Origin: Pseudoruegeria sp. HB172150
Lineage (GTDB): Bacteria > Pseudomonadota > Alphaproteobacteria > Rhodobacterales > Rhodobacteraceae
DNA length: 64,000 nt
Direction of reading: 5' to 3'
Assembly (NCBI RefSeq): GCF_013184805.1
Contig: NZ_JAATNG010000001.1
Span: 1,302,001 to 1,366,000, forward strand
Shown: positions 1 through 64,000 of the stretch, piece after piece
Layout of the letters: every line of letters begins with the position of its first letter
Position numbering within the stretch: position 1 is the first letter of the stretch
The notes under the pieces: model-generated
Databases searched by the model: none
What the model was told of the DNA's origin: nothing
What the model saw: the letters and a program-made list of their open reading frames with translations, nothing else
Translations under genes and position numbers: made by a program

Positions 1-80
1 GCAAGGCAGGACAGGAACGTCGCGGCGAATACGATCCATAGCCCGTAGGTGGGCACGGCCGCGAGTATTGTATCGATCAT
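1..80 (-). CDS. DedA-like membrane protein, N-terminal fragment
   Basis: Only the first 26 or so codons lie in the window; the gene runs off the left edge. The peptide begins MIDTILAAVPTYGLW and continues into a hydrophobic stretch ending FLSCLA. That opening resembles the N-terminus of DedA/SNARE-associated (VTT) inner-membrane proteins, but so short a fragment cannot prove the family. Its ATG overlaps the stop of the upstream gene by 4 bases (ATGA), so the two are probably translated together. Confidence 0.5.
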   Translation of the reverse strand, partial: MIDTILAAVPTYGLWIVFAATFLSCL

Positions 81-469
81 GGTTGCGCGGGACCGGCCGT
101 TGCCCGGTGGTCTGTGATGGCTGCCGTGATCCGCGCGATCAGCTCATCAGTCGATATGCCCTGGTCGCGCGCAATGCTGTCCAGCGTGGGGCGTTCGCCC
201 TTGCCGGGGTCGCCGGCGCCGATTGCCGCGATCATCACGTCCCGCGGAACATGCCAGGAATGGGCGACGTAGCCGGGCGTCATCCATCCCGCGATCTGCT
301 CGTCGCGATGCGCGGGGTCGGACCAGTACATGGCATGCAGGGCCCCCTGGACCAGAAAGAACAGCGTCAGTGCCAGCGCGGCCGGAAACAGCGTCCAGAG
401 CACGGGGTGCCTGCGCCAGCCATCGGCAAGGCGGCTCAGCAGATCGGGGCGGTTGTCGGACTCGGCCAT
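77..469 (-). CDS. Small membrane protein, hypothetical
   Basis: A 130-residue protein with one clear membrane helix at about residues 22-45 (TLFPAALALTLFFLVQG) after a short charged N-terminus. The soluble C-terminal part has a helical tail (GISTDELIARITAAI). I do not recognise a named family. It sits 51 bases downstream of the VWA gene and overlaps the DedA-like start by 4 bases, so it belongs to the same leftward transcription unit. The topology suggests an inner-membrane protein with a periplasmic C-terminus. Confidence 0.6.
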   Translation of the reverse strand: MAESDNRPDLLSRLADGWRRHPVLWTLFPAALALTLFFLVQGALHAMYWSDPAHRDEQIAGWMTPGYVAHSWHVPRDVMIAAIGAGDPGKGERPTLDSIARDQGISTDELIARITAAITDHRATAGPAQP

Positions 470-520
470 GTCGTCAGATGAAACGTCGGCGACCGATCTG
501 GCAAGGCCGGCGAAGGCGGC

Positions 521-1708
521 TTATCGCCCCAGTTCCTTCATCCCGCGTTCGATCCCTTCCAGCGTCATCGGCACCATTCGGGACGGGCCGAAGATCTGAA
601 GGATCAGCTGGGTGGACTGGGTGTGTTCCCAGTAGCGTTCGGGGACCGGATTGATCCAAAGGCAATTCGGCCATTGGTCCCGCGCGCGCTCCAGCCAGAC
701 CTGTCCGGCCTCGGCGTTCCAGTGTTCGTTGGCGCCGCCGGGATAGGCAATCTCGTAGGGCGACATCGAGGCATCTCCGACGAAGATGCATTTGTAGTCG
801 GAACCGTAGGTATGCAGCACGTCCCAGGTCGGCGTCTGCGCGTTCCACCGGCGGCGATTGTCCTTCCACACGCCTTCATAAAGGCAGTTATGGAAGTAGT
901 AGTGCTCAAGATGCTTGAACTCCGCCTTGGCGGCGCTGAACAGCTCCTCGACTACCTTCACATGCGGGTCCATGGAACCGCCGACGTCGAGGAAAAGCAG
1001 CACCTTCACCGCGTTTCGCCGCTCTGGCCGGGTCTTCACGTCCAGATAGCCATGCTCGGCAGTGGCACGGATGGTGCCGTTCAGGTCCAGCTCTTCGTCT
1101 GCGCCGTCGCGGGCCCATTTGCGCAGGCGCTTCAGTGCGACCTTGATGTTGCGGGTGCCGATTTCGACGGTGTCGTCGAAATCGCGGAACTCGCGCTTGT
1201 CCCAGACCTTTATCGCGCGCTGGTGGCGGCTTTCCGTCTGGCCAATGCGCACGCCCTCGGGATTGTAGCCGTGGGCACCGAAGGGGGAGGTGCCGGCAGT
1301 GCCGATCCATTTGTTGCCGCCCTGATGGCGGCCTTCCTGTTCCTTCAGCCGTTCGCGCAGGGTTTCCATCAGTTTCTCGAAGCCGCCGAACGCCTCTATC
1401 TCTGCTTTTTCCTTTTCGCTCAGGTGCTTCTCGGCCATCTTCTCCAGCCAATCGGCGGGTAGTTCGACGGCCTGCAGTACCGCTTCGAGCGGGATCGACT
1501 CCATGCCGCGGAAGCTTTCGGCGAAGGCGCGGTCGAAACGGTCGAGGTTACGCTCGTCCTTCACCATGGCGGTGCGGGCGAGATAGTAGAAACCCTCGAT
1601 ATCGTAGGTGACGAGGCCGGCCTTCACCCCTTCGAGGAACCCCAGATATTCGCGCAGGGATACCGGGATTCCGGCCGATCTGAGGGAGTCGAAGAAGGGG
1701 ATGAACAT
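521..1708 (-). CDS. VWA domain protein, CoxE-like
   Basis: A 395-residue cytoplasmic protein of the CoxE-like VWA family. The von Willebrand A domain fills the C-terminal half: its metal-binding motif appears as FLDVGGSMD at about residues 238-246 (DxGGS rather than classical DxSxS), and a second signature is FVGDASMSPYE. The N-terminal half (FFDSLRSAGIPVSLREYLGFLEG) is typical of the family. Such proteins usually work with a MoxR-type AAA+ ATPase to insert metals or remodel protein complexes; a MoxR ATPase lies upstream on the same strand at 3808-4647. The start overlaps the stop of the preceding small gene by one base (TGATG). Confidence 0.85.
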   Translation of the reverse strand: MFIPFFDSLRSAGIPVSLREYLGFLEGVKAGLVTYDIEGFYYLARTAMVKDERNLDRFDRAFAESFRGMESIPLEAVLQAVELPADWLEKMAEKHLSEKEKAEIEAFGGFEKLMETLRERLKEQEGRHQGGNKWIGTAGTSPFGAHGYNPEGVRIGQTESRHQRAIKVWDKREFRDFDDTVEIGTRNIKVALKRLRKWARDGADEELDLNGTIRATAEHGYLDVKTRPERRNAVKVLLFLDVGGSMDPHVKVVEELFSAAKAEFKHLEHYYFHNCLYEGVWKDNRRRWNAQTPTWDVLHTYGSDYKCIFVGDASMSPYEIAYPGGANEHWNAEAGQVWLERARDQWPNCLWINPVPERYWEHTQSTQLILQIFGPSRMVPMTLEGIERGMKELGR

Positions 1709-1875
1709 CAGGTCATCATACGCTCGATGATGATGGTCGCAAACAAGCCCAGCATGCTGAAGATGATGCCGAAGACGGCACCATATTGCGCCATGTCCTT
1801 GCGGTTTCCTTTGCGGTTACGGGCCGTCAGTACGCCCAGCAGGACGCCGAAGACCGCGGCTGCCAGAACGATCAT
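1708..1875 (-). CDS. 55-residue two-helix membrane protein
   Basis: A short reading frame of 55 codons plus stop, in the gap between the lipoprotein and VWA genes. The peptide starts MIVLAAAVFGVLLGVLTARN, has a basic loop (RNRKGNRKDMAQYG), then a second hydrophobic stretch (VFGIIFSMLGLFATIIIE). It therefore looks like a helical hairpin in the inner membrane. Both ends are translationally coupled: its ATG overlaps the upstream stop by 4 bases and its stop overlaps the VWA start by one. That tight fit is the main reason to believe it is a gene. Confidence 0.7.
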   Translation of the reverse strand: MIVLAAAVFGVLLGVLTARNRKGNRKDMAQYGAVFGIIFSMLGLFATIIIERMMT

Positions 1876-3251
1876 AGCGAGGCGGCCTTCACACGCGAAC
1901 TGAGGGCGGCAATTTCGGAGAGGCGTCCGTGAACAGCGTCGTCAGAGCCGAAGCCGTACCGCGCCCAGCCGAGCGAATCCTGCCGGACGGCTTTTGCCTC
2001 CGCGACGCGTCCCTGCACCTCCAGAGCCTCGGCCTTGATCATCAGGAGTGTCGCCAGAAGTGCTGCATTTTCCGCCTGCGCGACGACGCCCAGGCTGTCA
2101 TCGATCAGGGCGATGGCGGTGTCAGTCTGGCCGGAGCTCAATGCAAACGCGGCGAGCTGCATCGCGACATGTGCGCCCTGCAGGCGGGTTTCCGGCCGGG
2201 CGTTGTACAGCGCGCTGGACTGAAGGAAGGAGGCAAGCGCGATATCCGCTTCACCGGCGAGCGCCAGACGCCCGAGCGCAAAAAGCGAGAAAGCCATGCG
2301 GTTGTCGGACCAGCCCTGCGCACGGGCGATTGCCACGGCGCGCTTGGCCGCCGCCTGACGGCGATTGTCCGACGTGCGCGGGCCAAGCGCTTCTTCGATT
2401 GAGTCTATCCATTCGCGCGGCGTGCGCGACGGCAAGGCGCTGCTGCGATACTGCCCCTGCGGATTCAGTCGCGCCAGGATAGCCGGCAGACGCGCCGCCA
2501 CTTCCTCGCGCCGCATGCCCGAACGCAGGGCAGGGTCGTAATAGGCCCGCAGGATCAGCATGTCGAAACCGGTCAGAACCGTGTGAAAATTGTCGTCGTT
2601 GAAGACGCTGTCACTCAGCCGGTAGAGGTCATTGAGGGGCCCGAGCGCCTGCGCCAGTTCCTCGTGCAGACAGTCGCGCGCCTCCTGCGGGCTGACGTCG
2701 CCGGGGATGAAGATCGCCATCCGCTCGCGGGTTTCCAACGTCGTCCAGTCAACCGCTGCAGAGCGGCGTTCGCGTTTGAATTCAGCCCAACTCGACAACC
2801 GTGGAACGACGAAACACGCGGCCTGCGGAACATACCGCTGCAGCTCCTTGCGGGGCAGCACTTCGATCGTGATGTTTGCGGCGGAGTCTGCGGGGACCCG
2901 GGTGATCGTGATGCCCGCTTCCTGACGCAGGCGCCGCAGCAGGCGTGTAAGATCGGGGCCAACGCTGCCGGGCGCGGCTCCGGTAACGCGCACGGTGATC
3001 GGTTCTTCGAAGCGTGTCAGTATCGGCAGCGTCCGGCCGCTTTCGAGCTCGAAGGACAGATCCAGAAAATCCCTTGCGATTGCGGCGTTCGAACGGGTCG
3101 GCGGCGTCACCTTCGGAGACGGAAACGTCTTCATCGGCGGCAGGGGCTCTGTCGCGGGCAAGGTCACGCGACGGGTCGGAGTGTCTGCGGTCGGCGGCGC
3201 GGCGCAGGCGGCAAGCGACACCAGTAACACGACGGAGATCAGAAAACGCAT
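1872..3251 (-). CDS. DUF2927 domain lipoprotein
   Basis: A 459-residue predicted lipoprotein. The N-terminus is a signal sequence with lipobox LAAC at about residues 13-16. The middle resembles the DUF2927 family of Rhodobacterales: AIARDFLDLSFELESGR, then a conserved core around CLHEELAQALGPLNDLYRLSDSVFNDDN. The C-terminal third is rich in helices (FALGRLALAGEADIALASFLQSSALY) and may be a tetratricopeptide-like region. HEELAQALG has an HE pair reminiscent of a metalloprotease, but no full HExxH is present, so activity is not claimed. It lies 5 bases after the GNAT gene and overlaps the next gene by 4 bases. Confidence 0.8.
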   Translation of the reverse strand: MRFLISVVLLVSLAACAAPPTADTPTRRVTLPATEPLPPMKTFPSPKVTPPTRSNAAIARDFLDLSFELESGRTLPILTRFEEPITVRVTGAAPGSVGPDLTRLLRRLRQEAGITITRVPADSAANITIEVLPRKELQRYVPQAACFVVPRLSSWAEFKRERRSAAVDWTTLETRERMAIFIPGDVSPQEARDCLHEELAQALGPLNDLYRLSDSVFNDDNFHTVLTGFDMLILRAYYDPALRSGMRREEVAARLPAILARLNPQGQYRSSALPSRTPREWIDSIEEALGPRTSDNRRQAAAKRAVAIARAQGWSDNRMAFSLFALGRLALAGEADIALASFLQSSALYNARPETRLQGAHVAMQLAAFALSSGQTDTAIALIDDSLGVVAQAENAALLATLLMIKAEALEVQGRVAEAKAVRQDSLGWARYGFGSDDAVHGRLSEIAALSSRVKAASL

Positions 3252-3256
3252 GCGGC

Positions 3257-3697
3257 TCAGGCCCGGTTGTACTTGATGAAGGGGGTCAACGTACCGATCC
3301 TGTCATAGAGTTTGCGGGCTGTCTGGTTGAAATCCTGTGTCAGCCAGTAAACCGTCGGGCTTTCCGCCGCATCCGCCGCCGCATAGACGGCCTCTATCAG
3401 CTTGCGCCCCACACCCATGCCCCGCACCTCCGGATCCGCATAAAGGTCTTGCAGATAGCACACGTTCTCGGTTCGCCACATGTGCCGATGGAACAGATAA
3501 TGGACCAAACCGCATGGCTTGCCATCAAGCTCGGCGATCAGCCCGTGGAAATCGTGTGGATCGTTGCCCAGAAGACGCGCGAATGACGTCTCGTAAATAT
3601 CTGTAGTGACTGAGCTTTCGTAAAACTCAAGATATGCTGTCCAGAGCCTTTGCCATTCCGCACGGTCACTGGCCTGGATGGGGCGTATTTCGATCAA
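3257..3697 (-). CDS. GNAT family N-acetyltransferase
   Basis: A 146-residue GNAT enzyme, expected to transfer acetyl from acetyl-CoA to an amine. The acetyl-CoA binding motif is at about residues 85-105 (DLYADPEVRGMGVGRKLIEAV, containing the R-G-x-G-x-G/A type pyrophosphate loop). A typical C-terminal motif follows (VYWLTQDFNQTARKLYDRIG). Length is normal for a single-domain GNAT. The substrate cannot be read from sequence. It lies between the MoxR ATPase and the DUF2927 lipoprotein on the same strand. Confidence 0.85.
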   Translation of the reverse strand: MIEIRPIQASDRAEWQRLWTAYLEFYESSVTTDIYETSFARLLGNDPHDFHGLIAELDGKPCGLVHYLFHRHMWRTENVCYLQDLYADPEVRGMGVGRKLIEAVYAAADAAESPTVYWLTQDFNQTARKLYDRIGTLTPFIKYNRA

Positions 3698-3807
3698 CGG
3701 CGGTCAGCCTCCGGTTCCTTCAGCGCCGCGCTGGCATACGCGACCCGGCCATTGTTACCGGCTTCGCCGGCTCAGGTCCAATACCGGCGGTAACGGAAAC
3801 CGTGAAT

Positions 3808-4647
3808 TCACCGTCCGCCGCGCGCCATGAAGGCCAACCGCTCGAACATATGCACGTCCTGCTCGTTCTTCAGCAACGCGCCGTAAAGCTTGGGCAGGGC
3901 ATTGGTGCCGGACTTCTTCAGGTCCTCGGGCGTCATGTCCTCGGCCAGCAAGAGCTTCAGCCAGTCCAGGACTTCCGAGGTCGATGGCTTTTTCTTGAGG
4001 CCAGCCATTTCGCGGATCTCGAAGAACTGGGTCAGCGCCGTCGTCAGAAGCGCATCCTTGATGCCGGGAAAATGCACCTCGACGATCTGCTTCATCACCT
4101 CCATGTCCGGGAAGCGGATGTAGTGAAAGAAGCACCGGCGCAGAAACGCATCCGGCAATTCCTTCTCATTGTTCGAGGTGATGATAACAATCGGTCTGTG
4201 CTGCGCGCGCACAGTCTCTCCGGTCTCATAAACGTGAAACTCCATCCGGTCGAGTTCCTGCAGCAGGTCGTTGGGGAACTCGATGTCGGCCTTGTCGACC
4301 TCGTCGATCAGCAGGACGCATTTCGTGTCCTTGCTGAACGCCTCCCACAGCTTGCCGCGGCGGATGTAGTTCGAAACGTCGTTAACACGTTCGTCGCCAA
4401 GCTGGCTGTCACGCAAGCGACTGACGGCATCGTATTCGTACAAGCCCTGTTGAGCCTTTGTGGTCGACTTGATATGCCACTCGATCATGGGCAGGTCGAG
4501 CGCCTGCGCAACCTGTCGTGCCAGTTCCGTCTTGCCAGTTCCGGGTTCGCCCTTGACCAGCAGAGGTCTTTCCAGAGTGACCGCCGCGTTAACTGCGACG
4601 GTCAGGTCTTCGGTCGCGACATAGGACTCGGTTCCGGCGAATTTCAT
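3808..4647 (-). CDS. MoxR-family AAA+ ATPase
   Basis: A 279-residue AAA+ ATPase of the MoxR/CoxD type. Walker A is GEPGTGKTE at about residues 37-45, Walker B is VLLIDEVDKAD at about residues 111-121, and sensor 1 is IVIITSNNEKELPDAFLRRCFF, which also holds the arginine-finger region. These ATPases pair with CoxE-like VWA proteins; the partner at 521-1708 is in the same direction but separated by three genes. The likely role is ATP-driven remodelling or maturation of a target complex, which I cannot identify here. Confidence 0.9.
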   Translation of the reverse strand: MKFAGTESYVATEDLTVAVNAAVTLERPLLVKGEPGTGKTELARQVAQALDLPMIEWHIKSTTKAQQGLYEYDAVSRLRDSQLGDERVNDVSNYIRRGKLWEAFSKDTKCVLLIDEVDKADIEFPNDLLQELDRMEFHVYETGETVRAQHRPIVIITSNNEKELPDAFLRRCFFHYIRFPDMEVMKQIVEVHFPGIKDALLTTALTQFFEIREMAGLKKKPSTSEVLDWLKLLLAEDMTPEDLKKSGTNALPKLYGALLKNEQDVHMFERLAFMARGGR

Positions 4648-4830
4648 TCCCTGTCAATCCACTGAAGCTTGTAGTTGAACTTTGCATAGCTGCGGTGTGG
4701 CAAAGGCGCAAGCGCGGCGGATTGGGGCGTGACATCCCATCTGGCTTGCGATAGATGGGCCGCATATGGAGGGTGCTGGATGGCGGTGGAACGCGACATC
4801 GACCTGTCCGGCCTAGCAGGGATTGCATGT

Positions 4831-5253
4831 ATGAAGGCCGAGTCATTCGATCACGACGAGTATACCCCGGCTGAAGACGAACCGTTCATGAACGAACGTC
4901 AGCTGGAATACTTCCGTCGCAAACTTCTCAAGCAAAAGGCCGAGCTGCTCGACGAAAGCAAATCGACCATCGAGGGCCTGCAGGATGGCACTCGCAACAT
5001 TCCCGACATCGCCGACCGCGCCAGTGAAGAGACCGACAGGGCCATCGAACTGCGCATCCGCGATCGTCAGCGCAAGCTTGTCGCCAAGATTGATTCTGCG
5101 CTGCGGCGGATAGAAACCGGCGAATACGGCTACTGCCTGGAGACCGGTGAACCGATCTCTCTCAAGCGTCTGGATGCACGTCCGACGACCACCCTGTCGC
5201 TGGAAGCGCAGGAGCGCCACGAACGCCGCGAACGGGTGCACCGCGACGATTGA
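4831..5253 (+). CDS. dksA: DksA-type RNA polymerase-binding factor
   Basis: A 140-residue DksA/TraR protein. It enters the RNA polymerase secondary channel and, with ppGpp, controls stable RNA and amino-acid promoters. The conserved region runs from EDEPFMNERQLEYFRRKLL through NIPDIADRASEETDRA (the acidic coiled-coil tip) to the globular end YGYCLETGEPISLKRLDARPTT. Only one of the four classical zinc-finger cysteines is present (YGYC), a form known in alphaproteobacteria. An in-frame ATG exists 102 bases upstream, but the family start is MKAESFD at this position, so that one is chosen. It is divergent from the MoxR gene. Confidence 0.9.
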   Translation: MKAESFDHDEYTPAEDEPFMNERQLEYFRRKLLKQKAELLDESKSTIEGLQDGTRNIPDIADRASEETDRAIELRIRDRQRKLVAKIDSALRRIETGEYGYCLETGEPISLKRLDARPTTTLSLEAQERHERRERVHRDD

Positions 5254-5326
5254 TCCGATGGCGCATCGGTAGGAATACAGGGACACCGGGGCAACGCTCC
5301 GGTGTCTTTGCTTTCGGGAGGGCCGC

Positions 5327-6454
5327 ATGCTGATCGGAATGCAGATAACCGTCGTTGGCGCGGGTATCGGAGGTCTCGCCGCCGCGACCGCGCTTGCCAT
5401 GCGCGGCGCGCACGTGACGGTGCTGGAACGGGCCACGGCGATCACCGAGGTCGGCGCTGGAATCCAGATTTCTCCCAATGGATTCGCCGTCCTCGAGGCT
5501 CTCGGGCTGGGCGATGCCATCCGGGCCGCCGGTGTGATCAGCCGCGCCGTGGTTCTGCGCGACTATGCGCGCGGGGCAGAGGTTCTGCGGATCAACCTGT
5601 CGAAATACTCGGATGGCCCGCACCCGTTCGTCCTGATCCACCGAGCGCGCCTGATCGACGTGCTGGCGGAAGGCGCCCGCGCCGTCGGGGTTGACATCCG
5701 GCTGGGGGCCGAGGTGCACCCGTCCGATCCCCCGCTTCCGGGAGAGGATCTGCGGGTCGGCGCCGAGGGACTTCACTCGCAGATGCGTGCCACGCTGAAC
5801 GGGCCGGGGGATGCGTTCTTCACTGGTCAGGCCGCGTGGCGGGCGGTCATAAAGGACGACGCGCCGCCCGAGTCGCAGGTCTTCATGGGCAAGGGCCGGC
5901 ACCTTGTGACCTATCCGCTCGGAAACGGGCTCAGGAACATCGTCGCCATCGAGGAACGCGAGGAATGGACGGAGGAGGGGTGGTCCCACCCTGACTCCCC
6001 AGACAACCTCCGGCGCGCGTTCTCTGGCTATGCGCCGGAAGTGCGCGGCTGGCTCGACCGGATCGAAGAGGTCCACCTGTGGGGCCTGCACCGGCATTCG
6101 GTTGCGCCGCTCTGGCATTCGGACGCCTGGGCGCTACTGGGCGACGCCGCGCATCCGACGCTGCCATTCCTCGCCCAGGGCGCCAACATGGCTATGGAGG
6201 ATGCGTGGGTCCTTGCGGATTGCCTTGGCTCGCTGCCCAAATCCGAGGCGCTTGCCCTCTATCAGGTGCGCCGCCGACCACGTGCGGCGCGCGCCGTCGA
6301 GGCGGCAAATGCCAACGCGAGAAACTTCCACCTGCGTACGCCGGTTCTGCGCGATGCGGCGCACTTGGCTCTGCGTCTCGGCGGGGCGGTTGCGCCCTCG
6401 GCGCCGCTGAAGCGATACGATTGGCTCTACGGCTACGACGTGACCGCCAGCTGA
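5327..6454 (+). CDS. FAD-dependent monooxygenase
   Basis: A 375-residue flavoprotein of the PHBH/UbiH class, which hydroxylates aromatic rings using FAD, NAD(P)H and oxygen. The N-terminus carries the dinucleotide fold (TVVGAGIGGLAAATAL), and the second FAD motif is at about residues 265-290 (LLGDAAHPTLPFLAQGANMAMEDA). The sequence is closest in feel to salicylate or 3-hydroxybenzoate hydroxylases, but the substrate is unknown. A GGGAGG ribosome site lies 5 bases before the chosen ATG; a second ATG four codons on is an alternative. It converges on tpiA with a 4-base gap. Confidence 0.85.
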   Translation: MLIGMQITVVGAGIGGLAAATALAMRGAHVTVLERATAITEVGAGIQISPNGFAVLEALGLGDAIRAAGVISRAVVLRDYARGAEVLRINLSKYSDGPHPFVLIHRARLIDVLAEGARAVGVDIRLGAEVHPSDPPLPGEDLRVGAEGLHSQMRATLNGPGDAFFTGQAAWRAVIKDDAPPESQVFMGKGRHLVTYPLGNGLRNIVAIEEREEWTEEGWSHPDSPDNLRRAFSGYAPEVRGWLDRIEEVHLWGLHRHSVAPLWHSDAWALLGDAAHPTLPFLAQGANMAMEDAWVLADCLGSLPKSEALALYQVRRRPRAARAVEAANANARNFHLRTPVLRDAAHLALRLGGAVAPSAPLKRYDWLYGYDVTAS

Positions 6455-6458
6455 GGTG

Positions 6459-7208
6459 TCAGGCGGCCGCAAGCGCGTCGATGATCCCGCCGAAATCCGC
6501 GGCTTTCAGCGAGGCACCACCGACGAGCGCGCCGTCGACATTGGAGACCGCGAATATTTCTGCCGCGTTCGACGGTTTCACCGACCCGCCGTAGAGCAGG
6601 CGGATGCCATTGGCGGCATCGCCGAACCGGGAAACAAGCTGCGCACGCAGGAAATCATGAACCTCCGCGATCTGAACCGTGGTCGGCACCTTGCCCGTGC
6701 CGATGGCCCAGACCGGTTCATAGGCCACGACCATATTCTCAGCCGTGGACCCGTCGGGCAGGGAGCCGTCAAGCTGACCGCCAACGATGTCCAGAGTCTC
6801 GCCAGCCTCACGCTGGCTCAGAGTTTCACCGATGCAGACGATTGCGGTCAGCCCGGCGGTCCATGCGGCTCCGGTCTTGATCCGCACCTCGGCGTCGGTC
6901 TCGCCATGGTCCGCGCGCCGCTCAGAATGGCCCAGGATCACGTATCCCGCGCCGGCATCCTTGAGCATGGCGGCAGAGATGTCGCCAGTATGCGCACCCG
7001 ATTCAGCGGCGTGGCAGTTCTGTCCGCCAAGGAGGATCGGCGCGCTGCCGACCGTTGCCGCCATCGGCGCCAGAAGCGTTGCGGGCGGGCAGATCAGGAT
7101 TTCGCAGGCAGTCGTCGCATGCGCCTCCGCCAGCGCGGCAACCTCGGCCAGATCCGCTTTGAGCCCGTTCATCTTCCAGTTCCCGGCGGCGAGTTTCTTT
7201 GGCGGCAT
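6459..7208 (-). CDS. tpiA: Triosephosphate isomerase
   Basis: A 249-residue TIM-barrel enzyme interconverting dihydroxyacetone phosphate and glyceraldehyde 3-phosphate in the cytoplasm. Hallmarks are all present: catalytic lysine in AGNWKMNG, catalytic histidine in ILGHSERR, catalytic glutamate in [11 protein letters not shown], and the phosphate loop YGGSVKPSN. The start [15 protein letters not shown] is preceded by a GGGAGA ribosome site; a longer frame extends 21 codons upstream but lacks such a site. Confidence 0.97.
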
Positions 7209-7444
7209 GTTCGTCTCCCTTAGGTCCCATAGTCTGGTTAATGACTTTGACAGCACGCGGAAAGGGGGCAAGGCGACGCGGCGTCCCTTACCTGGGTTTC
7301 GCGCAGGTGCCTGCTTGTAGCTCCGGCCCGCACGGCTATTGTAACAGACGCTGCGCCGCAGAATGCAGGCGTTTTCAAAACGATATCAACCAACAAGCCG
7401 ACGGCCTCGGAAAACGGGCCGGTCGAAAGCAAGGGAATTGCGGC

Positions 7445-8014
7445 ATGGCACTTAAACTCAAGATCATCATCGGCAGCACGCGCCCCGGTCGCGTCGGTCC
7501 GGTCTTTGCCGACTGGTTTGCCGGCCTCGCACGCGAGAGTGGAAAATTCGATGTCACACTTGTCGACCTCGCCGAGCTGGATCTGCCGCTTCTCGACGAG
7601 CCGAAACATCCGATCACCCGTGACTATCAGCACCCGCACTCCAAGCGCTGGAGCGCGATCGTCGACGAGGCGGACGCATATGTCTTCGTGACGCCCGAAT
7701 ATGACAGCTTCCCGCCGGCGGCCCTGATCAACGCGATACAGTATCTGGTCCACGAGTGGCGCAGGAAACCGGCCGGCATCGTCAGCTATGGCGGTGTTTC
7801 CGGGGGATTGCGCGCGTCGCAGGAACTGCGCCAGATCCTGACGACTCTCAGCATCATGCCGCTGCCACAGACCGTACCGGTCCCGTTCTTCCCGAATTTC
7901 CTGGATGAAGGCACAGTTCAGCCCAACGACAAGATGAAGGAGGGCGCGACCCTGCTGCTCAACGAACTGGCGGAGTGGGCCGAAGCCCTGAAGCAGATGC
8001 GGCAGGCTGCCTGA
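7445..8014 (+). CDS. NADPH-dependent FMN reductase family protein
   Basis: A 189-residue flavodoxin-like oxidoreductase of the FMN_red family. The FMN phosphate loop is at the N-terminus (IIIGSTRPGRVGPVFADW) and the isoalloxazine-contact segment is FVTPEYDSFPPAALINAIQYL, followed by SYGGVSGGLRA. Members reduce FMN, quinones or azo dyes with NAD(P)H. The start at MALKLKIIIGS is chosen because the FMN motif must be near the N-terminus; the open frame upstream is non-coding in character. It converges on the TfoX-N gene with a 3-base gap. Confidence 0.9.
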   Translation: MALKLKIIIGSTRPGRVGPVFADWFAGLARESGKFDVTLVDLAELDLPLLDEPKHPITRDYQHPHSKRWSAIVDEADAYVFVTPEYDSFPPAALINAIQYLVHEWRRKPAGIVSYGGVSGGLRASQELRQILTTLSIMPLPQTVPVPFFPNFLDEGTVQPNDKMKEGATLLLNELAEWAEALKQMRQAA

Positions 8015-8017
8015 CAC

Positions 8018-8341
8018 CTAGAAACAGGCGATGGCTCGACGCGCCCAGTCGCTGGCGACCTCCGGGTCGTCCAGCGCCTCGTCGGGCAGGGTCCAGTAGG
8101 GCATCGTCGCGCTGCTGCCGTCCTTGCGGGTATGCGTCCACGGTTCGCCGCCCGCGGCCTCCAGCTCCCCGCCGAAGCCGTTCGCGCCTTTCAGAAGGAT
8201 GGTGCCATCGCTGCGCAGGATCGCGAATATCTCGCCGCCATGGTAAATCCCCATGCCGCCGAACATCCGCCGTGTGGTGATTTCGCCCAGACCCGAGAAG
8301 AGCTCTTTCGCAAAAGCGATCTCCTCGGCGGAAAGCTTCAT
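8018..8341 (-). CDS. TfoX N-terminal domain protein
   Basis: A 107-residue protein made almost entirely of the TfoX/Sxy N-terminal domain: TTRRMFGGMGIYHGGEIFAILRSDGTILLK is the signature (RxMFGGxGxY). In gammaproteobacteria TfoX acts in competence, but stand-alone N-domains in alphaproteobacteria have no assigned role. The C-terminal TfoX domain is absent. The start overlaps the Fe-S carrier stop by 4 bases (ATGA), so the two genes are co-translated. Confidence 0.85.
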   Translation of the reverse strand: MKLSAEEIAFAKELFSGLGEITTRRMFGGMGIYHGGEIFAILRSDGTILLKGANGFGGELEAAGGEPWTHTRKDGSSATMPYWTLPDEALDDPEVASDWARRAIACF

Positions 8342-8718
8342 TCCTGACCGCGTTCCGCCGCCAGTTCCTCGACATCCTTGAACTTGATCGACTCGCCGCA
8401 GCCGCAGGCATCGGCCACGTTCGGGTTGCGGAACTTGAAACCGCTTTCCAGCAGCGAAGTTTCATAATCGATCTCGGTTCCGAACAGGAACATCTGCGCC
8501 ATCGGCGCGATCATCACGACGGCACCGTCCTGTTCGACCACCTCGTCGTTGGGGTCCACATCGGACACGTAGTCCATCGTGTACTCCATTCCCGCGCAGC
8601 CGCCCTTCTTGACGCCGATGCGCAGGCCAGACGTGCCGTCACGTGCCATCAGCTTCGCGATTTGCGCAGCTGCCTTTGGTGTCATGGTCACGGCCTGTTT
8701 GCCGGGAATGCCGAACAT
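8338..8718 (-). CDS. A-type iron-sulfur carrier (HesB/IscA)
   Basis: A 126-residue A-type carrier that holds and delivers Fe-S clusters to apo-proteins. The three expected cysteines are visible: one in KKGGCAGMEYTM and two in the C-terminal ADACGCGESI. The chosen ATG (MFGIPGKQAVTMTPKAA) is preceded by a GGAAA ribosome site; the frame is open further upstream without support. It overlaps the TfoX-N gene. Whether this is IscA, SufA or ErpA cannot be settled because no isc or suf genes are adjacent. Confidence 0.93.
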   Translation of the reverse strand: MFGIPGKQAVTMTPKAAAQIAKLMARDGTSGLRIGVKKGGCAGMEYTMDYVSDVDPNDEVVEQDGAVVMIAPMAQMFLFGTEIDYETSLLESGFKFRNPNVADACGCGESIKFKDVEELAAERGQE

Positions 8719-8749
8719 GGTTGCTTTCCTTCGTGCCTGTTCCCCCAAT

Positions 8750-9481
8750 CTAAGGCTGCGGCGCGGCGATCTCAAGCGGGGGCAGGGCGCCGCGAAGGGT
8801 TTCGCACAGCAGCGTGACGGCAATGGCCCAGGCAAACGAGGCCAGCGTGCCAATAATCACGTATTCGCTGGCGGCGCGGTCCTCCTGCACGGTTCCGAAC
8901 CGCAGGATCGATTTCGCGGCGATCAGGAAGCCTATCGCCGCGGGCTGGCCCGCGATGATGAGGACGAAGATCATCACCCGCTCCAGAAGGCCGATCACCA
9001 TGCCCCCCTTCGGCAATCCGTCCGACGGCAGATCGTCCGGCGTGGTCAGGTCCTTCACCAGCAGCGCGACGGCAAAGCGGCCGCCCTGCGTCGCGAGGAT
9101 CAGTCCGGAGACAAGTACGGCACCATGCAGAACGAAGGCCGGGGCCATGCTCCACGCGCCGGTGCCCCAAAGATCCGGCGCCCAGGCAGAAACCGCGACG
9201 AGCGTCACAAGATGCAGCCCCTGATCCGTCAGGAAGCCGATGATGCCGCGCGCCGCCGGAATCCACGCCTTGCCGCCGTCGATGACCACATGCGCCGCCG
9301 CCAGCACCAGCAGGGCAGGCGGTGCCGGTTGACCGGTGGCAAGGCAGGACAGGACCAGCACCACGGCACCATGCGCCAGAAGGATCAGCGGATTGCGCTT
9401 GCCCGCCGCCATCCAGCCCGGCTGCAGCAGAAAATCCGCCAGCACATGGGCGAAAAGCAGGGCGGCGAGGGTTGGGATCAT
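8750..9481 (-). CDS. DUF3307 integral membrane protein
   Basis: A 243-residue polytopic inner-membrane protein. The N-terminus has the DUF3307 signature: LLFAHVLADFLLQPGWMA, with further helices and an AHVVIDGGKAW segment containing the conserved H and D. About six hydrophobic helices can be traced. DUF3307 genes are often found beside SatD-like regulators, exactly as here (overlap of 4 bases with the upstream gene). The molecular function is unknown. Confidence 0.85.
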   Translation of the reverse strand: MIPTLAALLFAHVLADFLLQPGWMAAGKRNPLILLAHGAVVLVLSCLATGQPAPPALLVLAAAHVVIDGGKAWIPAARGIIGFLTDQGLHLVTLVAVSAWAPDLWGTGAWSMAPAFVLHGAVLVSGLILATQGGRFAVALLVKDLTTPDDLPSDGLPKGGMVIGLLERVMIFVLIIAGQPAAIGFLIAAKSILRFGTVQEDRAASEYVIIGTLASFAWAIAVTLLCETLRGALPPLEIAAPQP

Positions 9482-10137
9482 ATGTTTGAGCCTTCAAAAT
9501 TGTAGGTTCTAAATGCGTACAATGCAGTTTCGAAGAAAGAGAAGCCCGCGGCTGCCATCCGCGCCTGAACTGCCTGCCTGGAAATGCCGAGGATTTCTGC
9601 GATCTGCTCGTGTTTTGGGAAATCCGACCGAAGTGACAGTGCAACCGCTTCTGCCTGTGCTGATGTCCAGCCCATCGCGATGTGATCAATCAGTTCAATG
9701 ATGGCGGCCTGCCAGTGGCCGATCCCTTGTCCGGCAATTGCCAATCGTCTGCGCGGACTGAGGTCTTCCAGGTGTTCTCCCGAAGCGTAGAATGCAAAAC
9801 CATCTGCGTCGGAAAGGTCATTGGTCCCCAGTGTTTCGACAGTGCCAATGCCGGCCGATAACCGCGTATCGATGCTTAGATTTGCCGCCCTCAGGCGTGC
9901 GATCAGAAAGATGGCTGCGTCGAGGACGTAGTTTGGGTCGGCCAGATGCACCTGCCACCCATCGCCGCGAAACCGTGTGAAACGCAGGTCGAGATCCCAT
10001 TCCTCGCCGAAATCCCGGGCCGCGTTTGCCAACGCCTTCATGGCTTCGTCGACGCGGCCGGTTTTGGCGTCCCGCGACGCGATCAGGTCCCCGGTCAGGA
10101 CAGCGGAGAGGGCGGTGTTGGTCATGATGCAATTCAT
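9478..10137 (-). CDS. SatD-like putative regulator
   Basis: A 219-residue protein of the SatD family. The N-terminal part (SAVLTGDLIASRD, then RFTRFRGDGWQVHL) resembles nucleotide-cyclase-like folds found in SatD. The C-terminus is a helix-turn-helix (LSLRSDFPKHEQIAEILGISRQAVQARMAAAGF), so DNA binding is likely. Two near-identical palindromes lie just upstream (10143-10189), suggesting autoregulation. The first ATG is used; a second four codons later is equally plausible because neither has a clear ribosome site. Confidence 0.75.
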   Translation of the reverse strand: MNCIMTNTALSAVLTGDLIASRDAKTGRVDEAMKALANAARDFGEEWDLDLRFTRFRGDGWQVHLADPNYVLDAAIFLIARLRAANLSIDTRLSAGIGTVETLGTNDLSDADGFAFYASGEHLEDLSPRRRLAIAGQGIGHWQAAIIELIDHIAMGWTSAQAEAVALSLRSDFPKHEQIAEILGISRQAVQARMAAAGFSFFETALYAFRTYNFEGSNI

Positions 10138-10142
10138 ATAAC

Positions 10143-10189
10143 TTGCTTTTCAATAAAGCAATTGTTTTAGCTTGCTTTTAAAAATGCAA
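10143..10189. promoter_or_regulatory. Twin palindromic operator upstream of satD-like gene
   Basis: Two palindromes sit between the SatD-like and LysR genes. The first (10143-10161) is TTGCTTT, 5 bases, AAAGCAA, a perfect inverted repeat. The second (10172-10189) reads TTGC, 10 bases, GCAA with mostly T then A between. Their centres are about 28 bases apart. They lie within the only space available for the leftward promoter of the SatD/DUF3307 pair, so they are good candidates for a self-binding site of the HTH protein. Confidence 0.6.
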
Positions 10190-10204
10190 TCAATTCCCGT
10201 TGCA

Positions 10205-11044
10205 TCAGGCTCGCGCAGGCCGCAACCCCTTATCCGTCAGAAGACCCGCCAGCGCATCCAGCGCCGCCCGGACCGGCCGGTCATGGCGTGCGTCGTGATG
10301 GGTCACCAGCCACTCGCCATGGGTGATCTCGGCAATCGGTGAACCCAGACGGACAAGCCCGGGCGTCACGTCTCCCGCGTAGGTCGGCATCACGATCCGG
10401 CCCACCCCGGACAGTGCCAGGTCCAGCATCAGCCGGGTGTCCGAGGCACCGGTGACGACCTCATCCCCGTGATTGGCCCGCAGCCAGCGCTCCGAGGGCG
10501 TGGTCGGATAACCGTCGGGCAGGGCGAGAAAGCCCGTCACCTCGGGGGAGGCCCCATAAATCGCATACTCGATAACCGATGTCTGACGTCCCGCCAGCCA
10601 GCTTTGCTCCGGCCGCCGGTTGCGGACACCGATATCCGCCTCGCGCCGGGCGATGTCGATATTTGCGTTCGACGCCAGGAACTCCGGTATCCAGCCATCG
10701 CCCGGCGACCAGACCCGCGCGATGTTCTGTGCCAGAAACCGCGCGGTCCACAGGCCCGTGGTGATCCGCACGCGCGGCACATGCTCGCCGCGGCTCCAGC
10801 GATCCAGCTGCGCCGCCGCTTCCCGCAAAGGCTCCGCTTCCTTCAGCAGCGCCCGACCCGCCGCCGTAAGCGAGTAGCCACGCTTGCCGCGCTCGAACAG
10901 GCGCTTTTCCAGCCGCCGCTCAAGGGCTGTCATCCTCCGGCTCAGCGTCGGCGGGCTCTGACCCGTCGCCCGCGCCGCACCGGCCAGCCCGCCGGCATCG
11001 GCAATGGCGAGGAAAAGCGCGATGTCATCCAGAGATTGTTCCAT
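10205..11044 (-). CDS. LysR-family transcriptional regulator
   Basis: A 279-residue LysR-type regulator. The winged helix-turn-helix is at residues 4-62 (LDDIALFLAIADAGGLAGAARATGQSPPTLSRRMTALE), followed by the linker helix and a periplasmic-binding-like effector domain with a C-terminal HGEWLVTHHDARHDRPVRAALDAL. The start MEQSLDD is the normal family start; an open frame extends 63 codons further without support. It is divergent from a possible small gene at 11144, a usual arrangement for LysR targets. The effector is unknown. Confidence 0.9.
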   Translation of the reverse strand: MEQSLDDIALFLAIADAGGLAGAARATGQSPPTLSRRMTALERRLEKRLFERGKRGYSLTAAGRALLKEAEPLREAAAQLDRWSRGEHVPRVRITTGLWTARFLAQNIARVWSPGDGWIPEFLASNANIDIARREADIGVRNRRPEQSWLAGRQTSVIEYAIYGASPEVTGFLALPDGYPTTPSERWLRANHGDEVVTGASDTRLMLDLALSGVGRIVMPTYAGDVTPGLVRLGSPIAEITHGEWLVTHHDARHDRPVRAALDALAGLLTDKGLRPARA

Positions 11045-11143
11045 AAATGAAACGACTATTGCAAAGTCGCCCAGTTCTGCAAGGGCCGCAAGCGCGCTAC
11101 CTTCACGCTTATCAACCGAAAATGAAACGAATAGGAGGCAATC

Positions 11144-11344
11144 ATGCTTCTCCTGCCAGTCGACATACGTCCGCAACCGCTTATCCAGCGCCGCCGGGAA
11201 GAAGACCTGATCCGGGCCCGCATCCGCAGTCACAGGAAATGGGAACGTCGCCGCAAAAGGCTGCTGTTTCTTGCACTTGTGACCGGGCGCCGCGTCGTCA
11301 GCCGGGAACGGCGGTTCACATCCACGCCGTCCCGCGCCTGCTAG
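11144..11344 (+). CDS. Small arginine-rich protein, hypothetical
   Basis: A 66-residue frame divergent from the LysR gene. It has a strong ribosome site (AGGAGG, 6 bases before the ATG), which is the main support. The peptide starts MLLLPVDIRPQPLIQRRREED, is very basic in the middle (RIRSHRKWERRRKRLL), then has a short hydrophobic patch (LFLALVTGRR). No family is recognised. It may be a LysR target or a membrane-associated small protein; without homologues it stays tentative. Confidence 0.45.
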   Translation: MLLLPVDIRPQPLIQRRREEDLIRARIRSHRKWERRRKRLLFLALVTGRRVVSRERRFTSTPSRAC

Positions 11345-11528
11345 CGCAAGCGATCCGCTTCATCTCACCTGGCCCCGGGGCCGCCCGCACCGTATCCGGC
11401 ACCCGCCATCGGACGCAGAAATCTTTTTCGCGCGTCGGGAACCCAATGGGCGAAACACGGGTTTCTTCGGCAACCGGAAGCGCAGGCAATTAAGCCCAGC
11501 CACCGGACATTCTGACATGGAGAGTGAG

Positions 11529-12011
11529 ATGAAAAATCTGGAATCGCTGTTCAAGCACTTCGTCAAGGACATCTACTATGCCGAGCGGCAGGTCCTGAAA
11601 ACCCTGCCGAAGATGGCGCGCAAGGCCGAATCCGACGACCTGCGCGAAGCCTTCGAACACCATCACGGCGAAACCGAGGAGCAGATCGAGAACCTCAAGA
11701 AAGTCTTCGATCTGCTGGGCCTGAAACCTCGCGGCGTTACCTGCGAGGCGATCGACGGCATCCTCGAAGAAGGCAAGGAGATCATGGAAGAAGCGGATGC
11801 GGGCGACACCCGCGACGCCGGCATGATCGCGGCGGCCCAGGCGGTGGAACACTACGAGATCACCCGCTATGGCACGATGGTCTCCTGGGCCAAGACGCTG
11901 GGTTACGACGAGGCTGCGGAGCTGCTGCAGAAGAACCTCGATCAGGAATATGCCGCGGACCAGAAACTGTCGAAACTCGGTGAGGGCACGCTGAACAAGC
12001 AGGCCGCCTGA
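11529..12011 (+). CDS. DUF892 (YciE/YciF) ferritin-like protein
   Basis: A 160-residue four-helix ferritin-like protein of the DUF892 family. Typical opening: NLESLFKHFVKDIYYAERQVLKTLPKMA; metal-site candidates are E in YYAERQ, H in EHHHGETEEQ, E and H in AVEHYEITRYG, and E in DQEYAAD. These proteins are stress-induced in enterics and their exact role is unsettled. The start at 11529 has GGAG at good spacing; an ATG 4 codons upstream does not. A hairpin terminator follows at 12037. Confidence 0.9.
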   Translation: MKNLESLFKHFVKDIYYAERQVLKTLPKMARKAESDDLREAFEHHHGETEEQIENLKKVFDLLGLKPRGVTCEAIDGILEEGKEIMEEADAGDTRDAGMIAAAQAVEHYEITRYGTMVSWAKTLGYDEAAELLQKNLDQEYAADQKLSKLGEGTLNKQAA

Positions 12012-12036
12012 CACCGACGGGCCTTACGAAAAAGCT

Positions 12037-12064
12037 GCAGCGCGGTCACGCCGCGCTGCTTCTC
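12037..12064 (+). terminator. Hairpin terminator after the DUF892 gene
   Basis: A 9-base perfect stem (GCAGCGCGG, 5-base loop, CCGCGCTGC) is followed by TTTCTCTC. It lies 25 bases after the DUF892 stop and between convergent genes, so it probably ends transcription for the rightward gene and perhaps for both. Confidence 0.6.
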
Positions 12065-12106
12065 TCAGCCTCCGAAATGTAGATGCGCCGCCCCCGAAAA
12101 TGCGCG

Positions 12107-13771
12107 TCAGGCGGCCTCCGCAGGCGTCGCCTCCGGGAACATCTTGTCCTCACCCGACTGTTCCGCTTCGGCTGCTCTGGCAAGGATCTTCTCCCGCGCT
12201 TCGCAGGCAATATCCCAGGACGTGTTGGGATCGGCGCAGGGCAGGGCGAACCAGACTTCCTTGCCGAACACATCCTGTGCCGCGACCCGCACACTGACCT
12301 CTTCGAGCCGTCCCAGTTCCTCCTGATCCAGATCGGCGATCACATCGTCGAAGATCGCGCGAAGGCGGTCTACATCGGCCGTATGCGAGAACTGAAGCTT
12401 GATGATGCGCAGCATTTCGGGTTCCTGCATCGTCCAGTTCTCGAACGGTTCGGATGTGAACTGCTCCACGGGGACGACAAGGCGGGTGCCGTCCCAGTCT
12501 TTCAGCTGCACGTAAGTGAAATTGATGCGCTCCACGTGGCAAAGGTGATCGCGAAACACGATCCGGTCGCCGATCCGCGCGGACTGGTTCATGGCGATCT
12601 GAAGCGACGCCATGATGTTGCCCAGCACGCGCCGTGCGGCGAAGCCGAAGACCAGTGTCAGCGCGCCGGCGGTGCCGATGATTGACAGCCCTAGGTTCTG
12701 GTAAATCGTCGTCGAACTCAGCGCGATGCCGAGGGCGGTCGCGACAAAGACCACGATCAGCGCCCGACGTCCCGCAGCGACCTTTGTCGCCAGCGCACGC
12801 TGTTCCTGCTGCTGCCGCTGTGAAAGCTTCTCCGAGGCCGAGATGACGATCCTGTCCAGGACCGCGTCGACGGCGTTCACGATCAGCCAAAGGACACTGG
12901 ATGCAATGCCGAGCGTTATGATCGGCGTCAGAACCGTGTCGATCCGGCCGGAAAACACGAAAAGCCGTGTCGTGGCGAAAGACATCAGCGCGACTACCGT
13001 CCCGTAGATCGCAGGTCCGCGGATCGCGCGGAGGACATCGGTCATCACCTTTGTCTTCGCCTGACGGGACGCCCAGTTCAGCGCGGAACGGACGGCCAGA
13101 CCCGCAAGGACGCAGGTCGCCAGAAGCAGCGGCAGACCGATCAGCTCCCACAGCATAAGGCCGAACGCGACCTTCTGTTTCAGGAATTCCGGGAACTGTT
13201 CCTCGATGGGCGAGGGGCCGTAGATGGAATAAAGCGCCCCGATGTTCTGCACGGTCTGTGGCGAGAAGACCCAGACGGGATCTTCGTCGCCCACCTGCAC
13301 CCGCGACAGCCGCAGCGAGGCCGGGCGGCTGTCGAGCGGAAGCGACCAGAGCAGGATAGAGCGGCGTGACATCCCCGCCGTGGCGCTGTTGCTGGATTCC
13401 TGGGTATCGAAGGCGTCGGGGCGGTCCGGCAGGTCGCTCCAGTTTATAACCGCCTTCCGGTCGATCAGGGCTTCAAGCATGCGGGCAAGCTGCGCGCCAT
13501 AGGCCATCTGGTCGTCAACGGGAACTTCGTTCAGGTTCAGCAGATGCGCGGCGTCGACCCAGCGCCCGTCCTCCGCAGCCCCCAGAAGGCTTTCCATCGT
13601 GCCGCGGGGTGTAGATCTGTCGATGCGCCCTTCCGGGTCGGGAAGCCCCTCGTTCAGGGCCTCCAGCGGAAACACAGCATCCGACTGACCTTCCTGCGCG
13701 TGCATCGGAACAGCTGGCAGCAGGAACAGCACGAGAGACACCAGCAAACTGGCAATTGTACGCAGAACCAT
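12107..13771 (-). CDS. MscS-family mechanosensitive channel
   Basis: A 554-residue inner-membrane protein of the small-conductance mechanosensitive channel family. A signal peptide (residues 1-25, ending PMHAQE) precedes a periplasmic domain of about 170 residues, then several membrane helices, then the MscS core: LTLVFGFAARRVLGNIMASLQIAMNQSARIGDRI with the pore-lining helix, and the beta domain (DHLCHVERINFTYVQLKDWDGTRLVVPVEQF). Such channels release solutes on hypo-osmotic shock; the long periplasmic domain marks it as a larger variant than E. coli MscS. Confidence 0.9.
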   Translation of the reverse strand: MVLRTIASLLVSLVLFLLPAVPMHAQEGQSDAVFPLEALNEGLPDPEGRIDRSTPRGTMESLLGAAEDGRWVDAAHLLNLNEVPVDDQMAYGAQLARMLEALIDRKAVINWSDLPDRPDAFDTQESSNSATAGMSRRSILLWSLPLDSRPASLRLSRVQVGDEDPVWVFSPQTVQNIGALYSIYGPSPIEEQFPEFLKQKVAFGLMLWELIGLPLLLATCVLAGLAVRSALNWASRQAKTKVMTDVLRAIRGPAIYGTVVALMSFATTRLFVFSGRIDTVLTPIITLGIASSVLWLIVNAVDAVLDRIVISASEKLSQRQQQEQRALATKVAAGRRALIVVFVATALGIALSSTTIYQNLGLSIIGTAGALTLVFGFAARRVLGNIMASLQIAMNQSARIGDRIVFRDHLCHVERINFTYVQLKDWDGTRLVVPVEQFTSEPFENWTMQEPEMLRIIKLQFSHTADVDRLRAIFDDVIADLDQEELGRLEEVSVRVAAQDVFGKEVWFALPCADPNTSWDIACEAREKILARAAEAEQSGEDKMFPEATPAEAA

Positions 13772-13819
13772 GCAGCGGCAACGCCGTTGCGCGCCGACCG
13801 GTTCCCTCGCCGGGGCTAA

Positions 13820-14185
13820 TTACATGAAGCCGAGTTCCAGCCGCGCCTCGTCGGACATCATGTCCATACCCCAGGGCGGGTCCCAGGTGATATCGACATT
13901 GACGTCCTTCACGCCCGGCAGCGGCCCCACGGCATCGGCGATCCAGCCCGGCATCTCGCCCGCGACCGGACAGCCCGGCGCCGTCAGTGTCATGATCACG
14001 TTCACGTCGTTCTCGGGGCTGATCTCGATCGTGTAGACGAGTCCGAGATCGTAGATATTCACCGGAATCTCGGGGTCGTAGACCGTGCGGCAGGCTTCAA
14101 CCACGCTGTCATAAAGCTCATGGTCCGTGTTCGATGGCTTGATCAGGGGGGCACCCTCGATCTGGTTTCCGGCCTCGGCGGTCAT
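13820..14185 (-). CDS. MIP18/DUF59 family Fe-S assembly protein (SufT-like)
   Basis: A 121-residue MIP18-domain protein. The core motifs are VYDPEIPVNIYDLGLVYTIEI and MTLTAPGCPVAGEMPGWI, where the cysteine in APGCP is the conserved residue. SufT and related proteins help mature Fe-S proteins. The ATG (MTAEAGNQIEG) has an AGGGGA ribosome site. It stands alone, 48 bases after the MscS gene start, with no suf cluster nearby. Confidence 0.87.
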   Translation of the reverse strand: MTAEAGNQIEGAPLIKPSNTDHELYDSVVEACRTVYDPEIPVNIYDLGLVYTIEISPENDVNVIMTLTAPGCPVAGEMPGWIADAVGPLPGVKDVNVDITWDPPWGMDMMSDEARLELGFM

Positions 14186-14367
14186 GACAGTCCCCTGTGA
14201 AAAACTGACCAAAGATATAGGGATCTGAGGAGGCTGCGTAAACCCCGGGTCGGATGAGCCATGCGGCGCTGGCCGTGGTGCGAATTCGCCAATCGGGAGA
14301 AAAAAGTTGATATCAACATTCATGCCTGACATGCTGTTCGGGCGATTCCAAAAAGGGAAGAGATAGC

Positions 14368-14715
14368 ATGACTTACGTGCAAGGTTTCCTTCTGGCGGTG
14401 CCGGAAGCGAACAAGGAGAAGTACCGCAAAATGGCCACGGACGGCTGGGCGCTGATGAAGAAGCACGGCGCAACCGCGACCTACGAAAACTGGGAAATCG
14501 ACGTCCCCGACGGCGAGGTCACTTCCTTCCCGCTGGCCGTGAAACGGAAGGAAGGGGAGAAGATCGTCTTCTCCTGGATTTTCTGGCCGGACAAGGAAAC
14601 CTACGACAAGGCGTGGAAAGCGATGATGAACGACGAAGAAATGGCGGGCATAGAAATGCCATTCGACGGCCGGCGGATGATGTGGGGCGGATTCGAGGTG
14701 CTGTTCAATGCCTGA
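14368..14715 (+). CDS. DUF1428 (YbaA-like) family protein
   Basis: A 115-residue small cytoplasmic protein of the DUF1428 family: opening MTYVQGFLLAVPEANKEKYR and later SWIFWPDKETYDKAWKAMM, with MPFDGRRMMWGGFEVL at the end. This is a dimeric alpha/beta-barrel fold with no established activity. It overlaps the GST gene by 8 bases, so the two are co-translated. Confidence 0.88.
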   Translation: MTYVQGFLLAVPEANKEKYRKMATDGWALMKKHGATATYENWEIDVPDGEVTSFPLAVKRKEGEKIVFSWIFWPDKETYDKAWKAMMNDEEMAGIEMPFDGRRMMWGGFEVLFNA

Positions 14716-15367
14716 GTTTGGTATCGAAATCACCGCCTTCGCCTGGGTGCCCGAGGTTGCACAGGGCTACGTCAAGGACCTTCGCCCGCGCTGGGCGCTG
14801 GAAGAGGCCGGTCTGCCGTATTCCGTACGTCTCATCGGTCCGGAAGAAAACAACGGCGCTGAGTACCGGCAATGGCAGCCCTTCGGACAGGTCCCTGCCT
14901 ATCGCGACCGCGAGATGAAGATCTTCGAAACCGGTGCGATCCTCCTGCGCATCGCCGAACTGTCCGAAAACCTGCGCGCATGGGACGAAGCAGAGCGCGG
15001 CCAGCAGATGGCATGGGTCACCGCCGCGCTGAACTCGGTGGAGCCGATGGTGAACAACACCGTCCATCCGGGCATTTTTCATGCCGGCGAGGACTGGGTG
15101 GAAGGGTTCCAGCCCGCCGCCGACAGGCTCACAGCCATGCGCCTGGACTCACTGTCCGGCTGGCTCGACGGCAAGGACTGGCTCACCGGCCGGTTCAGCG
15201 TCGCGGATATCGTGATGGCCACGGTGCTGCGGGCTCTGGAAAATCGTCCGCTGCTCACGGAACGTCCCGTCCTGTCCGCCTACCTGAAGCGCTGCCTCGA
15301 CCGTCCAGCATTCGCGCGGGCGCTGGACGGGCAACTCGCGGATTTCGCGCGCTACGAGGCCGCCTGA
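14708..15367 (+). CDS. Glutathione S-transferase family protein
   Basis: A 219-residue GST-like protein. The thioredoxin-like N-terminal domain includes the cis-proline segment FGQVPAY and the ETGAIL motif that binds the glutathione gamma-glutamyl group. The helical C-terminal domain includes WLTGRFSVADIVMATVL, the capping motif. The catalytic residue cannot be assigned with confidence. Translation is coupled to the upstream DUF1428 gene. Confidence 0.9.
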   Translation: MPEFGIEITAFAWVPEVAQGYVKDLRPRWALEEAGLPYSVRLIGPEENNGAEYRQWQPFGQVPAYRDREMKIFETGAILLRIAELSENLRAWDEAERGQQMAWVTAALNSVEPMVNNTVHPGIFHAGEDWVEGFQPAADRLTAMRLDSLSGWLDGKDWLTGRFSVADIVMATVLRALENRPLLTERPVLSAYLKRCLDRPAFARALDGQLADFARYEAA

Positions 15368-15395
15368 CCGGCCGACGGCGCAGCCGCCGGGCCGG
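15368..15395. terminator. Possible bidirectional terminator hairpin
   Basis: CCGGCC at 15368-15373 pairs with GGCCGG at 15390-15395, with an inner CGGC/GCCG pair. The hairpin lies directly after the GST stop, between convergent genes, followed by ATTTCC. There is no true T tract, so this is tentative. Confidence 0.4.
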
Positions 15396-15422
15396 ATTTC
15401 CTCAACGGCCCGGCGGATCGCG

Positions 15423-16838
15423 TCACTGAACCGCGCGGGTACGGGGTCTCCGCACCGGCGCCGGACGGACCTGCTTTTCGATATGCTCGTAAAGCAGGCC
15501 GGCAACGTTCTTGCCGCTCGCGCGTTCGATCCCTTCGAGACCGGGCGAGGAATTGACCTCCAGAACTTTCGGCCCGCTCTCGGACCGCAAGAGGTCCACA
15601 CCGCCCAGCCCCAGCTTGAACGCACGCGCCGCCCGGACGGCGGTTTCCCGTTCCGTCTTGCTGATCTTCACCGCCACGGCAGTGCCGCCCCGGTGCAGGT
15701 TCGAGCGAAAGTCGCCCTCGGCCCCGGTCCGCTTCATCGAGGCGACGACCCTGCCACCGACGACGAGACAGCGGATGTCTTCGCCCGCCGCTTCCTTGAC
15801 AAATTGCTGCACGAGAAAGTTCGCACGAAGTCCCCGGAACGCGTCGATCACGGACTGTGCGGCCTTTGGCGTTTCCGCCAGCACGACGCCCTTGCCTTGT
15901 GTCGATTCCAGCAGCTTGACGATCAGGGGCGTCTTTCCCACCAGCCCGATCAGGTTGTCGGTATCCTTCGGAGACGCCGCAAAGGCCGTCACCGGCATGC
16001 CGATCCGCTGTCTCGCCAGCATCTGATGCGCATGCAGCTTGTCGCGGCTCGCCGTGATCCCTTCGGACCCGTTCAGGCAGTATGTGCCCGTCGTCTCGAA
16101 CTGGCGCACGACGGCGGTGCCATAGGGGGTGATCGACGCACCGATGCGCGGGATGACGGCGTCGTAGCGCGGCAGGCGCTTGCCGTCATAATGCAGTTCC
16201 GGCGCCAGCGTGTTGATCGCCATGTAGCACCGCGTTGTGTCGATCACCTCGACAACATGGCCGCGTTTTTCGCCCTCGTGCACCAGCCGGGTGGTGGAAT
16301 AGTTGGCTGGTTCCCGGCTCAGCACGGCAATGCGCAGGATCCGGTCGGGCACCACGTCGCGCAGCTCTGCAGAGTGGTAGACGTCGAAGTCCAGCGCCGG
16401 CTGGCAGAAGCTCTCCGTCGGGACCACGATCATGTCTTCGGCCAGCGCCTGACGTCCCACGAGAACACGATACGCCATCTGGCCACGGTCGGTCAGGGTC
16501 ACCTCAACCGGCCATTCACGCCCTCCGATCGACATCGGCGTTTCGATCACATAACGGAACTCGGTTTCCCCGTTGGACGAGGTGACATCGCGCCGGTCCG
16601 TGATGGTGGCGGAGCAGGGGATCGCCACGTTGTACTGGCCCGGGATCGGATGGACCTGGAACCGCACCTTCGGTTTGGTGGCGGGCCCGAAAGGTTCGAT
16701 ATCGCTGGCATGCAGCGCCGAGGTCTTGGCGCCGGTGTCGATCTTTGCCTTAAGCGCCGGCAGACCGAGTTTCGGGAAGGAAAGCCATTCTTCCCACCCC
16801 AGGCGGAATGGATCGTGCTGGCTGTGAGATTCGGGCAT
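15423..16838 (-). CDS. RimB-like protease domain fused to RimK-like ATP-grasp ligase
   Basis: A 471-residue two-domain protein. Residues about 8-165 match the RimB/ATP-dependent zinc protease type ([32 protein letters not shown], with the retropepsin-like DTGAKTS). Residues about 170-460 are a RimK-type ATP-grasp ligase: the Mg-binding [13 protein letters not shown] and the lysine-bearing [18 protein letters not shown] are clear. RimK adds glutamates to ribosomal protein S6 and RimB trims them in pseudomonads; here both types of activity are in one chain. The start is the MPESHSQ ATG, consistent with the beginning of the first domain. Confidence 0.85.
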
Positions 16839-16923
16839 GTACGGTCCTGGACGGCTTGGCTTCGTGCGGCAAATGCCCGAAAAGGCCGGATGCGGCCAGC
16901 AGCCGGGCATGACAGGGTACAAC

Positions 16924-18054
16924 ATGGCGTCGAATTTTGGCTTTCAAGTAACAGCGACGGACGGAAAGGCGAGGACCGGGGCGATTTCGACCCCGCGCGG
17001 AGAGATCCGGACACCTGCCTTCATGCCGGTCGGCACTGCTGCGACAGTCAAGGCGATGATGCCCGAGTCGGTGCGCGCCACCGGTGCCGACATCCTGCTC
17101 GGCAACACCTATCATCTGATGCTTCGCCCCGGCGCCGAACGGATCGACCGCCTCGGCGGGCTCCACAAATTCATGAACTGGGAGCGTCCGATCCTTACGG
17201 ATTCCGGCGGTTTCCAGGTGATGTCGCTGGCCGAACTGCGGAAACTGACCGAAAAAGGCGTCACCTTCCGCTCGCATATCGACGGCTCGAAGCACGAACT
17301 GACGCCGGAACGCTCGATGGAGATCCAGCGTCTTCTCGGGTCCGACATCGTGATGTGCTTCGACGAATGCCCCGCGCTGCCAGCTGATGAAGAGACCGTC
17401 GCAACGTCGATGCGCCTCTCGATGCGCTGGGCGCAGCGGTCGCGCGACGCGTTCGGCGACCGTCCGGGGCATGCGCTCTTCGGCATCCAGCAGGGTGGGG
17501 TGACCGAGGAATTGCGCGGCGAAAGCGCCGAAGCCCTTTCGCGGATCGGCTTCGACGGCTACGCAATCGGCGGCCTTGCCGTGGGCGAGGGGCAGGAGGC
17601 GATGTTCGGTGTCCTCGACTACGCGCCCGGCATGCTTCCGGAGGACAAACCGCGCTATCTGATGGGCGTCGGCAAGCCCGACGACATCCTCGGCGCCGTC
17701 AAGCGCGGCGTCGACATGATGGACTGCGTGCTGCCCAGCCGATCCGGCCGCACCGGCCAGGCCTTCACGCGGCGGGGCGTCGTGAACATCAAGAACGCCC
17801 GCCACCAGGACGACCCGCGCCCGCTGGACGAGCATTGCACCTGTCCTGCCTGCAGCCGCTATTCCCGCGCCTATCTGCATCATGTTTTCCGATCGCAGGA
17901 GATCATCAGTTCGATGCTGCTGACCTGGCACAACCTGCATTACTATCAGGAACTCATGGCCGGTATGCGTGCCGCCATCTCGGAAGGGCGCTTCACCGAA
18001 TTCGAAAGCGAATTCAATGCAATGCGCGAGATGGGCGACATAGAGCCGCTCTAG
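16924..18054 (+). CDS. tgt: tRNA-guanine transglycosylase
   Basis: A 376-residue enzyme exchanging guanine 34 for the queuosine precursor in tRNAs with GUN anticodons. Catalytic aspartates are in [13 protein letters not shown] and [12 protein letters not shown], the substrate loop includes GIQQGG, and the zinc site is [17 protein letters not shown] (C-x-C-x2-C plus H). The start MASNFGFQV is the family-type start; the open frame continues 29 codons upstream into the opposing gene. It is divergent from the RimB/RimK fusion. Confidence 0.97.
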
Positions 18055-18142
18055 GCTCCGCCGGGGAACCGGCCACGCCGGGTTGCCGCGGTGCAGCGAG
18101 CCCATAGGTCTGCCTGGACAGAATGATCCAAGGAGACCGGTT

Positions 18143-19231
18143 ATGTCCCACCCCCTTTTCCAGCCATTCACCGCAGGTGACATCGAGCTGAGCAACCGCG
18201 TCGTCATGGCCCCGCTGACCCGGAACCGCGCCGACAACGACACCGGCGAAGTCGGCGACCTGCACGTCGAGTACTACCGCCAGCGCGCCGGCGCCGGTCT
18301 GATCGTGACCGAGGCCACCCAGATCAGCCCCGAAGGCAAGGGCTACCTCGCCACCCCCGGCATCTACACCGAGGAACAGGCCGCCGCCTGGAAGAAGGTG
18401 ACCGACGCCGTGCATGCCGAAGGCGGCAAGATCGTCGTCCAACTCTGGCATGTCGGCCGCATCAGCCACGTGTCGCTGCAACCGCACGGCCAGCAGCCCG
18501 TCGCGCCCTCGCCACTGGCCGCCGGCGTGAAGACCTTCACGGCCAACGGATTCGAAGAAACCTCGCCGCCCCGCGCACTTGCGCTGGAAGAGTTGCCGCG
18601 CGTCATCAACGATTACCGCCACGCCGCGCACATGGCGATGAAGGCAGGCTTTGACGGTGTCGAGGTGCACGGCGCCAACGGCTACCTCATCGACCAGTTT
18701 CTCAAGACCGGCGCCAACCGCCGCGACGACGCGTTCGGCGGCACGCCCGAAAACCGGGCCCGTCTGCTGCTCGACGTGATGGAGGCCGTGACCGGCGCAA
18801 TCGGCGGCGGCAAGGTCGGCCTGCGCCTGTCGCCGTTCAGCCCCGCGAACGGCATAGACGACGCCGATCCGATGGAAACCTTCGGCTACGCGATCCCGCA
18901 ACTGAATCGCTTCGACCTCGCCTATCTGCACATGGTCGAAGGGGCCACAGGCGGCACGCGTGAGCTGGCAGAGGGCGAAAGCATCGACGAACTGCGCAGG
19001 CTCTTCGATGGCCCATACATGGCCAATAACGGCTACGACCGCGAAATGGCCATGAAAGCGGTCGAATCCGGCAAGGCGGACCTGATCGCCTTTGGCCGGC
19101 CCTTCATCGCCAATCCGGACCTTGTGGAACGGCTGAAGCGCGACGCACCGCTCAACGAGGGCGACCGCGACACCTTCTACGGCGGCGGCGCGGAAGGATT
19201 TACCGACTATCCGGCGCTGGAGGTTGCCTGA
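18143..19231 (+). CDS. Old Yellow Enzyme-type alkene reductase
   Basis: A 362-residue FMN-dependent NAD(P)H oxidoreductase of the OYE family, which reduces activated C=C bonds and nitro compounds. Characteristic segments: RVVMAPLTRNRADN near the N-terminus, QLWHVGRISH, and HGANGYLIDQFLKTGANRRDDAFGGTPENRARLLLDV. The C-terminal FMN phosphate site is FGRPFIANPDL. It has an AGGAGA ribosome site. Naming it NemA would be a guess, so no symbol is given. Confidence 0.93.
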   Translation: MSHPLFQPFTAGDIELSNRVVMAPLTRNRADNDTGEVGDLHVEYYRQRAGAGLIVTEATQISPEGKGYLATPGIYTEEQAAAWKKVTDAVHAEGGKIVVQLWHVGRISHVSLQPHGQQPVAPSPLAAGVKTFTANGFEETSPPRALALEELPRVINDYRHAAHMAMKAGFDGVEVHGANGYLIDQFLKTGANRRDDAFGGTPENRARLLLDVMEAVTGAIGGGKVGLRLSPFSPANGIDDADPMETFGYAIPQLNRFDLAYLHMVEGATGGTRELAEGESIDELRRLFDGPYMANNGYDREMAMKAVESGKADLIAFGRPFIANPDLVERLKRDAPLNEGDRDTFYGGGAEGFTDYPALEVA

Positions 19232-19440
19232 ACGAACCCCGGGCGCAGCGCTTTGGCGTTGCGCCCTCCGGAATTCCGGCCCTTGCCGAACAGGCTCATG
19301 AGAGTCAGAGTGGGCGGAACGGAACGCCGGTATGGTTGAAACAGAAGGGCAGAAGCCCCAGATCTTGAGGCCAAGACCGGAGACGGACGAGTGTCGCCGC
19401 TTATCGGGGCCAGGACCGTCTTGCCAAGCAAGGAAAGAGC

Positions 19441-21852
19441 ATGTCTGAACAATTTCCGTCTTACCCAGTTCTGCCGCTGCGCGACATTGTGGTCTTCCCC
19501 CACATGATCGTACCGCTCTTCGTCGGGCGCGAGAAATCCGTGCGCGCGCTCGAGGAAGTGATGCAGGACGACAAACAGATCCTGCTGTCGAGCCAGGTCG
19601 ATCCCGGGGTAGACGAGCCCACTCCCGACGGAATCTTCGAGGTCGGCGTTCTCGCCAACGTCCTGCAGCTGCTCAAGCTGCCCGACGGCACCGTGAAGGT
19701 GCTGGTCGAAGGGCGCAGCCGCGTGCGTATCCACGATTACCTCGACAACGATCAGTTCTTCGAGGCGCGTGCCGAGGTGCTGGAGGAAGATCCGGGCGAT
19801 CGCGCCACCGTCGTGGCCCTGGTGAAATCGGTCGCCGAGGACTTCGAGCGCTACGCCAAGATCAAGAAGAACATCCCCGAGGAAGCCCTCGGTGCCGTGG
19901 CCGAGACGCGCGAGCCGAACAAGCTTGCGGATCTCGTGGCCGGTCACCTCGGCGTCGAGGTCGACCAGAAGCAGGAGCTTCTGGAAACGCTGTCCGTCGC
20001 CGAACGGCTGGAAAAGATCTATGGCCTGATGCAGGGCGAGATGTCGGTTCTGCAGGTCGAGAAAAAGATCAAGACCCGCGTCAAATCGCAGATGGAGCGC
20101 ACCCAGCGCGAGTACTACCTGAATGAGCAGATGAAGGCCATTCAGAAGGAACTGGGCGACGGCGAAGACGGCGCGAACGAGATCGCGGAACTCGAAGAGA
20201 AGATCGCGAACACCAAGCTGTCCAAGGAAGCCAAGGAAAAGGCCGAGGCAGAGGTGAAAAAGCTTCGCTCGATGTCTCCGATGTCGGCCGAAGCCACCGT
20301 GGTCCGCAACTACCTCGACTGGATGCTGTCGATCCCGTGGGGCACCAAGTCCCGCGTCAAGAAGGACCTGCACCGCGCCCAGGCGATCCTGGACGACGAC
20401 CACTACAGCCTGGAAAAGGTCAAGGAACGCATCGTCGAGTATCTCGCGGTGCAGCAGCGGTCGAAAAAGCTGAAGGGGCCGATCATGTGCCTCGTCGGCC
20501 CTCCGGGCGTGGGCAAGACCTCGCTGGGCCGGTCCGTCGCCAAGGCGACGGGGCGCGAGTTCATCCGCATCTCGCTTGGCGGCGTGCGCGATGAATCCGA
20601 GATCCGCGGCCACCGCAGGACCTATATCGGCTCCATGCCCGGCAAGATCATCCAGGCGCTGAAGAAGGCCAAGACCACGAACCCGCTGATCCTGCTCGAT
20701 GAAATCGACAAGATGGGCCAGGATTTCCGTGGCGACCCGGCTTCGGCGATGCTGGAGGTTCTGGATCCGGAACAGAACGCGACCTTCACGGACCACTACC
20801 TCGAGGTGGAATACGACCTCTCGAACGTGATGTTCCTGACCACGGCGAACTCCTACAACATGCCGGGGCCGCTTCTGGACCGGATGGAGATCATTCCGCT
20901 GGCCGGCTACACCGAGGACGAGAAGTCCGAGATCGCCAAGCAGCACCTGATCCCGAAGCAGATCAAGAACCACGGCCTGAAGAAGGGCGAGTTCGAACTG
21001 ACGGACGGCGCGCTTAAGGACATCATCCGCTACTACACCCGCGAAGCGGGCGTACGGAACCTGGAGCGTGAGATCGCCAAGATCTGCCGGAAATCGGTGA
21101 CCAGGCTGATCAAGAAGGAAGCCGAGACGGTCGAGGTTTCTTCCGACAACCTGGATGATTTCCTGGGTGTCCGGAAATTCCGCTACGGCCTGGCCGAAAA
21201 GGACGATCAAATCGGTGTCGTGACCGGTCTGGCCTGGACCTCCGTTGGCGGCGACCTGCTGTCGATCGAGGCTCTGCGCCTGCCGGGCAAGGGCCGGATG
21301 AAGACCACCGGCAAGCTTGGCGACGTGATGAAGGAGTCGATCGACGCGGCGTCGAGCTACGTCCGTGCCATCGCGCCGTCCATCGGCGTCAAGCCGCCGC
21401 GCTTCGACCGGATGGACATCCACGTGCACGTGCCGGAAGGGGCGACGCCCAAGGATGGCCCGTCCGCCGGTGTCGCGATGGTGACTTCCATCGTGTCGGT
21501 CCTGACGCAGATCCCGGTCCGCAAGGACATCGCCATGACTGGCGAGGTCACCCTGCGCGGCCACGTCCTGCCGATCGGCGGTCTCAAGGAGAAACTCCTT
21601 GCGGCTCTGAGGGGCGGCATCACCACGGTGCTGATCCCGCAGGAGAACGAGAAGGACCTGACCGAGATCCCGGACAACGTGAAGCAAGGTCTCACGATCA
21701 TCCCGGTCTCGACCGTGGCGGAGGTGCTGGACAAGGCGCTGGTACGCAAGCCGGAGCCCATCGAATGGGACGAGGCTGCCGAGGAAGAGGCCGCGGCCGC
21801 ACGCGCCGCGATGAATCCGCAGCCAGATGCGCCCGGTGCCGTCGCGCACTGA
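19441..21852 (+). CDS. lon: ATP-dependent protease La
   Basis: An 803-residue cytoplasmic AAA+ protease degrading damaged and regulatory proteins. Domains in order: substrate-binding LON-N (residues 8-200), coiled coil, AAA+ with Walker [10 protein letters not shown] and Walker [11 protein letters not shown], then the protease domain with the catalytic serine in [11 protein letters not shown] and lysine in [12 protein letters not shown]. Length is standard. A strong terminator follows, and the gene stands alone with about 200 bases of upstream region. Confidence 0.98.
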
Positions 21853-21875
21853 CCTGTGCCGCAGCTGCAAACAAG

Positions 21876-21904
21876 AAGGCGCCCTCCGGGGCGCCTTTTC
21901 TTTT
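21876..21904 (+). terminator. Rho-independent terminator after lon
   Basis: A 9-base perfect stem (AAGGCGCCC, 4-base loop, GGGCGCCTT) followed by TTCTTTT. It lies 24 bases after the lon stop. Confidence 0.85.
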
Positions 21905-22042
21905 GGGCAAATCACTGTATCTTCGGTGGATATTCGTTCACCGGTCTAGATTTAGGACTCGTACACAAGTGAAAGGTGGAAATAGTTAATTTCTGGGTGT
22001 AAGCTCGCTGCAATTGCAAACATCGGATTAGCTGGGGGTGTC

Positions 22043-22435
22043 ATGGCCAGAAAGACAACCGCGCACAAACCGACTGCCAACAAAATCGATAAGTCGGTGA
22101 CTGCCGAGACCACAAGTGAATTGCCGGAAATCGCCGATACGGCGGACGGACCGAAAGTCATGGGGAAGCGCGAACTTGTGAATCGCGTCGTCGAAGCGTC
22201 CGGCATCAAGAAACGTGCCGCCAAGCCGGTGGTAGAAGCGATGCTCAAGGAACTGGGCGACGCGCTCTCGCGGGGCGAAACGCTGAACCTGCAGCCATTC
22301 GGCAAGGGCATCGTCAAGAACTACCGGAATCTCGAGAATGCCGAGGTCGTGGAACTGCGCCTGCGCCGTTCGAAACAGGCGATCCGCGCTGCCGAAGAGT
22401 CGGACGAAGATCCCCTTGCGCAGCCTGCCGAGTGA
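22043..22435 (+). CDS. HU/IHF-family DNA-binding protein with N-terminal extension
   Basis: A 130-residue member of the HU family. The HU fold starts near residue 42 (MGKRELVNRVVEASGIKKRAAKPVVEAMLKELGDALSRGETLNLQPFGKGIVKNYRN). Before it is a 40-residue Lys/Thr-rich extension, so it is longer than the 90-residue standard. The DNA-inserting arm is short and ends in a basic stretch (LRLRRSKQAIRAAEES). It probably organises the nucleoid; HU-like proteins of this length are seen in Rhodobacterales. Confidence 0.88.
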   Translation: MARKTTAHKPTANKIDKSVTAETTSELPEIADTADGPKVMGKRELVNRVVEASGIKKRAAKPVVEAMLKELGDALSRGETLNLQPFGKGIVKNYRNLENAEVVELRLRRSKQAIRAAEESDEDPLAQPAE

Positions 22436-22456
22436 CGCTAAATGACAGCCCCGGCC

Positions 22457-22531
22457 GGGTGATTAGCTCAGTGGTAGAGCGCTTCGTTCACATCGAAGAT
22501 GTCAGGAGTTCGAATCTCTTATCACCCACCA
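22457..22531 (+). tRNA. tRNA-Val (anticodon CAC)
   Basis: A 75-base cloverleaf. The acceptor stem pairs GGGTGAT with ATCACCC, the D arm is TAGCTCAGTGGTAGA, the anticodon stem CTTCG/CGAAG encloses loop TTCACAT with anticodon CAC, and the T arm contains GTTCGAATC. CCA is encoded at the 3' end. It has no insertion at its 3' end. Confidence 0.95.
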
Positions 22532-22539
22532 TTCACCCG

Positions 22540-22749
22540 CTAGGGAACGTGCCATAGGCGCGGCACAGGGTGTCCGTTGTCGGACACGATGCGCCAGGGG
22601 CCGGTGCCGGTCTCCTGCTGTCGTCTCACCAGGCCTATGTCCCGCCACACATGCGCAGAGAACGCCGCATCGATGTCGCGCCGCAGCGGGACCCGAAACG
22701 CGTCCCGACACCGCTCCAACAGCCATTCGCTGAAATTCCACGTCCACAC
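22540..22749 (-). CDS. 69-residue Trp-rich protein, probable SoxR target
   Basis: A small protein starting at a GTG with an AGGGAG ribosome site 6 bases before it. The peptide reads (M)WTWNFSEWLLERCRDAFRVP and ends in a basic, proline-rich tail. The segment AHVWRDIGLVRRQQ vaguely recalls the short DUF1127 motif (xDIGLxR), which is an inference. The -35/-10 pair of a SoxR-type promoter reads toward it, starting about 40 bases upstream of the GTG. This position strongly suggests that SoxR drives the gene. Confidence 0.65.
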   Translation of the reverse strand: MWTWNFSEWLLERCRDAFRVPLRRDIDAAFSAHVWRDIGLVRRQQETGTGPWRIVSDNGHPVPRLWHVP

Positions 22750-22796
22750 GATTACTCTCCCTGACTTGGCCCCCTTGAGTCGGGCCCGGAGATCGT

Positions 22797-22827
22797 GGTG
22801 TAGTTCCTCAAGCCAACTTGAGGTCAA
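22797..22827 (-). promoter_or_regulatory. SoxR box within a 19-base-spaced promoter
   Basis: The sequence CCTCAAGCCAACTTGAGG (22806-22823) is an inverted repeat with a 4-base centre and differs from the E. coli soxS SoxR box only in that centre. On the minus strand TTGACC (22822-22827) and TACACC (22797-22802) flank it at exactly 19 bases. That over-long spacing is the hallmark of MerR-family promoters, where the oxidised regulator twists the DNA to allow transcription. It reads toward the 69-residue gene. Confidence 0.85.
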
Positions 22828-22830
22828 GCG

Positions 22831-23310
22831 ATGAAAAAGCCGGTTTCCAACGACCTGAGCGTCGGTGTTTTCGCCGAGCGGGCAGGGGTGCCCGTCTCCA
22901 CGATCCATTTCTATGAGGCCGAGGGCCTGATCGAAAGCTGGCGCACCCCCGCCAACCACCGCCGCTACGACCGGCGCGAACTGCGCCGGGTCGCCATCAT
23001 CCGCGTGGCGCAATCGGTCGGCGTGCCCTTGTCGGAAATCCGCGATGTGCTGGCGCGCCTGCCGCGCGACCGCGCTATCAGGGCCAGCGACTGGGCCGAA
23101 GCGGCGGAACCGTGGAAAGCACAGCTCGACGACCGCATCGCGCTCCTGCAGCGGCTGCGCGATCAGATCGGCGCCTGCATCGGCTGCGGCTGCCTGTCGG
23201 TGGAAAACTGCCCGCTCTACAACCCGGCCGACACGCTCGGCCGCAACGGTCCGGGCCCGCGCCGCTGGATCGGCGCCCGGCGCGAACGCGAGGGCATTCC
23301 GCAGCCCTGA
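22831..23310 (+). CDS. soxR: Redox-sensing MerR-family activator SoxR
   Basis: A 159-residue MerR-family regulator. The DNA-binding domain is at residues 8-50 (LSVGVFAERAGVPVSTIHFYEAEGLI), then the dimerisation helix, then the [2Fe-2S] cluster loop CIGCGCLSVENC with the four cysteines in SoxR spacing. The cluster is oxidised by redox-cycling compounds or superoxide to switch on the target promoter. Its own start lies only 7 bases after the SoxR box, so it may be autoregulated. The C-terminal tail of about 25 residues is longer than the enteric one. Confidence 0.95.
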   Translation: MKKPVSNDLSVGVFAERAGVPVSTIHFYEAEGLIESWRTPANHRRYDRRELRRVAIIRVAQSVGVPLSEIRDVLARLPRDRAIRASDWAEAAEPWKAQLDDRIALLQRLRDQIGACIGCGCLSVENCPLYNPADTLGRNGPGPRRWIGARREREGIPQP

Positions 23311-23362
23311 TCCGCAAACCCTTGCGCGCAGCGCGCTGCTTCGCTATCAGGCGCGTCGCGGC

Positions 23363-23438
<76 letters not shown>

Positions 23439-23487
23439 TCCTATTTCCATTGAAAACAAACGATAATTTCTCGATCCGGGCGCGGAA

Positions 23488-23520
23488 TCCATGGTAGTTC
23501 CCCCAAATTTCCATGGTAAT
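23488..23520 (+). repeat. Left double arm site (TCCATGGTA x2)
   Basis: Two copies of TCCATGGTA at 23488-23496 and 23510-23518, spaced 22 bases start to start (two DNA turns). The 33-base block matches 38799-38831 at 27 positions; all six differences are in the spacer between the two copies. It lies 50 bases inside attL. Paired, well-conserved sites near both ends are what an integrase arm-binding domain (or an excisionase) would need. Confidence 0.8.
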
Positions 23521-23600
23521 CTCCGATCACTTTTTGCTGATGTGATGGGGCTCTGCGCTAGAAGAATCGACACATCTCGCGACCGTTCCGTGTCCGCGTA

Positions 23601-23630
23601 TTGACATATATGCCACAGTAGTGTTACTGT
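23601..23630 (+). promoter_or_regulatory. Promoter with overlapping operator for the small-gene operon
   Basis: TTGACA (23601-23606) is a perfect -35 box; TACTGT (23625-23630) follows after 18 bases as a weak -10. ACAGTA (23615-23620), 4 bases, TACTGT forms an inverted repeat covering the -10 region. A repressor binding there would block the promoter. ACAGTA recurs in the palindrome at 27101-27113 upstream of the primase gene, so both could answer to one regulator. Confidence 0.55.
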
Positions 23631-23710
23631 TTAGCAACACACGGTGCTTTCTCCCGCGTGGCGCTGGCCCTTGTCCTCCACATCCATATTCCCACGACAG
23701 GAAACCAAAA

Positions 23711-24241
23711 ATGTTCGACAAAAATGTCGATAGCTTTCGAAATATGCTCACCATTCCCGGCAACGAAGCCCTGAAATCCCTCTGGGATGTTACGTCCGAC
23801 CGCTTGCTGGCGGAACTGGCCGATCAAGGCGTAACCATATCCAAGGCCGAACTGATGGGGTTGCGGTCCGTTCGCACGTACGTAGCGCTCAATGGGACGG
23901 ACGACAGCTATCTCATGAACGTTCGGCAGGAGATCGAAGAATCCCTCCCCCGTCTCAAAAAGGCGCGCGAGTTGGAAGAGGTCCGACAACGGATCGAAGC
24001 GGAAGATGCAGCAGCGGTCGAGGAAATACAAAGCCTCCGCCCCGCCAACCGGATGCAAAAGGCACGTGCCGCAGGGATGGATCTTCCGAAGCGCCACCAA
24101 GGCCGAAATGATCCCGAAACGACGGGCCAAAAGGAGCCGACTATCGAAGACCTCACACGTGCTGTCCAGCACCTCAGCGGTGCCGAGCGACTGAAGGCGC
24201 ATCGTGCGTTGCGAGACCTTCTCCAAGCGGACGACAACTGA
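23711..24241 (+). CDS. Element protein with charged coiled-coil region, unknown
   Basis: A 176-residue protein, first gene of the element operon. It starts MFDKNVDSFRNMLTIPGNEA, has a central charged helix likely to form a coiled coil (RLKKARELEEVRQRIEAEDAAAVEEIQSL), and ends in a basic/helical tail. I do not recognise the family. Its stop overlaps the next start by one base (TGATG). The frame extends 30 codons upstream but that stretch covers the promoter, so the later ATG is chosen. Confidence 0.65.
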   Translation: MFDKNVDSFRNMLTIPGNEALKSLWDVTSDRLLAELADQGVTISKAELMGLRSVRTYVALNGTDDSYLMNVRQEIEESLPRLKKARELEEVRQRIEAEDAAAVEEIQSLRPANRMQKARAAGMDLPKRHQGRNDPETTGQKEPTIEDLTRAVQHLSGAERLKAHRALRDLLQADDN

Positions 24242-24531
24242 TGGAGTACGTATCGGCAAGCGACATCAATTTGGCCCTCGGATACGGCCCCCGAGTCGAC
24301 GTCTCACGGAAGGTCATTTCGTTTACCGGTGGCCCTCGGGCTGAAACGGCCCGCATCCCAAGCGGAGTCGGTCGCGGCCAAGAGCGAGGCTACGATGTGG
24401 ACGCCGTCTGTGTTTGGTTGCGTCGGGTAGTGGCGGCGCATCTCTTCAACGGCCCGCAAGAGTTGGTGCTCCGATCACGAGCGCGCCCGGCGGCACGTAC
24501 GGTACGGCTGGATGTGGCTGGCGATGACTGA
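24241..24531 (+). CDS. Small element protein, possible DNA-binding
   Basis: A 96-residue protein beginning MEYVSASDINLALGYGPRVDVSRKV, a layout like the short winged-helix (MerR/excisionase-like) proteins of mobile elements: a helix-turn-helix start followed by a basic C-terminus (RSRARPAARTVRL). This is inference from appearance only. It is coupled by overlap to both neighbours. With the next two small proteins it is a candidate for the element's regulator or excisionase. Confidence 0.55.
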   Translation: MEYVSASDINLALGYGPRVDVSRKVISFTGGPRAETARIPSGVGRGQERGYDVDAVCVWLRRVVAAHLFNGPQELVLRSRARPAARTVRLDVAGDD

Positions 24532-24796
24532 ACCACGGTACATCACTATCAGCCACATTTCAGATGTGCTGCACGTGAGCCGCAACGATGTTGGCGCACT
24601 GCTTCGCCTCACTGGATGTGTCCCAACAGCAAAGGGCATTCACCGGCGGGATGGGGGATACCCCGTGCCAAAAAAGAACGGGTTCGACCCTCGCTCAACC
24701 ATCCGACACCTGAAACGCGTGCTCGCCCCCGAGCACTGGTCACCCGAACGCGCGAAAAAGCTCATGGGCATGGCAGTCCCGGAGTGCGACCTATGA
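24524..24796 (+). CDS. Small element protein with HTH-like start
   Basis: A 90-residue protein starting MTEPRYITISHISDVLHVSRNDVGALLR, which reads as a helix-turn-helix (ISDVLHVSRNDVGALL). The rest is basic and has GGYPVPKKNGFDPRSTIRHLKRVL. The frame begins 4 codons earlier at 24512; neither start has a strong ribosome site. It overlaps the preceding gene by 8 bases and the next by 4. Confidence 0.55.
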   Translation: MTEPRYITISHISDVLHVSRNDVGALLRLTGCVPTAKGIHRRDGGYPVPKKNGFDPRSTIRHLKRVLAPEHWSPERAKKLMGMAVPECDL

Positions 24797-25059
24797 CCAT
24801 GTACGTCTCCATTGCCGAAATTACCCAAGTGTGTGCTGAAAGCGAAAGTTGCGTTCGCGGTTTCGTTAATATGGTCAAGCCGAAGATCCGACGCGTCCGG
24901 AAGGGTGCCGGGGCGAGTACGGCCTACGTCTGCGAAGACGTGGTGCATGCATTCGAGCATGCCGCGTTGAACTGGGACGCTGCTAAATCTGCCGCCCTCC
25001 GAGAATTGGGTCGCCCTCTCGACACCTTCCGCCGTTCCTATTTTGGGCAGCGAATATGA
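24793..25059 (+). CDS. Small element protein with HTH-like start
   Basis: An 88-residue protein starting MTMYVSIAEITQVCAESESCVRGFV, the same layout as the two preceding proteins (short N-terminal sheet, then a helix-turn-helix-like segment). It continues KPKIRRVRKGAGASTAYVCEDVVHAFEHA. Overlap is 4 bases with both neighbours. The three consecutive genes could be diverged copies of one DNA-binding fold. Confidence 0.55.
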   Translation: MTMYVSIAEITQVCAESESCVRGFVNMVKPKIRRVRKGAGASTAYVCEDVVHAFEHAALNWDAAKSAALRELGRPLDTFRRSYFGQRI

Positions 25060-25589
25060 CCGAGGATATTGGTGCGCTTCCGCTAAAAAACCAGAAACAT
25101 GAACAGTTTGCTCGGTTGATTGCAGTAGACGGCATGGGTATTGGTCTCGCCTATGCCACGATACAGGGGCGGGTGCCTCCCGACGGTGAGGCGCTGTCCG
25201 GTTCGATCCGGGCCAGCGCCGGGGCTCTGGCAAAGAAGCATGCAACGCGGATCGAATTCCTACGCGAGGAACAGGCGCGTCTCGCCCTTGCCGCAGAAGA
25301 CGAGAATCCTCCGCCCGAGATCCGAGGCGACGACATTGGTGCACTGCTGGACCGGATCACGCGTGACTTGATGCAGAGCTGCGATGTGGCGACTGCTACC
25401 GGCCACCGTAAGATCGCCCAGCAGCTCAGTCGGGTGGCTCTCAAACACGTCGGTCGGGTGGGCCGCGCCCGCCGGAAAGGAGCGGTGAGTTATGGGGACA
25501 AGCTCGTGGACCCAGCATTCAAGAAACAGGTTTTTGACGCTATCATGATGCCGACGTGCACTTGCGGGGAGGCAGCGAACGATGAGTAA
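25056..25589 (+). CDS. Terminase-small-subunit-like protein
   Basis: A 177-residue protein. Residues 10-60 (LKNQKHEQFARLIAVDGMGIGLAYATIQGRV, then a helix ending KKHATRIEFLREEQARL) follow the pattern of phage terminase small subunits or related DNA-recognition proteins: K-x-E-x-F, then an Ala/Tyr/G HTH, then V-x-x-R-I. The C-terminus has a CTCGEAA motif. If correct, this would link the element to phage packaging, as in phage satellites, but the match is by eye and weak. It overlaps the neighbours by 4 and 8 bases. Confidence 0.4.
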   Translation: MTEDIGALPLKNQKHEQFARLIAVDGMGIGLAYATIQGRVPPDGEALSGSIRASAGALAKKHATRIEFLREEQARLALAAEDENPPPEIRGDDIGALLDRITRDLMQSCDVATATGHRKIAQQLSRVALKHVGRVGRARRKGAVSYGDKLVDPAFKKQVFDAIMMPTCTCGEAANDE

Positions 25590-25992
25590 CGACCCCTCCA
25601 TTGCGGCCCTGTTTCGCATCGCTGAAAGCGAAAGCGGCGCGGTCCGGCAGTTGACTGCGAAGCTGAAAACGGTACGCGGGAAGAGCGCGGAAAACACCCT
25701 TCGCCAGCTCGCCGAAAGCATCGACATCCTTAGCAGTACGCTTTCGAAGCTGGCAGGTATGGAGTTGCCTGAAGAGCAATCTCCATCGACGCCGGGAGGT
25801 GCAAAGTGCGACATGAGCGATGCGGGACACAACCTTTTCGCGGCGAAGCGTACCATTCTCGCCCTGAAGAATGGCATATGCCCAGCCTGTGGCGGTATAC
25901 TTCCGACTTCGCGTGCTAACGCACGTGCGCAGACGCCTGACACCCTAGCCATGGCGGAACGGATCGCGAAGGCACGCCATGCAGCTCAGTGA
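25582..25992 (+). CDS. Element protein with CxxC motif, unknown
   Basis: A 136-residue protein. The first 60 residues look helical (RIAESESGAVRQLTAKLKTVRGKSAENTLRQLAESIDILSSTLSKL), and the end has one zinc-ribbon half (GICPACGGILP). No family is recognised. It overlaps the next gene by 14 bases. Confidence 0.6.
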   Translation: MSNDPSIAALFRIAESESGAVRQLTAKLKTVRGKSAENTLRQLAESIDILSSTLSKLAGMELPEEQSPSTPGGAKCDMSDAGHNLFAAKRTILALKNGICPACGGILPTSRANARAQTPDTLAMAERIAKARHAAQ

Positions 25993-26320
25993 CTGGAAGG
26001 CACCTTGGTCCGGCCCTGCTTGTCCTCTGTCCTCGACGCAGGCACTGGGCGCATTCGGCCCGATCCATTACGACCCTGCGGCCACATACGTCGGCGACGG
26101 GCGCGGATCAGCCTTCCGGGTGGTCACGGAAGATGAGGCCCGCGAGCTTGGCCTTCATCACTGTTTCACGGGCGTCCGGTGCGCCAACGGACACATCGCT
26201 CCGCGCCGACTGCGCAGCGAGAAATCCGGTCGGGGTACTGGTTGTCTGGCGTGTCGCCGCGATGCGCGACGTCGCAAAAGTTCGGGCTCATCTATTCCAA
26301 TCAAACGCGGCAATAACTAG
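25979..26320 (+). CDS. Small zinc-ribbon-like element protein
   Basis: A 113-residue protein. The C-terminal half has RCANGHIAPRRLRSEKSGRGTGCLACRRDARR, a C-x2-GH-x-n-C-x2-C zinc-ribbon as seen before HNH domains in phage proteins; the HNH itself is absent. An alternative frame (25989-26324) overlaps it but lacks such a motif. It is the last gene before a hairpin-containing gap. Confidence 0.6.
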   Translation: MQLSDWKAPWSGPACPLSSTQALGAFGPIHYDPAATYVGDGRGSAFRVVTEDEARELGLHHCFTGVRCANGHIAPRRLRSEKSGRGTGCLACRRDARRRKSSGSSIPIKRGNN

Positions 26321-26355
26321 TTAACATGTTGAGCGTCCACGTCCCGTGGCACTCA

Positions 26356-26400
26356 GTGAGCCCTGCCGCATCCGACTTGTATTATCGCGGCAGGGCTCAC
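26356..26400. repeat. Perfect 14-base inverted repeat
   Basis: GTGAGCCCTGCCGC (26356-26369), a 17-base loop, then GCGGCAGGGCTCAC (26387-26400), exact over all 14 pairs. It lies in the gap between 26320 and 26464. There is no T tract after it, so a simple terminator is unlikely; an RNA hairpin or a protein-binding site are alternatives. Confidence 0.7.
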
Positions 26401-26463
26401 CTCTGCATTCCCGACATCTTGACACCACTCCACCCGACAGGAGCCTCAATGAAAGCAACTTGA

Positions 26464-26856
26464 ATGTACCTAACCCCCTACGAACGCTCAAAGGTCCATG
26501 TCTCTTTGACCGAGGCATTGAGCGACCCAAAAGACCCATTCGCCGCACCTTGCGAAAAGGATCGTCGCGCCGCGCTGGCGGAGGCGATTGCCTACGCGGA
26601 CACTGGAAACCTTGGCAGCCTCGCGACGATCTTCAGTTTAGCTGAAGCAATTGACGTCTACGTGTTCGAGATCACAGGCGGACCTGCCAGCGGTGTCAAG
26701 CTGGACACGCGGGAATTGAAGAAGAAGTACGGCGCAGCGACTGTGAATCTTGCCCTCAAGTTGGCTGGTCACAGCGCGGCAGCCTTTCATCACCGGCGTC
26801 AGCCGGACGTGACAATTCCAACGAAGATCCTGTCCGAATGGTACGATGATGGGTAA
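26464..26856 (+). CDS. Element protein, unknown
   Basis: A 130-residue protein starting MYLTPYERSKVHVSLTEAL. It is helical and acidic in the first half, with a later stretch VKLDTRELKKKYGAATVNLALKLAG that could bind DNA or a partner. A four-codon frame (ATG at 26449, MKAT, stop) ends in TGAATG so that its stop abuts this start; GGAG precedes it. Translation may therefore be re-initiated here. No family is recognised. Confidence 0.65.
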   Translation: MYLTPYERSKVHVSLTEALSDPKDPFAAPCEKDRRAALAEAIAYADTGNLGSLATIFSLAEAIDVYVFEITGGPASGVKLDTRELKKKYGAATVNLALKLAGHSAAAFHHRRQPDVTIPTKILSEWYDDG

Positions 26857-27001
26857 CGAATACTATCAGGTTGGTAATAATACTCACGCAAATTCGCAGA
26901 CTCTTTTCAATATGTCGTTGGAGGTTCTTTGCGGCACGCTGGATGTAGTCAGGTGGGTTGCAATGTGCCAAATTATGATTGACGAGCGTGCGAAAAGCTG
27001 A
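26846..27001 (+). CDS. 51-residue small element protein
   Basis: A short frame overlapping the previous gene's end by 11 bases, with two consecutive ATGs. The peptide starts MMGNEYYQVGNNTHANSQTL and ends RWVAMCQIMIDERAKS, with a possible amphipathic helix in the second half. Evidence is its coupling and the terminator-like hairpin 46 bases after its stop. It may be non-coding. Confidence 0.45.
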   Translation: MMGNEYYQVGNNTHANSQTLFNMSLEVLCGTLDVVRWVAMCQIMIDERAKS

Positions 27002-27046
27002 ATCTGCAAATCATTGACTCGAGCGAATCGGCTCGCTAGATACAAG

Positions 27047-27082
27047 AAGACCGCCGCCCCCGGCTAGAAGGGCGACGGTCTT
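27047..27082 (+). terminator. Terminator-like hairpin ending the small-gene operon
   Basis: AAGACCGCCGCCC (27047-27059) pairs with GGGCGACGGTCTT (27070-27082), 12 of 13 positions, with a 10-base loop. It is followed by ATAC rather than a T tract. Its position after the last small gene fits a terminator. Confidence 0.6.
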
Positions 27083-27100
27083 ATACTATGAACACGATCT

Positions 27101-27137
27101 ATATACAGTATATCGCCGAAAAGTTCAAGCTGTATAT
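27101..27137. promoter_or_regulatory. Palindromic operator ATATACAGTATAT
   Basis: ATATAC-A-GTATAT (27101-27113) is a perfect palindrome, and CTGTATAT (27130-27137) is an inverted half copy. It lies upstream of the primase gene and contains ACAGTA, also found in the operator at 23615-23630. It probably overlaps a promoter, but no confident -35/-10 pair can be chosen. Confidence 0.5.
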
Positions 27138-27191
27138 GGTCGAAAACCAAGGGTTAACGGCTAAGAATGCTCTTCATCGCTTCTCCTAGAT

Positions 27192-27297
27192 CATGATGCT
27201 TCGCGCCCGCGTCTAAGCGGGAGCGAAAACATCATGGTCGATGCCGTCGGATGGTCCGGCGGTGGTGTTGGCTGCCGTCAGATACGGCAGCGGCATC
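27192..27297 (+). ncRNA. Hairpin-rich 5' leader of the primase gene
   Basis: Two folded units precede the gene. Unit one (27192-27236): CATGATG and CATCATG at the base with inner TCGC/GCGA and CCCGC/GCGGG pairs. Unit two (27240-27297): an outer GATGCCG/CGGCATC stem enclosing CGGA-TGG-TCCG and an 8-base perfect stem GCTGCCGT/ACGGCAGC with 5-base loop. The outer stem ends 3 bases before an ATG (27301). Folding of this leader could control translation of the replication protein, as in plasmid copy control, but this is inference. Confidence 0.5.
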
Positions 27298-27312
27298 TTT
27301 ATGGAGAAGACT

Positions 27313-30300
27313 ATGAACAAACATTCCAATGACGACTTCGAGCTGATCGAGTCTGAGCCCCAGTACATGAACGACGCCGAACTGCTCGGGACAGACCATC
27401 CCAACATGCAGGAAATGTTGGCGCGACCGTTCGTCTGTATGACTGGCGACCTCTACGGCGCCCGCGACCGGCGCAACACGCAAGACGGCGACTGGAAGCG
27501 CGTGGAAATGCCGTTGCTGGCTTGGCTTCAAGGCGCGGAAAAAGGCAAGCGAACGTGGGGCCTGACGCGTCACCCTGAGAACAAGAGCAAAGAGGGCGCC
27601 TCCATCGTTCTGGTGGATGCAATCGACGGCGCACGGACGGATAGTGCGATCAAGACCATGTATGCGGTCGGACTCGACATCGACTCCGGTGCATCGCTGG
27701 ATTTCGTGCTCGACAAGCTGGAAGACCTTGGGCTCTTCGCTATCGTCTACACGTCGCACAGTCACGGCAAGGACACGCTGACGCTCAAGCATGACGACAT
27801 CATGCGCAAGCTCAAGCTCAAGGAGTCTCCGAATCGCACGCAGATTCAGATGTATCTGCGCGAGCACCACAAGGATCGCTACGACGACGACTTCATCGAG
27901 ACAATCGAGATCGAAGAACTCCGCCACCAGACCAAAGACGGGTTGAAGACGATCCTGAAAACGCGTCCGCTGGACAAGTTTCGCGTGATCCTGCCGCTGT
28001 GGGAACCGGTTGAACTGGCTGACCTCGCACCGACCGTTAAGGAATGGAAGGACGTGTGGGCGGACGCGGTTACAGGCGTCGCCGTGAACATGCTGGGCGT
28101 GTCCTTCGACTCCACGTGCGCCGATGTGAACCGCCTGTTCTTCACACCACGCCACGCGCCGGATGCAGAAGACTGGTACAGCGCCGTTGTGCAGGGGCGC
28201 CCGCTGCGCTTCGAAGACATCGAGCCCTATTCCAAGGACAAGTACGTTCGCAACCGTGGTGGGGATGCCGATCCCTTTGCGGCTGTTGGTGGTGACCACA
28301 AAGCTCAGCGTGAACAGTTCACGACCGAGTCCAGCTTCGACCTGAACGCGTGGCATCGCGACTATAAAGAGCGGTGGCTGGCTGCCGACGTCATTGAGTC
28401 TTTCGCTCACGACAAGGTCCGCGTTGCAGGCGGCGAACGCCCCGGTACCGTGCACCTAGAGTGTCCGTTTGAACACGAGCACTCTAAGCCGGATGGCACC
28501 GCCACCATGGCGATGAATCCGGATGAGAATGAAGCCGGTTACTGGACCATTTTCTGTCGGCACGATTCGTGCCAAGGCCGCAACAAGCTGGAATTCGTCC
28601 GGCAGATGCTGGAAGATGGCTGGTTCGAGGAATCCATCCTGACCGACGAGGAATGGTGCATACCGCTGCCGGATGAAGATCAGGAGCCCGAACCCAAAGA
28701 CGTAGCCGCTACACTCGACAAGAAGTCTAAAGACTCGGCCATCGTGAGCGCTGCGAAAGGCGTGGCGCAGTTCTGTGAAGACGAAGGTTTTTTGGAACGG
28801 CTGATTGACGACATCAGCGCCCGAGTTTCTCAGCGCAAAACGAGTGTGCGCCGTCTTGTCGCGACAGGCATTAAGGAGGCCAAGACTGGATCGCAAATGA
28901 TCGCTGAAGGCGGTTCGGCGGATGGCCAAAACCCGCAAATCATCTTGAACAACTTCCGGGCCAATAGCGATGACGTTCGGAAGGTCATGACGGATCAAGG
29001 TGACGATCCTGTCTTGTTTCACAACATGGGGCGATTGGTGACTGTCGAAACCGATGAGAACGCCAATTTGCGGTTTCAGCAGACGACGCCTGAACGCTTG
29101 AAAGCTCGGATCGAGGATCGGATTGACTTCTATCGGGAGAACGAGAAGGGCGATCTGAAAAATGTCGAGGCCCCGAAAGGCATCGTAAACCGCATATTTC
29201 AGGGGGATCTGACGGAGTATCCGCCGATCCACCGCATTGTCAGCGCGCCGGTCTGCGGCGCCGAAGGTGAACTGGTTCGCGAGGCCGGATACCACAAAAG
29301 TGGGATTCTCTTTCAGCCGAAGCCCGGTGTCACGATCCCCGAGATACCGGAGGAACCGACAGAGGACGAAGTGCACGACGCAGTGCGGAAGCTGGCCGTG
29401 CCGTTTCGGGAGTTTCCGCTGGACGGAATGACGGCCGACGAGTTCGACGCGGCTCTTGAGAACGGCGACGACGTTCCGTCGTTTTGTCATCTGGTGTCCT
29501 TTGGACTGACGCCGATTTGTCGGGATATCATTCCGGGACCGACGCCGATCCACCTTGCGCGCAAGATGAAACCTCGGACCGGCGCGACGACGATTTTGAT
29601 GCACATGGGATACATCGCCACGCTGGACTATGTGGACCCGATGGCGCTGCCGGACTCGAAGGCGGAGGTGGTTAAAACCTTCGTTTCTATGTTGGATGAA
29701 GGCGCACCCTACGGCCTTTTGGACAATCTGTCGTCGGCGGGTGAAATTGAATCCGACGAAGCCGCCTCCGTTGTGACCGCCTATCCGTACTACAAGGCCC
29801 GGCGGTTGAACCACTCCGCCATGATCAAGGCATCGGTGAAGATCACGTGGGGTGCCACGGGAAACAAGACGGCGTTGTCGCCACAGCTTGCCGAACGGAC
29901 GCTCTTGATCCAACTCGACCCGAAGATGGAGCACCCGGAAGACCGCAAGTTTAGCCTTAACCTGAGCGACCACATCCCCCGGCATGCGGGCGAATATCTG
30001 TACTGCTTGCTGGTGCTTGTTCAAAACTGGAAGGCTAAGGGCTGCCCGAAATGGGAAGGGCAGTCGCTGGGAGGCTTCAAGTCCCACGCAGAGGTGATCG
30101 GTGGCATTCTGGAAGCCGCAGGCATTCGCGGTTTTATGAAGAACCGGGGCAAGCTGAAAGCTATTGCCAAGACGGAAGAGCCGACTTCCGCTTTGCTGGA
30201 TGCCGCCATTGCCGCACATCACGCCGTGCCCGGTGGCAAAGCAGGTGTCCTGTTCCGTGCATGGGGAACCCAACCGCCGCCGAAAAAGATCAAGAACGAT

Positions 30301-30612
30301 GCGGGTGAGTTCATTCCGTACGAATACGCCGACCATCATGTTGTGGCGATCCGGGATCTTCTGAACGAACACGAAATCGCACTGAAGAACCTCGGATGGG
30401 TCAAAGCAGACAGTGACGGGGCTATTTTCTACCCTGAGAAGGCCAAGCAATCCGTGTCTCAGATGGTGGCTGGACTTACTGACGACGTTCGCGAATGGGA
30501 CGCCAGCAAGACCGATAGCGAGAACCAGCATGGGCGGTATCAGGTTCAAAAGGTACGTGATGATCAGCATGGAGCGCTGTACGAACTGGTGCAGTTGCCG
30601 CCGTTCGAGTGA
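27313..30612 (+). CDS. Large primase/helicase-like replication protein
   Basis: A 1,099-residue protein. The N-terminal part looks like an archaeo-eukaryotic primase-polymerase: GLDIDSG (D122, D124), TSHSHGK at about 147-153, KFRVILPLW near 222-230 and DVNRLFFTPRHAP at 271-283. A zinc-ribbon-like segment follows (CPFEHEH near 384 and CRHDSCQG near 417). The C-terminal half resembles the SF3/DUF3987-like helicases of phages and plasmids: RTGATT near 755-760 where Walker A is expected, LLDNLSS near 802 (Walker B-like), and an arginine-finger-like LAERTLLIQLDP. The Walker lysine is replaced by alanine. The ATG at 27313 has a GGAGAAG site; earlier in-frame ATGs lie in the structured leader. Iterons follow directly. 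Confidence 0.7.
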   Translation: MNKHSNDDFELIESEPQYMNDAELLGTDHPNMQEMLARPFVCMTGDLYGARDRRNTQDGDWKRVEMPLLAWLQGAEKGKRTWGLTRHPENKSKEGASIVLVDAIDGARTDSAIKTMYAVGLDIDSGASLDFVLDKLEDLGLFAIVYTSHSHGKDTLTLKHDDIMRKLKLKESPNRTQIQMYLREHHKDRYDDDFIETIEIEELRHQTKDGLKTILKTRPLDKFRVILPLWEPVELADLAPTVKEWKDVWADAVTGVAVNMLGVSFDSTCADVNRLFFTPRHAPDAEDWYSAVVQGRPLRFEDIEPYSKDKYVRNRGGDADPFAAVGGDHKAQREQFTTESSFDLNAWHRDYKERWLAADVIESFAHDKVRVAGGERPGTVHLECPFEHEHSKPDGTATMAMNPDENEAGYWTIFCRHDSCQGRNKLEFVRQMLEDGWFEESILTDEEWCIPLPDEDQEPEPKDVAATLDKKSKDSAIVSAAKGVAQFCEDEGFLERLIDDISARVSQRKTSVRRLVATGIKEAKTGSQMIAEGGSADGQNPQIILNNFRANSDDVRKVMTDQGDDPVLFHNMGRLVTVETDENANLRFQQTTPERLKARIEDRIDFYRENEKGDLKNVEAPKGIVNRIFQGDLTEYPPIHRIVSAPVCGAEGELVREAGYHKSGILFQPKPGVTIPEIPEEPTEDEVHDAVRKLAVPFREFPLDGMTADEFDAALENGDDVPSFCHLVSFGLTPICRDIIPGPTPIHLARKMKPRTGATTILMHMGYIATLDYVDPMALPDSKAEVVKTFVSMLDEGAPYGLLDNLSSAGEIESDEAASVVTAYPYYKARRLNHSAMIKASVKITWGATGNKTALSPQLAERTLLIQLDPKMEHPEDRKFSLNLSDHIPRHAGEYLYCLLVLVQNWKAKGCPKWEGQSLGGFKSHAEVIGGILEAAGIRGFMKNRGKLKAIAKTEEPTSALLDAAIAAHHAVPGGKAGVLFRAWGTQPPPKKIKNDAGEFIPYEYADHHVVAIRDLLNEHEIALKNLGWVKADSDGAIFYPEKAKQSVSQMVAGLTDDVREWDASKTDSENQHGRYQVQKVRDDQHGALYELVQLPPFE

Positions 30613-30633
30613 TGTTGGGGCGCGTCAGCGCCT

Positions 30634-30969
30634 GCTGGTAGGTGGCTGGTAGGTGTGGCTCCCACCCGCGTTTTTTGCGCCCGCCGATGATTTGTTGCGA
30701 TGTGTGCGCTGGTAGGTCCGAACCTACCAGCGACCTACCAGCCACCTACCAGCAACTATTTCTTAATGTTTTCAGATGGGTAATGGTTCAACTGGTAGGA
30801 TTTAGTCCGCTGGTAGGTGTTTGAAGGATTCTCTGTGATCTAAGTATTTTTAGGGAGCGAGGCTACTTATAGTGCATTTTTGCACAGAACCACGACTTCG
30901 CCACCTTTATTGTGCGGCGCTCGCTGAAAAATTGGAGGCACTACCCGGCATACGCACAGACCTACCAGC
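30634..30969. repeat. Iteron array, likely replication origin
   Basis: Nine copies of the 10-base unit GCTGGTAGGT or its complement: forward at 30634, 30645, 30708, 30791 (ACTGGTAGGA, variant) and 30809; reverse at 30722, 30733, 30744 and 30960. Eight are exact. Spacing is 11 bases in the tandem runs; the copies at 30708 and 30722 form a perfect inverted pair around 4 bases. The gap from 30613 to 30980 holds nothing else except a short hairpin at 30872-30885. Such arrays next to a replication gene define iteron origins. Confidence 0.8.
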
Positions 30970-30980
30970 ACCAGCGAAGC

Positions 30981-32282
30981 CTAGCGATCTAGAAACATGT
31001 GCACCGAAAAGCCCGAATGCTGATCGACTTGAACTGGACGGAACGGCCAAAAATCGCGCAGCACTTCTGCATGTGGATGGCCGTAATTATGGCGAGGGTC
31101 AGAGCTAAAGACACTGTTTGATGGCAACACTGCCGCTGCAAGTCCGTCGTGCCAATTCGCAAGCGCTCCGTGGTGAGCTACTTGAAAGACGCTAGTTCCT
31201 ACTGCGCGGCCAGCATTGAGATAGCTCTTCAGATTGTTCCATTTCGACGCGTTGCTCAAGTTCCCGTCGCCGGTCAACAGGATTGCCCCTCTCGTTTCGA
31301 ATTCTTTCCAACAACCACATGTGCCGATTAGTCGGTGATATGGCCAATCACACTCACAAAATCGTTGTCCTTTCCACGTGCCAACGGCGCCGCCATAAAG
31401 CATCAAGCTGACTTCATTAGTTGAGGCGCGACCGAAATGCGCCTCATAGTACCGCCTTAATTTCGCAAGGGCTTCTTCACGATCATCATCGGCACTATTC
31501 AGTAAACTCTCGCGAAGGTAAGACACCATGTTGGCGAACCCCTTAGCATCTTTCGGACATGTGTCTGGATCGTTATAGGGCACAAACTCCCACACCCCAT
31601 GAAGTACCGGGATGGATTTTCCGGATTCAAGTATCCTTACTCGCTCAACTGAATTCTTCCCAGAGACGTCCAAGTCATTCAGACCTGACTCCGAAATGCC
31701 GTCACCGGGCCCGTCATCCTTTTCCCGATCTTCAGAATCTTCCAATGTCGGAGGTGGGAAGATGGGTTCGGGTCTGATGGGCGGTCCGTCTCCTTCGGAC
31801 GGTCGAACAAACAACACACGATCAAAACGGCCGTCGGCTTCTTGTGTTAGGTACAAGACCGGATCGACGAAGAACAGCATCTCAGCATCATCCTCCCGAA
31901 GTCCCTGATCAAAGCCAATCAATAGACGACGCCACAGGTGAGCCCACGGCAGCATAACAGTTTTGGCGCCAACTTGTCCGAGTAATTCGACCAAACCGCT
32001 AATGTGGTCATTGTGGAAATGCGATATTGTCAATAGATCAATTCTCTCACCGGCACAGCCGATTTTTACTCTTTCGATTGCGTTGGTAACGAGGCGTTTT
32101 GAAGTGGTGGAGCCACAGTCATAAACCCAGAGGTAAGGCCCAAGGTGATGCGGTTCAGGCTTTCCTTGGTATTTGAAGCTCCGCCCAGTTCTTTTCGATG
32201 GTGGTGTGAATCTTATTGATCCAGTTGTGAACAGCCCCTGACCGACCGGATAGAATTGATGTACTATACAGATTTCAGCCAC
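30981..32282 (-). CDS. MBL-fold hydrolase, ComEC/Rec2-like
   Basis: A 433-residue protein with a metallo-beta-lactamase fold. The metal-binding motif is HFHNDH (H88, H90, D92, H93), with DCGS (55-58) before it, LLTGDGN and VFQVAHHGA later, and a final HNYGHPH segment. It opens FYPVGQG, as in ComEC/Rec2-type nuclease domains. A long insertion rich in acidic residues separates the halves. No signal peptide or membrane helices. Stand-alone MBL proteins occur in several defence loci, but there is no partner gene here. It is the only leftward gene in the centre of the element. Confidence 0.75.
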   Translation of the reverse strand: MAEICIVHQFYPVGQGLFTTGSIRFTPPSKRTGRSFKYQGKPEPHHLGPYLWVYDCGSTTSKRLVTNAIERVKIGCAGERIDLLTISHFHNDHISGLVELLGQVGAKTVMLPWAHLWRRLLIGFDQGLREDDAEMLFFVDPVLYLTQEADGRFDRVLFVRPSEGDGPPIRPEPIFPPPTLEDSEDREKDDGPGDGISESGLNDLDVSGKNSVERVRILESGKSIPVLHGVWEFVPYNDPDTCPKDAKGFANMVSYLRESLLNSADDDREEALAKLRRYYEAHFGRASTNEVSLMLYGGAVGTWKGQRFCECDWPYHRLIGTCGCWKEFETRGAILLTGDGNLSNASKWNNLKSYLNAGRAVGTSVFQVAHHGALANWHDGLAAAVLPSNSVFSSDPRHNYGHPHAEVLRDFWPFRPVQVDQHSGFSVHMFLDR

Positions 32283-32924
32283 GTGACGATCTTTCCTTTC
32301 CGTTTCTCAACCACATTTAGCAGTTGATTCAGCCTTGTTCCAACCTGTTAGTAAAGGCGAAATACTTCGATTGTGTCGGAGTTTTGGTCAGATGAGCACC
32401 TTTGTTTGGTCACACTGCCGACGGTGAAAAACCAACATTAAGTCGCTGCGGGAGACTTGGTTGAAATAAAAGTTCACCGTTACGAGTTTTGCGCAATAAT
32501 TTCTCAAATTATCTTGGCTTAATCGCGAACCAAGATGCAATCCGTTTTGACGTTTTGACGTTTTGACGTTTTTCCGTTTTGGCAAGATCAAATCACAATT
32601 TTGAAATTCCGCCTAAACCAACCGCCATTCCGATCTTCTCGAAACTGCAGGAGAATAGGTCCGTATCGGTTCTATGGTGACGTTGGGTATGCGATAGTAT
32701 GCCGAATCGGCTTATTTCGGCTGAAGTCGAGTCAAGACAATTATTTTCGGCCAATAATAGTAAATCACGTATACGAGATTAACAGAATCGGTTAAGCTGA
32801 TTGTCGTCATTTCGGTTAACAGGAGGCGCTTTTGAGAGCGCCGCCTTAGCCTCCCAGAATGCTAGGAGATAATCCTCCGACCCAGTTAGGAACCGGCGAG
32901 GCGTTAGGAGAAGGTGGTGGCAGT
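32283..32924. other. AT-rich non-coding gap with tandem repeat
   Basis: No convincing gene. At 32543-32580 the unit CGTTTTGA is repeated three times, followed by partial copies. The MBL gene's promoter and that of the serine recombinase must lie in this region, since the two diverge. GC is clearly lower than in the flanking chromosome. Confidence 0.6.
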
Positions 32925-33608
32925 ATGGAAACGTATGTTTATCGCAGAGTTTCGAGCCTTGATCAGATCGAGGGAACGTCCCTCAATGAACAAAGCCGTA
33001 AATGCTTGGCAACGGCAGTTATAGGTGACTTGGTGGTCACCCGAACCTTCACTGATGCCGGAATCAGCGGTGCAACGCCTCTCTGTGAACGTCCTGCGGG
33101 CGCTGACATGCTCGCCACCGTCCAACCCGGTGACACGATCATCGCATACAAGATCGACCGCTTATTCCGAAACAGCGCTGACGCGCTCTCGACCGTCGAG
33201 GAATGGAAGAAGCTGGGAATACAACTGATTATCGCCGACTTCGGCGCGGACCCTGTGACAGAGAACGGTACTTCCAAGCTGTTGTTCGGTATCCTCAGCA
33301 TGGTTGCTGAATTTGAACGTGACATCCTTCGCCAACGTGTCTCGGAGGGCAGGGCGGCCAAGAAGGCCGCTGGCGGCCATATAGGTGGCTCTGCACCGTT
33401 CGGATACCGGAAGCTCGGGAAAGGCCGTGATGCCATACTGGAAGCGATCCCCGCCGAACAGGAGGCCATCAAGTCGATGGTTGCCATGCAAGAACGCGGC
33501 ATGACGTTGAGGGAGATCAGCGCTGCGCTGAAAGCCGATGGCCACCAGCTCTCGCATGTGTCTGTCGGGAAGGTGCTCAAGCGCCAAGAGGCACAACTAT
33601 GCAGCTAG
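32925..33608 (+). CDS. Serine recombinase of the resolvase/invertase type
   Basis: A 227-residue small serine recombinase. Catalytic serine is S10 in YRRVSSLDQ; the conserved active-site region continues with DAGISGATPLCERPAGADML, YKIDRLFRNSADAL and MVAEFERDILRQRVSEGRA. The C-terminal helix-turn-helix is MTLREISAALKADGHQLSHVSVGKVL. The start is METYVYRR; an upstream ATG at 32859 is less likely because the fold begins here. It may resolve multimers of the element or invert a segment; no clear pair of crossover sites was identified. Confidence 0.88.
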   Translation: METYVYRRVSSLDQIEGTSLNEQSRKCLATAVIGDLVVTRTFTDAGISGATPLCERPAGADMLATVQPGDTIIAYKIDRLFRNSADALSTVEEWKKLGIQLIIADFGADPVTENGTSKLLFGILSMVAEFERDILRQRVSEGRAAKKAAGGHIGGSAPFGYRKLGKGRDAILEAIPAEQEAIKSMVAMQERGMTLREISAALKADGHQLSHVSVGKVLKRQEAQLCS

Positions 33609-33658
33609 TGACACTTGTTCTACTGATCGCAGTATACATCGTTCTTGGGCATGTCTGA
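33599..33658 (+). CDS. 19-residue hydrophobic peptide
   Basis: A tiny frame overlapping the end of the recombinase gene, with AGAGG at good spacing before the ATG. The peptide MQLVTLVLLIAVYIVLGHV is one hydrophobic segment that could span the membrane. It could be a small membrane protein or a leader; coding is unproven. Confidence 0.3.
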   Translation: MQLVTLVLLIAVYIVLGHV

Positions 33659-34321
33659 CCCGACCGCCTAACGGCGGCCAGCATGAACGCGCCAACATCT
33701 GAATGTCGCGACCTAACAACCTAGTCCCTTGGCGAGACGGTAGTCGGTTCACCTTTGAGCATATGACGTTGAAAGATGGATGCTGTCACGACTGATGGCT
33801 TAAGACGTCCCGCGTCAGCGGGAAATCAGAGTCACTTTAACTGTATGGCATTATTGAACATATTGGGGGCTCCACGAGGGTATTCCCCCCGGCGCCCCCG
33901 ATCCGGGCCACACGGCGTGTGCATGTAGGTTTAGTCGCGATAGGTTCGCTAGGACGCGTTCCACACCAACCGCAGGGGATCCAGACTAGCGTATTGGTAA
34001 CCCCGCCTGAGCCGTTCAGCCGTCAGAATTTCTCCGAATTTTGGGCTCGGTTAGCCCCCTGAAGTTGTTGACCGCTTTGGCCGCCTCCTGTTCAAAAGGG
34101 AAACAATGACGAAAGAAAGGAGTTATTTTATCAAAATAACCGTGTAAGGAAAATATTTTTCGATCTGTTCGTAAGATTTAAAACTCAAAAAGATGTTGTT
34201 TCTAAACGAAAACCCATTTCTTCTGCTTCGAACCTACATCCGAATAAATCAATCCCTCTTTATGGGAACTATGTTAGCCTTTATTTGATCCTCATCTTTA
34301 ACAAGAGAGGAGAATTTTACA
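33659..34321. other. Non-coding, hairpin-dense region
   Basis: No gene is visible. Strong short hairpins occur at 33862-33902 (ATTGGGGGC paired with GCCCCCGAT), 33909-33921 (CACAC/GTGTG), near 33810 (TCCCGC/GCGGGA), and 34122-34140 (GTTATTTT/AAAATAAC). The segment from 34005 to about 34080 resembles 34955 to about 35030. It may hold a structured RNA or a recombination or regulatory site. Confidence 0.5.
34005..34080 (+). repeat. Direct repeat copy 1
   Basis: Begins GCCTGAGCCGTTCAGCCGTC and ends near GTTGACCGC. About 75 bases, aligned without gaps to copy 2 at 34955, with blocks of identity separated by substitutions. Each copy ends upstream of a rightward gene (34322 and 35062). Confidence 0.55.
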
Positions 34322-34960
34322 TTGGAGAGCAAACACGACCGTTGCAAACTTTTGGGAACCGCCGATCTTAAAGAGCGCGGATGGACCGACGGCTTGATGA
34401 AGAGGCACTTGCCTGATCCCGACGACTACCGCGACAATCCTCACTACAAGTGCGCGTCGCCGATGAAATTTTGGCTTATAAGCACCATCAAAAAAATCGA
34501 ACGGCGCAAGAGCTTCCAAGAGGATGCAGCGCGCAGTCTCAAACGGTCGGTGTCCGCGAAAATGGCCGCACCGAAAGCCAAAGAGACGCGCGCCAAGGCG
34601 TTGCAACATGACGTTGAATCTATTCTGCCGGAAGCACTTCGGGACGGGCTGTTGTTTGATACACCGTCGCTCAAAGCCGTAGAAATTGCGGTTATCGAGC
34701 AGTTGCGTGACCCGCACCACCGCAATCTGGTGAACTATCTGCGGCATGAGTGCACGGCATACGATTACTATTCGCAGTTTCTGTATGGTGCTGCGCTGGA
34801 CGAATATCGCGGCGCAGTGTTGGACTCCATCGCCAAGGAGTACAAGCGCTTGGCCTGTGAATGCGCCAAACAGAAAGACGCTTGGGTACAAACCCGAAGT
34901 GAAGGGCAGGTTGCCTACAAGGTCGCGCGTGGCAAGAAACTCGGACTGATCCTCGCCTGA
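34322..34960 (+). CDS. Element protein, unknown
   Basis: A 212-residue basic protein with a TTG start preceded by AGAGGAG about 9 bases upstream. Early segment TADLKERGWTDGLMKRHLPDPD is a small motif found in phage and plasmid proteins (a short DNA-binding-like region). The rest is helical with Lys/Arg-rich stretches. Its last codons form the first bases of direct repeat copy 2. No function is assigned. Confidence 0.65.
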   Translation: MESKHDRCKLLGTADLKERGWTDGLMKRHLPDPDDYRDNPHYKCASPMKFWLISTIKKIERRKSFQEDAARSLKRSVSAKMAAPKAKETRAKALQHDVESILPEALRDGLLFDTPSLKAVEIAVIEQLRDPHHRNLVNYLRHECTAYDYYSQFLYGAALDEYRGAVLDSIAKEYKRLACECAKQKDAWVQTRSEGQVAYKVARGKKLGLILA

Positions 34961-35030
34961 GCCGTTCCGCCGTCGGAAAGCTTTCGAACTAAGGCCCGGT
35001 CAGATCCCGACGGAACTGTTGACTGCATTA
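34955..35030 (+). repeat. Direct repeat copy 2
   Basis: Begins GCCTGAGCCGTTCCGCCGTC and ends near GTTGACTGC, 950 bases after copy 1. It includes the stop codon of the preceding gene and leads into the next gene. Confidence 0.55.
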
Positions 35031-35061
35031 CGCGCCACCGGAAGACTGTGGCAAACACGCC

Positions 35062-35769
35062 ATGGTGACCAAAGAGCACATAATCGGAGAAATCCGCCGC
35101 GTCTCGGATAAGATTGGGCGTGCGCCGGGCCGACTATTATTTGAGAAGGAAACCGGCATTCATCAAGCCGACTGGTATGGAACCTATTGGCGAAGCTGGG
35201 GCGACGCAATCACCGAGGCAGGGCTCGCCCCCAACAGAAAGCAGGTGCGCCTTTCCTCGGAAGACGTACTGCGCAAATACGCAGAGGCAGTGCGCCACTT
35301 CCAGCGTGTCCCGGCAGAAATTGACATACGCATGTATGCCCGCGAACGACCGGATTTCCCCGGTCATACGACTTTCACCAACCACTTCGGTAGCAAGGCT
35401 GGAATTGTCACTGCGCTCTCACGATGGGCGACGGATCAAGAGGATTTTGCGGATATCTTGGAGCTTCTGCCCGAAACAGAAATTCCTTCCGAGACACCGC
35501 GCGCCAAGGCGGACGAAGGGTTCGTCTACCTCTTGAAGTCCGGTGATCACTACAAGATCGGTCGGAGTGCCGACATAGAGCGCCGAGTCAAACAGGTTGG
35601 TGTGGCGATGCCGGAACAGGTCACCTTGGAGCACGTCATCCGCACCGACGACCCACCCGGAATTGAAGCGTACTGGCACCGGCGTTTTGCTGACAAGCGC
35701 GCAAATGGGGAATGGTTTCGACTTACGCCGGCGGACCTTAGGGCATTCAAGCGCCGCAAATTTCAGTAA
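35062..35769 (+). CDS. GIY-YIG (MUG113-type) nuclease with HNH-associated repeats
   Basis: A 235-residue protein. The N-terminal part holds two copies of a roughly 50-residue helical module (IGEIRRVSDKIGRAPGRLLFEKE, then DVLRKYAEAVRHFQRVPAEIDIRMYARERP) like the repeats found beside HNH nucleases. The C-terminus is a compact GIY-YIG-like domain: GFVYLLKSGDHYKIGRSADIERRV, IRTDDPPGIEAYWHRRFADKRANGEWFRL. It might act in element maintenance, homing or defence. A hairpin with TTCACC/GGTGAA follows. Confidence 0.8.
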   Translation: MVTKEHIIGEIRRVSDKIGRAPGRLLFEKETGIHQADWYGTYWRSWGDAITEAGLAPNRKQVRLSSEDVLRKYAEAVRHFQRVPAEIDIRMYARERPDFPGHTTFTNHFGSKAGIVTALSRWATDQEDFADILELLPETEIPSETPRAKADEGFVYLLKSGDHYKIGRSADIERRVKQVGVAMPEQVTLEHVIRTDDPPGIEAYWHRRFADKRANGEWFRLTPADLRAFKRRKFQ

Positions 35770-36227
35770 ACTGCCGCTTCACCCAAAAGGTGAATTAAAG
35801 TTGACGGCGCAGCCCGCCGCATGCGACCCTTATCGGGCGTAGGACGCGGAAGTCGTGACCTTCTTTGCCTCGCATACGGCGGACCTCGGGTGCGCCAGTA
35901 TCGGCGAGAGAACTTATTGAGTAGTTCTCGTAGGTTCTCTCGCTTCCACACCTGTCATTGCAGCGCGAAGTTGATTCATCGTCAACGGAAAATCGATGGG
36001 AAACTGCAACTGCTTTGGCCGGTCATCGCAAGGCCGAAACTCGCGCGTTGGTTCTTTTTTGGAAAACGCCTTTATCCTCTGCGCTTACGTCGCGCCAATG
36101 AGCTTGTCAGTTATGGTTCGAGGTCACCGTGCAGTGATCGGTCCGTCACTCTTTCCCATTCGCACATTCCGAATGGCAGATTTGGCTATGTTCGTTTCGT
36201 ACAATTTTGCCTGCAAACGACGCCTTG
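35770..36227. other. Non-coding gap between convergent genes
   Basis: No supported gene. CGAGAGAAC (35905-35913) pairs with GTTCTCTCG (35934-35942), with a further GTTCTCG copy in the loop. Short frames in the region have no ribosome site and no recognisable product. Confidence 0.5.
35778..35794 (+). terminator. Short hairpin after the nuclease gene
   Basis: TTCACC (35778-35783), 5 bases, GGTGAA (35789-35794), located 9 bases after the stop. A T tract is missing (ATTAAAG follows), so it is weak evidence of termination. Confidence 0.4.
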
Positions 36228-36578
36228 CTAAAACTGGATGCCCAATTTTTCGGCGGCTTCCTTTTTCAGATACGCGATAGCCATGTCTTTCATCATGTTC
36301 AGGGTAGCACCGCCCACGGCCTGAGCGCCTTCCTTAGTCTTCTTCCAGACGGTATCGCTTCGGATCGCTTCAATGTAGTCGTGCCCTTGGTTCGTTAGGC
36401 GGAATACTCCCTTACCAGTCTCCACCATCAGCCCCGCATCCGACAGCAAATCGATGTGATAGATGCGCCTGACTTCTTCTTGGTCTGCGCCAAGGGTCTT
36501 GACGGCAATTACGTGTGGGTCATCTTCTGCTTCGGCAGCGAACAGAAGTTCACGAATGTAGTCATCGTCTCTTTTCAT
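36228..36578 (-). CDS. DUF2513 family protein
   Basis: A 116-residue protein matching DUF2513: MKRDDDYIRELLFAAEAEDD start, IYHIDLLSDAGLMVE, LTNQGHDYIEAIRSDTVWKKTKEG and a helical tail (MMKDMAIAYLKKEAAEKLG). The fold reads as a winged helix. These proteins are frequent in mobile elements, sometimes near toxins or restriction genes. It is divergent from the gene at 36654. Confidence 0.85.
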   Translation of the reverse strand: MKRDDDYIRELLFAAEAEDDPHVIAVKTLGADQEEVRRIYHIDLLSDAGLMVETGKGVFRLTNQGHDYIEAIRSDTVWKKTKEGAQAVGGATLNMMKDMAIAYLKKEAAEKLGIQF

Positions 36579-36653
36579 CTGTCAAAGATCCCTGTGAAGT
36601 GACAGTAAGAAATGTAGCATAGGAATCGACTACGGGTCGATGGGAGGCGTTCT

Positions 36654-37184
36654 GTGAAGATTTTTCCAAAGATGGTGGTCAAAAGATTCTTGGATTGTGC
36701 GCACGGAGAGTTCATATATTTCTCCTCTGGTGTACATATTTTATCTGCAATATGTCTTCATGAAGAAAATGGCCGTCCGAAAGTCCTAATTCTAGCGGAA
36801 AACGGCTCAAAAGATTTCTGCGCACTCGCGCCAATTAGTAAGGATATGGAAGTACAGAGTATCGGATTGAATTGGATCTTGCGCCTCTCCGACCCGTTCA
36901 GCGATCCACATATTGCAGAAAACGAAGAAGGGGTTGTTTCGAGTACCGATAAAGGAACCTACATTACTGTTAAAGAGTATAGGTCAAACGAAGATAGGCG
37001 CCTGTTTTGCTGCCTAGAAAATCCAGATATTGTTAACGCAGATGGTTACTTCGAAACTAGATTTCATTTTAGAAGCTGGACAATTGAATATTACGACTCG
37101 GAGTGTCGCCGTAGACGTACCTTGGCAGTGAAATCTGATCGTCGCCTTGCTTTAGCGTCAGAAGGTGAAATTAACGAAGACTAA
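36654..37184 (+). CDS. Element cargo protein, unknown
   Basis: A 176-residue protein with a GTG start and a GGGAGG ribosome site 6 bases before it. The composition (MKIFPKMVVKRFLDCAHGEFIYF; many K, I, N) and its AT-rich codons differ from the rest of the window, pointing to recent transfer. Beta-rich appearance with scattered cysteines (CCLENPD, ECRRRR). No family recognised. It faces the integrase end-on and diverges from the DUF2513 gene; together they could form a cargo pair. Confidence 0.6.
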   Translation: MKIFPKMVVKRFLDCAHGEFIYFSSGVHILSAICLHEENGRPKVLILAENGSKDFCALAPISKDMEVQSIGLNWILRLSDPFSDPHIAENEEGVVSSTDKGTYITVKEYRSNEDRRLFCCLENPDIVNADGYFETRFHFRSWTIEYYDSECRRRRTLAVKSDRRLALASEGEINED

Positions 37185-37211
37185 TCTACCATTTCTGCGG
37201 ACATTGCGGCG

Positions 37212-38777
37212 TCAGCGGTAAGAAACGCTCTGCATCGCCGCCAGCATATCGTCCATTTCCTCGGGTGATTTGTAGTGGCGCAGCATTCTGGCGCTGCCGA
37301 CATGACCTATGATGTTCTCTATCATTCCGTCTCCGTATCCATTTCGCTGTAGTGCAGAAACAAATGTCGCGCGAGTCGAGTAGAGGCTTACTCGCGGGCG
37401 CTTAATATTGAGGTCGGTCAGAATTTTACCGAACTGACGTTCGCCACTGAAGGCCTTGATCCGGTTGGCGATCTCCTTTTCGTTCTCGGCCTGCAAAACA
37501 GACAGACCTCCATTTTGAACGAAGTCGGCAAACGGAAGTGCTTTGTCGGGGCAGGGGATCAGTCGAGCACCATCTTTGGTGTTGCGGATGTCGATGCCTC
37601 GTTGGTGCCAGTTGTGCGCCTCATGAGTCCCAGCGTCTGAGGGAGCCAGCCGCCAGAGTTCGTGGGGACGAGCGCCCGTATGCAATAGTGCTTCGATGGT
37701 TAGGCGGTAGAGACGCCGCCGCCCGAGACTCAGTTTTGATTTGGAGTTCTCGTCCGCCCAGACGGTGTGGATCTTTTCCAAGATCATCAGAACTTGGCTT
37801 GGTTTGAAGGGCAGGTGTTTCCGATCCTCAATGCTCTTAGGGTCGGATGGCATCTTGAGTCCCGCCGCCGGGTTCGTAGGAATTTCGTCTTCATCGAAGG
37901 CGTACGCAAGAAGAGCCTTGATTGCGCCCATGTAGCCCACGACGGACGAGACCTCCTTCATACGCTTTGACAAGCCGTCCCGGTACGTCTTGAGGTGTTC
38001 GCGCGTGACTTCACCGATACGGAGATCGCCTACCCTGTCCACGAAGTCTTTCAACTTCTTCTCGTAATCGACGCGCGTCAGTTCTTTGTGGCTCTTGAAG
38101 TCCGCGAAGCGCGCGTAGAATTTCAGAATCCTGTCGGGCGCATCCGGTGACACGTATGGGCTAAGTTCAGCGAGGCGTCCATTGAGAATAATATGGTTAG
38201 CTTCATAGATGGCCTGCGCGGTCGGGTCGGAGGGTGGGGTGCATGTGGCAGCGTCTGCCAACATAAGCTGAAATGGGTCACGCTCTTCGGGTGTCAGTTC
38301 ATTGAGATGCGCCCGATCTCCGAACGCGTAACCAGCGAAGTGGGCTAATCGTTTCCATTCTTGTTTCGGATCGTCTGACCGCGCGTCTTTCATGACCCGT
38401 TCCGTCTGCCGCCAGTCCTCACGTGGTGTGTCCGGTCTCCAAAGATCTGACAGCTCTGGCACAATGCCAGCATATTGCTTGATGCCCGGGCGATTGAGCA
38501 GTGCCGTCTGGGTGCGTGCTGCCTCTGCAGCTTGCTCGCTGTCTCTCCGGTTCTGGTATTCGGATACAGCGTCATCCGTGGACAACGATGCAATAAGAGT
38601 GTCATGCTCCTCACTATACCTAGCCCACTTTCTCAACGCCTCTGTTCGGTTGGAGCCGAGGCTATACTCCCAACGTTTTCGCCCTAAGACGGTCTGAAGG
38701 CGCTTAGGTACGTCCCTCAGATACTTCCAGCGACCTTCTTTCGCAGGGTAGAGGTACTTCACTTTTTCATGCGACAT
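37212..38777 (-). CDS. int: Tyrosine integrase of the element
   Basis: A 521-residue phage-type integrase. Residues 1-60 are the arm-binding region, about 220-305 the SAM-like core-binding domain, and about 325-515 the catalytic domain with R370 (TGARPHELWRL), R469 (YSTRATF; the first box II position is Tyr, not His), H492 (IIGHVGS) and nucleophile Y502 (LRHYKSPEE). The ATG at 38777 has GAGG 8 bases before it; a GTG two codons upstream is too close to it. Its upstream region contains the right arm sites, so the gene may be self-regulated. Confidence 0.93.
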   Translation of the reverse strand: MSHEKVKYLYPAKEGRWKYLRDVPKRLQTVLGRKRWEYSLGSNRTEALRKWARYSEEHDTLIASLSTDDAVSEYQNRRDSEQAAEAARTQTALLNRPGIKQYAGIVPELSDLWRPDTPREDWRQTERVMKDARSDDPKQEWKRLAHFAGYAFGDRAHLNELTPEERDPFQLMLADAATCTPPSDPTAQAIYEANHIILNGRLAELSPYVSPDAPDRILKFYARFADFKSHKELTRVDYEKKLKDFVDRVGDLRIGEVTREHLKTYRDGLSKRMKEVSSVVGYMGAIKALLAYAFDEDEIPTNPAAGLKMPSDPKSIEDRKHLPFKPSQVLMILEKIHTVWADENSKSKLSLGRRRLYRLTIEALLHTGARPHELWRLAPSDAGTHEAHNWHQRGIDIRNTKDGARLIPCPDKALPFADFVQNGGLSVLQAENEKEIANRIKAFSGERQFGKILTDLNIKRPRVSLYSTRATFVSALQRNGYGDGMIENIIGHVGSARMLRHYKSPEEMDDMLAAMQSVSYR

Positions 38778-38798
38778 AGCCACTGCCTCAAACAGAAT

Positions 38799-38831
38799 TC
38801 CATGGTAGAAGTTTCAAATTTCCATGGTAAT
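38799..38831 (+). repeat. Right double arm site (TCCATGGTA x2)
   Basis: TCCATGGTA at 38799-38807 and 38821-38829, 22 bases apart, matching the left block (23488-23520) with the same orientation. It starts 22 bases upstream of the integrase ATG and lies 75 bases inside attR. Its position would let bound integrase both recombine and repress its own promoter. Confidence 0.8.
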
Positions 38832-38905
38832 TTTGAGGCTGATTTGATCTAACATAGAGGTGCTAGTCAATAAAATAAGGGAAATTTCATCATTGTCGGA
38901 GTTGG

Positions 38906-38925
38906 GAGTCTCTCATCACCCACCA
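38906..38925 (+). repeat. attR core
   Basis: GAGTCTCTCATCACCCACCA, identical to the end of tRNA-Val(UAC). The five bases before it (TTGG and neighbours) differ from the tRNA, so no second functional tRNA is formed. Confidence 0.9.
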
Positions 38926-39276
38926 CCTTCCTTCGAATCTACCGCAGTCTCCGGTCAGCATTCTCTCGTAACCCGCTTGTCGGCAAATGGCGGCGTGGGT
39001 GGTGACTTGCCCTGAATTACCTGGAACCGTGCTTCCGATACAGTGACCGGTGCAGCAAATGCAGCCTGCCTGTCGGACTGCGTCCATGTTGGGAAGGATG
39101 AGGTCTCGGTCGAAGGACGTCCGGAAATGTGCAGCGGGCAGCCTAAGGCACCAGGTTTTCTCCATACAATCTCCAAGCATCCCGGATGCGACTGTGCGAG
39201 GGACAGGCAATGCTGGCACAGGCTGATTCCAACCGGCAGCAATCTTCGACATCCACAAGAAAAACAGGAGACCTGC
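38926..39276. other. Non-coding stretch between attR and secreted-protein gene
   Basis: No supported gene; short frames here have no ribosome sites or recognisable products. It may include the promoter of the gene at 39277. Confidence 0.5.
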
Positions 39277-39771
39277 ATGAAAAAGCTAAGGAAGCTCTCT
39301 GCACTGACTTTGATTATCGCTATTCTGTCCTCGTCCACGGTTCATGCCACAACTTGCACTGACGCGGAGGGGAATAAACACAAGGCCTCGACCACATATT
39401 TAGACACCAATTTTTGGGATGCCTATGTAAATAGTTGGGGAAGTTCGGACACAAAAAAGTACTTGTTTACTGTATATAACTATAATACGGCGAACGCCTT
39501 CGATGATGTGCAATTGCTTTTATTCTGCCCCGGCAAAGACACGATCAAGAGCGTGCGGGGGGCAAACGTCAAGTATAACCACTACGCAAAGTTTAATATT
39601 CCGTGGCCAGATGACGACTGCAAAATTCAACTCGAAGTGCGGTGGGAGAATGCGACAAGCAAGAGTTACAGCAGGATATCCGATGCATTCCATCCGCATG
39701 AGAATGTCGGGTACATGGTTTGGAAGACTTATGGCAATTTCAGGCAGCGGAAGCTGACATCCTGTAAGTAA
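39277..39771 (+). CDS. Secreted small protein with four cysteines, unknown
   Basis: A 164-residue protein with a signal peptide (MKKLRKLSALTLIIAILSSSTVHA, cleaved before TTC). The mature part is about 140 residues with four cysteines that could form two disulfides, and is rich in Y, N, W and T, suggesting a beta-rich exported protein. GGAG lies 7 bases before the ATG. AT-richer than the chromosomal genes that follow and just outside attR, it may be a leftover of an earlier insertion. Confidence 0.65.
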   Translation: MKKLRKLSALTLIIAILSSSTVHATTCTDAEGNKHKASTTYLDTNFWDAYVNSWGSSDTKKYLFTVYNYNTANAFDDVQLLLFCPGKDTIKSVRGANVKYNHYAKFNIPWPDDDCKIQLEVRWENATSKSYSRISDAFHPHENVGYMVWKTYGNFRQRKLTSCK

Positions 39772-39829
39772 GGCTTGCGTCTGGCACACAGCAGGAACGC
39801 CCTCAGGGGTGCGCTGCGTGACGAACCGT

Positions 39830-39856
39830 GATCAGCCGCGAATGACGCGGCTGATC
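39830..39856. terminator. 11-base perfect hairpin between convergent genes
   Basis: GATCAGCCGCG, AATGA loop, CGCGGCTGATC. It separates the secreted-protein gene and the kinase gene, which converge. No T tract; a bidirectional terminator is the best guess. Confidence 0.5.
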
Positions 39857-39928
39857 GCATGCAACCGACCTGGCATCGTATGCGTCCGAACAAAACCAGG
39901 CTGGCCGGCGATTGCCGAGGGACGGCCG

Positions 39929-40561
39929 CTACGTGACCACGAACTCCGCCGCCCGGCTTTGCGCCAGCACCAGCCGCATGTTCGGCAGGTCGTTCCCCTC
40001 CATCTTCTCCCGCAGCGCATCGCCGGACAGCGCAGCCCAACGCCCCAGCAACCGCCGCTCCAGCTCAGCCTCCGGCACATCCACGAACACCGTCGTATCG
40101 AACAGCGCGGCCAGCCCGTCCCACGGCGCCTGATCCAGCAGCAGGTAATTTCCCTCCGTCACCACGTACCGCACCGTCGAGGGGATGATCCGCGCGCCGG
40201 CGCGCGCGATCTCGATCGACCGGTCGAAGACCGGCACCGCGACCTCCGCCTCCGCATTCTCCCGCAGCCGCCGCAGCATATGCGCGTAGCCGCCCACGTC
40301 GAACGTATGCGGCGCGCCCTTTCGCGGGCGCCAGCCGCGCGCCTCCAGAACCATGTCGTCGAAATGATACCCGTCCATCGGGAACACCGCCGCGCTGCCC
40401 GGATCGTCCCGGTTCAACCGTTCCACCAGCGCCTCCGCCAGCGTCGATTTGCCCGCGCCCGGCGCCCCGGCAACCGCCGTCACGCTGCGCCCTGCGCCGC
40501 CACGCTCCCGCACAACGGCCAACAATCCGTCGAAATCCGTTACATTGCCCGTCTGATCCAT
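39929..40561 (-). CDS. P-loop nucleoside/sugar kinase-like protein
   Basis: A 210-residue P-loop kinase. Walker A is AGAPGAGKST at about residues 31-40; DGYHFDD and the following basic segment resemble uridine kinase/pantothenate kinase-like enzymes, and the C-terminal VVTEGNYLLLDQAPW matches the uridine-kinase-like fold. The substrate is not determined by sequence. The ATG has GGGGGAGG 6 bases upstream; a long frame continues upstream without support. It diverges from the EutB-like gene. Confidence 0.85.
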   Translation of the reverse strand: MDQTGNVTDFDGLLAVVRERGGAGRSVTAVAGAPGAGKSTLAEALVERLNRDDPGSAAVFPMDGYHFDDMVLEARGWRPRKGAPHTFDVGGYAHMLRRLRENAEAEVAVPVFDRSIEIARAGARIIPSTVRYVVTEGNYLLLDQAPWDGLAALFDTTVFVDVPEAELERRLLGRWAALSGDALREKMEGNDLPNMRLVLAQSRAAEFVVT

Positions 40562-40672
40562 CGCGTCCTCCCCCGGTCCTGCCGCCGCTGCGGCCAATTC
40601 TCCGGCCCGTCCTTCCCATTCAAGCCCCCCATCCCCTATGGTCCCGGGACAACACCGCGCAAGGGGAGTTGA

Positions 40673-41677
40673 ATGGAATTCTCGCTGGCAGACATCTTCG
40701 CCGCAAGGCAAGTCATCCGGCACCGGGCAGACGCCACGCCCTTCATCCCGTCGCCCGGCATGGCGGCGCGGACCGGGCACGAGATCCTGCTCAAGTTGGA
40801 AAGCCTGCAGCCTATCGGCGCCTTCAAGCTGCGCGGCGCGATGAACGCCATCGCGGCCCTGCCAGAGGATGCGACGGGCGTCACCTGCTGCTCCACCGGC
40901 AACCACGGGCGCGGCGTCGCCTATGCCGCGGCCCAACGCGGTCTGCGCGCCGTGATCTGCATGTCCAGCCTCGTGCCGCAGACCAAGATCGACGGCATCC
41001 GCGCCCTCGGGGCAGAGGTGAAGATCTGCGGCGCCTCGCAGGACGAGGCACAGGCCGAAAGCCTGCGTCTGGTCGGGTCCGAGGGTCTGGTGGAAATCTC
41101 CCCCTTCGACGATCCCCATGTGATCGCGGGGCACGGCACCATCGGCCTGGAAATGGTCGAGGCGCGGCCCGACATTTCCGCCATCCTGGTTCCGCTCTCC
41201 GGCGGTGGACTGGCGGCCGGAGTCGCTGTCGCCGCCAAGTCGATCAATCCAAGGATCCGCCTTATCGGCATCACCATGGACCGGGGCGCCGCCATGCACG
41301 CCTCCATCGCCGCCGGGCATCCTGTCGAGGTAGAGGAAGTCGCCAGCCTCGCCGACAGCCTCGGCGGCGGTATCGGCATGGAAAACAGGCTCTCCTTCCC
41401 GCTCTGCCGCCAATACCTCGACGAGACGATCCTTGTATCAGAGGAAGAAATCCGCGACGCCATGCAGGTGCTGTATTTCGAGGACCGCATAGTTGCCGAG
41501 GGCGCCTCCGCCGTCGGCATCGCCGCAATCCTGTCCGGGAAATTCACCCCGGAAGGACCCACCGCCACCATCGTCACCGGCCGCAACGTGGACATGGCCA
41601 TGTTCCACCTGATCGTGTCCGGCGAGGACATCGCGCTCGGTGACGTCACCCTGAAAGGCCGCCGCTATGCCGCATGA
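40673..41677 (+). CDS. eutB: Threonine/serine dehydratase-like enzyme, EutB-type
   Basis: A 334-residue fold-type II PLP enzyme. The PLP lysine is in IGAFKLRGAMNAI, the phosphate-binding loop is SGGGLAAG, and the substrate loop STGNHGRG. The best fit is EutB of hydroxyectoine/ectoine breakdown because the next gene is its usual partner EutC. Without the rest of an ectoine cluster (eutA, D, E and doe genes are absent here) a plain threonine or hydroxyamino-acid dehydratase is possible. Confidence 0.75.
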   Translation: MEFSLADIFAARQVIRHRADATPFIPSPGMAARTGHEILLKLESLQPIGAFKLRGAMNAIAALPEDATGVTCCSTGNHGRGVAYAAAQRGLRAVICMSSLVPQTKIDGIRALGAEVKICGASQDEAQAESLRLVGSEGLVEISPFDDPHVIAGHGTIGLEMVEARPDISAILVPLSGGGLAAGVAVAAKSINPRIRLIGITMDRGAAMHASIAAGHPVEVEEVASLADSLGGGIGMENRLSFPLCRQYLDETILVSEEEIRDAMQVLYFEDRIVAEGASAVGIAAILSGKFTPEGPTATIVTGRNVDMAMFHLIVSGEDIALGDVTLKGRRYAA

Positions 41678-42653
41678 CATCCGGATCGTCACCGAAGCGG
41701 AGCTGCGAGAGGTTGTCCACCTCGACTTAACTGCCGTCGACGTGATCGAACGCGCCTTCGCGGCGCTGGCCGGGGGCCACGTGGTGATGCCGCCGATCCT
41801 GTCGATGGACCTGCACGAGGCGAACGCCGAGGTCGACGTGAAAACGGCCTACATCCCCGGCTTCGAAGGCTTCGCGATCAAGGTCAGCCCCGGTTTCTTC
41901 GATAACCCGAAGCTCGGCCTGCCCAGCCTCAACGGCCTGATGATCCTGTTCTCGGCGAAGACCGGTCTCGTGCAGGCGGTGTTCCTCGACAACGGCTACC
42001 TGACCGATATCCGCACCGCTGCCGCCGGCGCAGTCGCCGCCCGCCATCTGGCTCCGGTAGAGGTCGAAACCGCCGGAGTCCTCGGAACCGGTGTGCAGGC
42101 GCGGCTGCAGATGCAGGCGGCACATCTGGTCCGGCCGTTCAAACGCCTCCTCGTCTGGGGCCGCGATCCGGGCAGGGCGGCGAAATGCGCCGCCGATCTC
42201 GGCAATGCTCTCGGGATCGAAGCGGAAATGATGACCGACGCCGAAACCCTCGTCCGCCAGTCGCAGCTCGTCGTTACGACAACGCCATCACGCGACCCGC
42301 TTGTAGAGGCCGACTGGCTCCACGAAGGGCTCCACATCACCGCCATGGGCTCCGACCAGCCCGGCAAGCACGAACTCGACCCCCACGCCCTGACCGCCGC
42401 CGACACCTACATCTGCGACCGCGTCAGCCAGTGCGAGACGTCCGGAGAACTTGAGGCGGCGCTGCAACTCGGTCTCTGGCAGGGGCCGCCGCCGGTCGAA
42501 CTCGGTCAGGTCATCGCCGGTACCGCCAAGGGCCGCAACAGCAACAGCGACGTCACGATCTGCGATCTCACCGGCACCGGCGCGCAGGACACCGCGATTG
42601 CGAGCCACGTGATGGGCATCCTCGGCGAGGCCGGAACGCTGATCCGCGCCTGA
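41667..42653 (+). CDS. eutC: Ornithine cyclodeaminase/mu-crystallin family, EutC-type
   Basis: A 328-residue NAD(P)-dependent enzyme of the ornithine cyclodeaminase/mu-crystallin family. The N-terminal region has AYIPGFEGFAIKVSPGFFDN and GLVQAVFLDNGYLTDIRTAAAGAVAARHLAP, and the Rossmann nucleotide motif is AGVLGTGVQARLQ. The start overlaps the EutB-like gene by 11 bases. Pairing with a dehydratase suggests joint action on a cyclic or hydroxylated amino acid such as hydroxyectoine, by family knowledge. Confidence 0.8.
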   Translation: MPHDIRIVTEAELREVVHLDLTAVDVIERAFAALAGGHVVMPPILSMDLHEANAEVDVKTAYIPGFEGFAIKVSPGFFDNPKLGLPSLNGLMILFSAKTGLVQAVFLDNGYLTDIRTAAAGAVAARHLAPVEVETAGVLGTGVQARLQMQAAHLVRPFKRLLVWGRDPGRAAKCAADLGNALGIEAEMMTDAETLVRQSQLVVTTTPSRDPLVEADWLHEGLHITAMGSDQPGKHELDPHALTAADTYICDRVSQCETSGELEAALQLGLWQGPPPVELGQVIAGTAKGRNSNSDVTICDLTGTGAQDTAIASHVMGILGEAGTLIRA

Positions 42654-42656
42654 GGC

Positions 42657-43964
42657 TCAGGCGTCCTCCTCGATCATCAGCTCCGGCGTCAGGTATTTGC
42701 CGCGGAAGCTTTCGAACAGCGACACCGTGCGCCGCGCGATACCGGTCCAGCCGAATGTGCGGCGGGCGAACCGCGCCCCTTCCACCGTCAGCTTCTCGCG
42801 CAGCCATTCGTGCTGCATAGGCATGTTGATCATCGCTGCGAATTCCTGCGGACGGGTCGGATCGGCCACCAGCGCATGGCGGCCGAAGTCGATTTGCTCG
42901 AACAGCCCGCCGCGCGTGGTCAGCACAGTCGGCGTGCCGCTGGCCATCGCCTCCACGGCCGTCATCCCGAACGGCTCATAGCGGGAGGGCAGGGCGAAGA
43001 CCCCGGGCGCGCGGTAGTAGTTGGCAAGATCCTCGTCTGCGACATAGCCGCGCCAGTCGATCCGGTCCGCCACGCCCAGTTCCTGTGCCTTGGCCTTCCA
43101 CGTGCCGACCAGCCGCTTGTCCTCGTCGGAATTGGCCCCGGCCGCCAGCACCAGCCGCGCCTTCGGCTGCATCGCGACAAGATGCGGCAGCGCGTCGATG
43201 ATCAGGTCATAGCCCTTGTTCGTGGCCGCGCGCCCCACGACATAGACGTCGTCCTTCGACATCTTCAGCCGTTGGCGGATATCCGACAGCTGCGACGGGG
43301 TCACCGCCGTGAACCGCGCCTCGTCGATCCCCGGCGGGATCATCGTGATGTGGCGCGCGGGCAGGTCGTAGTGATCCTCGATCAGTTCCGCCTGATGCTC
43401 CGACGTGACGATCACATGGTCGCAGGACCGGTACAGCACGAATTCCTTCTGGATCCGCTCCTCGAACCGGTAATTTCCTTCGGCATCGTCCTTGCCAAGC
43501 GATTTCATGTCCTTCTGCTTCCACCAGCCCAGCGAATGCGGCGTGTGGATATGCGGGATCTGCAGTTCTTCGGCGATCTTCTGGCCCGAGACGCCCGCGT
43601 CCCAGTAATGCGAGTTCACTACATCGTACTGCAGCCCGTTCGCCCGCACCGCCGCCAGCACGTTCGACACGAAGTCGCCGTACCAGTCGTGCATGTCCTC
43701 CTTGCGGATAAACTCCTTGCCGCCAAAGGGGATGCGCCAGACGCGCAGGTTCTCGTTGATGCGGTCCTCGGCGGGCTGATCCTCGAACTGCCGTGTCAGA
43801 ACGTCGACTTTGTAACCGAGCCTGGCAAAACGCTTGGCAAGCTCCATGACAAAGACGACCTGACCCCCGGTATCCGGCTTGCCCAGTTCCGGCGAACCCG
43901 CCACGTAACCATGCAATGAGATCATCATCAGCGACCCGATCGTGTCGCCTTTCACCCCAGCCAT
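42657..43964 (-). CDS. GT4 glycosyltransferase, sucrose/mannosylfructose-phosphate synthase type
   Basis: A 435-residue retaining glycosyltransferase, GT-B fold, family GT4. The N-terminal STHGYV-like motif appears as ISLHGYVAGSPELGKPDTGGQVVFV and the donor-site motif SRYEPFGMTAVEAMASGTPTV contains the E-x7-E pair. The length and flow closely match sucrose-phosphate synthase and the Agrobacterium mannosylfructose-phosphate synthase. The ATG has AGGAGA at good spacing. It is the last gene of an operon with a matching phosphatase, so the pair probably makes a disaccharide osmolyte. Confidence 0.85.
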   Translation of the reverse strand: MAGVKGDTIGSLMMISLHGYVAGSPELGKPDTGGQVVFVMELAKRFARLGYKVDVLTRQFEDQPAEDRINENLRVWRIPFGGKEFIRKEDMHDWYGDFVSNVLAAVRANGLQYDVVNSHYWDAGVSGQKIAEELQIPHIHTPHSLGWWKQKDMKSLGKDDAEGNYRFEERIQKEFVLYRSCDHVIVTSEHQAELIEDHYDLPARHITMIPPGIDEARFTAVTPSQLSDIRQRLKMSKDDVYVVGRAATNKGYDLIIDALPHLVAMQPKARLVLAAGANSDEDKRLVGTWKAKAQELGVADRIDWRGYVADEDLANYYRAPGVFALPSRYEPFGMTAVEAMASGTPTVLTTRGGLFEQIDFGRHALVADPTRPQEFAAMINMPMQHEWLREKLTVEGARFARRTFGWTGIARRTVSLFESFRGKYLTPELMIEEDA

Positions 43965-44001
43965 CTGTCTGTCTCCTTTTCGCCCTGGGTGCCGGGCCGC
44001 G

Positions 44002-44736
44002 TTACTGCGGCAGCACCCCGTAATGTCTGAGCCCCTCCAGAACGCCGCCCGCATGGGGGGCCTTCGCGTGGTAGAAACTGCCGGCCGGCAGCGCCTCCAC
44101 AAGCTCCGCACGGGCATTGCCGACGGCAATGCCCGCTTTGCTAACGCCGAACATGGCAAGATCGTTCCCACTGTCGCCTGCCACCAGCAGGTTTTCCTCC
44201 GCCACACCCAGCACCTCGGCCAGATGCAGCGCCGCCGCGCCCTTGCCCGCGTTCGGCGGGATCACGTCGAAATCGTCGGTGCCGGACGCGATGATCCGGC
44301 AGGGCAGACCCTCCAGTGCCGCCCGAACCTCCGCCTGCGCCTCCTGCGGCACCGCGAAACTCACCTTGAACGCGGTGTTGTAGATCGCCGCATGCGGCGC
44401 GTGCCCCAGCGCCGCGATCCGCGAATAGATCTCCGTCTGCGGCCAGCCCGCGAACCGGTCCTGCCAGCCGGGCAGGGGCCCGCCTCCCATCGCAACCTCC
44501 GTCCCCAGCGCGGTGATCACCGCATCGGGCACAAGCGACGCCGGAAACACATCCGTCAAAGTCGCCGACACGCTGGCCAGCGGTCGGCTCGAATTCACCG
44601 CGAACCACAGCCTGTCCCGACCGGCCAGCAGCGCCTCGCCCAGCACGCCCATCGCCGCATCGTCGCCGGTCAGCGTGTCGTCGATATCGCTGACCAGCAG
44701 CCAGCGCCTCGTCCCGATATCTCCGGCCGCGGCCAT
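44002..44736 (-). CDS. HAD phosphatase, sucrose-phosphate phosphatase-like
   Basis: A 244-residue HAD-superfamily phosphatase. The nucleophile motif is SDIDDTLTG at residues 14-22, motif II threonine/serine is in FAVNSSRPL, and the acidic motif IV is GDSGNDLAMF. It resembles the sucrose-phosphatase/mannosylfructose-phosphatase (S6PP) group, in keeping with the downstream synthase. The ATG overlaps the upstream gene's stop by one base (TGATG), and it lies 37 bases before the synthase start. Confidence 0.85.
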   Translation of the reverse strand: MAAAGDIGTRRWLLVSDIDDTLTGDDAAMGVLGEALLAGRDRLWFAVNSSRPLASVSATLTDVFPASLVPDAVITALGTEVAMGGGPLPGWQDRFAGWPQTEIYSRIAALGHAPHAAIYNTAFKVSFAVPQEAQAEVRAALEGLPCRIIASGTDDFDVIPPNAGKGAAALHLAEVLGVAEENLLVAGDSGNDLAMFGVSKAGIAVGNARAELVEALPAGSFYHAKAPHAGGVLEGLRHYGVLPQ

Positions 44737-46289
44737 CACTCTCCCAACGGCGTTTCCAGCGGATGCGCGGGCAGGTCGTGGTGCGAGCGCGTGGCGGTAT
44801 AGACCGGCTCTTCCTCGGTGATCGGGCGGCTCAGCCACTCCATCGTCACGTCCTCCAGCCGCAGCTGCGCGCTTTCGGTGTAGAACCCGACACGGCCCTC
44901 GTCATAGGCATCGTCCACCACGCAAAGCGTCACCTGCCCGTTGATCGAGAACTCGATATACATCCCGTGTGTAACAATCTCGAGGTTCAGGTCCTTGCTG
45001 GCCGGGTAGGGCACGAAATTGCCGCTCTGCAGGCTCTCGTACTGGAACGCGAACTCGAACTCCGGCCGCGGATTGGCGCCCCAGCGCCGCAGCTGCGCAT
45101 AGCCCTTCACCAGATCGAGCGCCAGGTAATAGCCATCCGCCTCGTCCGACATCCGGAACACCAGTCCGCACTTGCCGATCCCCTCCATCGACATCTTCGC
45201 CCGTAGGCGGAAATCCTGATGCTCGCCCGGCAGCAGGAACGCCTCGTAACCGCTCAGGCATCCCACATGCAGCGCGCCGCCCTCGTTGGAAATCGTCGCA
45301 TGCGGATTGCCCAGCAACGTTTCAATCTCGGCCGGGTTGGTCACCTTGAACGGGTTGCGAACGATCTTGTCGAATTGGCTGAAGGATTTCAGCATCAGCC
45401 GCCCGCGCGTATCGGTCACCAGCTCCTTCGGCGGCGGCAGCATGCGCGCGATGGTCTCGCGGCCATAGATGACTTCCTTCCGCTGGAAGAAGTTGAACAG
45501 CAGCAGCTTGTCACCCGCCCGGCAGATCCGCGCCGCGTAATTCCCTTTCGGCAACAGCACATTGTCGGCAAAGTTCCGGAACGGCCCCGTCAGCTCGTCC
45601 GAGGTCCAGTAGTGGATCTTCACATCCTCACGGATCGACCCGATCAGGTAATACCGGCCGTTCAGCCAGAACAGGTTCGGCACTTCGACATCGTCATAGA
45701 GGCCCGGCTTGTAAAGCGGCGGGCCGAATTCCCAGCGGTCCGTTTCCACCTCGCGGGCGAGGCTGACGCATCCGCGCCGCACGATCGGCCCGTCCTTCAC
45801 CCGGCCGGCCGCCAGCAGCAGCCGCTCGCCGGTTTCCCGGTCGTGATAGAAGAACGGATCGCGGAAACTGACCCAGTTCCGGCCCTCGTCGGCGTTCGCC
45901 TCGTACCATTCCGGCGAGATTTCCAGCGGGTACTTGCCGCTGTTGCAGCGGGTCCAGTTGTAAAGGTCCTTGGACCGCGCCACGCCGATCCGCTGCACCC
46001 GCCCATACTCGGTCCGGCTCAGCCCGGTGTAGAACATCCGCCAGCTGGCGTCGTCGTCCGGGTCGCGGGTCACATGCATCGTCCACAGCATGTCATCGTC
46101 CCAGGCGCCGGGATCGTCGACGAACAGGGCGTTCTTCACGCGGCGCCACGTCATGCCGTCGCGGCTCACTGCGTGGGCAATGAAATCGTGGTTCGGCAGA
46201 ACCAGGTGGAACAGATGATAGATGCCGTCGTGATAGACGACGTCGACATCGCCGATGTCGGAACGAAGGAAACCGTGACTGGCGTACAT
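44736..46289 (-). CDS. GH32-like glycoside hydrolase
   Basis: A 517-residue protein resembling GH32 (invertase, levanase, fructosidase). The five-bladed propeller signatures are present: N-terminal DVDVVYHDGIYHLFHL with the nucleophile-region aspartate, FRDPFFY for the transition-state RDP motif, and DDVEVPNLFWL for the acid/base glutamate (EVP where ECP is usual). The C-terminal half is a beta-sandwich. It may split the disaccharide made by the following genes. The start is uncertain: an ATG 29 codons upstream is also open, with no clear ribosome site at either. Confidence 0.75.
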   Translation of the reverse strand: MYASHGFLRSDIGDVDVVYHDGIYHLFHLVLPNHDFIAHAVSRDGMTWRRVKNALFVDDPGAWDDDMLWTMHVTRDPDDDASWRMFYTGLSRTEYGRVQRIGVARSKDLYNWTRCNSGKYPLEISPEWYEANADEGRNWVSFRDPFFYHDRETGERLLLAAGRVKDGPIVRRGCVSLAREVETDRWEFGPPLYKPGLYDDVEVPNLFWLNGRYYLIGSIREDVKIHYWTSDELTGPFRNFADNVLLPKGNYAARICRAGDKLLLFNFFQRKEVIYGRETIARMLPPPKELVTDTRGRLMLKSFSQFDKIVRNPFKVTNPAEIETLLGNPHATISNEGGALHVGCLSGYEAFLLPGEHQDFRLRAKMSMEGIGKCGLVFRMSDEADGYYLALDLVKGYAQLRRWGANPRPEFEFAFQYESLQSGNFVPYPASKDLNLEIVTHGMYIEFSINGQVTLCVVDDAYDEGRVGFYTESAQLRLEDVTMEWLSRPITEEEPVYTATRSHHDLPAHPLETPLGE

Positions 46290-46725
46290 AGCGCGATCAT
46301 GGATCGCAGGAACCGCAGATGCAAACAGGCGCCATGTGATCAACAGCCCCGGTTGACGTGGCGTCGAATGCAACATTGGATACAGTCACATCAAGAACCG
46401 ACCATAAATTAGGCGGCAATCAGAATAGCGCCTAATTTTGCGCCACAAATTCCGAAGTGCATTTTGGCCGAAGACCATTTCCGACCATTCCGATGCGTGG
46501 CGCGACCGCCGCCCGTATGAAACTGCTCGGGACCCGTCGAATCTCGCATCGGCGACCCGGATGTGCGGTGGCGGTCGTTCCTGGCAGTTCTCCCACCACC
46601 GCACGGGTGCAACAAAAGCTGCGAGGGGGATGTACCGGTTATCAGCGTGACAGATCAACCGACCTACGTGCCGCATGTCCTGCGGCATGATCCCTCTCCG
46701 GCATATTTCTGAAGGGAAGAGACAT
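46290..46725. other. Divergent intergenic region, GH32 and urtA
   Basis: No gene. It contains a perfect 10-base inverted repeat, AAATTAGGCG (46406-46415) and CGCCTAATTT (46429-46438) with 13 bases between. Promoters for both operons must lie here. A leading AAGGGAAG ribosome site precedes urtA. Confidence 0.6.
46406..46438. promoter_or_regulatory. Inverted repeat, candidate operator
   Basis: AAATTAGGCG, 13 bases, CGCCTAATTT. Both flanking genes diverge from it, so a terminator role is unlikely; a dimeric regulator could bind it. Confidence 0.45.
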
Positions 46726-48009
46726 ATGTCGAAATTCACCAAGGCTCTGCTCGGCGCGACCGCCGGCCTGGCCATCTCCGGCCCGGCCCTGGCGCAGGAT
46801 TGCCCGATCAAGGTCGGCGTTCTGCATTCGCTGTCGGGCACCATGGCGATTTCCGAAACCACGCTGAAAGACACGATGCTGATGCTCGTGGATCAGCAGA
46901 ACGAGAAAGGCGGCCTGCTGGGCTGCGAACTCGAAGCCGTCGTCGTCGACCCGGCCTCGGACTGGCCGCTCTTTGCCGAAAAGGCCCGCGAACTGCTGAC
47001 CGTGCACGAAGTCGACGTGATCTTCGGCAACTGGACCTCCGTGTCGCGGAAATCGGTCCTGCCGGTCATCGAGGAACTGAACGGCCTGCTCTTCTACCCG
47101 GTGCAGTACGAGGGTGAAGAATCCTCCAAGAACGTCTTCTACACCGGCGCCGCGCCGAACCAGCAGGCGATCCCGGCCACCGATTACTACCTTGAAGAAC
47201 TGGGCGTCGAGAAATTCGCGCTGCTGGGCACCGACTATGTCTACCCGCGGACGACCAACAACATCCTCGAGTCCTACCTGAAGGATAAGGGCATCGCCGA
47301 GGAAGACATCTTCGTCAACTACACCCCCTTCGGCCATTCCGACTGGTCCAAGATCGTGGCTGACGTCGTGGCGCTCGGCGCCGACGGCAAGAAAGTCGGC
47401 GTGATCTCGACCATCAACGGCGACGCCAACGTCGGCTTCTACAAGGAACTCGCCGCCGCCGGTATCTCGGCCGACGATATCCCTGTCGTCGCATTCTCGG
47501 TGGGTGAGGAAGAACTGTCGGGCCTCGACACGTCGAACCTTGTCGGCCACCTGGCAGCCTGGAACTACTTCATGTCCGCCGATACCGACGAGAACGAAGC
47601 GTTCATCGAAGCCTGGCACGAGTTCATCGGCGACGATGCCCGCGTGACCAATGACCCGATGGAAGCGCACTACATCGGCTTCAACATGTGGGTGAACGCG
47701 GTCACCGAGGCTGAAACCACCGACGTCGACGCAGTACGCTCGGCCATGTGGGGCCAGGAGTTCCCGAACCTGACCGGCGGCACCGCCGTGATGGGCGTGA
47801 ACCACCACCTGTCCAAGCCGGTTCTGATCGGCGAGATCCTCGAGGACGGCCAGTTCGACATCATCTCGGAAACCGACCCGGTTCCGGGCGATGCCTGGAC
47901 CGATTTCCTGCCGGAATCCGCTGTCCTGAAGTCGGACTGGAAGGATCTCGAATGCGGTATGTACAACACCGAGACCTCGACCTGCGTTCAGATCAAGTCG
48001 AACTACTAA
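46726..48009 (+). CDS. urtA: Urea ABC transporter substrate-binding protein
   Basis: A 427-residue periplasmic protein with a signal peptide (MSKFTKALLGATAGLAISGPALAQ). The mature protein is a Leu/Ile/Val-binding-type urea receptor; characteristic segments are IKVGVLHSLSGTMAISE and FYPVQYEGEESSKNVFYTGAAPNQQ. It captures urea and passes it to the UrtBC permease. The ATG has an AAGGGAAG site; the frame is open 17 codons further upstream. Confidence 0.97.
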   Translation: MSKFTKALLGATAGLAISGPALAQDCPIKVGVLHSLSGTMAISETTLKDTMLMLVDQQNEKGGLLGCELEAVVVDPASDWPLFAEKARELLTVHEVDVIFGNWTSVSRKSVLPVIEELNGLLFYPVQYEGEESSKNVFYTGAAPNQQAIPATDYYLEELGVEKFALLGTDYVYPRTTNNILESYLKDKGIAEEDIFVNYTPFGHSDWSKIVADVVALGADGKKVGVISTINGDANVGFYKELAAAGISADDIPVVAFSVGEEELSGLDTSNLVGHLAAWNYFMSADTDENEAFIEAWHEFIGDDARVTNDPMEAHYIGFNMWVNAVTEAETTDVDAVRSAMWGQEFPNLTGGTAVMGVNHHLSKPVLIGEILEDGQFDIISETDPVPGDAWTDFLPESAVLKSDWKDLECGMYNTETSTCVQIKSNY

Positions 48010-48064
48010 ACTGACCGGCGCGGGGGGCGATGAGCCTCCCGCGCACCCCTTTAAGGGCGCAGGC

Positions 48065-50059
48065 ATGACACGCATCCTTTGCACTCTGATCGCGAGCCTT
48101 CTGGCGTGTCTCGCGACCCTGGCCTCCGCCCAGGACGATACCGCCACGGACCTGTCCGAGATCCAGGCGCTGCTGCAGCAGCACCGCGAGATAATCGAGA
48201 AATCCTCCCGTACCACGATCCAGCCAGCCATCGACGCGCTCGCCGACAGCGGCCTTCCCGCCGCGCGCGAAGTGCTGGAAAAATGGCAGGCGCGCGAGAT
48301 GTGGCAGAACGAGGAAACCGGGCTGTTCTACTTCGTCGAAGAGGCCGGCGAGGATGCGGACGGCGAGGACCTGCTGAAACTCTTCGACATCGCTACCAGG
48401 GAAGAGCTGGAAACCGTCCTCGAGGACGACATGGACCAGCTCAAGCCCAACAGCGGCATCCGCGCTCTGATGGGCGCCGCGCTGGTCCGCTTCCAGTTGA
48501 AAGATCCGTCCCCCATCGTTCGCTCCGGCGCCCTCGCCGCGATCGAGCGCGACGCCGAGGAATCCCACCTCGCCACCCTGCGCGCCGCCATGGGCGAAGA
48601 GGAAAACGCCGCCATCCAGGCCCGCATGCAGCGCCTAGAACGCCTGCTGACCATCCGCTTCGGCGAAACGGATGAAGAAAAGATCGAGGCCATCGAAAGC
48701 TTCCACGGCGACCTCGGCGTCGACGTCCGCGCCACGCTCAACCCGCTCCTCGCCACCCGCATCATGGCGGCCGAGGGCGAGGTGCCGGAAGATCCCGCGC
48801 TGGCCGACGAACTCAAGGCCGGGTCCGAGGAACTCCCCTATGACGAAGCCTACCGCATCCTCGTCTCCAACGACCTCGCGCCGCCGCTGATCAACCGCAA
48901 TGACCAGAAGGCCGCGCTGATCGCGAACATCGACAACGGCAAGGTGGCCGGCATCGAAGTCGCCAGCCTCGACACCGACACCGCCCGCGACATGGCCTAC
49001 GACGCCCTCGTCGAGGCCGGCACCGTCAACGCCGCCGCGACCGAAAGCGAGATCGACGACATCCTCGCCAACTTCTCTTTCTACACCGTCTACACCGCCA
49101 CCTCGCCGCAGGTGGCGCTTGCCGCCGCCGCCGCGCTGCAATCCATCGACACCACCGTCGCGGTGAACCAGTTCCTCGACCTGACGCTCGACGCGCTGTC
49201 GCTCGCCTCGATCTACTTCCTCGCCGCCATCGGCCTCGCCATCACCTTCGGCGTGATGCGCGTCATCAACATGGCGCATGGCGAGTTCATCATGATGGGC
49301 GCCTATACCGGCTACGTCGTGCAGCAGATCGTGCCCGACTACACCGTCTCCATCGCCATCGCGATCCCGGCGGCCTTCGTCGTCACCTTCGCGGCGGGCG
49401 TCGCGATGGAACGGCTGGTGATCCGCCACCTCTACCACCGTCCGCTCGAAACCCTGCTCGCCACCTTCGGCATCTCGATCGCGCTGCAGCAGCTGGCAAA
49501 GAACATCTTCGGTACCCAGGCGCGGCCGCTGACCTCGCCCGACTGGCTGGGCGGCGCGATGGTCATCAACGACGTGGTCTCGATCAGCTACATCCGCATC
49601 GCGATCTTCGTCCTCGCGCTGATCTTCCTCGGCGTCTTCCTGTTCATCATGAACCGCACCCGCGTCGGGCTAGAGGTGCGCGCTGTTACTCAGAACCCGC
49701 GCATGGCCGCCTCGATGGGGATCAACCCCGACCGCATCAACATGCTGACCTTTGGCCTCGGCTCCGGCATCGCCGGCATCGCGGGCGTCGCCATCGGCCT
49801 CTATGCACAGGTCACCTCGGAACTCGGCCAGGCCTATATCGTGCAAAGCTTCATGACAGTGGTCGTAGGCGGCGTCGGCAACATCTGGGGCACGCTGCTG
49901 GGCGCCACGCTGATCGGCTTCCTGCAGAAGTTCATCGAGTGGTTCAACCCGTCGAACACGCTGGCGGCGCAGACCTACATGATCATCTTCATCATCATCT
50001 TCATCCAGTTCCGGCCAAGGGGTCTCATCGCCCTCAAGGGCCGCGCGGCGGAGGCTTAG
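48065..50059 (+). CDS. urtB: Urea ABC transporter permease UrtB
   Basis: A 664-residue permease. A signal peptide (residues 1-24) and a 320-residue helical periplasmic region (HEAT-like repeats, many acidic residues) precede the LivH-type permease domain, which opens FLDLTLDALSLASIYFLAAIGLAITFGVMRVINMAHGEF. It lies after urtA with a 55-base gap. UrtB N-terminal extensions of this kind are typical in proteobacteria. Confidence 0.95.
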   Translation: MTRILCTLIASLLACLATLASAQDDTATDLSEIQALLQQHREIIEKSSRTTIQPAIDALADSGLPAAREVLEKWQAREMWQNEETGLFYFVEEAGEDADGEDLLKLFDIATREELETVLEDDMDQLKPNSGIRALMGAALVRFQLKDPSPIVRSGALAAIERDAEESHLATLRAAMGEEENAAIQARMQRLERLLTIRFGETDEEKIEAIESFHGDLGVDVRATLNPLLATRIMAAEGEVPEDPALADELKAGSEELPYDEAYRILVSNDLAPPLINRNDQKAALIANIDNGKVAGIEVASLDTDTARDMAYDALVEAGTVNAAATESEIDDILANFSFYTVYTATSPQVALAAAAALQSIDTTVAVNQFLDLTLDALSLASIYFLAAIGLAITFGVMRVINMAHGEFIMMGAYTGYVVQQIVPDYTVSIAIAIPAAFVVTFAAGVAMERLVIRHLYHRPLETLLATFGISIALQQLAKNIFGTQARPLTSPDWLGGAMVINDVVSISYIRIAIFVLALIFLGVFLFIMNRTRVGLEVRAVTQNPRMAASMGINPDRINMLTFGLGSGIAGIAGVAIGLYAQVTSELGQAYIVQSFMTVVVGGVGNIWGTLLGATLIGFLQKFIEWFNPSNTLAAQTYMIIFIIIFIQFRPRGLIALKGRAAEA

Positions 50060-50168
50060 GGCATGCTGTTACGACCGACACGCTCTGCCGCGCGCAAGCC
50101 GCTTCCCGGCGCCGGGGCCAAGGCATATTCTGCCGGTACGGATCGAATTGAAAACAGGAATAGTCTCA

Positions 50169-50573
50169 ATGCGTTGGATTGCACTGCTCGTGGCGTTGAC
50201 CGCGTCTCCCGCGATGGCGGATGTCTTCAGCTTCGAAACGCCGTCGGGGAACATCGAATGCTCGGTGGGGATCGGGCGGAACTCCGCGGATATCATTTGC
50301 GAGATCATTCAGAAGAACGGCCCGCCGGCGCGTCCGTGGCCTGCGGATTGCGCGCAGGTCTGGGGGCATCGCTTCATGCTGCGAGAGCGCGGCCCGGTGG
50401 AAATGCAATGTGCCCCGCCGCCGAAGAACCTGTCGTACTCGGACAAGGCGCCCTACGGGGTAACCGGCGAATTCGGCGGCATCACCTGCCTGTCGGAACG
50501 CACCGGATTCCAGTGTTCGAACCTGGACGGCCACGGCTTCTTCCTGTCGAGGGCGCGCCAGAGCGTCTACTGA
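50169..50573 (+). CDS. Secreted cysteine-rich protein (DUF6636-like)
   Basis: A 134-residue protein with a signal peptide (MRWIALLVALTASPAMAD). The mature part has six cysteines and a sequence reading FSFETPSGNIECSVG, APYGVTGEFGGITCLSERTGFQC, as in short exported proteins of Rhodobacterales grouped as DUF6636. Its ATG has AGGAA nearby; the frame extends back to a TTG. It sits between urtB and urtC in the same direction, which is unusual for that operon. The role is unknown. Confidence 0.75.
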   Translation: MRWIALLVALTASPAMADVFSFETPSGNIECSVGIGRNSADIICEIIQKNGPPARPWPADCAQVWGHRFMLRERGPVEMQCAPPPKNLSYSDKAPYGVTGEFGGITCLSERTGFQCSNLDGHGFFLSRARQSVY

Positions 50574-50616
50574 CCTCCGGTCGCCCCGGAACGGCCGGAC
50601 ATGCGGGGGGCGCGGC

Positions 50617-51900
50617 ATGACCGACCAGACCTCCACTCTCTCCGCCTCCTACCCGGATGGCGGCGCACCGCGCGCAAAGCCATTCGTCATGCGCCACCCC
50701 TCGGTGCTGATCTTCCTCGCCTGCCTCGCGATCTTCACGGTGGGCGTGACGATCCTGTCGGAAGGTTTCGGGATCGGCGTGATCTCCACCTCCTTCATCA
50801 AGACGCTGGGCAAGACGCTCTGCCTCTGCCTTGTCGCCCTCGCGATGGATCTGGTCTGGGGCTACACCGGCATCCTCTCGCTTGGCCATTTCGCCTTCTT
50901 CGGTCTCGGCGGTTATGCCATCGGCATGTGGCTGATGTACGAACGGACCCGGCTGATCGTGGTCGACTCGATGGCCAACGCGGCCCTGCCGCCGACGCCA
51001 CAGGAGATATCCGACGGCATCGCGACGCAGATCTTCGGCGTCGTCGGCGCCTCCGAATTCCCGCCGGTCTGGGCCACAGCCCATTCATTACCGCTACAGC
51101 TTCTGGCGGTCGTGCTGTTGCCCGGCCTGCTGGCGCTGGTCTTCGGCTGGCTCGCCTTCCGCTCCCGCGTCACCGGCGTCTACCTGTCGATCCTGACGCA
51201 GGCGATGACTTTGGCGCTGTCGCTCTACCTGTTCCAGAACGACAGCGGCCTCCGGGGCAATAACGGCCTCTCGGGCCTGCAGAACCTGCCAGGCGTCTCG
51301 GCGCCACAGTCGGTGGTGTCGATGTGGTTTCTCTGGGGGTCGGCGCTGGCGCTCGGGCTGGGCTACGTCCTCTGCGCCTGGGTCGTCTCGGGCAAATTCG
51401 GCTCGGTGATACGCGGCATCCGGGATGACGAGGCGCGCGTGCGCTTCCTCGGTTACTCGGTCGAGGGCTACAAGCTTTTCGTCTTCACCCTGACCGCCGT
51501 GATCGCCGGCATCGCCGGCGCGCTCTATTACCCGCAGGCCGGCATCATCAACCCGGCAGAGATTGCACCAATCGCCTCGATCTACCTCGCTGTCTGGGTC
51601 GCCATCGGGGGCAGGGGCCGGCTCTATGGCGCGGTCATCGGCGCCGCGTTCGTCAGCCTCGTCTCCACATGGTTCACCGGCGGGCAGGCGCCCGACATCA
51701 ACCTCGGCTTCTACACGATACACTGGGTCGACTGGTGGCTGATCCTGCTGGGCCTGTCCTTCGTTCTCGTCACGCTGTTCTTCCCGAAAGGCATCGGCGG
51801 CATCTTCGACATCATCGCCGAACGCCGGACGCCCGAACGCCACGGCGCCGACCTGGGCCCCGATCAGGGCAGCCTGCGTGAACAGGAGGCTGACGAATGA
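50617..51900 (+). CDS. urtC: Urea ABC transporter permease UrtC
   Basis: A 427-residue LivM-type permease with about ten membrane helices. The signature is ALAMDLVWGYTGILSLGHFAFFGLGGYAIGMW. A long loop follows the fourth helix, and GSVIRGIRDDEARVRFLGYSVEGYKLFVF is the cytoplasmic EAA-like segment that meets the ATPase. Its stop overlaps urtD by 4 bases. Confidence 0.95.
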   Translation: MTDQTSTLSASYPDGGAPRAKPFVMRHPSVLIFLACLAIFTVGVTILSEGFGIGVISTSFIKTLGKTLCLCLVALAMDLVWGYTGILSLGHFAFFGLGGYAIGMWLMYERTRLIVVDSMANAALPPTPQEISDGIATQIFGVVGASEFPPVWATAHSLPLQLLAVVLLPGLLALVFGWLAFRSRVTGVYLSILTQAMTLALSLYLFQNDSGLRGNNGLSGLQNLPGVSAPQSVVSMWFLWGSALALGLGYVLCAWVVSGKFGSVIRGIRDDEARVRFLGYSVEGYKLFVFTLTAVIAGIAGALYYPQAGIINPAEIAPIASIYLAVWVAIGGRGRLYGAVIGAAFVSLVSTWFTGGQAPDINLGFYTIHWVDWWLILLGLSFVLVTLFFPKGIGGIFDIIAERRTPERHGADLGPDQGSLREQEADE

Positions 51901-52637
51901 GCCGTCTTCTGGAAGTCTCCGGCGTCTCCGTCTCCTTCGACGGGTTCAAGGCGATCAACAACCTGTCCTTCTCCATCGACACGGCGGAACTCCGCGCCGT
52001 CATCGGCCCGAACGGCGCCGGCAAGACCACCTTCATGGACATCGTCACCGGCAAGACCAGGCCCGACGAGGGCAGCGTCCTCTGGGGCGACAAGTCGGTC
52101 TCGCTCCTGCGCATGTCCGAGGCCAAGATCGCGCAGGCCGGCGTCGGGCGCAAATTCCAGCGGCCCACCGTCTTTGAGGATCAGTCGGTCTTCGACAACC
52201 TGCTGATGGCCCTGAAGAACAACCGCACCCCGTGGTCCGTCCTGTTCTACAAGCCCAGCAACGCCGACAAGGCACGTGTCGTCGAGCTGGCCGAGGAAAT
52301 CGGGCTGGAACAGCAACTCGCGCGGAAGTCCGGCGAACTGTCGCACGGCCAGAAGCAATGGCTGGAGATCGGCATGCTTCTGGCGCAGGAGCCGCAGCTT
52401 CTGCTGGTGGACGAACCCGCCGCGGGCATGACCCCTGCCGAGCGCGAACACACGACCGACCTGCTGAAAGAGGCCGCCAAGACGCGCGCGGTCGTGGTTG
52501 TCGAGCATGACATGGAATTCGTCCGCCGGCTGGAATGCAAGGTGACGGTGCTGCACGAAGGGTCGGTTCTGGCCGAGGGTTCGATTGACCACGTGACGCA
52601 GAACAAGGAAGTCATCGAAGTGTATCTGGGGCGCTGA
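51897..52637 (+). CDS. urtD: Urea ABC transporter ATPase UrtD
   Basis: A 246-residue ABC ATPase of the LivG type. Walker A is GPNGAGKTT, the signature motif LSHGQKQWLEIG, Walker B LLLVDEPAAGM, with the switch histidine in VVVEHDMEFV. It overlaps urtC by 4 bases and is followed by urtE after 3 bases. Confidence 0.96.
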   Translation: MSRLLEVSGVSVSFDGFKAINNLSFSIDTAELRAVIGPNGAGKTTFMDIVTGKTRPDEGSVLWGDKSVSLLRMSEAKIAQAGVGRKFQRPTVFEDQSVFDNLLMALKNNRTPWSVLFYKPSNADKARVVELAEEIGLEQQLARKSGELSHGQKQWLEIGMLLAQEPQLLLVDEPAAGMTPAEREHTTDLLKEAAKTRAVVVVEHDMEFVRRLECKVTVLHEGSVLAEGSIDHVTQNKEVIEVYLGR

Positions 52638-52640
52638 ACG

Positions 52641-53336
52641 ATGTTGGAAATCAAGGACCTGACCCTGCACTACGGCGGCTCGCAGATCCTCTACGGGATC
52701 GACCTCGCCGCCGCCGAGGGCGAAGTGACCTGCGTCATGGGCACCAATGGCGTCGGCAAGACCTCTCTCCTGAAGGCGCTGTCGGGAACGCATCAGCGAT
52801 CCGCCGGGGATTACCGGCTGGATGGAGAGGAAATCGGCAAGGTCCCGGCGCACGTTCTGGCGCAGAAGGGCATCGGCTACGTGCCGCAGGGCAGGGACAT
52901 CTTCCCGCTCCTGACCGTGCGCGAGAATCTCGAAACCGCCTATGCCTGCCTGCCGAAGTCGGAACATTTCGTCCCCGACGAGATCTTCGAACTGTTCCCG
53001 ATCCTCAAGGAATTCATGAACCGCCGCGGCGGCGACCTGTCCGGCGGCCAGCAGCAGCAGCTCGCCATCGCCCGCGCGATGCTCACCAAGCCCAAGGTCC
53101 TGCTGCTGGACGAACCGACCGAGGGCATCCAGCCCAACATCATCCAGCAGATCGGCCGCGTCATCGAATACCTGCGCGACAAGGGCGGCATGGCGATCAT
53201 CCTCGTCGAACAGTACTTCGCCTTCGCCTACGACCTCGCCAACAGGTTCTACGTCCTCGAACGCGGCGCGGTCACCATGTCCGGCGCGAAGTCGGACCTT
53301 GAACGCGACAAGCTGCTCGCCGCCGTCTCCGTCTGA
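52641..53336 (+). CDS. urtE: Urea ABC transporter ATPase UrtE
   Basis: A 231-residue LivF-type ABC ATPase: Walker A GTNGVGKTS, signature LSGGQQQQLAIARA, Walker B VLLLDEPTEGI. It completes the urea importer and pairs with UrtD. The gene converges on the VWA-repeat gene with a gap of 3 bases. Confidence 0.96.
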   Translation: MLEIKDLTLHYGGSQILYGIDLAAAEGEVTCVMGTNGVGKTSLLKALSGTHQRSAGDYRLDGEEIGKVPAHVLAQKGIGYVPQGRDIFPLLTVRENLETAYACLPKSEHFVPDEIFELFPILKEFMNRRGGDLSGGQQQQLAIARAMLTKPKVLLLDEPTEGIQPNIIQQIGRVIEYLRDKGGMAIILVEQYFAFAYDLANRFYVLERGAVTMSGAKSDLERDKLLAAVSV

Positions 53337-53339
53337 CCG

Positions 53340-56069
53340 CTATTCAAGCACCAGCGGCTGGCTGTAGATCACTTTCCGGCCCTGACCCAGCACGTATCTC
53401 AGCTCGTAGACCCCCGGCACGGCGGGCAGCTGCACCATGGCGGGCGACCCGCGCGAGGTATGGAAATAATGGCTCCCCAGCCGGTCGCCCCGCTTCGCCA
53501 CCTCGATGTAATCACTGGCGTAACCCGGCCCCGTCCAGCCGACGCGCAGCTTCCCCCCGGCTTCGGCGCGGTCCGGCGCCTCCAGCGTCGCCGTCACGTC
53601 GGTCAGGGTGATCGGCGCCCGCGCCAGAACCTTGCGCCCGCCCGACGACATCACATAGCGCAGCTCGTACTCCCCCGGCTCCACCGGCAGGATCAGCCGC
53701 ACCGGCTGCCCGCTGCGCGTGGACCGGTAGATCGGCGAAAGCTCGTCCGGCGACAGCGCCGGCACCACCGCGATATAGTCGTTGCGATAGCCCGGGCCTT
53801 CCCAGTTCACCGCGATCTCGCTGCCGATCGGCGCGCTCTCGGGCCCGCTCAGGCGCGCCTCGACCGGCGTCACCTGAACCACGCCCCGCGCCATCGTCCG
53901 GCGATCCTGCCCGGACACATAGCGGATCTCGTACTCCCCCGGCTCCGGCGGCATCAGCAGCTGCAGCGGCGACCCGATCCGCGTGTAGGAATAGTTGAGC
54001 CACCGGCCCTCGCTGGCGCCCGCATAGGTCACGGCGATCAGGTCGTTGCGATAGCCGGGGCCCTTCCAGGCCACCTCCAGCGCGTCGCCCGCGGCAACGG
54101 TCTCGGAAAAGGACAGGCTGTAGTCGAGCGACTTGAGCGTCACCGGCACCCGCGTCAGCACGGTCCGGTCCCGGTTCATCACATAGGCGATGTCGTATTC
54201 GCCGGACTCCACCGGCAGCTCCAGCCGCGCGGGAGATCCCTCGCCGGTATAGGCGACATTGATCCAGCGGGTGCCGTCGCGCGGCATCACCGCGATGAAG
54301 TCCAGCGGATGATCCGGGCCTTCCCACGCGATCTCCGCCGTTGCACCGGCCACCAGGTCCGCAGGCACCGACAAAGACGCGCTGGCTGTTTCAATCTCGA
54401 TGGGCGAGCGGGCCACGATCCTGCGGCCCTGATCCATGACATAGGCGATATCGTAGGCGCCCGCCTGCGAGGGCAGGGCCAGTTTCAGGGGCGTTCCGTC
54501 CCGCACGTAGCCATAGCTCACCTGCGCATCCTCGCCGCGCGGGACTATGGCGATCATGTCGTTTCGATATCCCGGCCCGGTCCAGTCGACAGAGACCGTC
54601 GCGCCGGCGAGGGCTGTTTGCGGCCCGGTGACGCTGGCATCGACCCCCTCGACGGTCAGAGGCACGCGCGCCAGGACCGTGTCGCGCTGCGCCATCACGT
54701 AGGCCAGTTCATAGTCGCCGCCCTGCGGCGGCAGGGTCAGGCTCAGCGGCGAGCCGTCGCGGGTATAGGCATGCGCCGCCACCACATCATCCGGCCCCAG
54801 AACGGCAATGCGGTCGCCCGGATATCCCGGCCCGGACCATGTCACCCGGATCGTGGCGCCCGCCAGCATTTCGCCTTCCGCAGACAGGTCTGCGTCGACC
54901 GGCGCCACCTCGATCTCCGCGCGGGCCAGGACCTCGCGCCCCTCGCTCCGGACATAGCGGATTTCGTAGCGGCCGGGCTGTGGCGGCATCAGCAGCTGCA
55001 GCGGCGTGCCTTCCCCGCTGTAGGTGTAATTGATCCAGGCGCCGTTCTCGCCGTCAGGTTCGGATATGGCGATAAAATCTCCGGCGGCGTCGGGGCCGGT
55101 CCAGTCCACAGTGACGGTCGCGCCGGCCATTGCTGTTTCGGGCGCGGCGATCTCCACCGGTCTGTCGGCCGGAGGCAGGATAAGGGTGACGGTGACATCT
55201 TCGTCGCTGACCGACACTGCCCGTTGTGCCTCGGCACCGTCCCGAACCCGGCGGACGTAAGCCGTGTAGTCGCCGGGTGGCAGGTCCAGCCGTGGCTGCG
55301 CCTTGTCGGACACGTCAAAGGTCGCCCCGTCGGCCGTTTCGACGCGCCAGGTAAGCCCGTCGGCTATCGCCGGCCCGCCATCGCCCGAGAGCGCGCTCAG
55401 GTTGACCGACACGGCATCAGATGCCGGATCGTCGCCCGGCGGTGATGCGGTACCGGCTGCGCCCTGCAGGGCTGCGGTCAGTTCGGCGGCATCGGCGGCG
55501 GTGTGGAACGTGCCGCCGGTCTCGTCCGCGAGGCATTGCAGCTGTTCAAGGGCCGCCGGATCCGACACGTCGAACCCGATCACGTGAGCGGTGAAATCGG
55601 TGCCGATCTGTCCGAGGAGGCGGCCAACTTCGCAGGGATCGACGTTGCAGGTCTCGTTTCCGTCCGAGACGAGGATCACGGTAGCGGGTCTGTTGGTGAA
55701 ATCCAGCGCCTCCGCCGCCGCCATCACGGCCGCGGAAAGCGGCGTCTTGCCGCGCGGTTTGATGCGGTTCACAGCCTCGACGATACTTGCCGACGTTCCG
55801 GATTCGGGCGCGATGACCATCTCGACATCGTTGCAGTCGCCTTCGTTCCGGTGTCCGTAGGCTGCCAGTCCCAGCGGCTGATCGTCGGGGAAGTCGCGGA
55901 GGAGATCGGCGATGGCCTCGCGTGCGATGACGATCTTGTTGACGCCGTCGATCTGGCCCCACATCGAACCCGATCCGTCAAGGATCAGCATGGCCGGCGG
56001 GCGGTCCTGTGCGGATGCGGAACAGGCGAAGGCAAGAAAGAAGCTCAGGACCAGCAGGCAGCGAGGCAT
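53340..56069 (-). CDS. Exported VWA protein with seven tandem beta modules
   Basis: A 909-residue exported protein. Signal peptide (MPRCLLVLSFFLAFACSASAQ), then a VWA domain with MIDAS motif DGSGSM (residues 29-34) and TPLSAAV, then, after a linker, seven modules of about 85 residues. Each has a pattern like ALAGATVSVDWTGPGYRND-I-V, then SYGY-DGTPLKLALP--GAYDIAYVM, then an R-pi-e strand. Such modules look like beta sandwiches. The protein probably acts in the periplasm or at the surface in binding or adhesion. The ATG has an AAGGAT site. Confidence 0.85.
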   Translation of the reverse strand: MPRCLLVLSFFLAFACSASAQDRPPAMLILDGSGSMWGQIDGVNKIVIAREAIADLLRDFPDDQPLGLAAYGHRNEGDCNDVEMVIAPESGTSASIVEAVNRIKPRGKTPLSAAVMAAAEALDFTNRPATVILVSDGNETCNVDPCEVGRLLGQIGTDFTAHVIGFDVSDPAALEQLQCLADETGGTFHTAADAAELTAALQGAAGTASPPGDDPASDAVSVNLSALSGDGGPAIADGLTWRVETADGATFDVSDKAQPRLDLPPGDYTAYVRRVRDGAEAQRAVSVSDEDVTVTLILPPADRPVEIAAPETAMAGATVTVDWTGPDAAGDFIAISEPDGENGAWINYTYSGEGTPLQLLMPPQPGRYEIRYVRSEGREVLARAEIEVAPVDADLSAEGEMLAGATIRVTWSGPGYPGDRIAVLGPDDVVAAHAYTRDGSPLSLTLPPQGGDYELAYVMAQRDTVLARVPLTVEGVDASVTGPQTALAGATVSVDWTGPGYRNDMIAIVPRGEDAQVSYGYVRDGTPLKLALPSQAGAYDIAYVMDQGRRIVARSPIEIETASASLSVPADLVAGATAEIAWEGPDHPLDFIAVMPRDGTRWINVAYTGEGSPARLELPVESGEYDIAYVMNRDRTVLTRVPVTLKSLDYSLSFSETVAAGDALEVAWKGPGYRNDLIAVTYAGASEGRWLNYSYTRIGSPLQLLMPPEPGEYEIRYVSGQDRRTMARGVVQVTPVEARLSGPESAPIGSEIAVNWEGPGYRNDYIAVVPALSPDELSPIYRSTRSGQPVRLILPVEPGEYELRYVMSSGGRKVLARAPITLTDVTATLEAPDRAEAGGKLRVGWTGPGYASDYIEVAKRGDRLGSHYFHTSRGSPAMVQLPAVPGVYELRYVLGQGRKVIYSQPLVLE

Positions 56070-56262
56070 CCATCGATCCTTCGGGAGGCGGCATTCATGT
56101 AAGGAATAGGCCCCGTGCATGGCCTCGGAAACAGCCGCGGCCCGGTCAGCGAAACACAGGAACCTGTTCTTGTTGTACATTCTTGCCTTGCCGCGCCTTG
56201 CCTGCCGCTTGTCGGAAGGGTAGTCGGGCGCTGGTACTTTCAACGCAGCATACCCGGAACTT

Positions 56263-57462
56263 ATGGTCCTGCCTTCTTTTCTTTCGGTCACGCTGGGCCT
56301 GATCGTCTATTTTCTTGGCGCGTTCTTCACACGGAAGATCGCTTTCCTTAGGAATTACAACATCCCGGAACCGGTGTCAGGCAGCATCGCGGTTGCCCTC
56401 GGGACATGGGTGATCTTCCGGTGGACCGGCACCGAGATCACCTTTGACCTGTCGATCCGCGACTATCTGCTGGTGCTGTTCTTTTCCACCATCGGGCTGA
56501 ATGCGCAGATTCAGGATCTGTACAGGAACGGCAAGGCGCTGCTGGTTCTGCTGCTGCTGACGGTGGTGTTCATCGTGGTGCAGAACGTGGTCGCCCTGAT
56601 CGGGGTAACGGCCTTTGGTCTGCCGCGTGCGTCTGCGGTGATGCTGGGGTCTGCATCTCTGATCGGCGGGCACGGGACCTCGATTGCCTGGGGGCCGCGC
56701 GTGAGCGAGATCACAGGGATGGACAGCATCGACGAACTCGGGATCGCGGCGGCGACGCTGGGGCTGGTGCTTGCCACGCTTGTGGGCGGTCCGATTGCCA
56801 AGTTCCTGATCGAGCGGAACGGGCTGGAAGGCGATCACGAGACGGTTCCGACCGTCGGCCTCGAATACGAGGAGCCGGGCGAACCGCATGAGCAGATCGA
56901 TCACGTTAGCCTTATGCGCGCTCTGCTTGTGTCGCATGTGGTCATCCTGTTCGGTTACATCCTGCATGGATTGCTGGCGCGGGCAGGGCTGGACCTGCCC
57001 CTGTTCGTGCCCTGCCTGCTGATGGGGATCGTGTTGTCCAACACGGTGCCCGTCGCACTGCCGCGGCTGCCCTGGCCGGCCCGGACGCGCGCGCTTGCGA
57101 TCACGTCGGATTACAGCCTGTCGCTGTTCCTCGCGATGTCGCTGATGAGCATGCAGTTCTGGACGCTGCAGGGCGTCGGCGGGCCGCTGATCGCGGTGCT
57201 GGCGGTGCAGGTCGCGGTGGCGGCGGTCTTCATTCTTTTCGTATTCTTCCCGCTGATGGGGCGGAGCTATACTGCGGCGGTGCTGTCGGCGGGCTTCGCC
57301 GGGTTCACGCTGGGGGCGACGCCGACGGCCATCGCGAACATGTCGTCGGTGACGAAATCCTACGGCGCGGCGCCGCTGGCCTTTATCCTGCTGCCGCTGG
57401 TGTCGGCATTCTTCGTCGACCTCGCCAATGCCGTCGTGATCCAGTTCTTCGTGTCGCTGTAA
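56263..57462 (+). CDS. gltS: Sodium/glutamate symporter
   Basis: A 399-residue polytopic membrane protein of the GltS family, with about ten helices in two inverted halves. Signatures include GGHGTSIAWGPRV in the first half and LGATPTAIANMSSVTKSYG in the second, matching the conserved reentrant loops. It imports glutamate with sodium. It lies after the VWA gene on the opposite strand. Confidence 0.9.
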   Translation: MVLPSFLSVTLGLIVYFLGAFFTRKIAFLRNYNIPEPVSGSIAVALGTWVIFRWTGTEITFDLSIRDYLLVLFFSTIGLNAQIQDLYRNGKALLVLLLLTVVFIVVQNVVALIGVTAFGLPRASAVMLGSASLIGGHGTSIAWGPRVSEITGMDSIDELGIAAATLGLVLATLVGGPIAKFLIERNGLEGDHETVPTVGLEYEEPGEPHEQIDHVSLMRALLVSHVVILFGYILHGLLARAGLDLPLFVPCLLMGIVLSNTVPVALPRLPWPARTRALAITSDYSLSLFLAMSLMSMQFWTLQGVGGPLIAVLAVQVAVAAVFILFVFFPLMGRSYTAAVLSAGFAGFTLGATPTAIANMSSVTKSYGAAPLAFILLPLVSAFFVDLANAVVIQFFVSL

Positions 57463-57533
57463 TGGCGCGTGTCCGCGCGGTGTCCTCACCCTACGTTTGC
57501 GCTAGCATGCCTGAAATCAATGACTTGACCCCC

Positions 57534-57549
57534 CGTCCCCATGGGGACG
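57534..57549. terminator. Palindrome CGTCCCCATGGGGACG
   Basis: A 16-base perfect palindrome without spacer between the convergent GltS and YejA-like genes. It could terminate either, but has no T tract. Confidence 0.35.
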
Positions 57550-57553
57550 CTTC

Positions 57554-59392
57554 CTAAGGCAGGGCCCCCTGCGCCTTCAGCGCCTGGTATTTCTCCTCGT
57601 CCCACCACCAGTAATCCTCACCCCTGTCATAGGGCGGCTTCACCTCCGGCATCCCGAAGACATCCCAATAGGCCAGCCACTGGGTCCCCTTGTACCAGTT
57701 CGGCACCCAGATATGCTTCGCCCGCAGCACCCGGTCCAGCGCCCGGGTGGTGACCTTCATCGTCTCAAGGTCCTCCGCCCCGATGATCTCTTCGATCAGG
57801 GCATCGACCACCGGGTCCTTCACCCCGGCGAGGTTCAAAGTCCCCGGCGCGTCCGCACCCTCCGAGCCGAAGACCGTCCTCAGTTCCACCGAAGGCCGGA
57901 TCGGCAGCACGATCCGCGCGCTCATGATGTCGTAGTTGAAGTCCTCCTGCCGCTGCACCTCCTCAGCCGCATCGACCCGCGTCATGATCGCATCGATCCC
58001 GACCCGGCGAAGGTTCTCGACATAGGGCAGGATCACCCGCTCGAAGCTGGCGCTGTCGGTGAGGATCTCTATCGTCAGCAGGTCACCTTCGGCATTGCGC
58101 CGCTGCCCGTCGTCGCCCACGGTCCACCCAGCCTCGTCGAGCAGCGCCGAGGCCTTCCGGATGGCAGCGCGGTCGATCTTGGTTTCCTCGGACGACACAG
58201 CGGGCGACACCGCCGGCTCGGTGAAGACAGTCTCCGGCAGCTGGTCGCGGTACTTCTCCAGCACCGAAAGCTCAGCGCCTTCCGGCAGCCCCTCTGCCTG
58301 CAGGTCCGAATTCTCGTAGAAACTGTCTGACCGAAGGTAGAGCCCGTGGAACAGGGTCTTGTTGGTCCATTCGAAATTGAACATCAGGCCGATGGCCTCG
58401 CGCACGCGGATGTCCTGAAACTTCTCGCGCCGCAGGTTCATGTAAAAGCCCTGCGCCCCGGAAGAGCGGCCGTCGGGGATCTCGTCGCGGACCACCCAAC
58501 CCTTGTCGAGCGCGGGAAAGTCGTAGCCGGTCGCCCAGAGGGCAGAAGAATATTCCTCATGCAGCAGGTATTCCCCGACCTTCAGCGCCTCGAAAGCGGC
58601 GGTCACGTCGGCGAAATACTCGTAGACGAAGCAGTCGAAATTGTTCTTGCCGACATTCACCGGCAAATCGGCGCCCCAGTAGTCCTCGTCGCGGCAATAG
58701 GTGATCCGGCGGCCCGGATCGACATCGGCGATGCGGTACCAGCCCGAACTGACGGGTGGATCGAGCGTGGATTCGCTGAACGGCACTTCTTCGTAGTAGT
58801 GCTTTGGCAGAACCGGCAGTTCACCCACACGCGCCGGCAGATCGCGGTATGCCGCGCCCTCACGGAAGCTGACCTTGACCCGAAGCGGGTCGAGTTCCTC
58901 GACTTCGACGACATCTTCCAGCGTTATTTGCCAGTAGGGGGAGCCTTCTGTCTTCAGCGCGTTCAGGGTCCAGACAACGTCCTCCGCGCGGATCGGGTGG
59001 CCGTCGGAGAACATTGCCTCCTCGCGCATGTTGAAGATCACCCAGGAACGGTCCTCTGGGTATTCGAGGCTTTCGGCGATCAAACCGTAATAGGCGGAAG
59101 GTTCGTCGAACGCTTCGGCCAGCAGGGCGTCATGGATGCGCAGCAGTCCCTGGGCCCTCTCGCCCTTGAGGATGAAATAGTTGAGGCTGTCGAAGGTTCC
59201 TGATGCGAGCGTGCCACGAAAACTCATGCGCCCGCCCTTCGGTGCATCCGGGTTCACATACTCGAAATGCTCAAAATCGGCCGGGTATTTCAGATCTCCG
59301 AACGGCGAAATTCCATGGGCCGTTATCGTTTCCTGCGCCGCTGCGGGCATGGCAAAGAGAAGGGCTGCGAGAGCGAGGCGCGGAGTGGACAT
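57554..59392 (-). CDS. Oligopeptide/microcin C-type ABC substrate-binding protein (YejA-like)
   Basis: A 612-residue periplasmic binding protein of family 5 with a signal peptide (MSTPRLALAALLFAMPAAAQ). The opening AHGISPFGDLKYPADFEHFEYVNPDAPKGG and later sections match the YejA group for oligopeptide/microcin C uptake. No permease or ATPase genes follow: the downstream gene is a convergent symporter. The binding protein may feed a transporter encoded elsewhere. The ATG chosen is 45 codons into a longer open frame. Confidence 0.87.
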   Translation of the reverse strand: MSTPRLALAALLFAMPAAAQETITAHGISPFGDLKYPADFEHFEYVNPDAPKGGRMSFRGTLASGTFDSLNYFILKGERAQGLLRIHDALLAEAFDEPSAYYGLIAESLEYPEDRSWVIFNMREEAMFSDGHPIRAEDVVWTLNALKTEGSPYWQITLEDVVEVEELDPLRVKVSFREGAAYRDLPARVGELPVLPKHYYEEVPFSESTLDPPVSSGWYRIADVDPGRRITYCRDEDYWGADLPVNVGKNNFDCFVYEYFADVTAAFEALKVGEYLLHEEYSSALWATGYDFPALDKGWVVRDEIPDGRSSGAQGFYMNLRREKFQDIRVREAIGLMFNFEWTNKTLFHGLYLRSDSFYENSDLQAEGLPEGAELSVLEKYRDQLPETVFTEPAVSPAVSSEETKIDRAAIRKASALLDEAGWTVGDDGQRRNAEGDLLTIEILTDSASFERVILPYVENLRRVGIDAIMTRVDAAEEVQRQEDFNYDIMSARIVLPIRPSVELRTVFGSEGADAPGTLNLAGVKDPVVDALIEEIIGAEDLETMKVTTRALDRVLRAKHIWVPNWYKGTQWLAYWDVFGMPEVKPPYDRGEDYWWWDEEKYQALKAQGALP

Positions 59393-59487
59393 GTGGGTTC
59401 CTGTCGGCTGGCATTCGCGGCCAGTGTACCGCGTTCCTGACATTCGGGAAGTGGTCGCTGGTCTCACATTCAGATTACTGTTGCGGA

Positions 59488-60087
59488 TCAGCTTAGCGGC
59501 GCAGGCACAGGTGTGAGTGCCCGGCAAGTTCGCACGACAAGGGCGGCCGCGAATTCTGGATTCAATGGAAGGTGGCCGAGGAGCAGGCGGTAGAAGACCG
59601 GGCCGTAGGCCATGTCGAGCACCACATCGATATCTGTCGGGAAACTGATTTCGCCACGCGCCGCGGCCTGTTCAATCAGCCGGCGACCGGTTTCACGGCT
59701 TGTCAGGATGACCCGGTTGCGGAAGGCGCGGGTCATCTCGCTTTCCGGGTCGGCCGCGGCGAGGGTTACCGCGATCTGGCGGCCCCGCGTGGTGGCGAAG
59801 GCCCTGACGATGCCGCCGATCTGTGCGGAGAGCGCATCGTGCAGTTTGGTGCCGTCCACTTCTTCCTCGGGCAGGTCGGCGATCAGCGCTGCCATCGCGA
59901 GTTCGCTGGCATTGGCCCAATTGCGATAGATCGTTGGTTTTCCGACACCCGAACGTGCCGCTACCGCTTCCATGGTCAGGCGTCCGAAGCCCTCGTCCAT
60001 CAGGATTGCGTGGGCGGCATCAAGTGCCTTTCGGCGGGCCGCCTTGCTGGGCGGGCGGCCGCGGGGTTTTGGATCGTCTTGACTCAT
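59488..60087 (-). CDS. TetR-family transcriptional regulator
   Basis: A 199-residue TetR regulator. The helix-turn-helix is LTMEAVAARSGVGKPTIYRNWAN near residues 38-60; the rest is the ligand-binding helical domain. The start MSQDDPKPRGRP fits the family, and an upstream ATG at 60126 is too far from the fold. A palindrome (60092-60104) lies just upstream and before the divergent VOC-family gene, suggesting the regulator controls both. Confidence 0.87.
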   Translation of the reverse strand: MSQDDPKPRGRPPSKAARRKALDAAHAILMDEGFGRLTMEAVAARSGVGKPTIYRNWANASELAMAALIADLPEEEVDGTKLHDALSAQIGGIVRAFATTRGRQIAVTLAAADPESEMTRAFRNRVILTSRETGRRLIEQAAARGEISFPTDIDVVLDMAYGPVFYRLLLGHLPLNPEFAAALVVRTCRALTPVPAPLS

Positions 60088-60091
60088 TTCA

Positions 60092-60104
60092 TTACGAAAC
60101 GTAA
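60092..60104. promoter_or_regulatory. TetR operator candidate TTACG-AAA-CGTAA
   Basis: A perfect 5-base inverted repeat with a 3-base centre in the 50-base gap between divergent tetR and the VOC-family gene. It partly overlaps TAACGTTA, a second palindrome. Typical in position and size for a TetR operator. Confidence 0.55.
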
Positions 60105-60137
60105 CGTTATTTAAATACCAACGCAACGGAGATCCCC

Positions 60138-60575
60138 ATGTCCGCCCTCACGCCCTACATCATCGTCAAGGATGCAGCGCGCGCCATCGCGTTCTACACC
60201 GCCGCGTTCGGTGCGGAGGAGGATTTTCGGATGACCGACCCTGGCGACGGCCGCATTGGTCATGCGGAACTGAAGCTGGGGGATAGCGTGCTGATGCTGG
60301 CCGATGAGTACCCGGATTTCGGCGCGTTGAGCCCCGACACAGTTGGCGGAACACCGGTGACACTGCACCTACAGGTTGACGATGTCGATGCGCTGGTCGC
60401 AATGGCGGAACTTGCCGGGGCAACCATTCTGCGGCGTCCCGCCGACCAGAGCTTCGGCGAGCGGAATGCGCAGGTGCAGGACCCGTTCGGCCACCGCTGG
60501 ATGGTCGCGCAGGTAATCGAGGAGGTCACACCAGCAGAAATGCAGCGCCGGTGGGAGGCCGAGACCTCGGCCTGA
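60138..60575 (+). CDS. VOC-family (glyoxalase/dioxygenase fold) protein
   Basis: A 145-residue protein of the vicinal-oxygen-chelate fold: TPYIIVKDAARAIAFYTAAFGAEE, and the C-terminal NAQVQDPFGHRWMVAQ with the metal-binding-like region. Similar proteins include PhnB-like and fosfomycin/bleomycin resistance relatives. No clear catalytic metal set can be assigned. The gene converges on the amidohydrolase with a gap of 6 bases. Confidence 0.87.
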   Translation: MSALTPYIIVKDAARAIAFYTAAFGAEEDFRMTDPGDGRIGHAELKLGDSVLMLADEYPDFGALSPDTVGGTPVTLHLQVDDVDALVAMAELAGATILRRPADQSFGERNAQVQDPFGHRWMVAQVIEEVTPAEMQRRWEAETSA

Positions 60576-60581
60576 CGCGGG

Positions 60582-61610
60582 CTATGCCGGCACAGCTGCC
60601 AGCGACAGGATGCGGCGGTCGGCCTCCACCACGAGCCGTGCGAGGTTGCCGCCCATGAAGCCGTCGATCATCTGTTGCGACATCAAATTGGGATCGTCCT
60701 TCAGCCGCGGGTCGGTATAGCTGCCCCCGGACATCCCGTCGAAAAGCGCCCGGAATCCGCCGAAATGGTACAGCATGTTGCCATAGGGCGCATCGCTGCC
60801 GGCTACTATGTTGCGGCAATAGGGTTCACCGGCGGCAACATAGGCGAGCAGAGCGCTTTCGATATGCGGGTCGCGCTTGGCGCTGAGGACGTAGAACACA
60901 TTAGGCTGGCGCAGGCCGAGTGCGCGGGCCTTCAGGTAATTCTCTTCTGAGTGTACGAAATGGCCACCGCCTCCCGCCATGTGGACCCCGATGACCGGAA
61001 CGTCAGGGTGGCGTTTGGCGATCTCCTCGAGCCCTTCAGGTGGCGTGTAGGGGCCATCGGAACCGAAATGGAAGGCCGGAACCGCACCGAGGCTGACGAT
61101 CTCGTCGACCACTTCCAGCACCATCGGATCAGTGATGGGGTATTCGTTCTGCGCCGGGTTCATCTTGACCACGGGCATGGCGAATTCGGTGACACAGTCG
61201 CGGGCGAGTGTCTTTGCGTTGTCGGTGCCGAGCGCCTTTGGGTCAGTCCAGCCTGCCGGTATTACCCGGGTCGGGTGGTCGATGGCCGCCTGGGCGATTG
61301 CCTTGTTCGCCTTGCGCAGGCTGGCGTGGTTTTCGTCCTTGTCCGGCCCATAGCGGAGCACAGCCGGGTTCTGCCAGCAAAGCGCCATATCGACGTCCGC
61401 GAGGTCCATTGTGGCAATCAGATCCTCCTGCAGCAGCGGGCGACCGTGGTAATAGCCCGGATCGCTGCGAACCTTCTGGGCGATGTCCTGCGGCAGATTG
61501 GCGAATGGTGTCGGATGCACGTCGCCGTCGATGGCGAGAGTCATGCCGTGTTTTTCGAGATAGTTCAGCCGCGCCGTGATGCGGTGGGCCACGTCGGTCG
61601 AGATGCGCAT
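60582..61610 (-). CDS. Amidohydrolase 2 family protein
   Basis: A 342-residue TIM-barrel amidohydrolase of the PF04909 group. DGDVHPTPF carries the metal HxP-like motif near residues 28-36, and FHFGSDGP, GVHMAGGGGH and VAGSDAPYG are the later barrel-end motifs. Members are decarboxylases or hydrolases. The ATG has GGGAGGAAAC. It diverges from the TctC gene, with which it may share a promoter region. Confidence 0.85.
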   Translation of the reverse strand: MRISTDVAHRITARLNYLEKHGMTLAIDGDVHPTPFANLPQDIAQKVRSDPGYYHGRPLLQEDLIATMDLADVDMALCWQNPAVLRYGPDKDENHASLRKANKAIAQAAIDHPTRVIPAGWTDPKALGTDNAKTLARDCVTEFAMPVVKMNPAQNEYPITDPMVLEVVDEIVSLGAVPAFHFGSDGPYTPPEGLEEIAKRHPDVPVIGVHMAGGGGHFVHSEENYLKARALGLRQPNVFYVLSAKRDPHIESALLAYVAAGEPYCRNIVAGSDAPYGNMLYHFGGFRALFDGMSGGSYTDPRLKDDPNLMSQQMIDGFMGGNLARLVVEADRRILSLAAVPA

Positions 61611-61894
61611 GTTTCCTCCCATAGCCATGGCGTCTCACTACAATCCATTATGTCGTGAGGTGAGTGTCCCCTCAACCTTGGAGTTCCGGAGCGATGCAAC
61701 GCGGCTGGCCGGCAGCTAAGAAATGTGCCGGGATTAAACGCCGTGCAAGCTTTCATTGCTGGCAGGATCGGATCCAGACATTGCGATTCATCGGGGAAAT
61801 CGTTGTCCTTTGACGCACGTTTGGCAAATCCACCCGTTGACGGGACTGCCAGGAATTTGTTACCTACTAGTTGGTAGCATAAGGGAGGAAAATC

Positions 61895-62920
61895 ATGCTC
61901 ACCAAGAATCTGGCGCGGCTCGCCGGGGCCGCCGCCGTGGCAATTTCAGCCGCAGCTGGTCCCGCTTTCGCGCAATGGCAGCCGGACAAGCCGATCAACA
62001 TCATCGTTCCGTGGTCCGCAGGCGGCTCGACCGACCAGGTCACCCGCGTCGTCGCGCCGATCCTGGAAGAGGCGCTTGGCACGCCCGTTGTGGTGGTAAA
62101 CCAGCCCGGCGCCTCGGGCTCGATCGGTACCAAGGCCGCGCTCGACGCTCCGCGCGACGGCTACACCTGGACCGCCAACGCCATCGCCAACAACGCGACC
62201 TATGCCGTGACCGGTCTGGTCGAGGACACTTCGATCGAGGATTACCACATCTACCTTCACGTCGCGAACGTGCCGGTGGTCTCGGTCAACGCGGATTCGC
62301 CGTACCAGGATTTCGGCGAATTGCTCGACGCGATGAAGGCGGACGATTCCGTGACGGTCGGTACGGCCGGCGTGAACTCTTCGGGCGGCATGGCGCTGGC
62401 CGCGATCAACGAGGCTGCCGGCGAAGAGGTCAAGGCCCGGATGGTCACCTATGATGGCGGCAACCCGGCGGTTCTGGCGACGGCGGCCGGCGAAACGATG
62501 GCGACCACGCAGCTGGCCGTGGAGCAGACCGAGATGATCAAGGCCGGCAAGATCCGGCCGCTGGCGGTTCTGTCCGACGGCGAACTGATCATCGAGGGGC
62601 TGGACCCGATCCCGCCGATCACCAACTGGCTGTCCGACATGCCTGTTGCGCCGGACTACTTCGGCGTGTTCATCCCGGTCGGCGCGCCGCAGGAAGTCTA
62701 TGACACCGTCGATCAGATCTGGGCGGACAAGGTCATGAACTCCGATGCGCTCAAGTCCTACGCGACCGAGCGGGGCGCGGTCTTTGCGCCGAGCTACGGT
62801 TCGGAAGCCCTAGAGCGCGCCATGCCCGTTGTCATTGCCGAGGCCTGCGCCCGCGTGACCCGCGGCGAGGCGGTGCTCGATCCGTCCGAGATCGGCATCG
62901 ACTGCCCGGAAGGCATGTAA
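61895..62920 (+). CDS. tctC: Tripartite tricarboxylate transporter binding protein TctC
   Basis: A 341-residue periplasmic receptor of the TTT family. Signal peptide MLTKNLARLAGAAAVAISAAAGPAFA, then WQPDKPINIIVPWSAGGSTDQVTRVVAPILEEALG, the standard TctC opening. It binds a carboxylate (substrate unknown). GGGAGGA lies just before the ATG. It heads a tctCBA operon. Confidence 0.95.
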   Translation: MLTKNLARLAGAAAVAISAAAGPAFAQWQPDKPINIIVPWSAGGSTDQVTRVVAPILEEALGTPVVVVNQPGASGSIGTKAALDAPRDGYTWTANAIANNATYAVTGLVEDTSIEDYHIYLHVANVPVVSVNADSPYQDFGELLDAMKADDSVTVGTAGVNSSGGMALAAINEAAGEEVKARMVTYDGGNPAVLATAAGETMATTQLAVEQTEMIKAGKIRPLAVLSDGELIIEGLDPIPPITNWLSDMPVAPDYFGVFIPVGAPQEVYDTVDQIWADKVMNSDALKSYATERGAVFAPSYGSEALERAMPVVIAEACARVTRGEAVLDPSEIGIDCPEGM

Positions 62921-62994
62921 GCACACCCACATCCGCGCGCGGAACTCCGCGCGCGGACACCCGGCCCGCGCCGGCGTTTCAGAAGGCACCACCA

Positions 62995-63477
62995 ATGCGT
63001 TTCGACACACCAGCCGCTGACCGCGTCACTGCGGCCGCTCTCTTTGCGCTCGGCGCGGCGATGAGCTGGGGAGGGTTCGTGATGGACCGGCTTGAGATCC
63101 GTCAGATCCATCCGGCCAGCATTCCCGGGCTCGTTCCGATGATCCTTGGCGCTGCGATGATGCTGTGCGCGCTTCTGCTGGCGCTTTCCACGCGTGGCCA
63201 GACCGCGCCGGACACCGCCCCACAGGGCAACTGGTCCGATTTCGCCTTTGCCGGGGTCTGGAGCTGTGTCTTCGCGCTTCTGCTTGTCGGCACGCTGCCA
63301 TTCGCCGCGGCGGCGGCGATCTACACCTTCGTCTTCGCCGGCTGGTTCACGTGGCAACCGGCCGAGGGCCCCGCCCGCAACGCGAAGCAGCTTATCTTTA
63401 TCGCCGTCTTCGCAATAGCGGTTGCCGCGGGCATCGCTGCACTGTTCCGTTACGGCTTCCTGGTGAGGCTACCCTGA
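62995..63477 (+). CDS. tctB: Tripartite tricarboxylate transporter small subunit TctB
   Basis: A 160-residue, four-helix membrane protein of the TctB family, which forms the TTT transporter with TctA. The sequence has the expected N-terminal helix, GLVPMILGAAMMLCALLLAL as the second, and two more near the C-terminus. The stop overlaps tctA by one base. Confidence 0.9.
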   Translation: MRFDTPAADRVTAAALFALGAAMSWGGFVMDRLEIRQIHPASIPGLVPMILGAAMMLCALLLALSTRGQTAPDTAPQGNWSDFAFAGVWSCVFALLLVGTLPFAAAAAIYTFVFAGWFTWQPAEGPARNAKQLIFIAVFAIAVAAGIAALFRYGFLVRLP

Positions 63478-64000
63478 TGGACGCGCTGAACGCTCTTTTC
63501 GCTGGCCTGGGCGAGTTCATGACCCCGATGGGCGTGTTCCACGTTGCCTGGGCGACGCTGCTGGGCATCCTTGTCGGAAGCCTGCCGGGCCTGACCGCGA
63601 CGATGGGCGTAGCGCTGCTGACCACGCTGACCTACACGCTTGACCGGGACAGCGCGATCCTGGTGCTGATCTGCATGTATGTCGGCGCGATCTACGGTGG
63701 CTCCCGTTCTGCGATCCTGCTGAACATTCCCGGCACCCCTGCCTCTGCCGCAACCTCGCTTGACGGCTTCCCGCTGGCGCAGCGCGGGCAGGCCGGGTAC
63801 GCCATGGCGCTGGCCACGGCCGGATCCGCTCTCGGCACGCTGGTGGGCATCCTGCTTCTTGTCCTGCTGGCCCCGGCGCTGGCGGCAATCGCGCTTGATT
63901 TCGGGTCTTTCGAATTCTTCTGGCTGGCGGTGTTCGGCATCGTGATTTCCGGCCAGCTTACCGGGGGCGTCAGCCCGCTGAAGGGTTACATTGCGGGCCT
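63477..64000 (+). CDS. tctA: Tripartite tricarboxylate transporter large subunit TctA (partial)
   Basis: The gene starts in TGATG and runs off the right edge; 174 codons are seen of about 500 expected. The visible part has GILVGSLPGLTATMGVALL and ICMYVGAIYGGSRSAILLNIPGTPASAATSLDG, the two conserved TctA motifs. It is the channel subunit of the TTT transporter. Confidence 0.93.
   Translation, partial: MDALNALFAGLGEFMTPMGVFHVAWATLLGILVGSLPGLTATMGVALLTTLTYTLDRDSAILVLICMYVGAIYGGSRSAILLNIPGTPASAATSLDGFPLAQRGQAGYAMALATAGSALGTLVGILLLVLLAPALAAIALDFGSFEFFWLAVFGIVISGQLTGGVSPLKGYIAG

Follow-up and report, generated by a model that had tools for sequence, protein, structure and literature searches.

The window, the whole 64-kb stretch of Pseudoruegeria sp. 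HB172150 DNA that was analyzed, contains a discrete integrated element that carries an integrase and att sites and is without a full set of virion genes. The integration site is a tRNA-Val(tac) gene predicted by ARAGORN (23363..23438, plus strand), whose final 20 nt serve as attL (23419-23438) and recur exactly as a copy of the tRNA 3' end at attR (38906..38925, plus strand). This is the longest exact repeat bounding the element, and in 200 shuffles the tRNA 3' end found a downstream match of at most 14 nt, as compared with the 20 nt observed. Two arm-type sites on the plus strand (23488-23520 on the left and 38799-38831 on the right) form a 33-nt repeat with 82% identity. The word CCATGGTA occurs twice in the left site, and four of its five copies on the plus strand of the 64 kb fall inside the two arm sites, while its complement TACCATGG has zero occurrences on that strand. 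The repeat search, the shuffles, and the PHROG match of the integrase thus bear out the att repeats, integrase, and paired arm sites reported by the first-pass annotation. The G+C content is 0.545 in the element and 0.63-0.64 in its flanks.

In four congeners, as in a genome from a different genus, tRNA-Val(cac) and tRNA-Val(tac) are both retained, with different sequence beyond the tac gene. Because the right flank of the window is not conserved in the congeners, where a joined empty site was sought, they offer no clean empty site; judged by its sequence, their tac site is unoccupied by the window element without being a joined empty site.

At the left end of the element is an operon of small genes on the plus strand. 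Small-operon gene 1 (23711..24241), of unknown function, clusters with genes of loci L027 and L030 and aligns with four relatives at 23-26% identity. Gene 2 (24241..24531) has a 41% relative in L030 and, in our own reading only, the look of a helix-turn-helix protein. Gene 3 (24512..24796), gene 4 (24793..25059), and gene 6 (25582..25992) have no significant Pfam or PHROG family, and the same holds for gene 2. Gene 7 (25979..26320) is zinc/HNH-like (phrog_1081, 1.1e-5), with relatives at 39-44% in three loci (L030, L035, and L047), and gene 8 (26464..26856) has a 32% relative in L028.

Within this operon, the gene at 25056..25589 encodes a homologue of the phage small terminase (TerS). Searched as a single sequence, it matched nothing in phages by tblastn (E<=5) and no Pfam or PHROG family. 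A profile of the window protein and four relatives, by contrast, matches the Pam5 TerS at 6.3e-6, and a 17-member profile does so at 1.9e-14; the iterated search behind it left out ORFs of at least 330 aa and L034, a fused remnant that drew in primases. Among the 17 candidates, two matched Pfam Terminase_2 and eight matched the best single PHROG TerS family. Alignment to phage TerS by hhalign gave a probability of 96.6 (E 5e-10); two other small families, run as controls, reached 0.5 and 0.2. In a comparison of its structure model with viral models, the best match was a TerS (E 2e-3, none reaching 0.001), and six of the top 13 matches bore the name terminase small subunit; against the PDB, Foldseek gave no match at or below 0.001, and the matches listed, with no TerS among them, included KorA and ferritins, both with E>1. 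The first-pass annotation, which described the small-gene operon as unrecognized, had overlooked this homologue.

Downstream lies a primase with a C-terminal ATPase-like part (27241..30612, plus strand, start possibly at about 27304), which belongs to the roseophage family phrog_10537 (2e-182) and has a non-standard Walker A motif. Its AF2 model (pLDDT 81.6) matches the ASFV and mpox primase-helicases and the SaPI5 Rep (7ola/7pds); it resembles D5-type primases and the SaPI5 replication initiator. Directly behind the gene, at 30634..30969, are eight copies of GCTGGTAGGT in both orientations, a number equaled in none of 300 shuffles, which confirms the earlier observation of a primase/helicase-like gene adjoining iterons and marks a putative origin.

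On the right side, the element carries as cargo an MBL-fold hydrolase (30981..32282, minus strand; PF00753, 1.2e-6), possibly a defence gene, with weak matches to LmuA and Avs1a. A set of 8-nt direct repeats (32543..32582, plus strand) lies upstream of a small serine recombinase of the resolvase type (32859..33608, plus strand; PF00239, 6.9e-32). Beyond it are two plus-strand ORFs without a Pfam or PHROG match (34322..34960 and 36654..37184), a protein with HNH_repeat and T5orf172/MUG113 Pfam domains (35062..35769, plus strand), and a DUF2513 protein assigned by Pfam and PHROG (phrog_585; 36228..36578, minus strand). The tyrosine integrase (37212..38783, minus strand; PHROG integrase, 2.8e-24) carries the Pfam domain DUF6538 and clusters with the integrases of L051, L054, L055, and L062.

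The first-pass annotation had described an element without phage or conjugation genes. Among the 20 ORFs scanned with Pfam, some of them alternative frames, and the 17 scanned with PHROG, no capsid, portal, large terminase, relaxase, or secretion/mating gene was found, and these scans revealed neither the full set of a prophage (capsid, portal, tail, and lysis) nor the relaxase and mating genes expected of an ICE or IME. The only tail-labeled match, that of the MBL-fold ORF to phrog_7043 (4.6e-9), covers residues 55-110 only and represents the metallo-beta-lactamase motif. A tape-measure protein (TMP) is absent. The description stands in these respects, except that a phage packaging gene, the TerS homologue, is present.

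A search for elements of the same layout, as the first-pass annotation had proposed, identified 20 repeat-bounded elements of Rhodobacteraceae, including that of the window, in 17 genomes. Their tRNA repeat was at least 14-15 nt long within the fetched stretch; the shorter ones measure 15 nt (L051) and 18 nt (L129), and that of L049 lies inside the tRNA, short of its end. The count leaves out L034, a 7.8-kb remnant, and the duplicates L027/L048, L028/L049, L029/L060, L033/L061, and L126/L047; the repeat search left out L072-L088. Outside the count stand 31 further loci with primase relatives and no tRNA repeat in the fetched stretch (26 in bacterial genomes and 5 on IMG/VR contigs). In joined stretches of 35-48 kb, four loci (those of L128, L130, L131, and L135) showed no repeat, and a fifth proved to be repeat-bounded at 15,211 bp. 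The elements occupy Val, Leu, Thr, Phe, Pro, Asn, Arg, Met, and Glu tRNA genes and range from 12,895 to 16,185 bp (mean 15,097, SD 864), a uniformity that is biased because most stretches were 20-23 kb, so that elements well over 18 kb would hardly be visible.

According to profiles built partly from the counted elements themselves, the primase is present in 19 of the 20, with open frames of 691-1,267 aa, the small serine recombinase in 16, and the integrase in 15; the remainder may carry other integrase families. A repeated word of 3 to 15 copies behind the primase exceeded all 300 shuffles in 15 of the 19 elements tested, with only three copies in L051 and L054, and was found in none of the other four. 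Nine elements encode a TMP, a number that may miss some since scoring was limited to two candidates per genome, and five have neither TMP nor TerS by profiles that were likewise built partly from the counted elements. We also noticed an apparent anticorrelation between TMP (nine elements) and TerS (eight, with both in two). Although no gene occurs in all 20, what recurs between the tRNA repeats is one unit in which small-operon genes accompany the primase, the serine recombinase, and the iterons; the genes are not scattered over different contexts, the outcome named at the outset as speaking against a single element. The genome of the window holds a second, 15.0-kb element, which bears a TMP and a primase unrelated to that of the window.

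Several genes of these elements have relatives in one phage group, the DSS3P8-like roseophages, which possess counterparts of the primase (gp116), TerS (gp206), TMP (gp046), and neck protein (gp041). Identity to DSS3P8 is 38% for the window primase and up to 59% for that of L125, 44% for the L125 TerS, and 60% for the neck protein, seen in one element (L051). The TMPs, with PHROG tape-measure E-values down to 9.5e-63, reach 72-73% at the C-terminus over about 100 aa (72% over 101 aa in L036; the 73% figure comes from L055, where the C-terminal part lies in another frame). In a comparison with 50,697 phage records, the window primase and the L051 neck protein had the DSS3P8 group at the top of the list, as did, by E-value, the L057 TerS. 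The phages nevertheless differ from the elements: they measure about 146-150 kb, the DSS3P8 TMP is longer (1,825 aa versus 862-1,127 aa), and no repeated word lies behind gp116.

Several kinds of known satellites invite comparison. PICIs of the SaPI type are about 15 kb long and carry an integrase, a Rep primase-helicase with adjoining iterons, and a TerS. The window element is similar in size, integrase, TerS homologue, and, to judge from the putative origin, the arrangement of a Rep-like primase with adjoining iterons, its primase model matching that of SaPI5; the TerS expected of a PICI emerged from profile, hhalign, and model evidence, though not from the single-sequence search. It differs in that its primase is of the phrog_10537 family. 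Among the Pfam- and PHROG-scanned ORFs, no AlpA/Stl-type regulator was identified, small-operon genes 2-4 being without a significant match, and no capsid-size redirection gene was recognized. The cf-PICIs, some with putative tmp genes as reported in PMC12987554, have their own capsid and packaging module, unlike the window element with its lack of capsid, portal, or large terminase in the scans. PICMIs adjoin fis in Vibrionaceae and, as described in PMC10803314, are marine satellites that have few genes and exploit virulent phages; the Rhodobacteraceae elements lie in tRNA genes and look richer in genes. The archaeal Charybdis elements, tRNA-integrated and oceanic, were considered and rejected as members of the same family, being archaeal and, as presented in the preprint PMC12324425, without terminase genes. 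The Vibrio PLEs (PLE1, PLE4, and PLE11), integrated satellites of the large virulent phage ICP1, put their own TMP into chimeric tails, the first demonstration of satellite-encoded TMPs according to that report (Nature 2026, PMC12987554). Nine of the 20 Rhodobacteraceae elements likewise have a TMP; that of the window has none, and a TerS is present. For the genes of the Rhodobacteraceae elements, the related phage genes lie in siphophages of Alphaproteobacteria.

The window element is very probably a phage satellite, belonging to a Rhodobacteraceae family for which we found no description in the literature searched. The first-pass annotation had left the choice between a satellite and a helper-moved integrated plasmid; the relatives of about 15 kb bounded by tRNA repeats, the TerS homologue, the TMP genes of relatives, and the genes held in common with one phage group favor the former and leave the plasmid less favored. 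Its remark that the combination and the small-gene operon look undescribed holds for the family within the literature searched; satellites, and TMP-bearing ones since the 2026 report (PMC12987554), are a known kind.

We infer the following life cycle. The element would reside in the 3' end of tRNA-Val until helper infection or induction led to excision by the tyrosine integrase and the arm sites; the primase/ATPase would copy the circle, starting from the iterons that follow its gene, with the serine recombinase resolving multimers. From the TerS, TMP, and neck genes of the family, we infer packaging and spread in helper particles: the TerS homologue would direct the large terminase of the helper to satellite DNA, which would exit in helper-made particles, and relatives that encode a TMP (nine of the 20) or, in one case, a neck protein probably change the tails of the helper. 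The large DSS3P8-like siphophages are the likely helpers, or are predicted to have donated the genes.

A more far-reaching proposal, held with less than even confidence, is that a satellite family widespread in Rhodobacteraceae preys on large virulent DSS3P8-like siphophages and contributes several parts for virion assembly: its own TerS, a neck protein, and a TMP of about half the helper's length. Progeny particles would then be chimeric, with tails shorter than the helper's by the order of 100 nm; unrelated replication modules would have converged on about 15 kb plus a tail gene, and the window element would represent a TMP-less branch sharing its genome with a TMP-bearing element.

The helpers might instead be temperate siphophages, such as Pkon1- or RC1-like prophages, which we consider rather unlikely. 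For the L054 TMP, Paracoccus phage Pkon1 tops the list, with Rhodobacter RC1/RS1 at 1e-23 versus 1e-14 to 1e-17 for the DSS3P8 group, and its first half matches Pkon1 (45%) and RC1, a ranking by which the helper may be temperate; the TMP search also located, in the genome of the window, a prophage region on contig 16 that has genes for a head maturation protease, a TMP, and a central tail fibre. Against this, the primase, TerS, neck protein, and C-terminus of the TMP favor the DSS3P8 group.

It seems improbable that the element is a self-replicating plasmid in integrated form or a non-mobilized genomic island, with the phage-like genes as leftovers and rare, chance movement by generalized transduction. 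Plasmids, too, can carry iterons, a primase, and a resolvase, distant primase relatives occur in 12 plasmid records, and five elements have neither TMP nor TerS; yet none of the 12 matches covers 80% of the primase query, a plasmid has no obvious use for TerS or tape-measure genes, the scans found no relaxase or mating genes, and the sizes of the bounded elements gather around 15 kb, within the bias set by stretch length. The phage relatives of primase, TerS, TMP, and neck protein might suggest a prophage in decay or the defective remains of a DSS3P8-like phage, a reading that is hard to credit given the similar gene set and size and the open primase frames of 19 elements, iterons that are not the phage's, a window integrase and serine recombinase without a DSS3P8 match at 1e-4 (three other elements' integrases do match), and one genome holding two elements of about 15 kb with unrelated primases.

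The satellite reading gives names and markers to islands of about 15 kb that scans for capsid or conjugation genes would overlook. Several members of the predicted helper group are recorded on the laboratory strain Ruegeria pomeroyi DSS-3. If the proposal is true, the question why satellites substitute a TMP could be put to a concrete test, since the predicted change in tail length far exceeds the 10 nm reported with PLE11, and satellite manipulation of phage tails would reach beyond Vibrio to a distinct satellite family in Alphaproteobacteria, many of which are marine.

The integration site is the tRNA-Val(tac) gene at 23363-23438, whose 3'-terminal 20 nt recur exactly at 38906-38925; in 200 shuffled controls the longest such repeat was at most 14 nt. 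Counted from the first to the last repeat base, the element (23419-38925) comprises 15,507 bp, with a G+C content of 0.545 vs 0.63-0.64 in its flanks. Arm-type repeats lie just inside each end, the right one adjoining the tyrosine integrase gene, and the interior holds eight small genes in an operon-like arrangement, a gene for a 1,123-aa primase-like protein, iterons, genes for an MBL-fold protein and a small serine recombinase, and four more ORFs. The right flank is not conserved in congeners.

This element belongs to a family found across Rhodobacteraceae. Relatives of its primase, many of them distant, occur in 46 of the 394 genomes sampled in the family and in 51 of 390 sampled in the order, its own genome counted. 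In the fetched stretches, 20 elements from 17 genomes are bounded by 15- to 53-nt repeats that copy the 3' portion of a tRNA gene; for 31 further primase-relative loci, no tRNA repeat was found in the fetched stretch. The bounded elements measure 12,895 to 16,185 bp (mean 15,097, SD 864), statistics that are biased by the length of the fetched stretches. According to gene profiles that are partly circular, the primase is present in 19/20, a serine recombinase in 16/20, an integrase of the profile's kind in 15/20, a tape-measure protein (TMP) in 9/20 and a small terminase (TerS) in 8/20, with both of the latter in two elements and neither in five. Where the locus was named, the genera represented among the 20 include Boseongicola, Thalassovita, Silicimonas, Gemmobacter, Pseudotabrizicola, Ruegeria, Tabrizicola, Citreimonas and Frigidibacter.

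Four elements (fetched loci L051, L054, L055 and L134) occupy tRNA-Val(cac), the tandem partner of the window site. One genome (G046; L036, L045, L142) carries two repeat-bounded elements, at tRNA-Phe and tRNA-Glu, and an additional TMP gene adjoining tRNA-Pro near a contig end. Cargo varies by element (L028/L049, L029/L060, L030) and includes a NERD nuclease, an AbiJ-domain protein and a kinase bearing a topoisomerase zinc ribbon; its position is perhaps a defence-gene slot, occupied in the window element by the MBL-fold gene.

The window primase-like protein falls within phrog_10537 (2e-182, PHROG search), and no Pfam or NCBIfam model matched it. Its AF2 model (pLDDT 81.6, pTM 0.46) matched D5-type primase-helicases in the PDB (best E 1.5e-7) together with the SaPI5 primase-helicase (E 9.9e-6, TM-score ~0.5 by the SaPI5 chain). 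In the family alignments the conserved positions include acidic, arginine, histidine and cysteine residues; in our reading these would form parts of an AEP primase and of a zinc finger. At the expected Walker A, the window protein reads KPRTGAT and that of roseophage DSS3P8 KPAPGTGAS, both lacking the customary GK; the ATPase portion may accordingly be unusual or inactive. The GK is absent in several satellites and DSS3P8 alike, and an ordinary GK-T/S is found in L036, L037 and L064. A 56-kb uncultured viral contig from IMG/VR (L067) encodes a primase 45% identical to that of the window, vs 38% for DSS3P8.

Directly 3' of the window primase gene lie eight iteron copies of GCTGGTAGGT. A repeated word at this position, differing from element to element and present in 3 to 15 copies, exceeds all 300 shuffles in 15 of the 19 elements tested; none was found in L055, L059, L129 and L134, nor was a repeat cluster found 3' of the DSS3P8 homologue.

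The fifth small gene (25056-25589) encodes a TerS homologue. Searched alone, its protein gave nothing convincing in Pfam, PHROG or phage tblastn, and an NCBIfam match to a chorismate-mutase-like protein (E 0.002) fell far short of the cut-off. BLAST joins it to relatives in other elements (e.g., L122 1.3e-13, L030 1.1e-12, L125 2e-7). A profile of 17 relatives matched the small terminase of Pam5 at 1.9e-14, with weak matches to 2cmp and 4zc3; a narrower profile of the window protein and four relatives also reached Pam5 (6.3e-6). Aligned by hhalign with the TerS of roseophages, a Mesorhizobium phage and Pam5, the window subgroup scored a probability of 96.6 (E 5e-10), vs 0.5 and 0.2 for two control families of small proteins from these elements. 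TerS was also the best viral match of the predicted structure (E 2e-3); no TerS match was found in the PDB.

No TMP was found in the window element. Each of five TMPs scanned against PHROG matches tape-measure families, with top E-values ranging from 7.3e-29 to 9.5e-63. Among 390 order-level genomes, scoring at most two candidates each, the TMP profile gave E<=1e-40 in at least 15, with long matches at five loci in four genomes, the window's own among them, and partial, weaker matches elsewhere (E 1.7e-58 or weaker). That genome contains a second element at tRNA-Asn(gtt) (G000:C1, about 1710881-1725947; L122 6882 to L123), bounded by 46-bp repeats spaced 15,021 bp. It carries its own integrase, a Prim-Pol primase (PF09250) unrelated to that of the window, a serine recombinase match, and a TMP and a TerS relative of the same families as those in the element family. 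The same genome has a prophage region (G000:C16:20000-39999, L124) with a head maturation protease, a 792-aa TMP and a central tail fibre gene.

Against 50,697 phage records, several genes point to the ~146-150-kb siphophages of the DSS3P8 group. The best five of 65 records for the window primase are RcXuper, DSS3P8, V10, MAL1 and MD18. For the L057 TerS, the best six of 11 by E-value are DSS3P8, V10, RcXuper, RpAliso, MAL1 and MD18, and the same phages are the best six of 17 for the L051 neck protein. The latter, of 158 aa, shares 59-63% identity with a protein encoded by six DSS3P8-like phages; some relatives carry a neck or head-tail attachment annotation. For the L054 TMP, Pkon1 leads 100 records through the first half, followed by RC1/RS1 by E-value, with the DSS3P8 group (C-terminal part) and many Caulobacter phages also among the matches. 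This TMP looks mosaic, its first half resembling temperate siphophages (Pkon1, RC1) and its C-terminus DSS3P8-type phages. The DSS3P8 counterparts are gp116 (primase), gp206 (TerS, adjoining the large terminase gene), gp041 (neck) and gp046 (TMP). Since several replication and virion genes lead to one phage group, these homologies suggest that it is the likely helper; past gene capture would also fit.

In the proposed mechanism, the tyrosine integrase would excise the element, the primase would start replication at the iterons, and the serine recombinase would resolve multimers. TerS and the helper's large terminase would then package the DNA; a 15-kb element in heads built for ~146 kb might require small heads, or concatemers as described for PICMIs (PMC10803314).

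As far as we searched, the family is apparently undescribed and its probable general kind, the phage satellite, is known: open-licence papers on TMP-bearing satellites, or on satellites in Rhodobacter, Roseobacter or DSS3P8, did not reveal it by title or abstract start, and satellites with tape-measure genes are already published (Mathur et al., Nature 2026; PMC12987554, in which 95 aa gave a 10-nm difference for PLE11). In relatives of the window element, TMP or neck proteins may be incorporated into chimeric tails. Tail length amounts to roughly 0.15 nm per TMP residue. At that ratio, a TMP of ~1,050 aa vs one of 1,825 aa predicts that tails would be shorter by an amount on the order of 100 nm.
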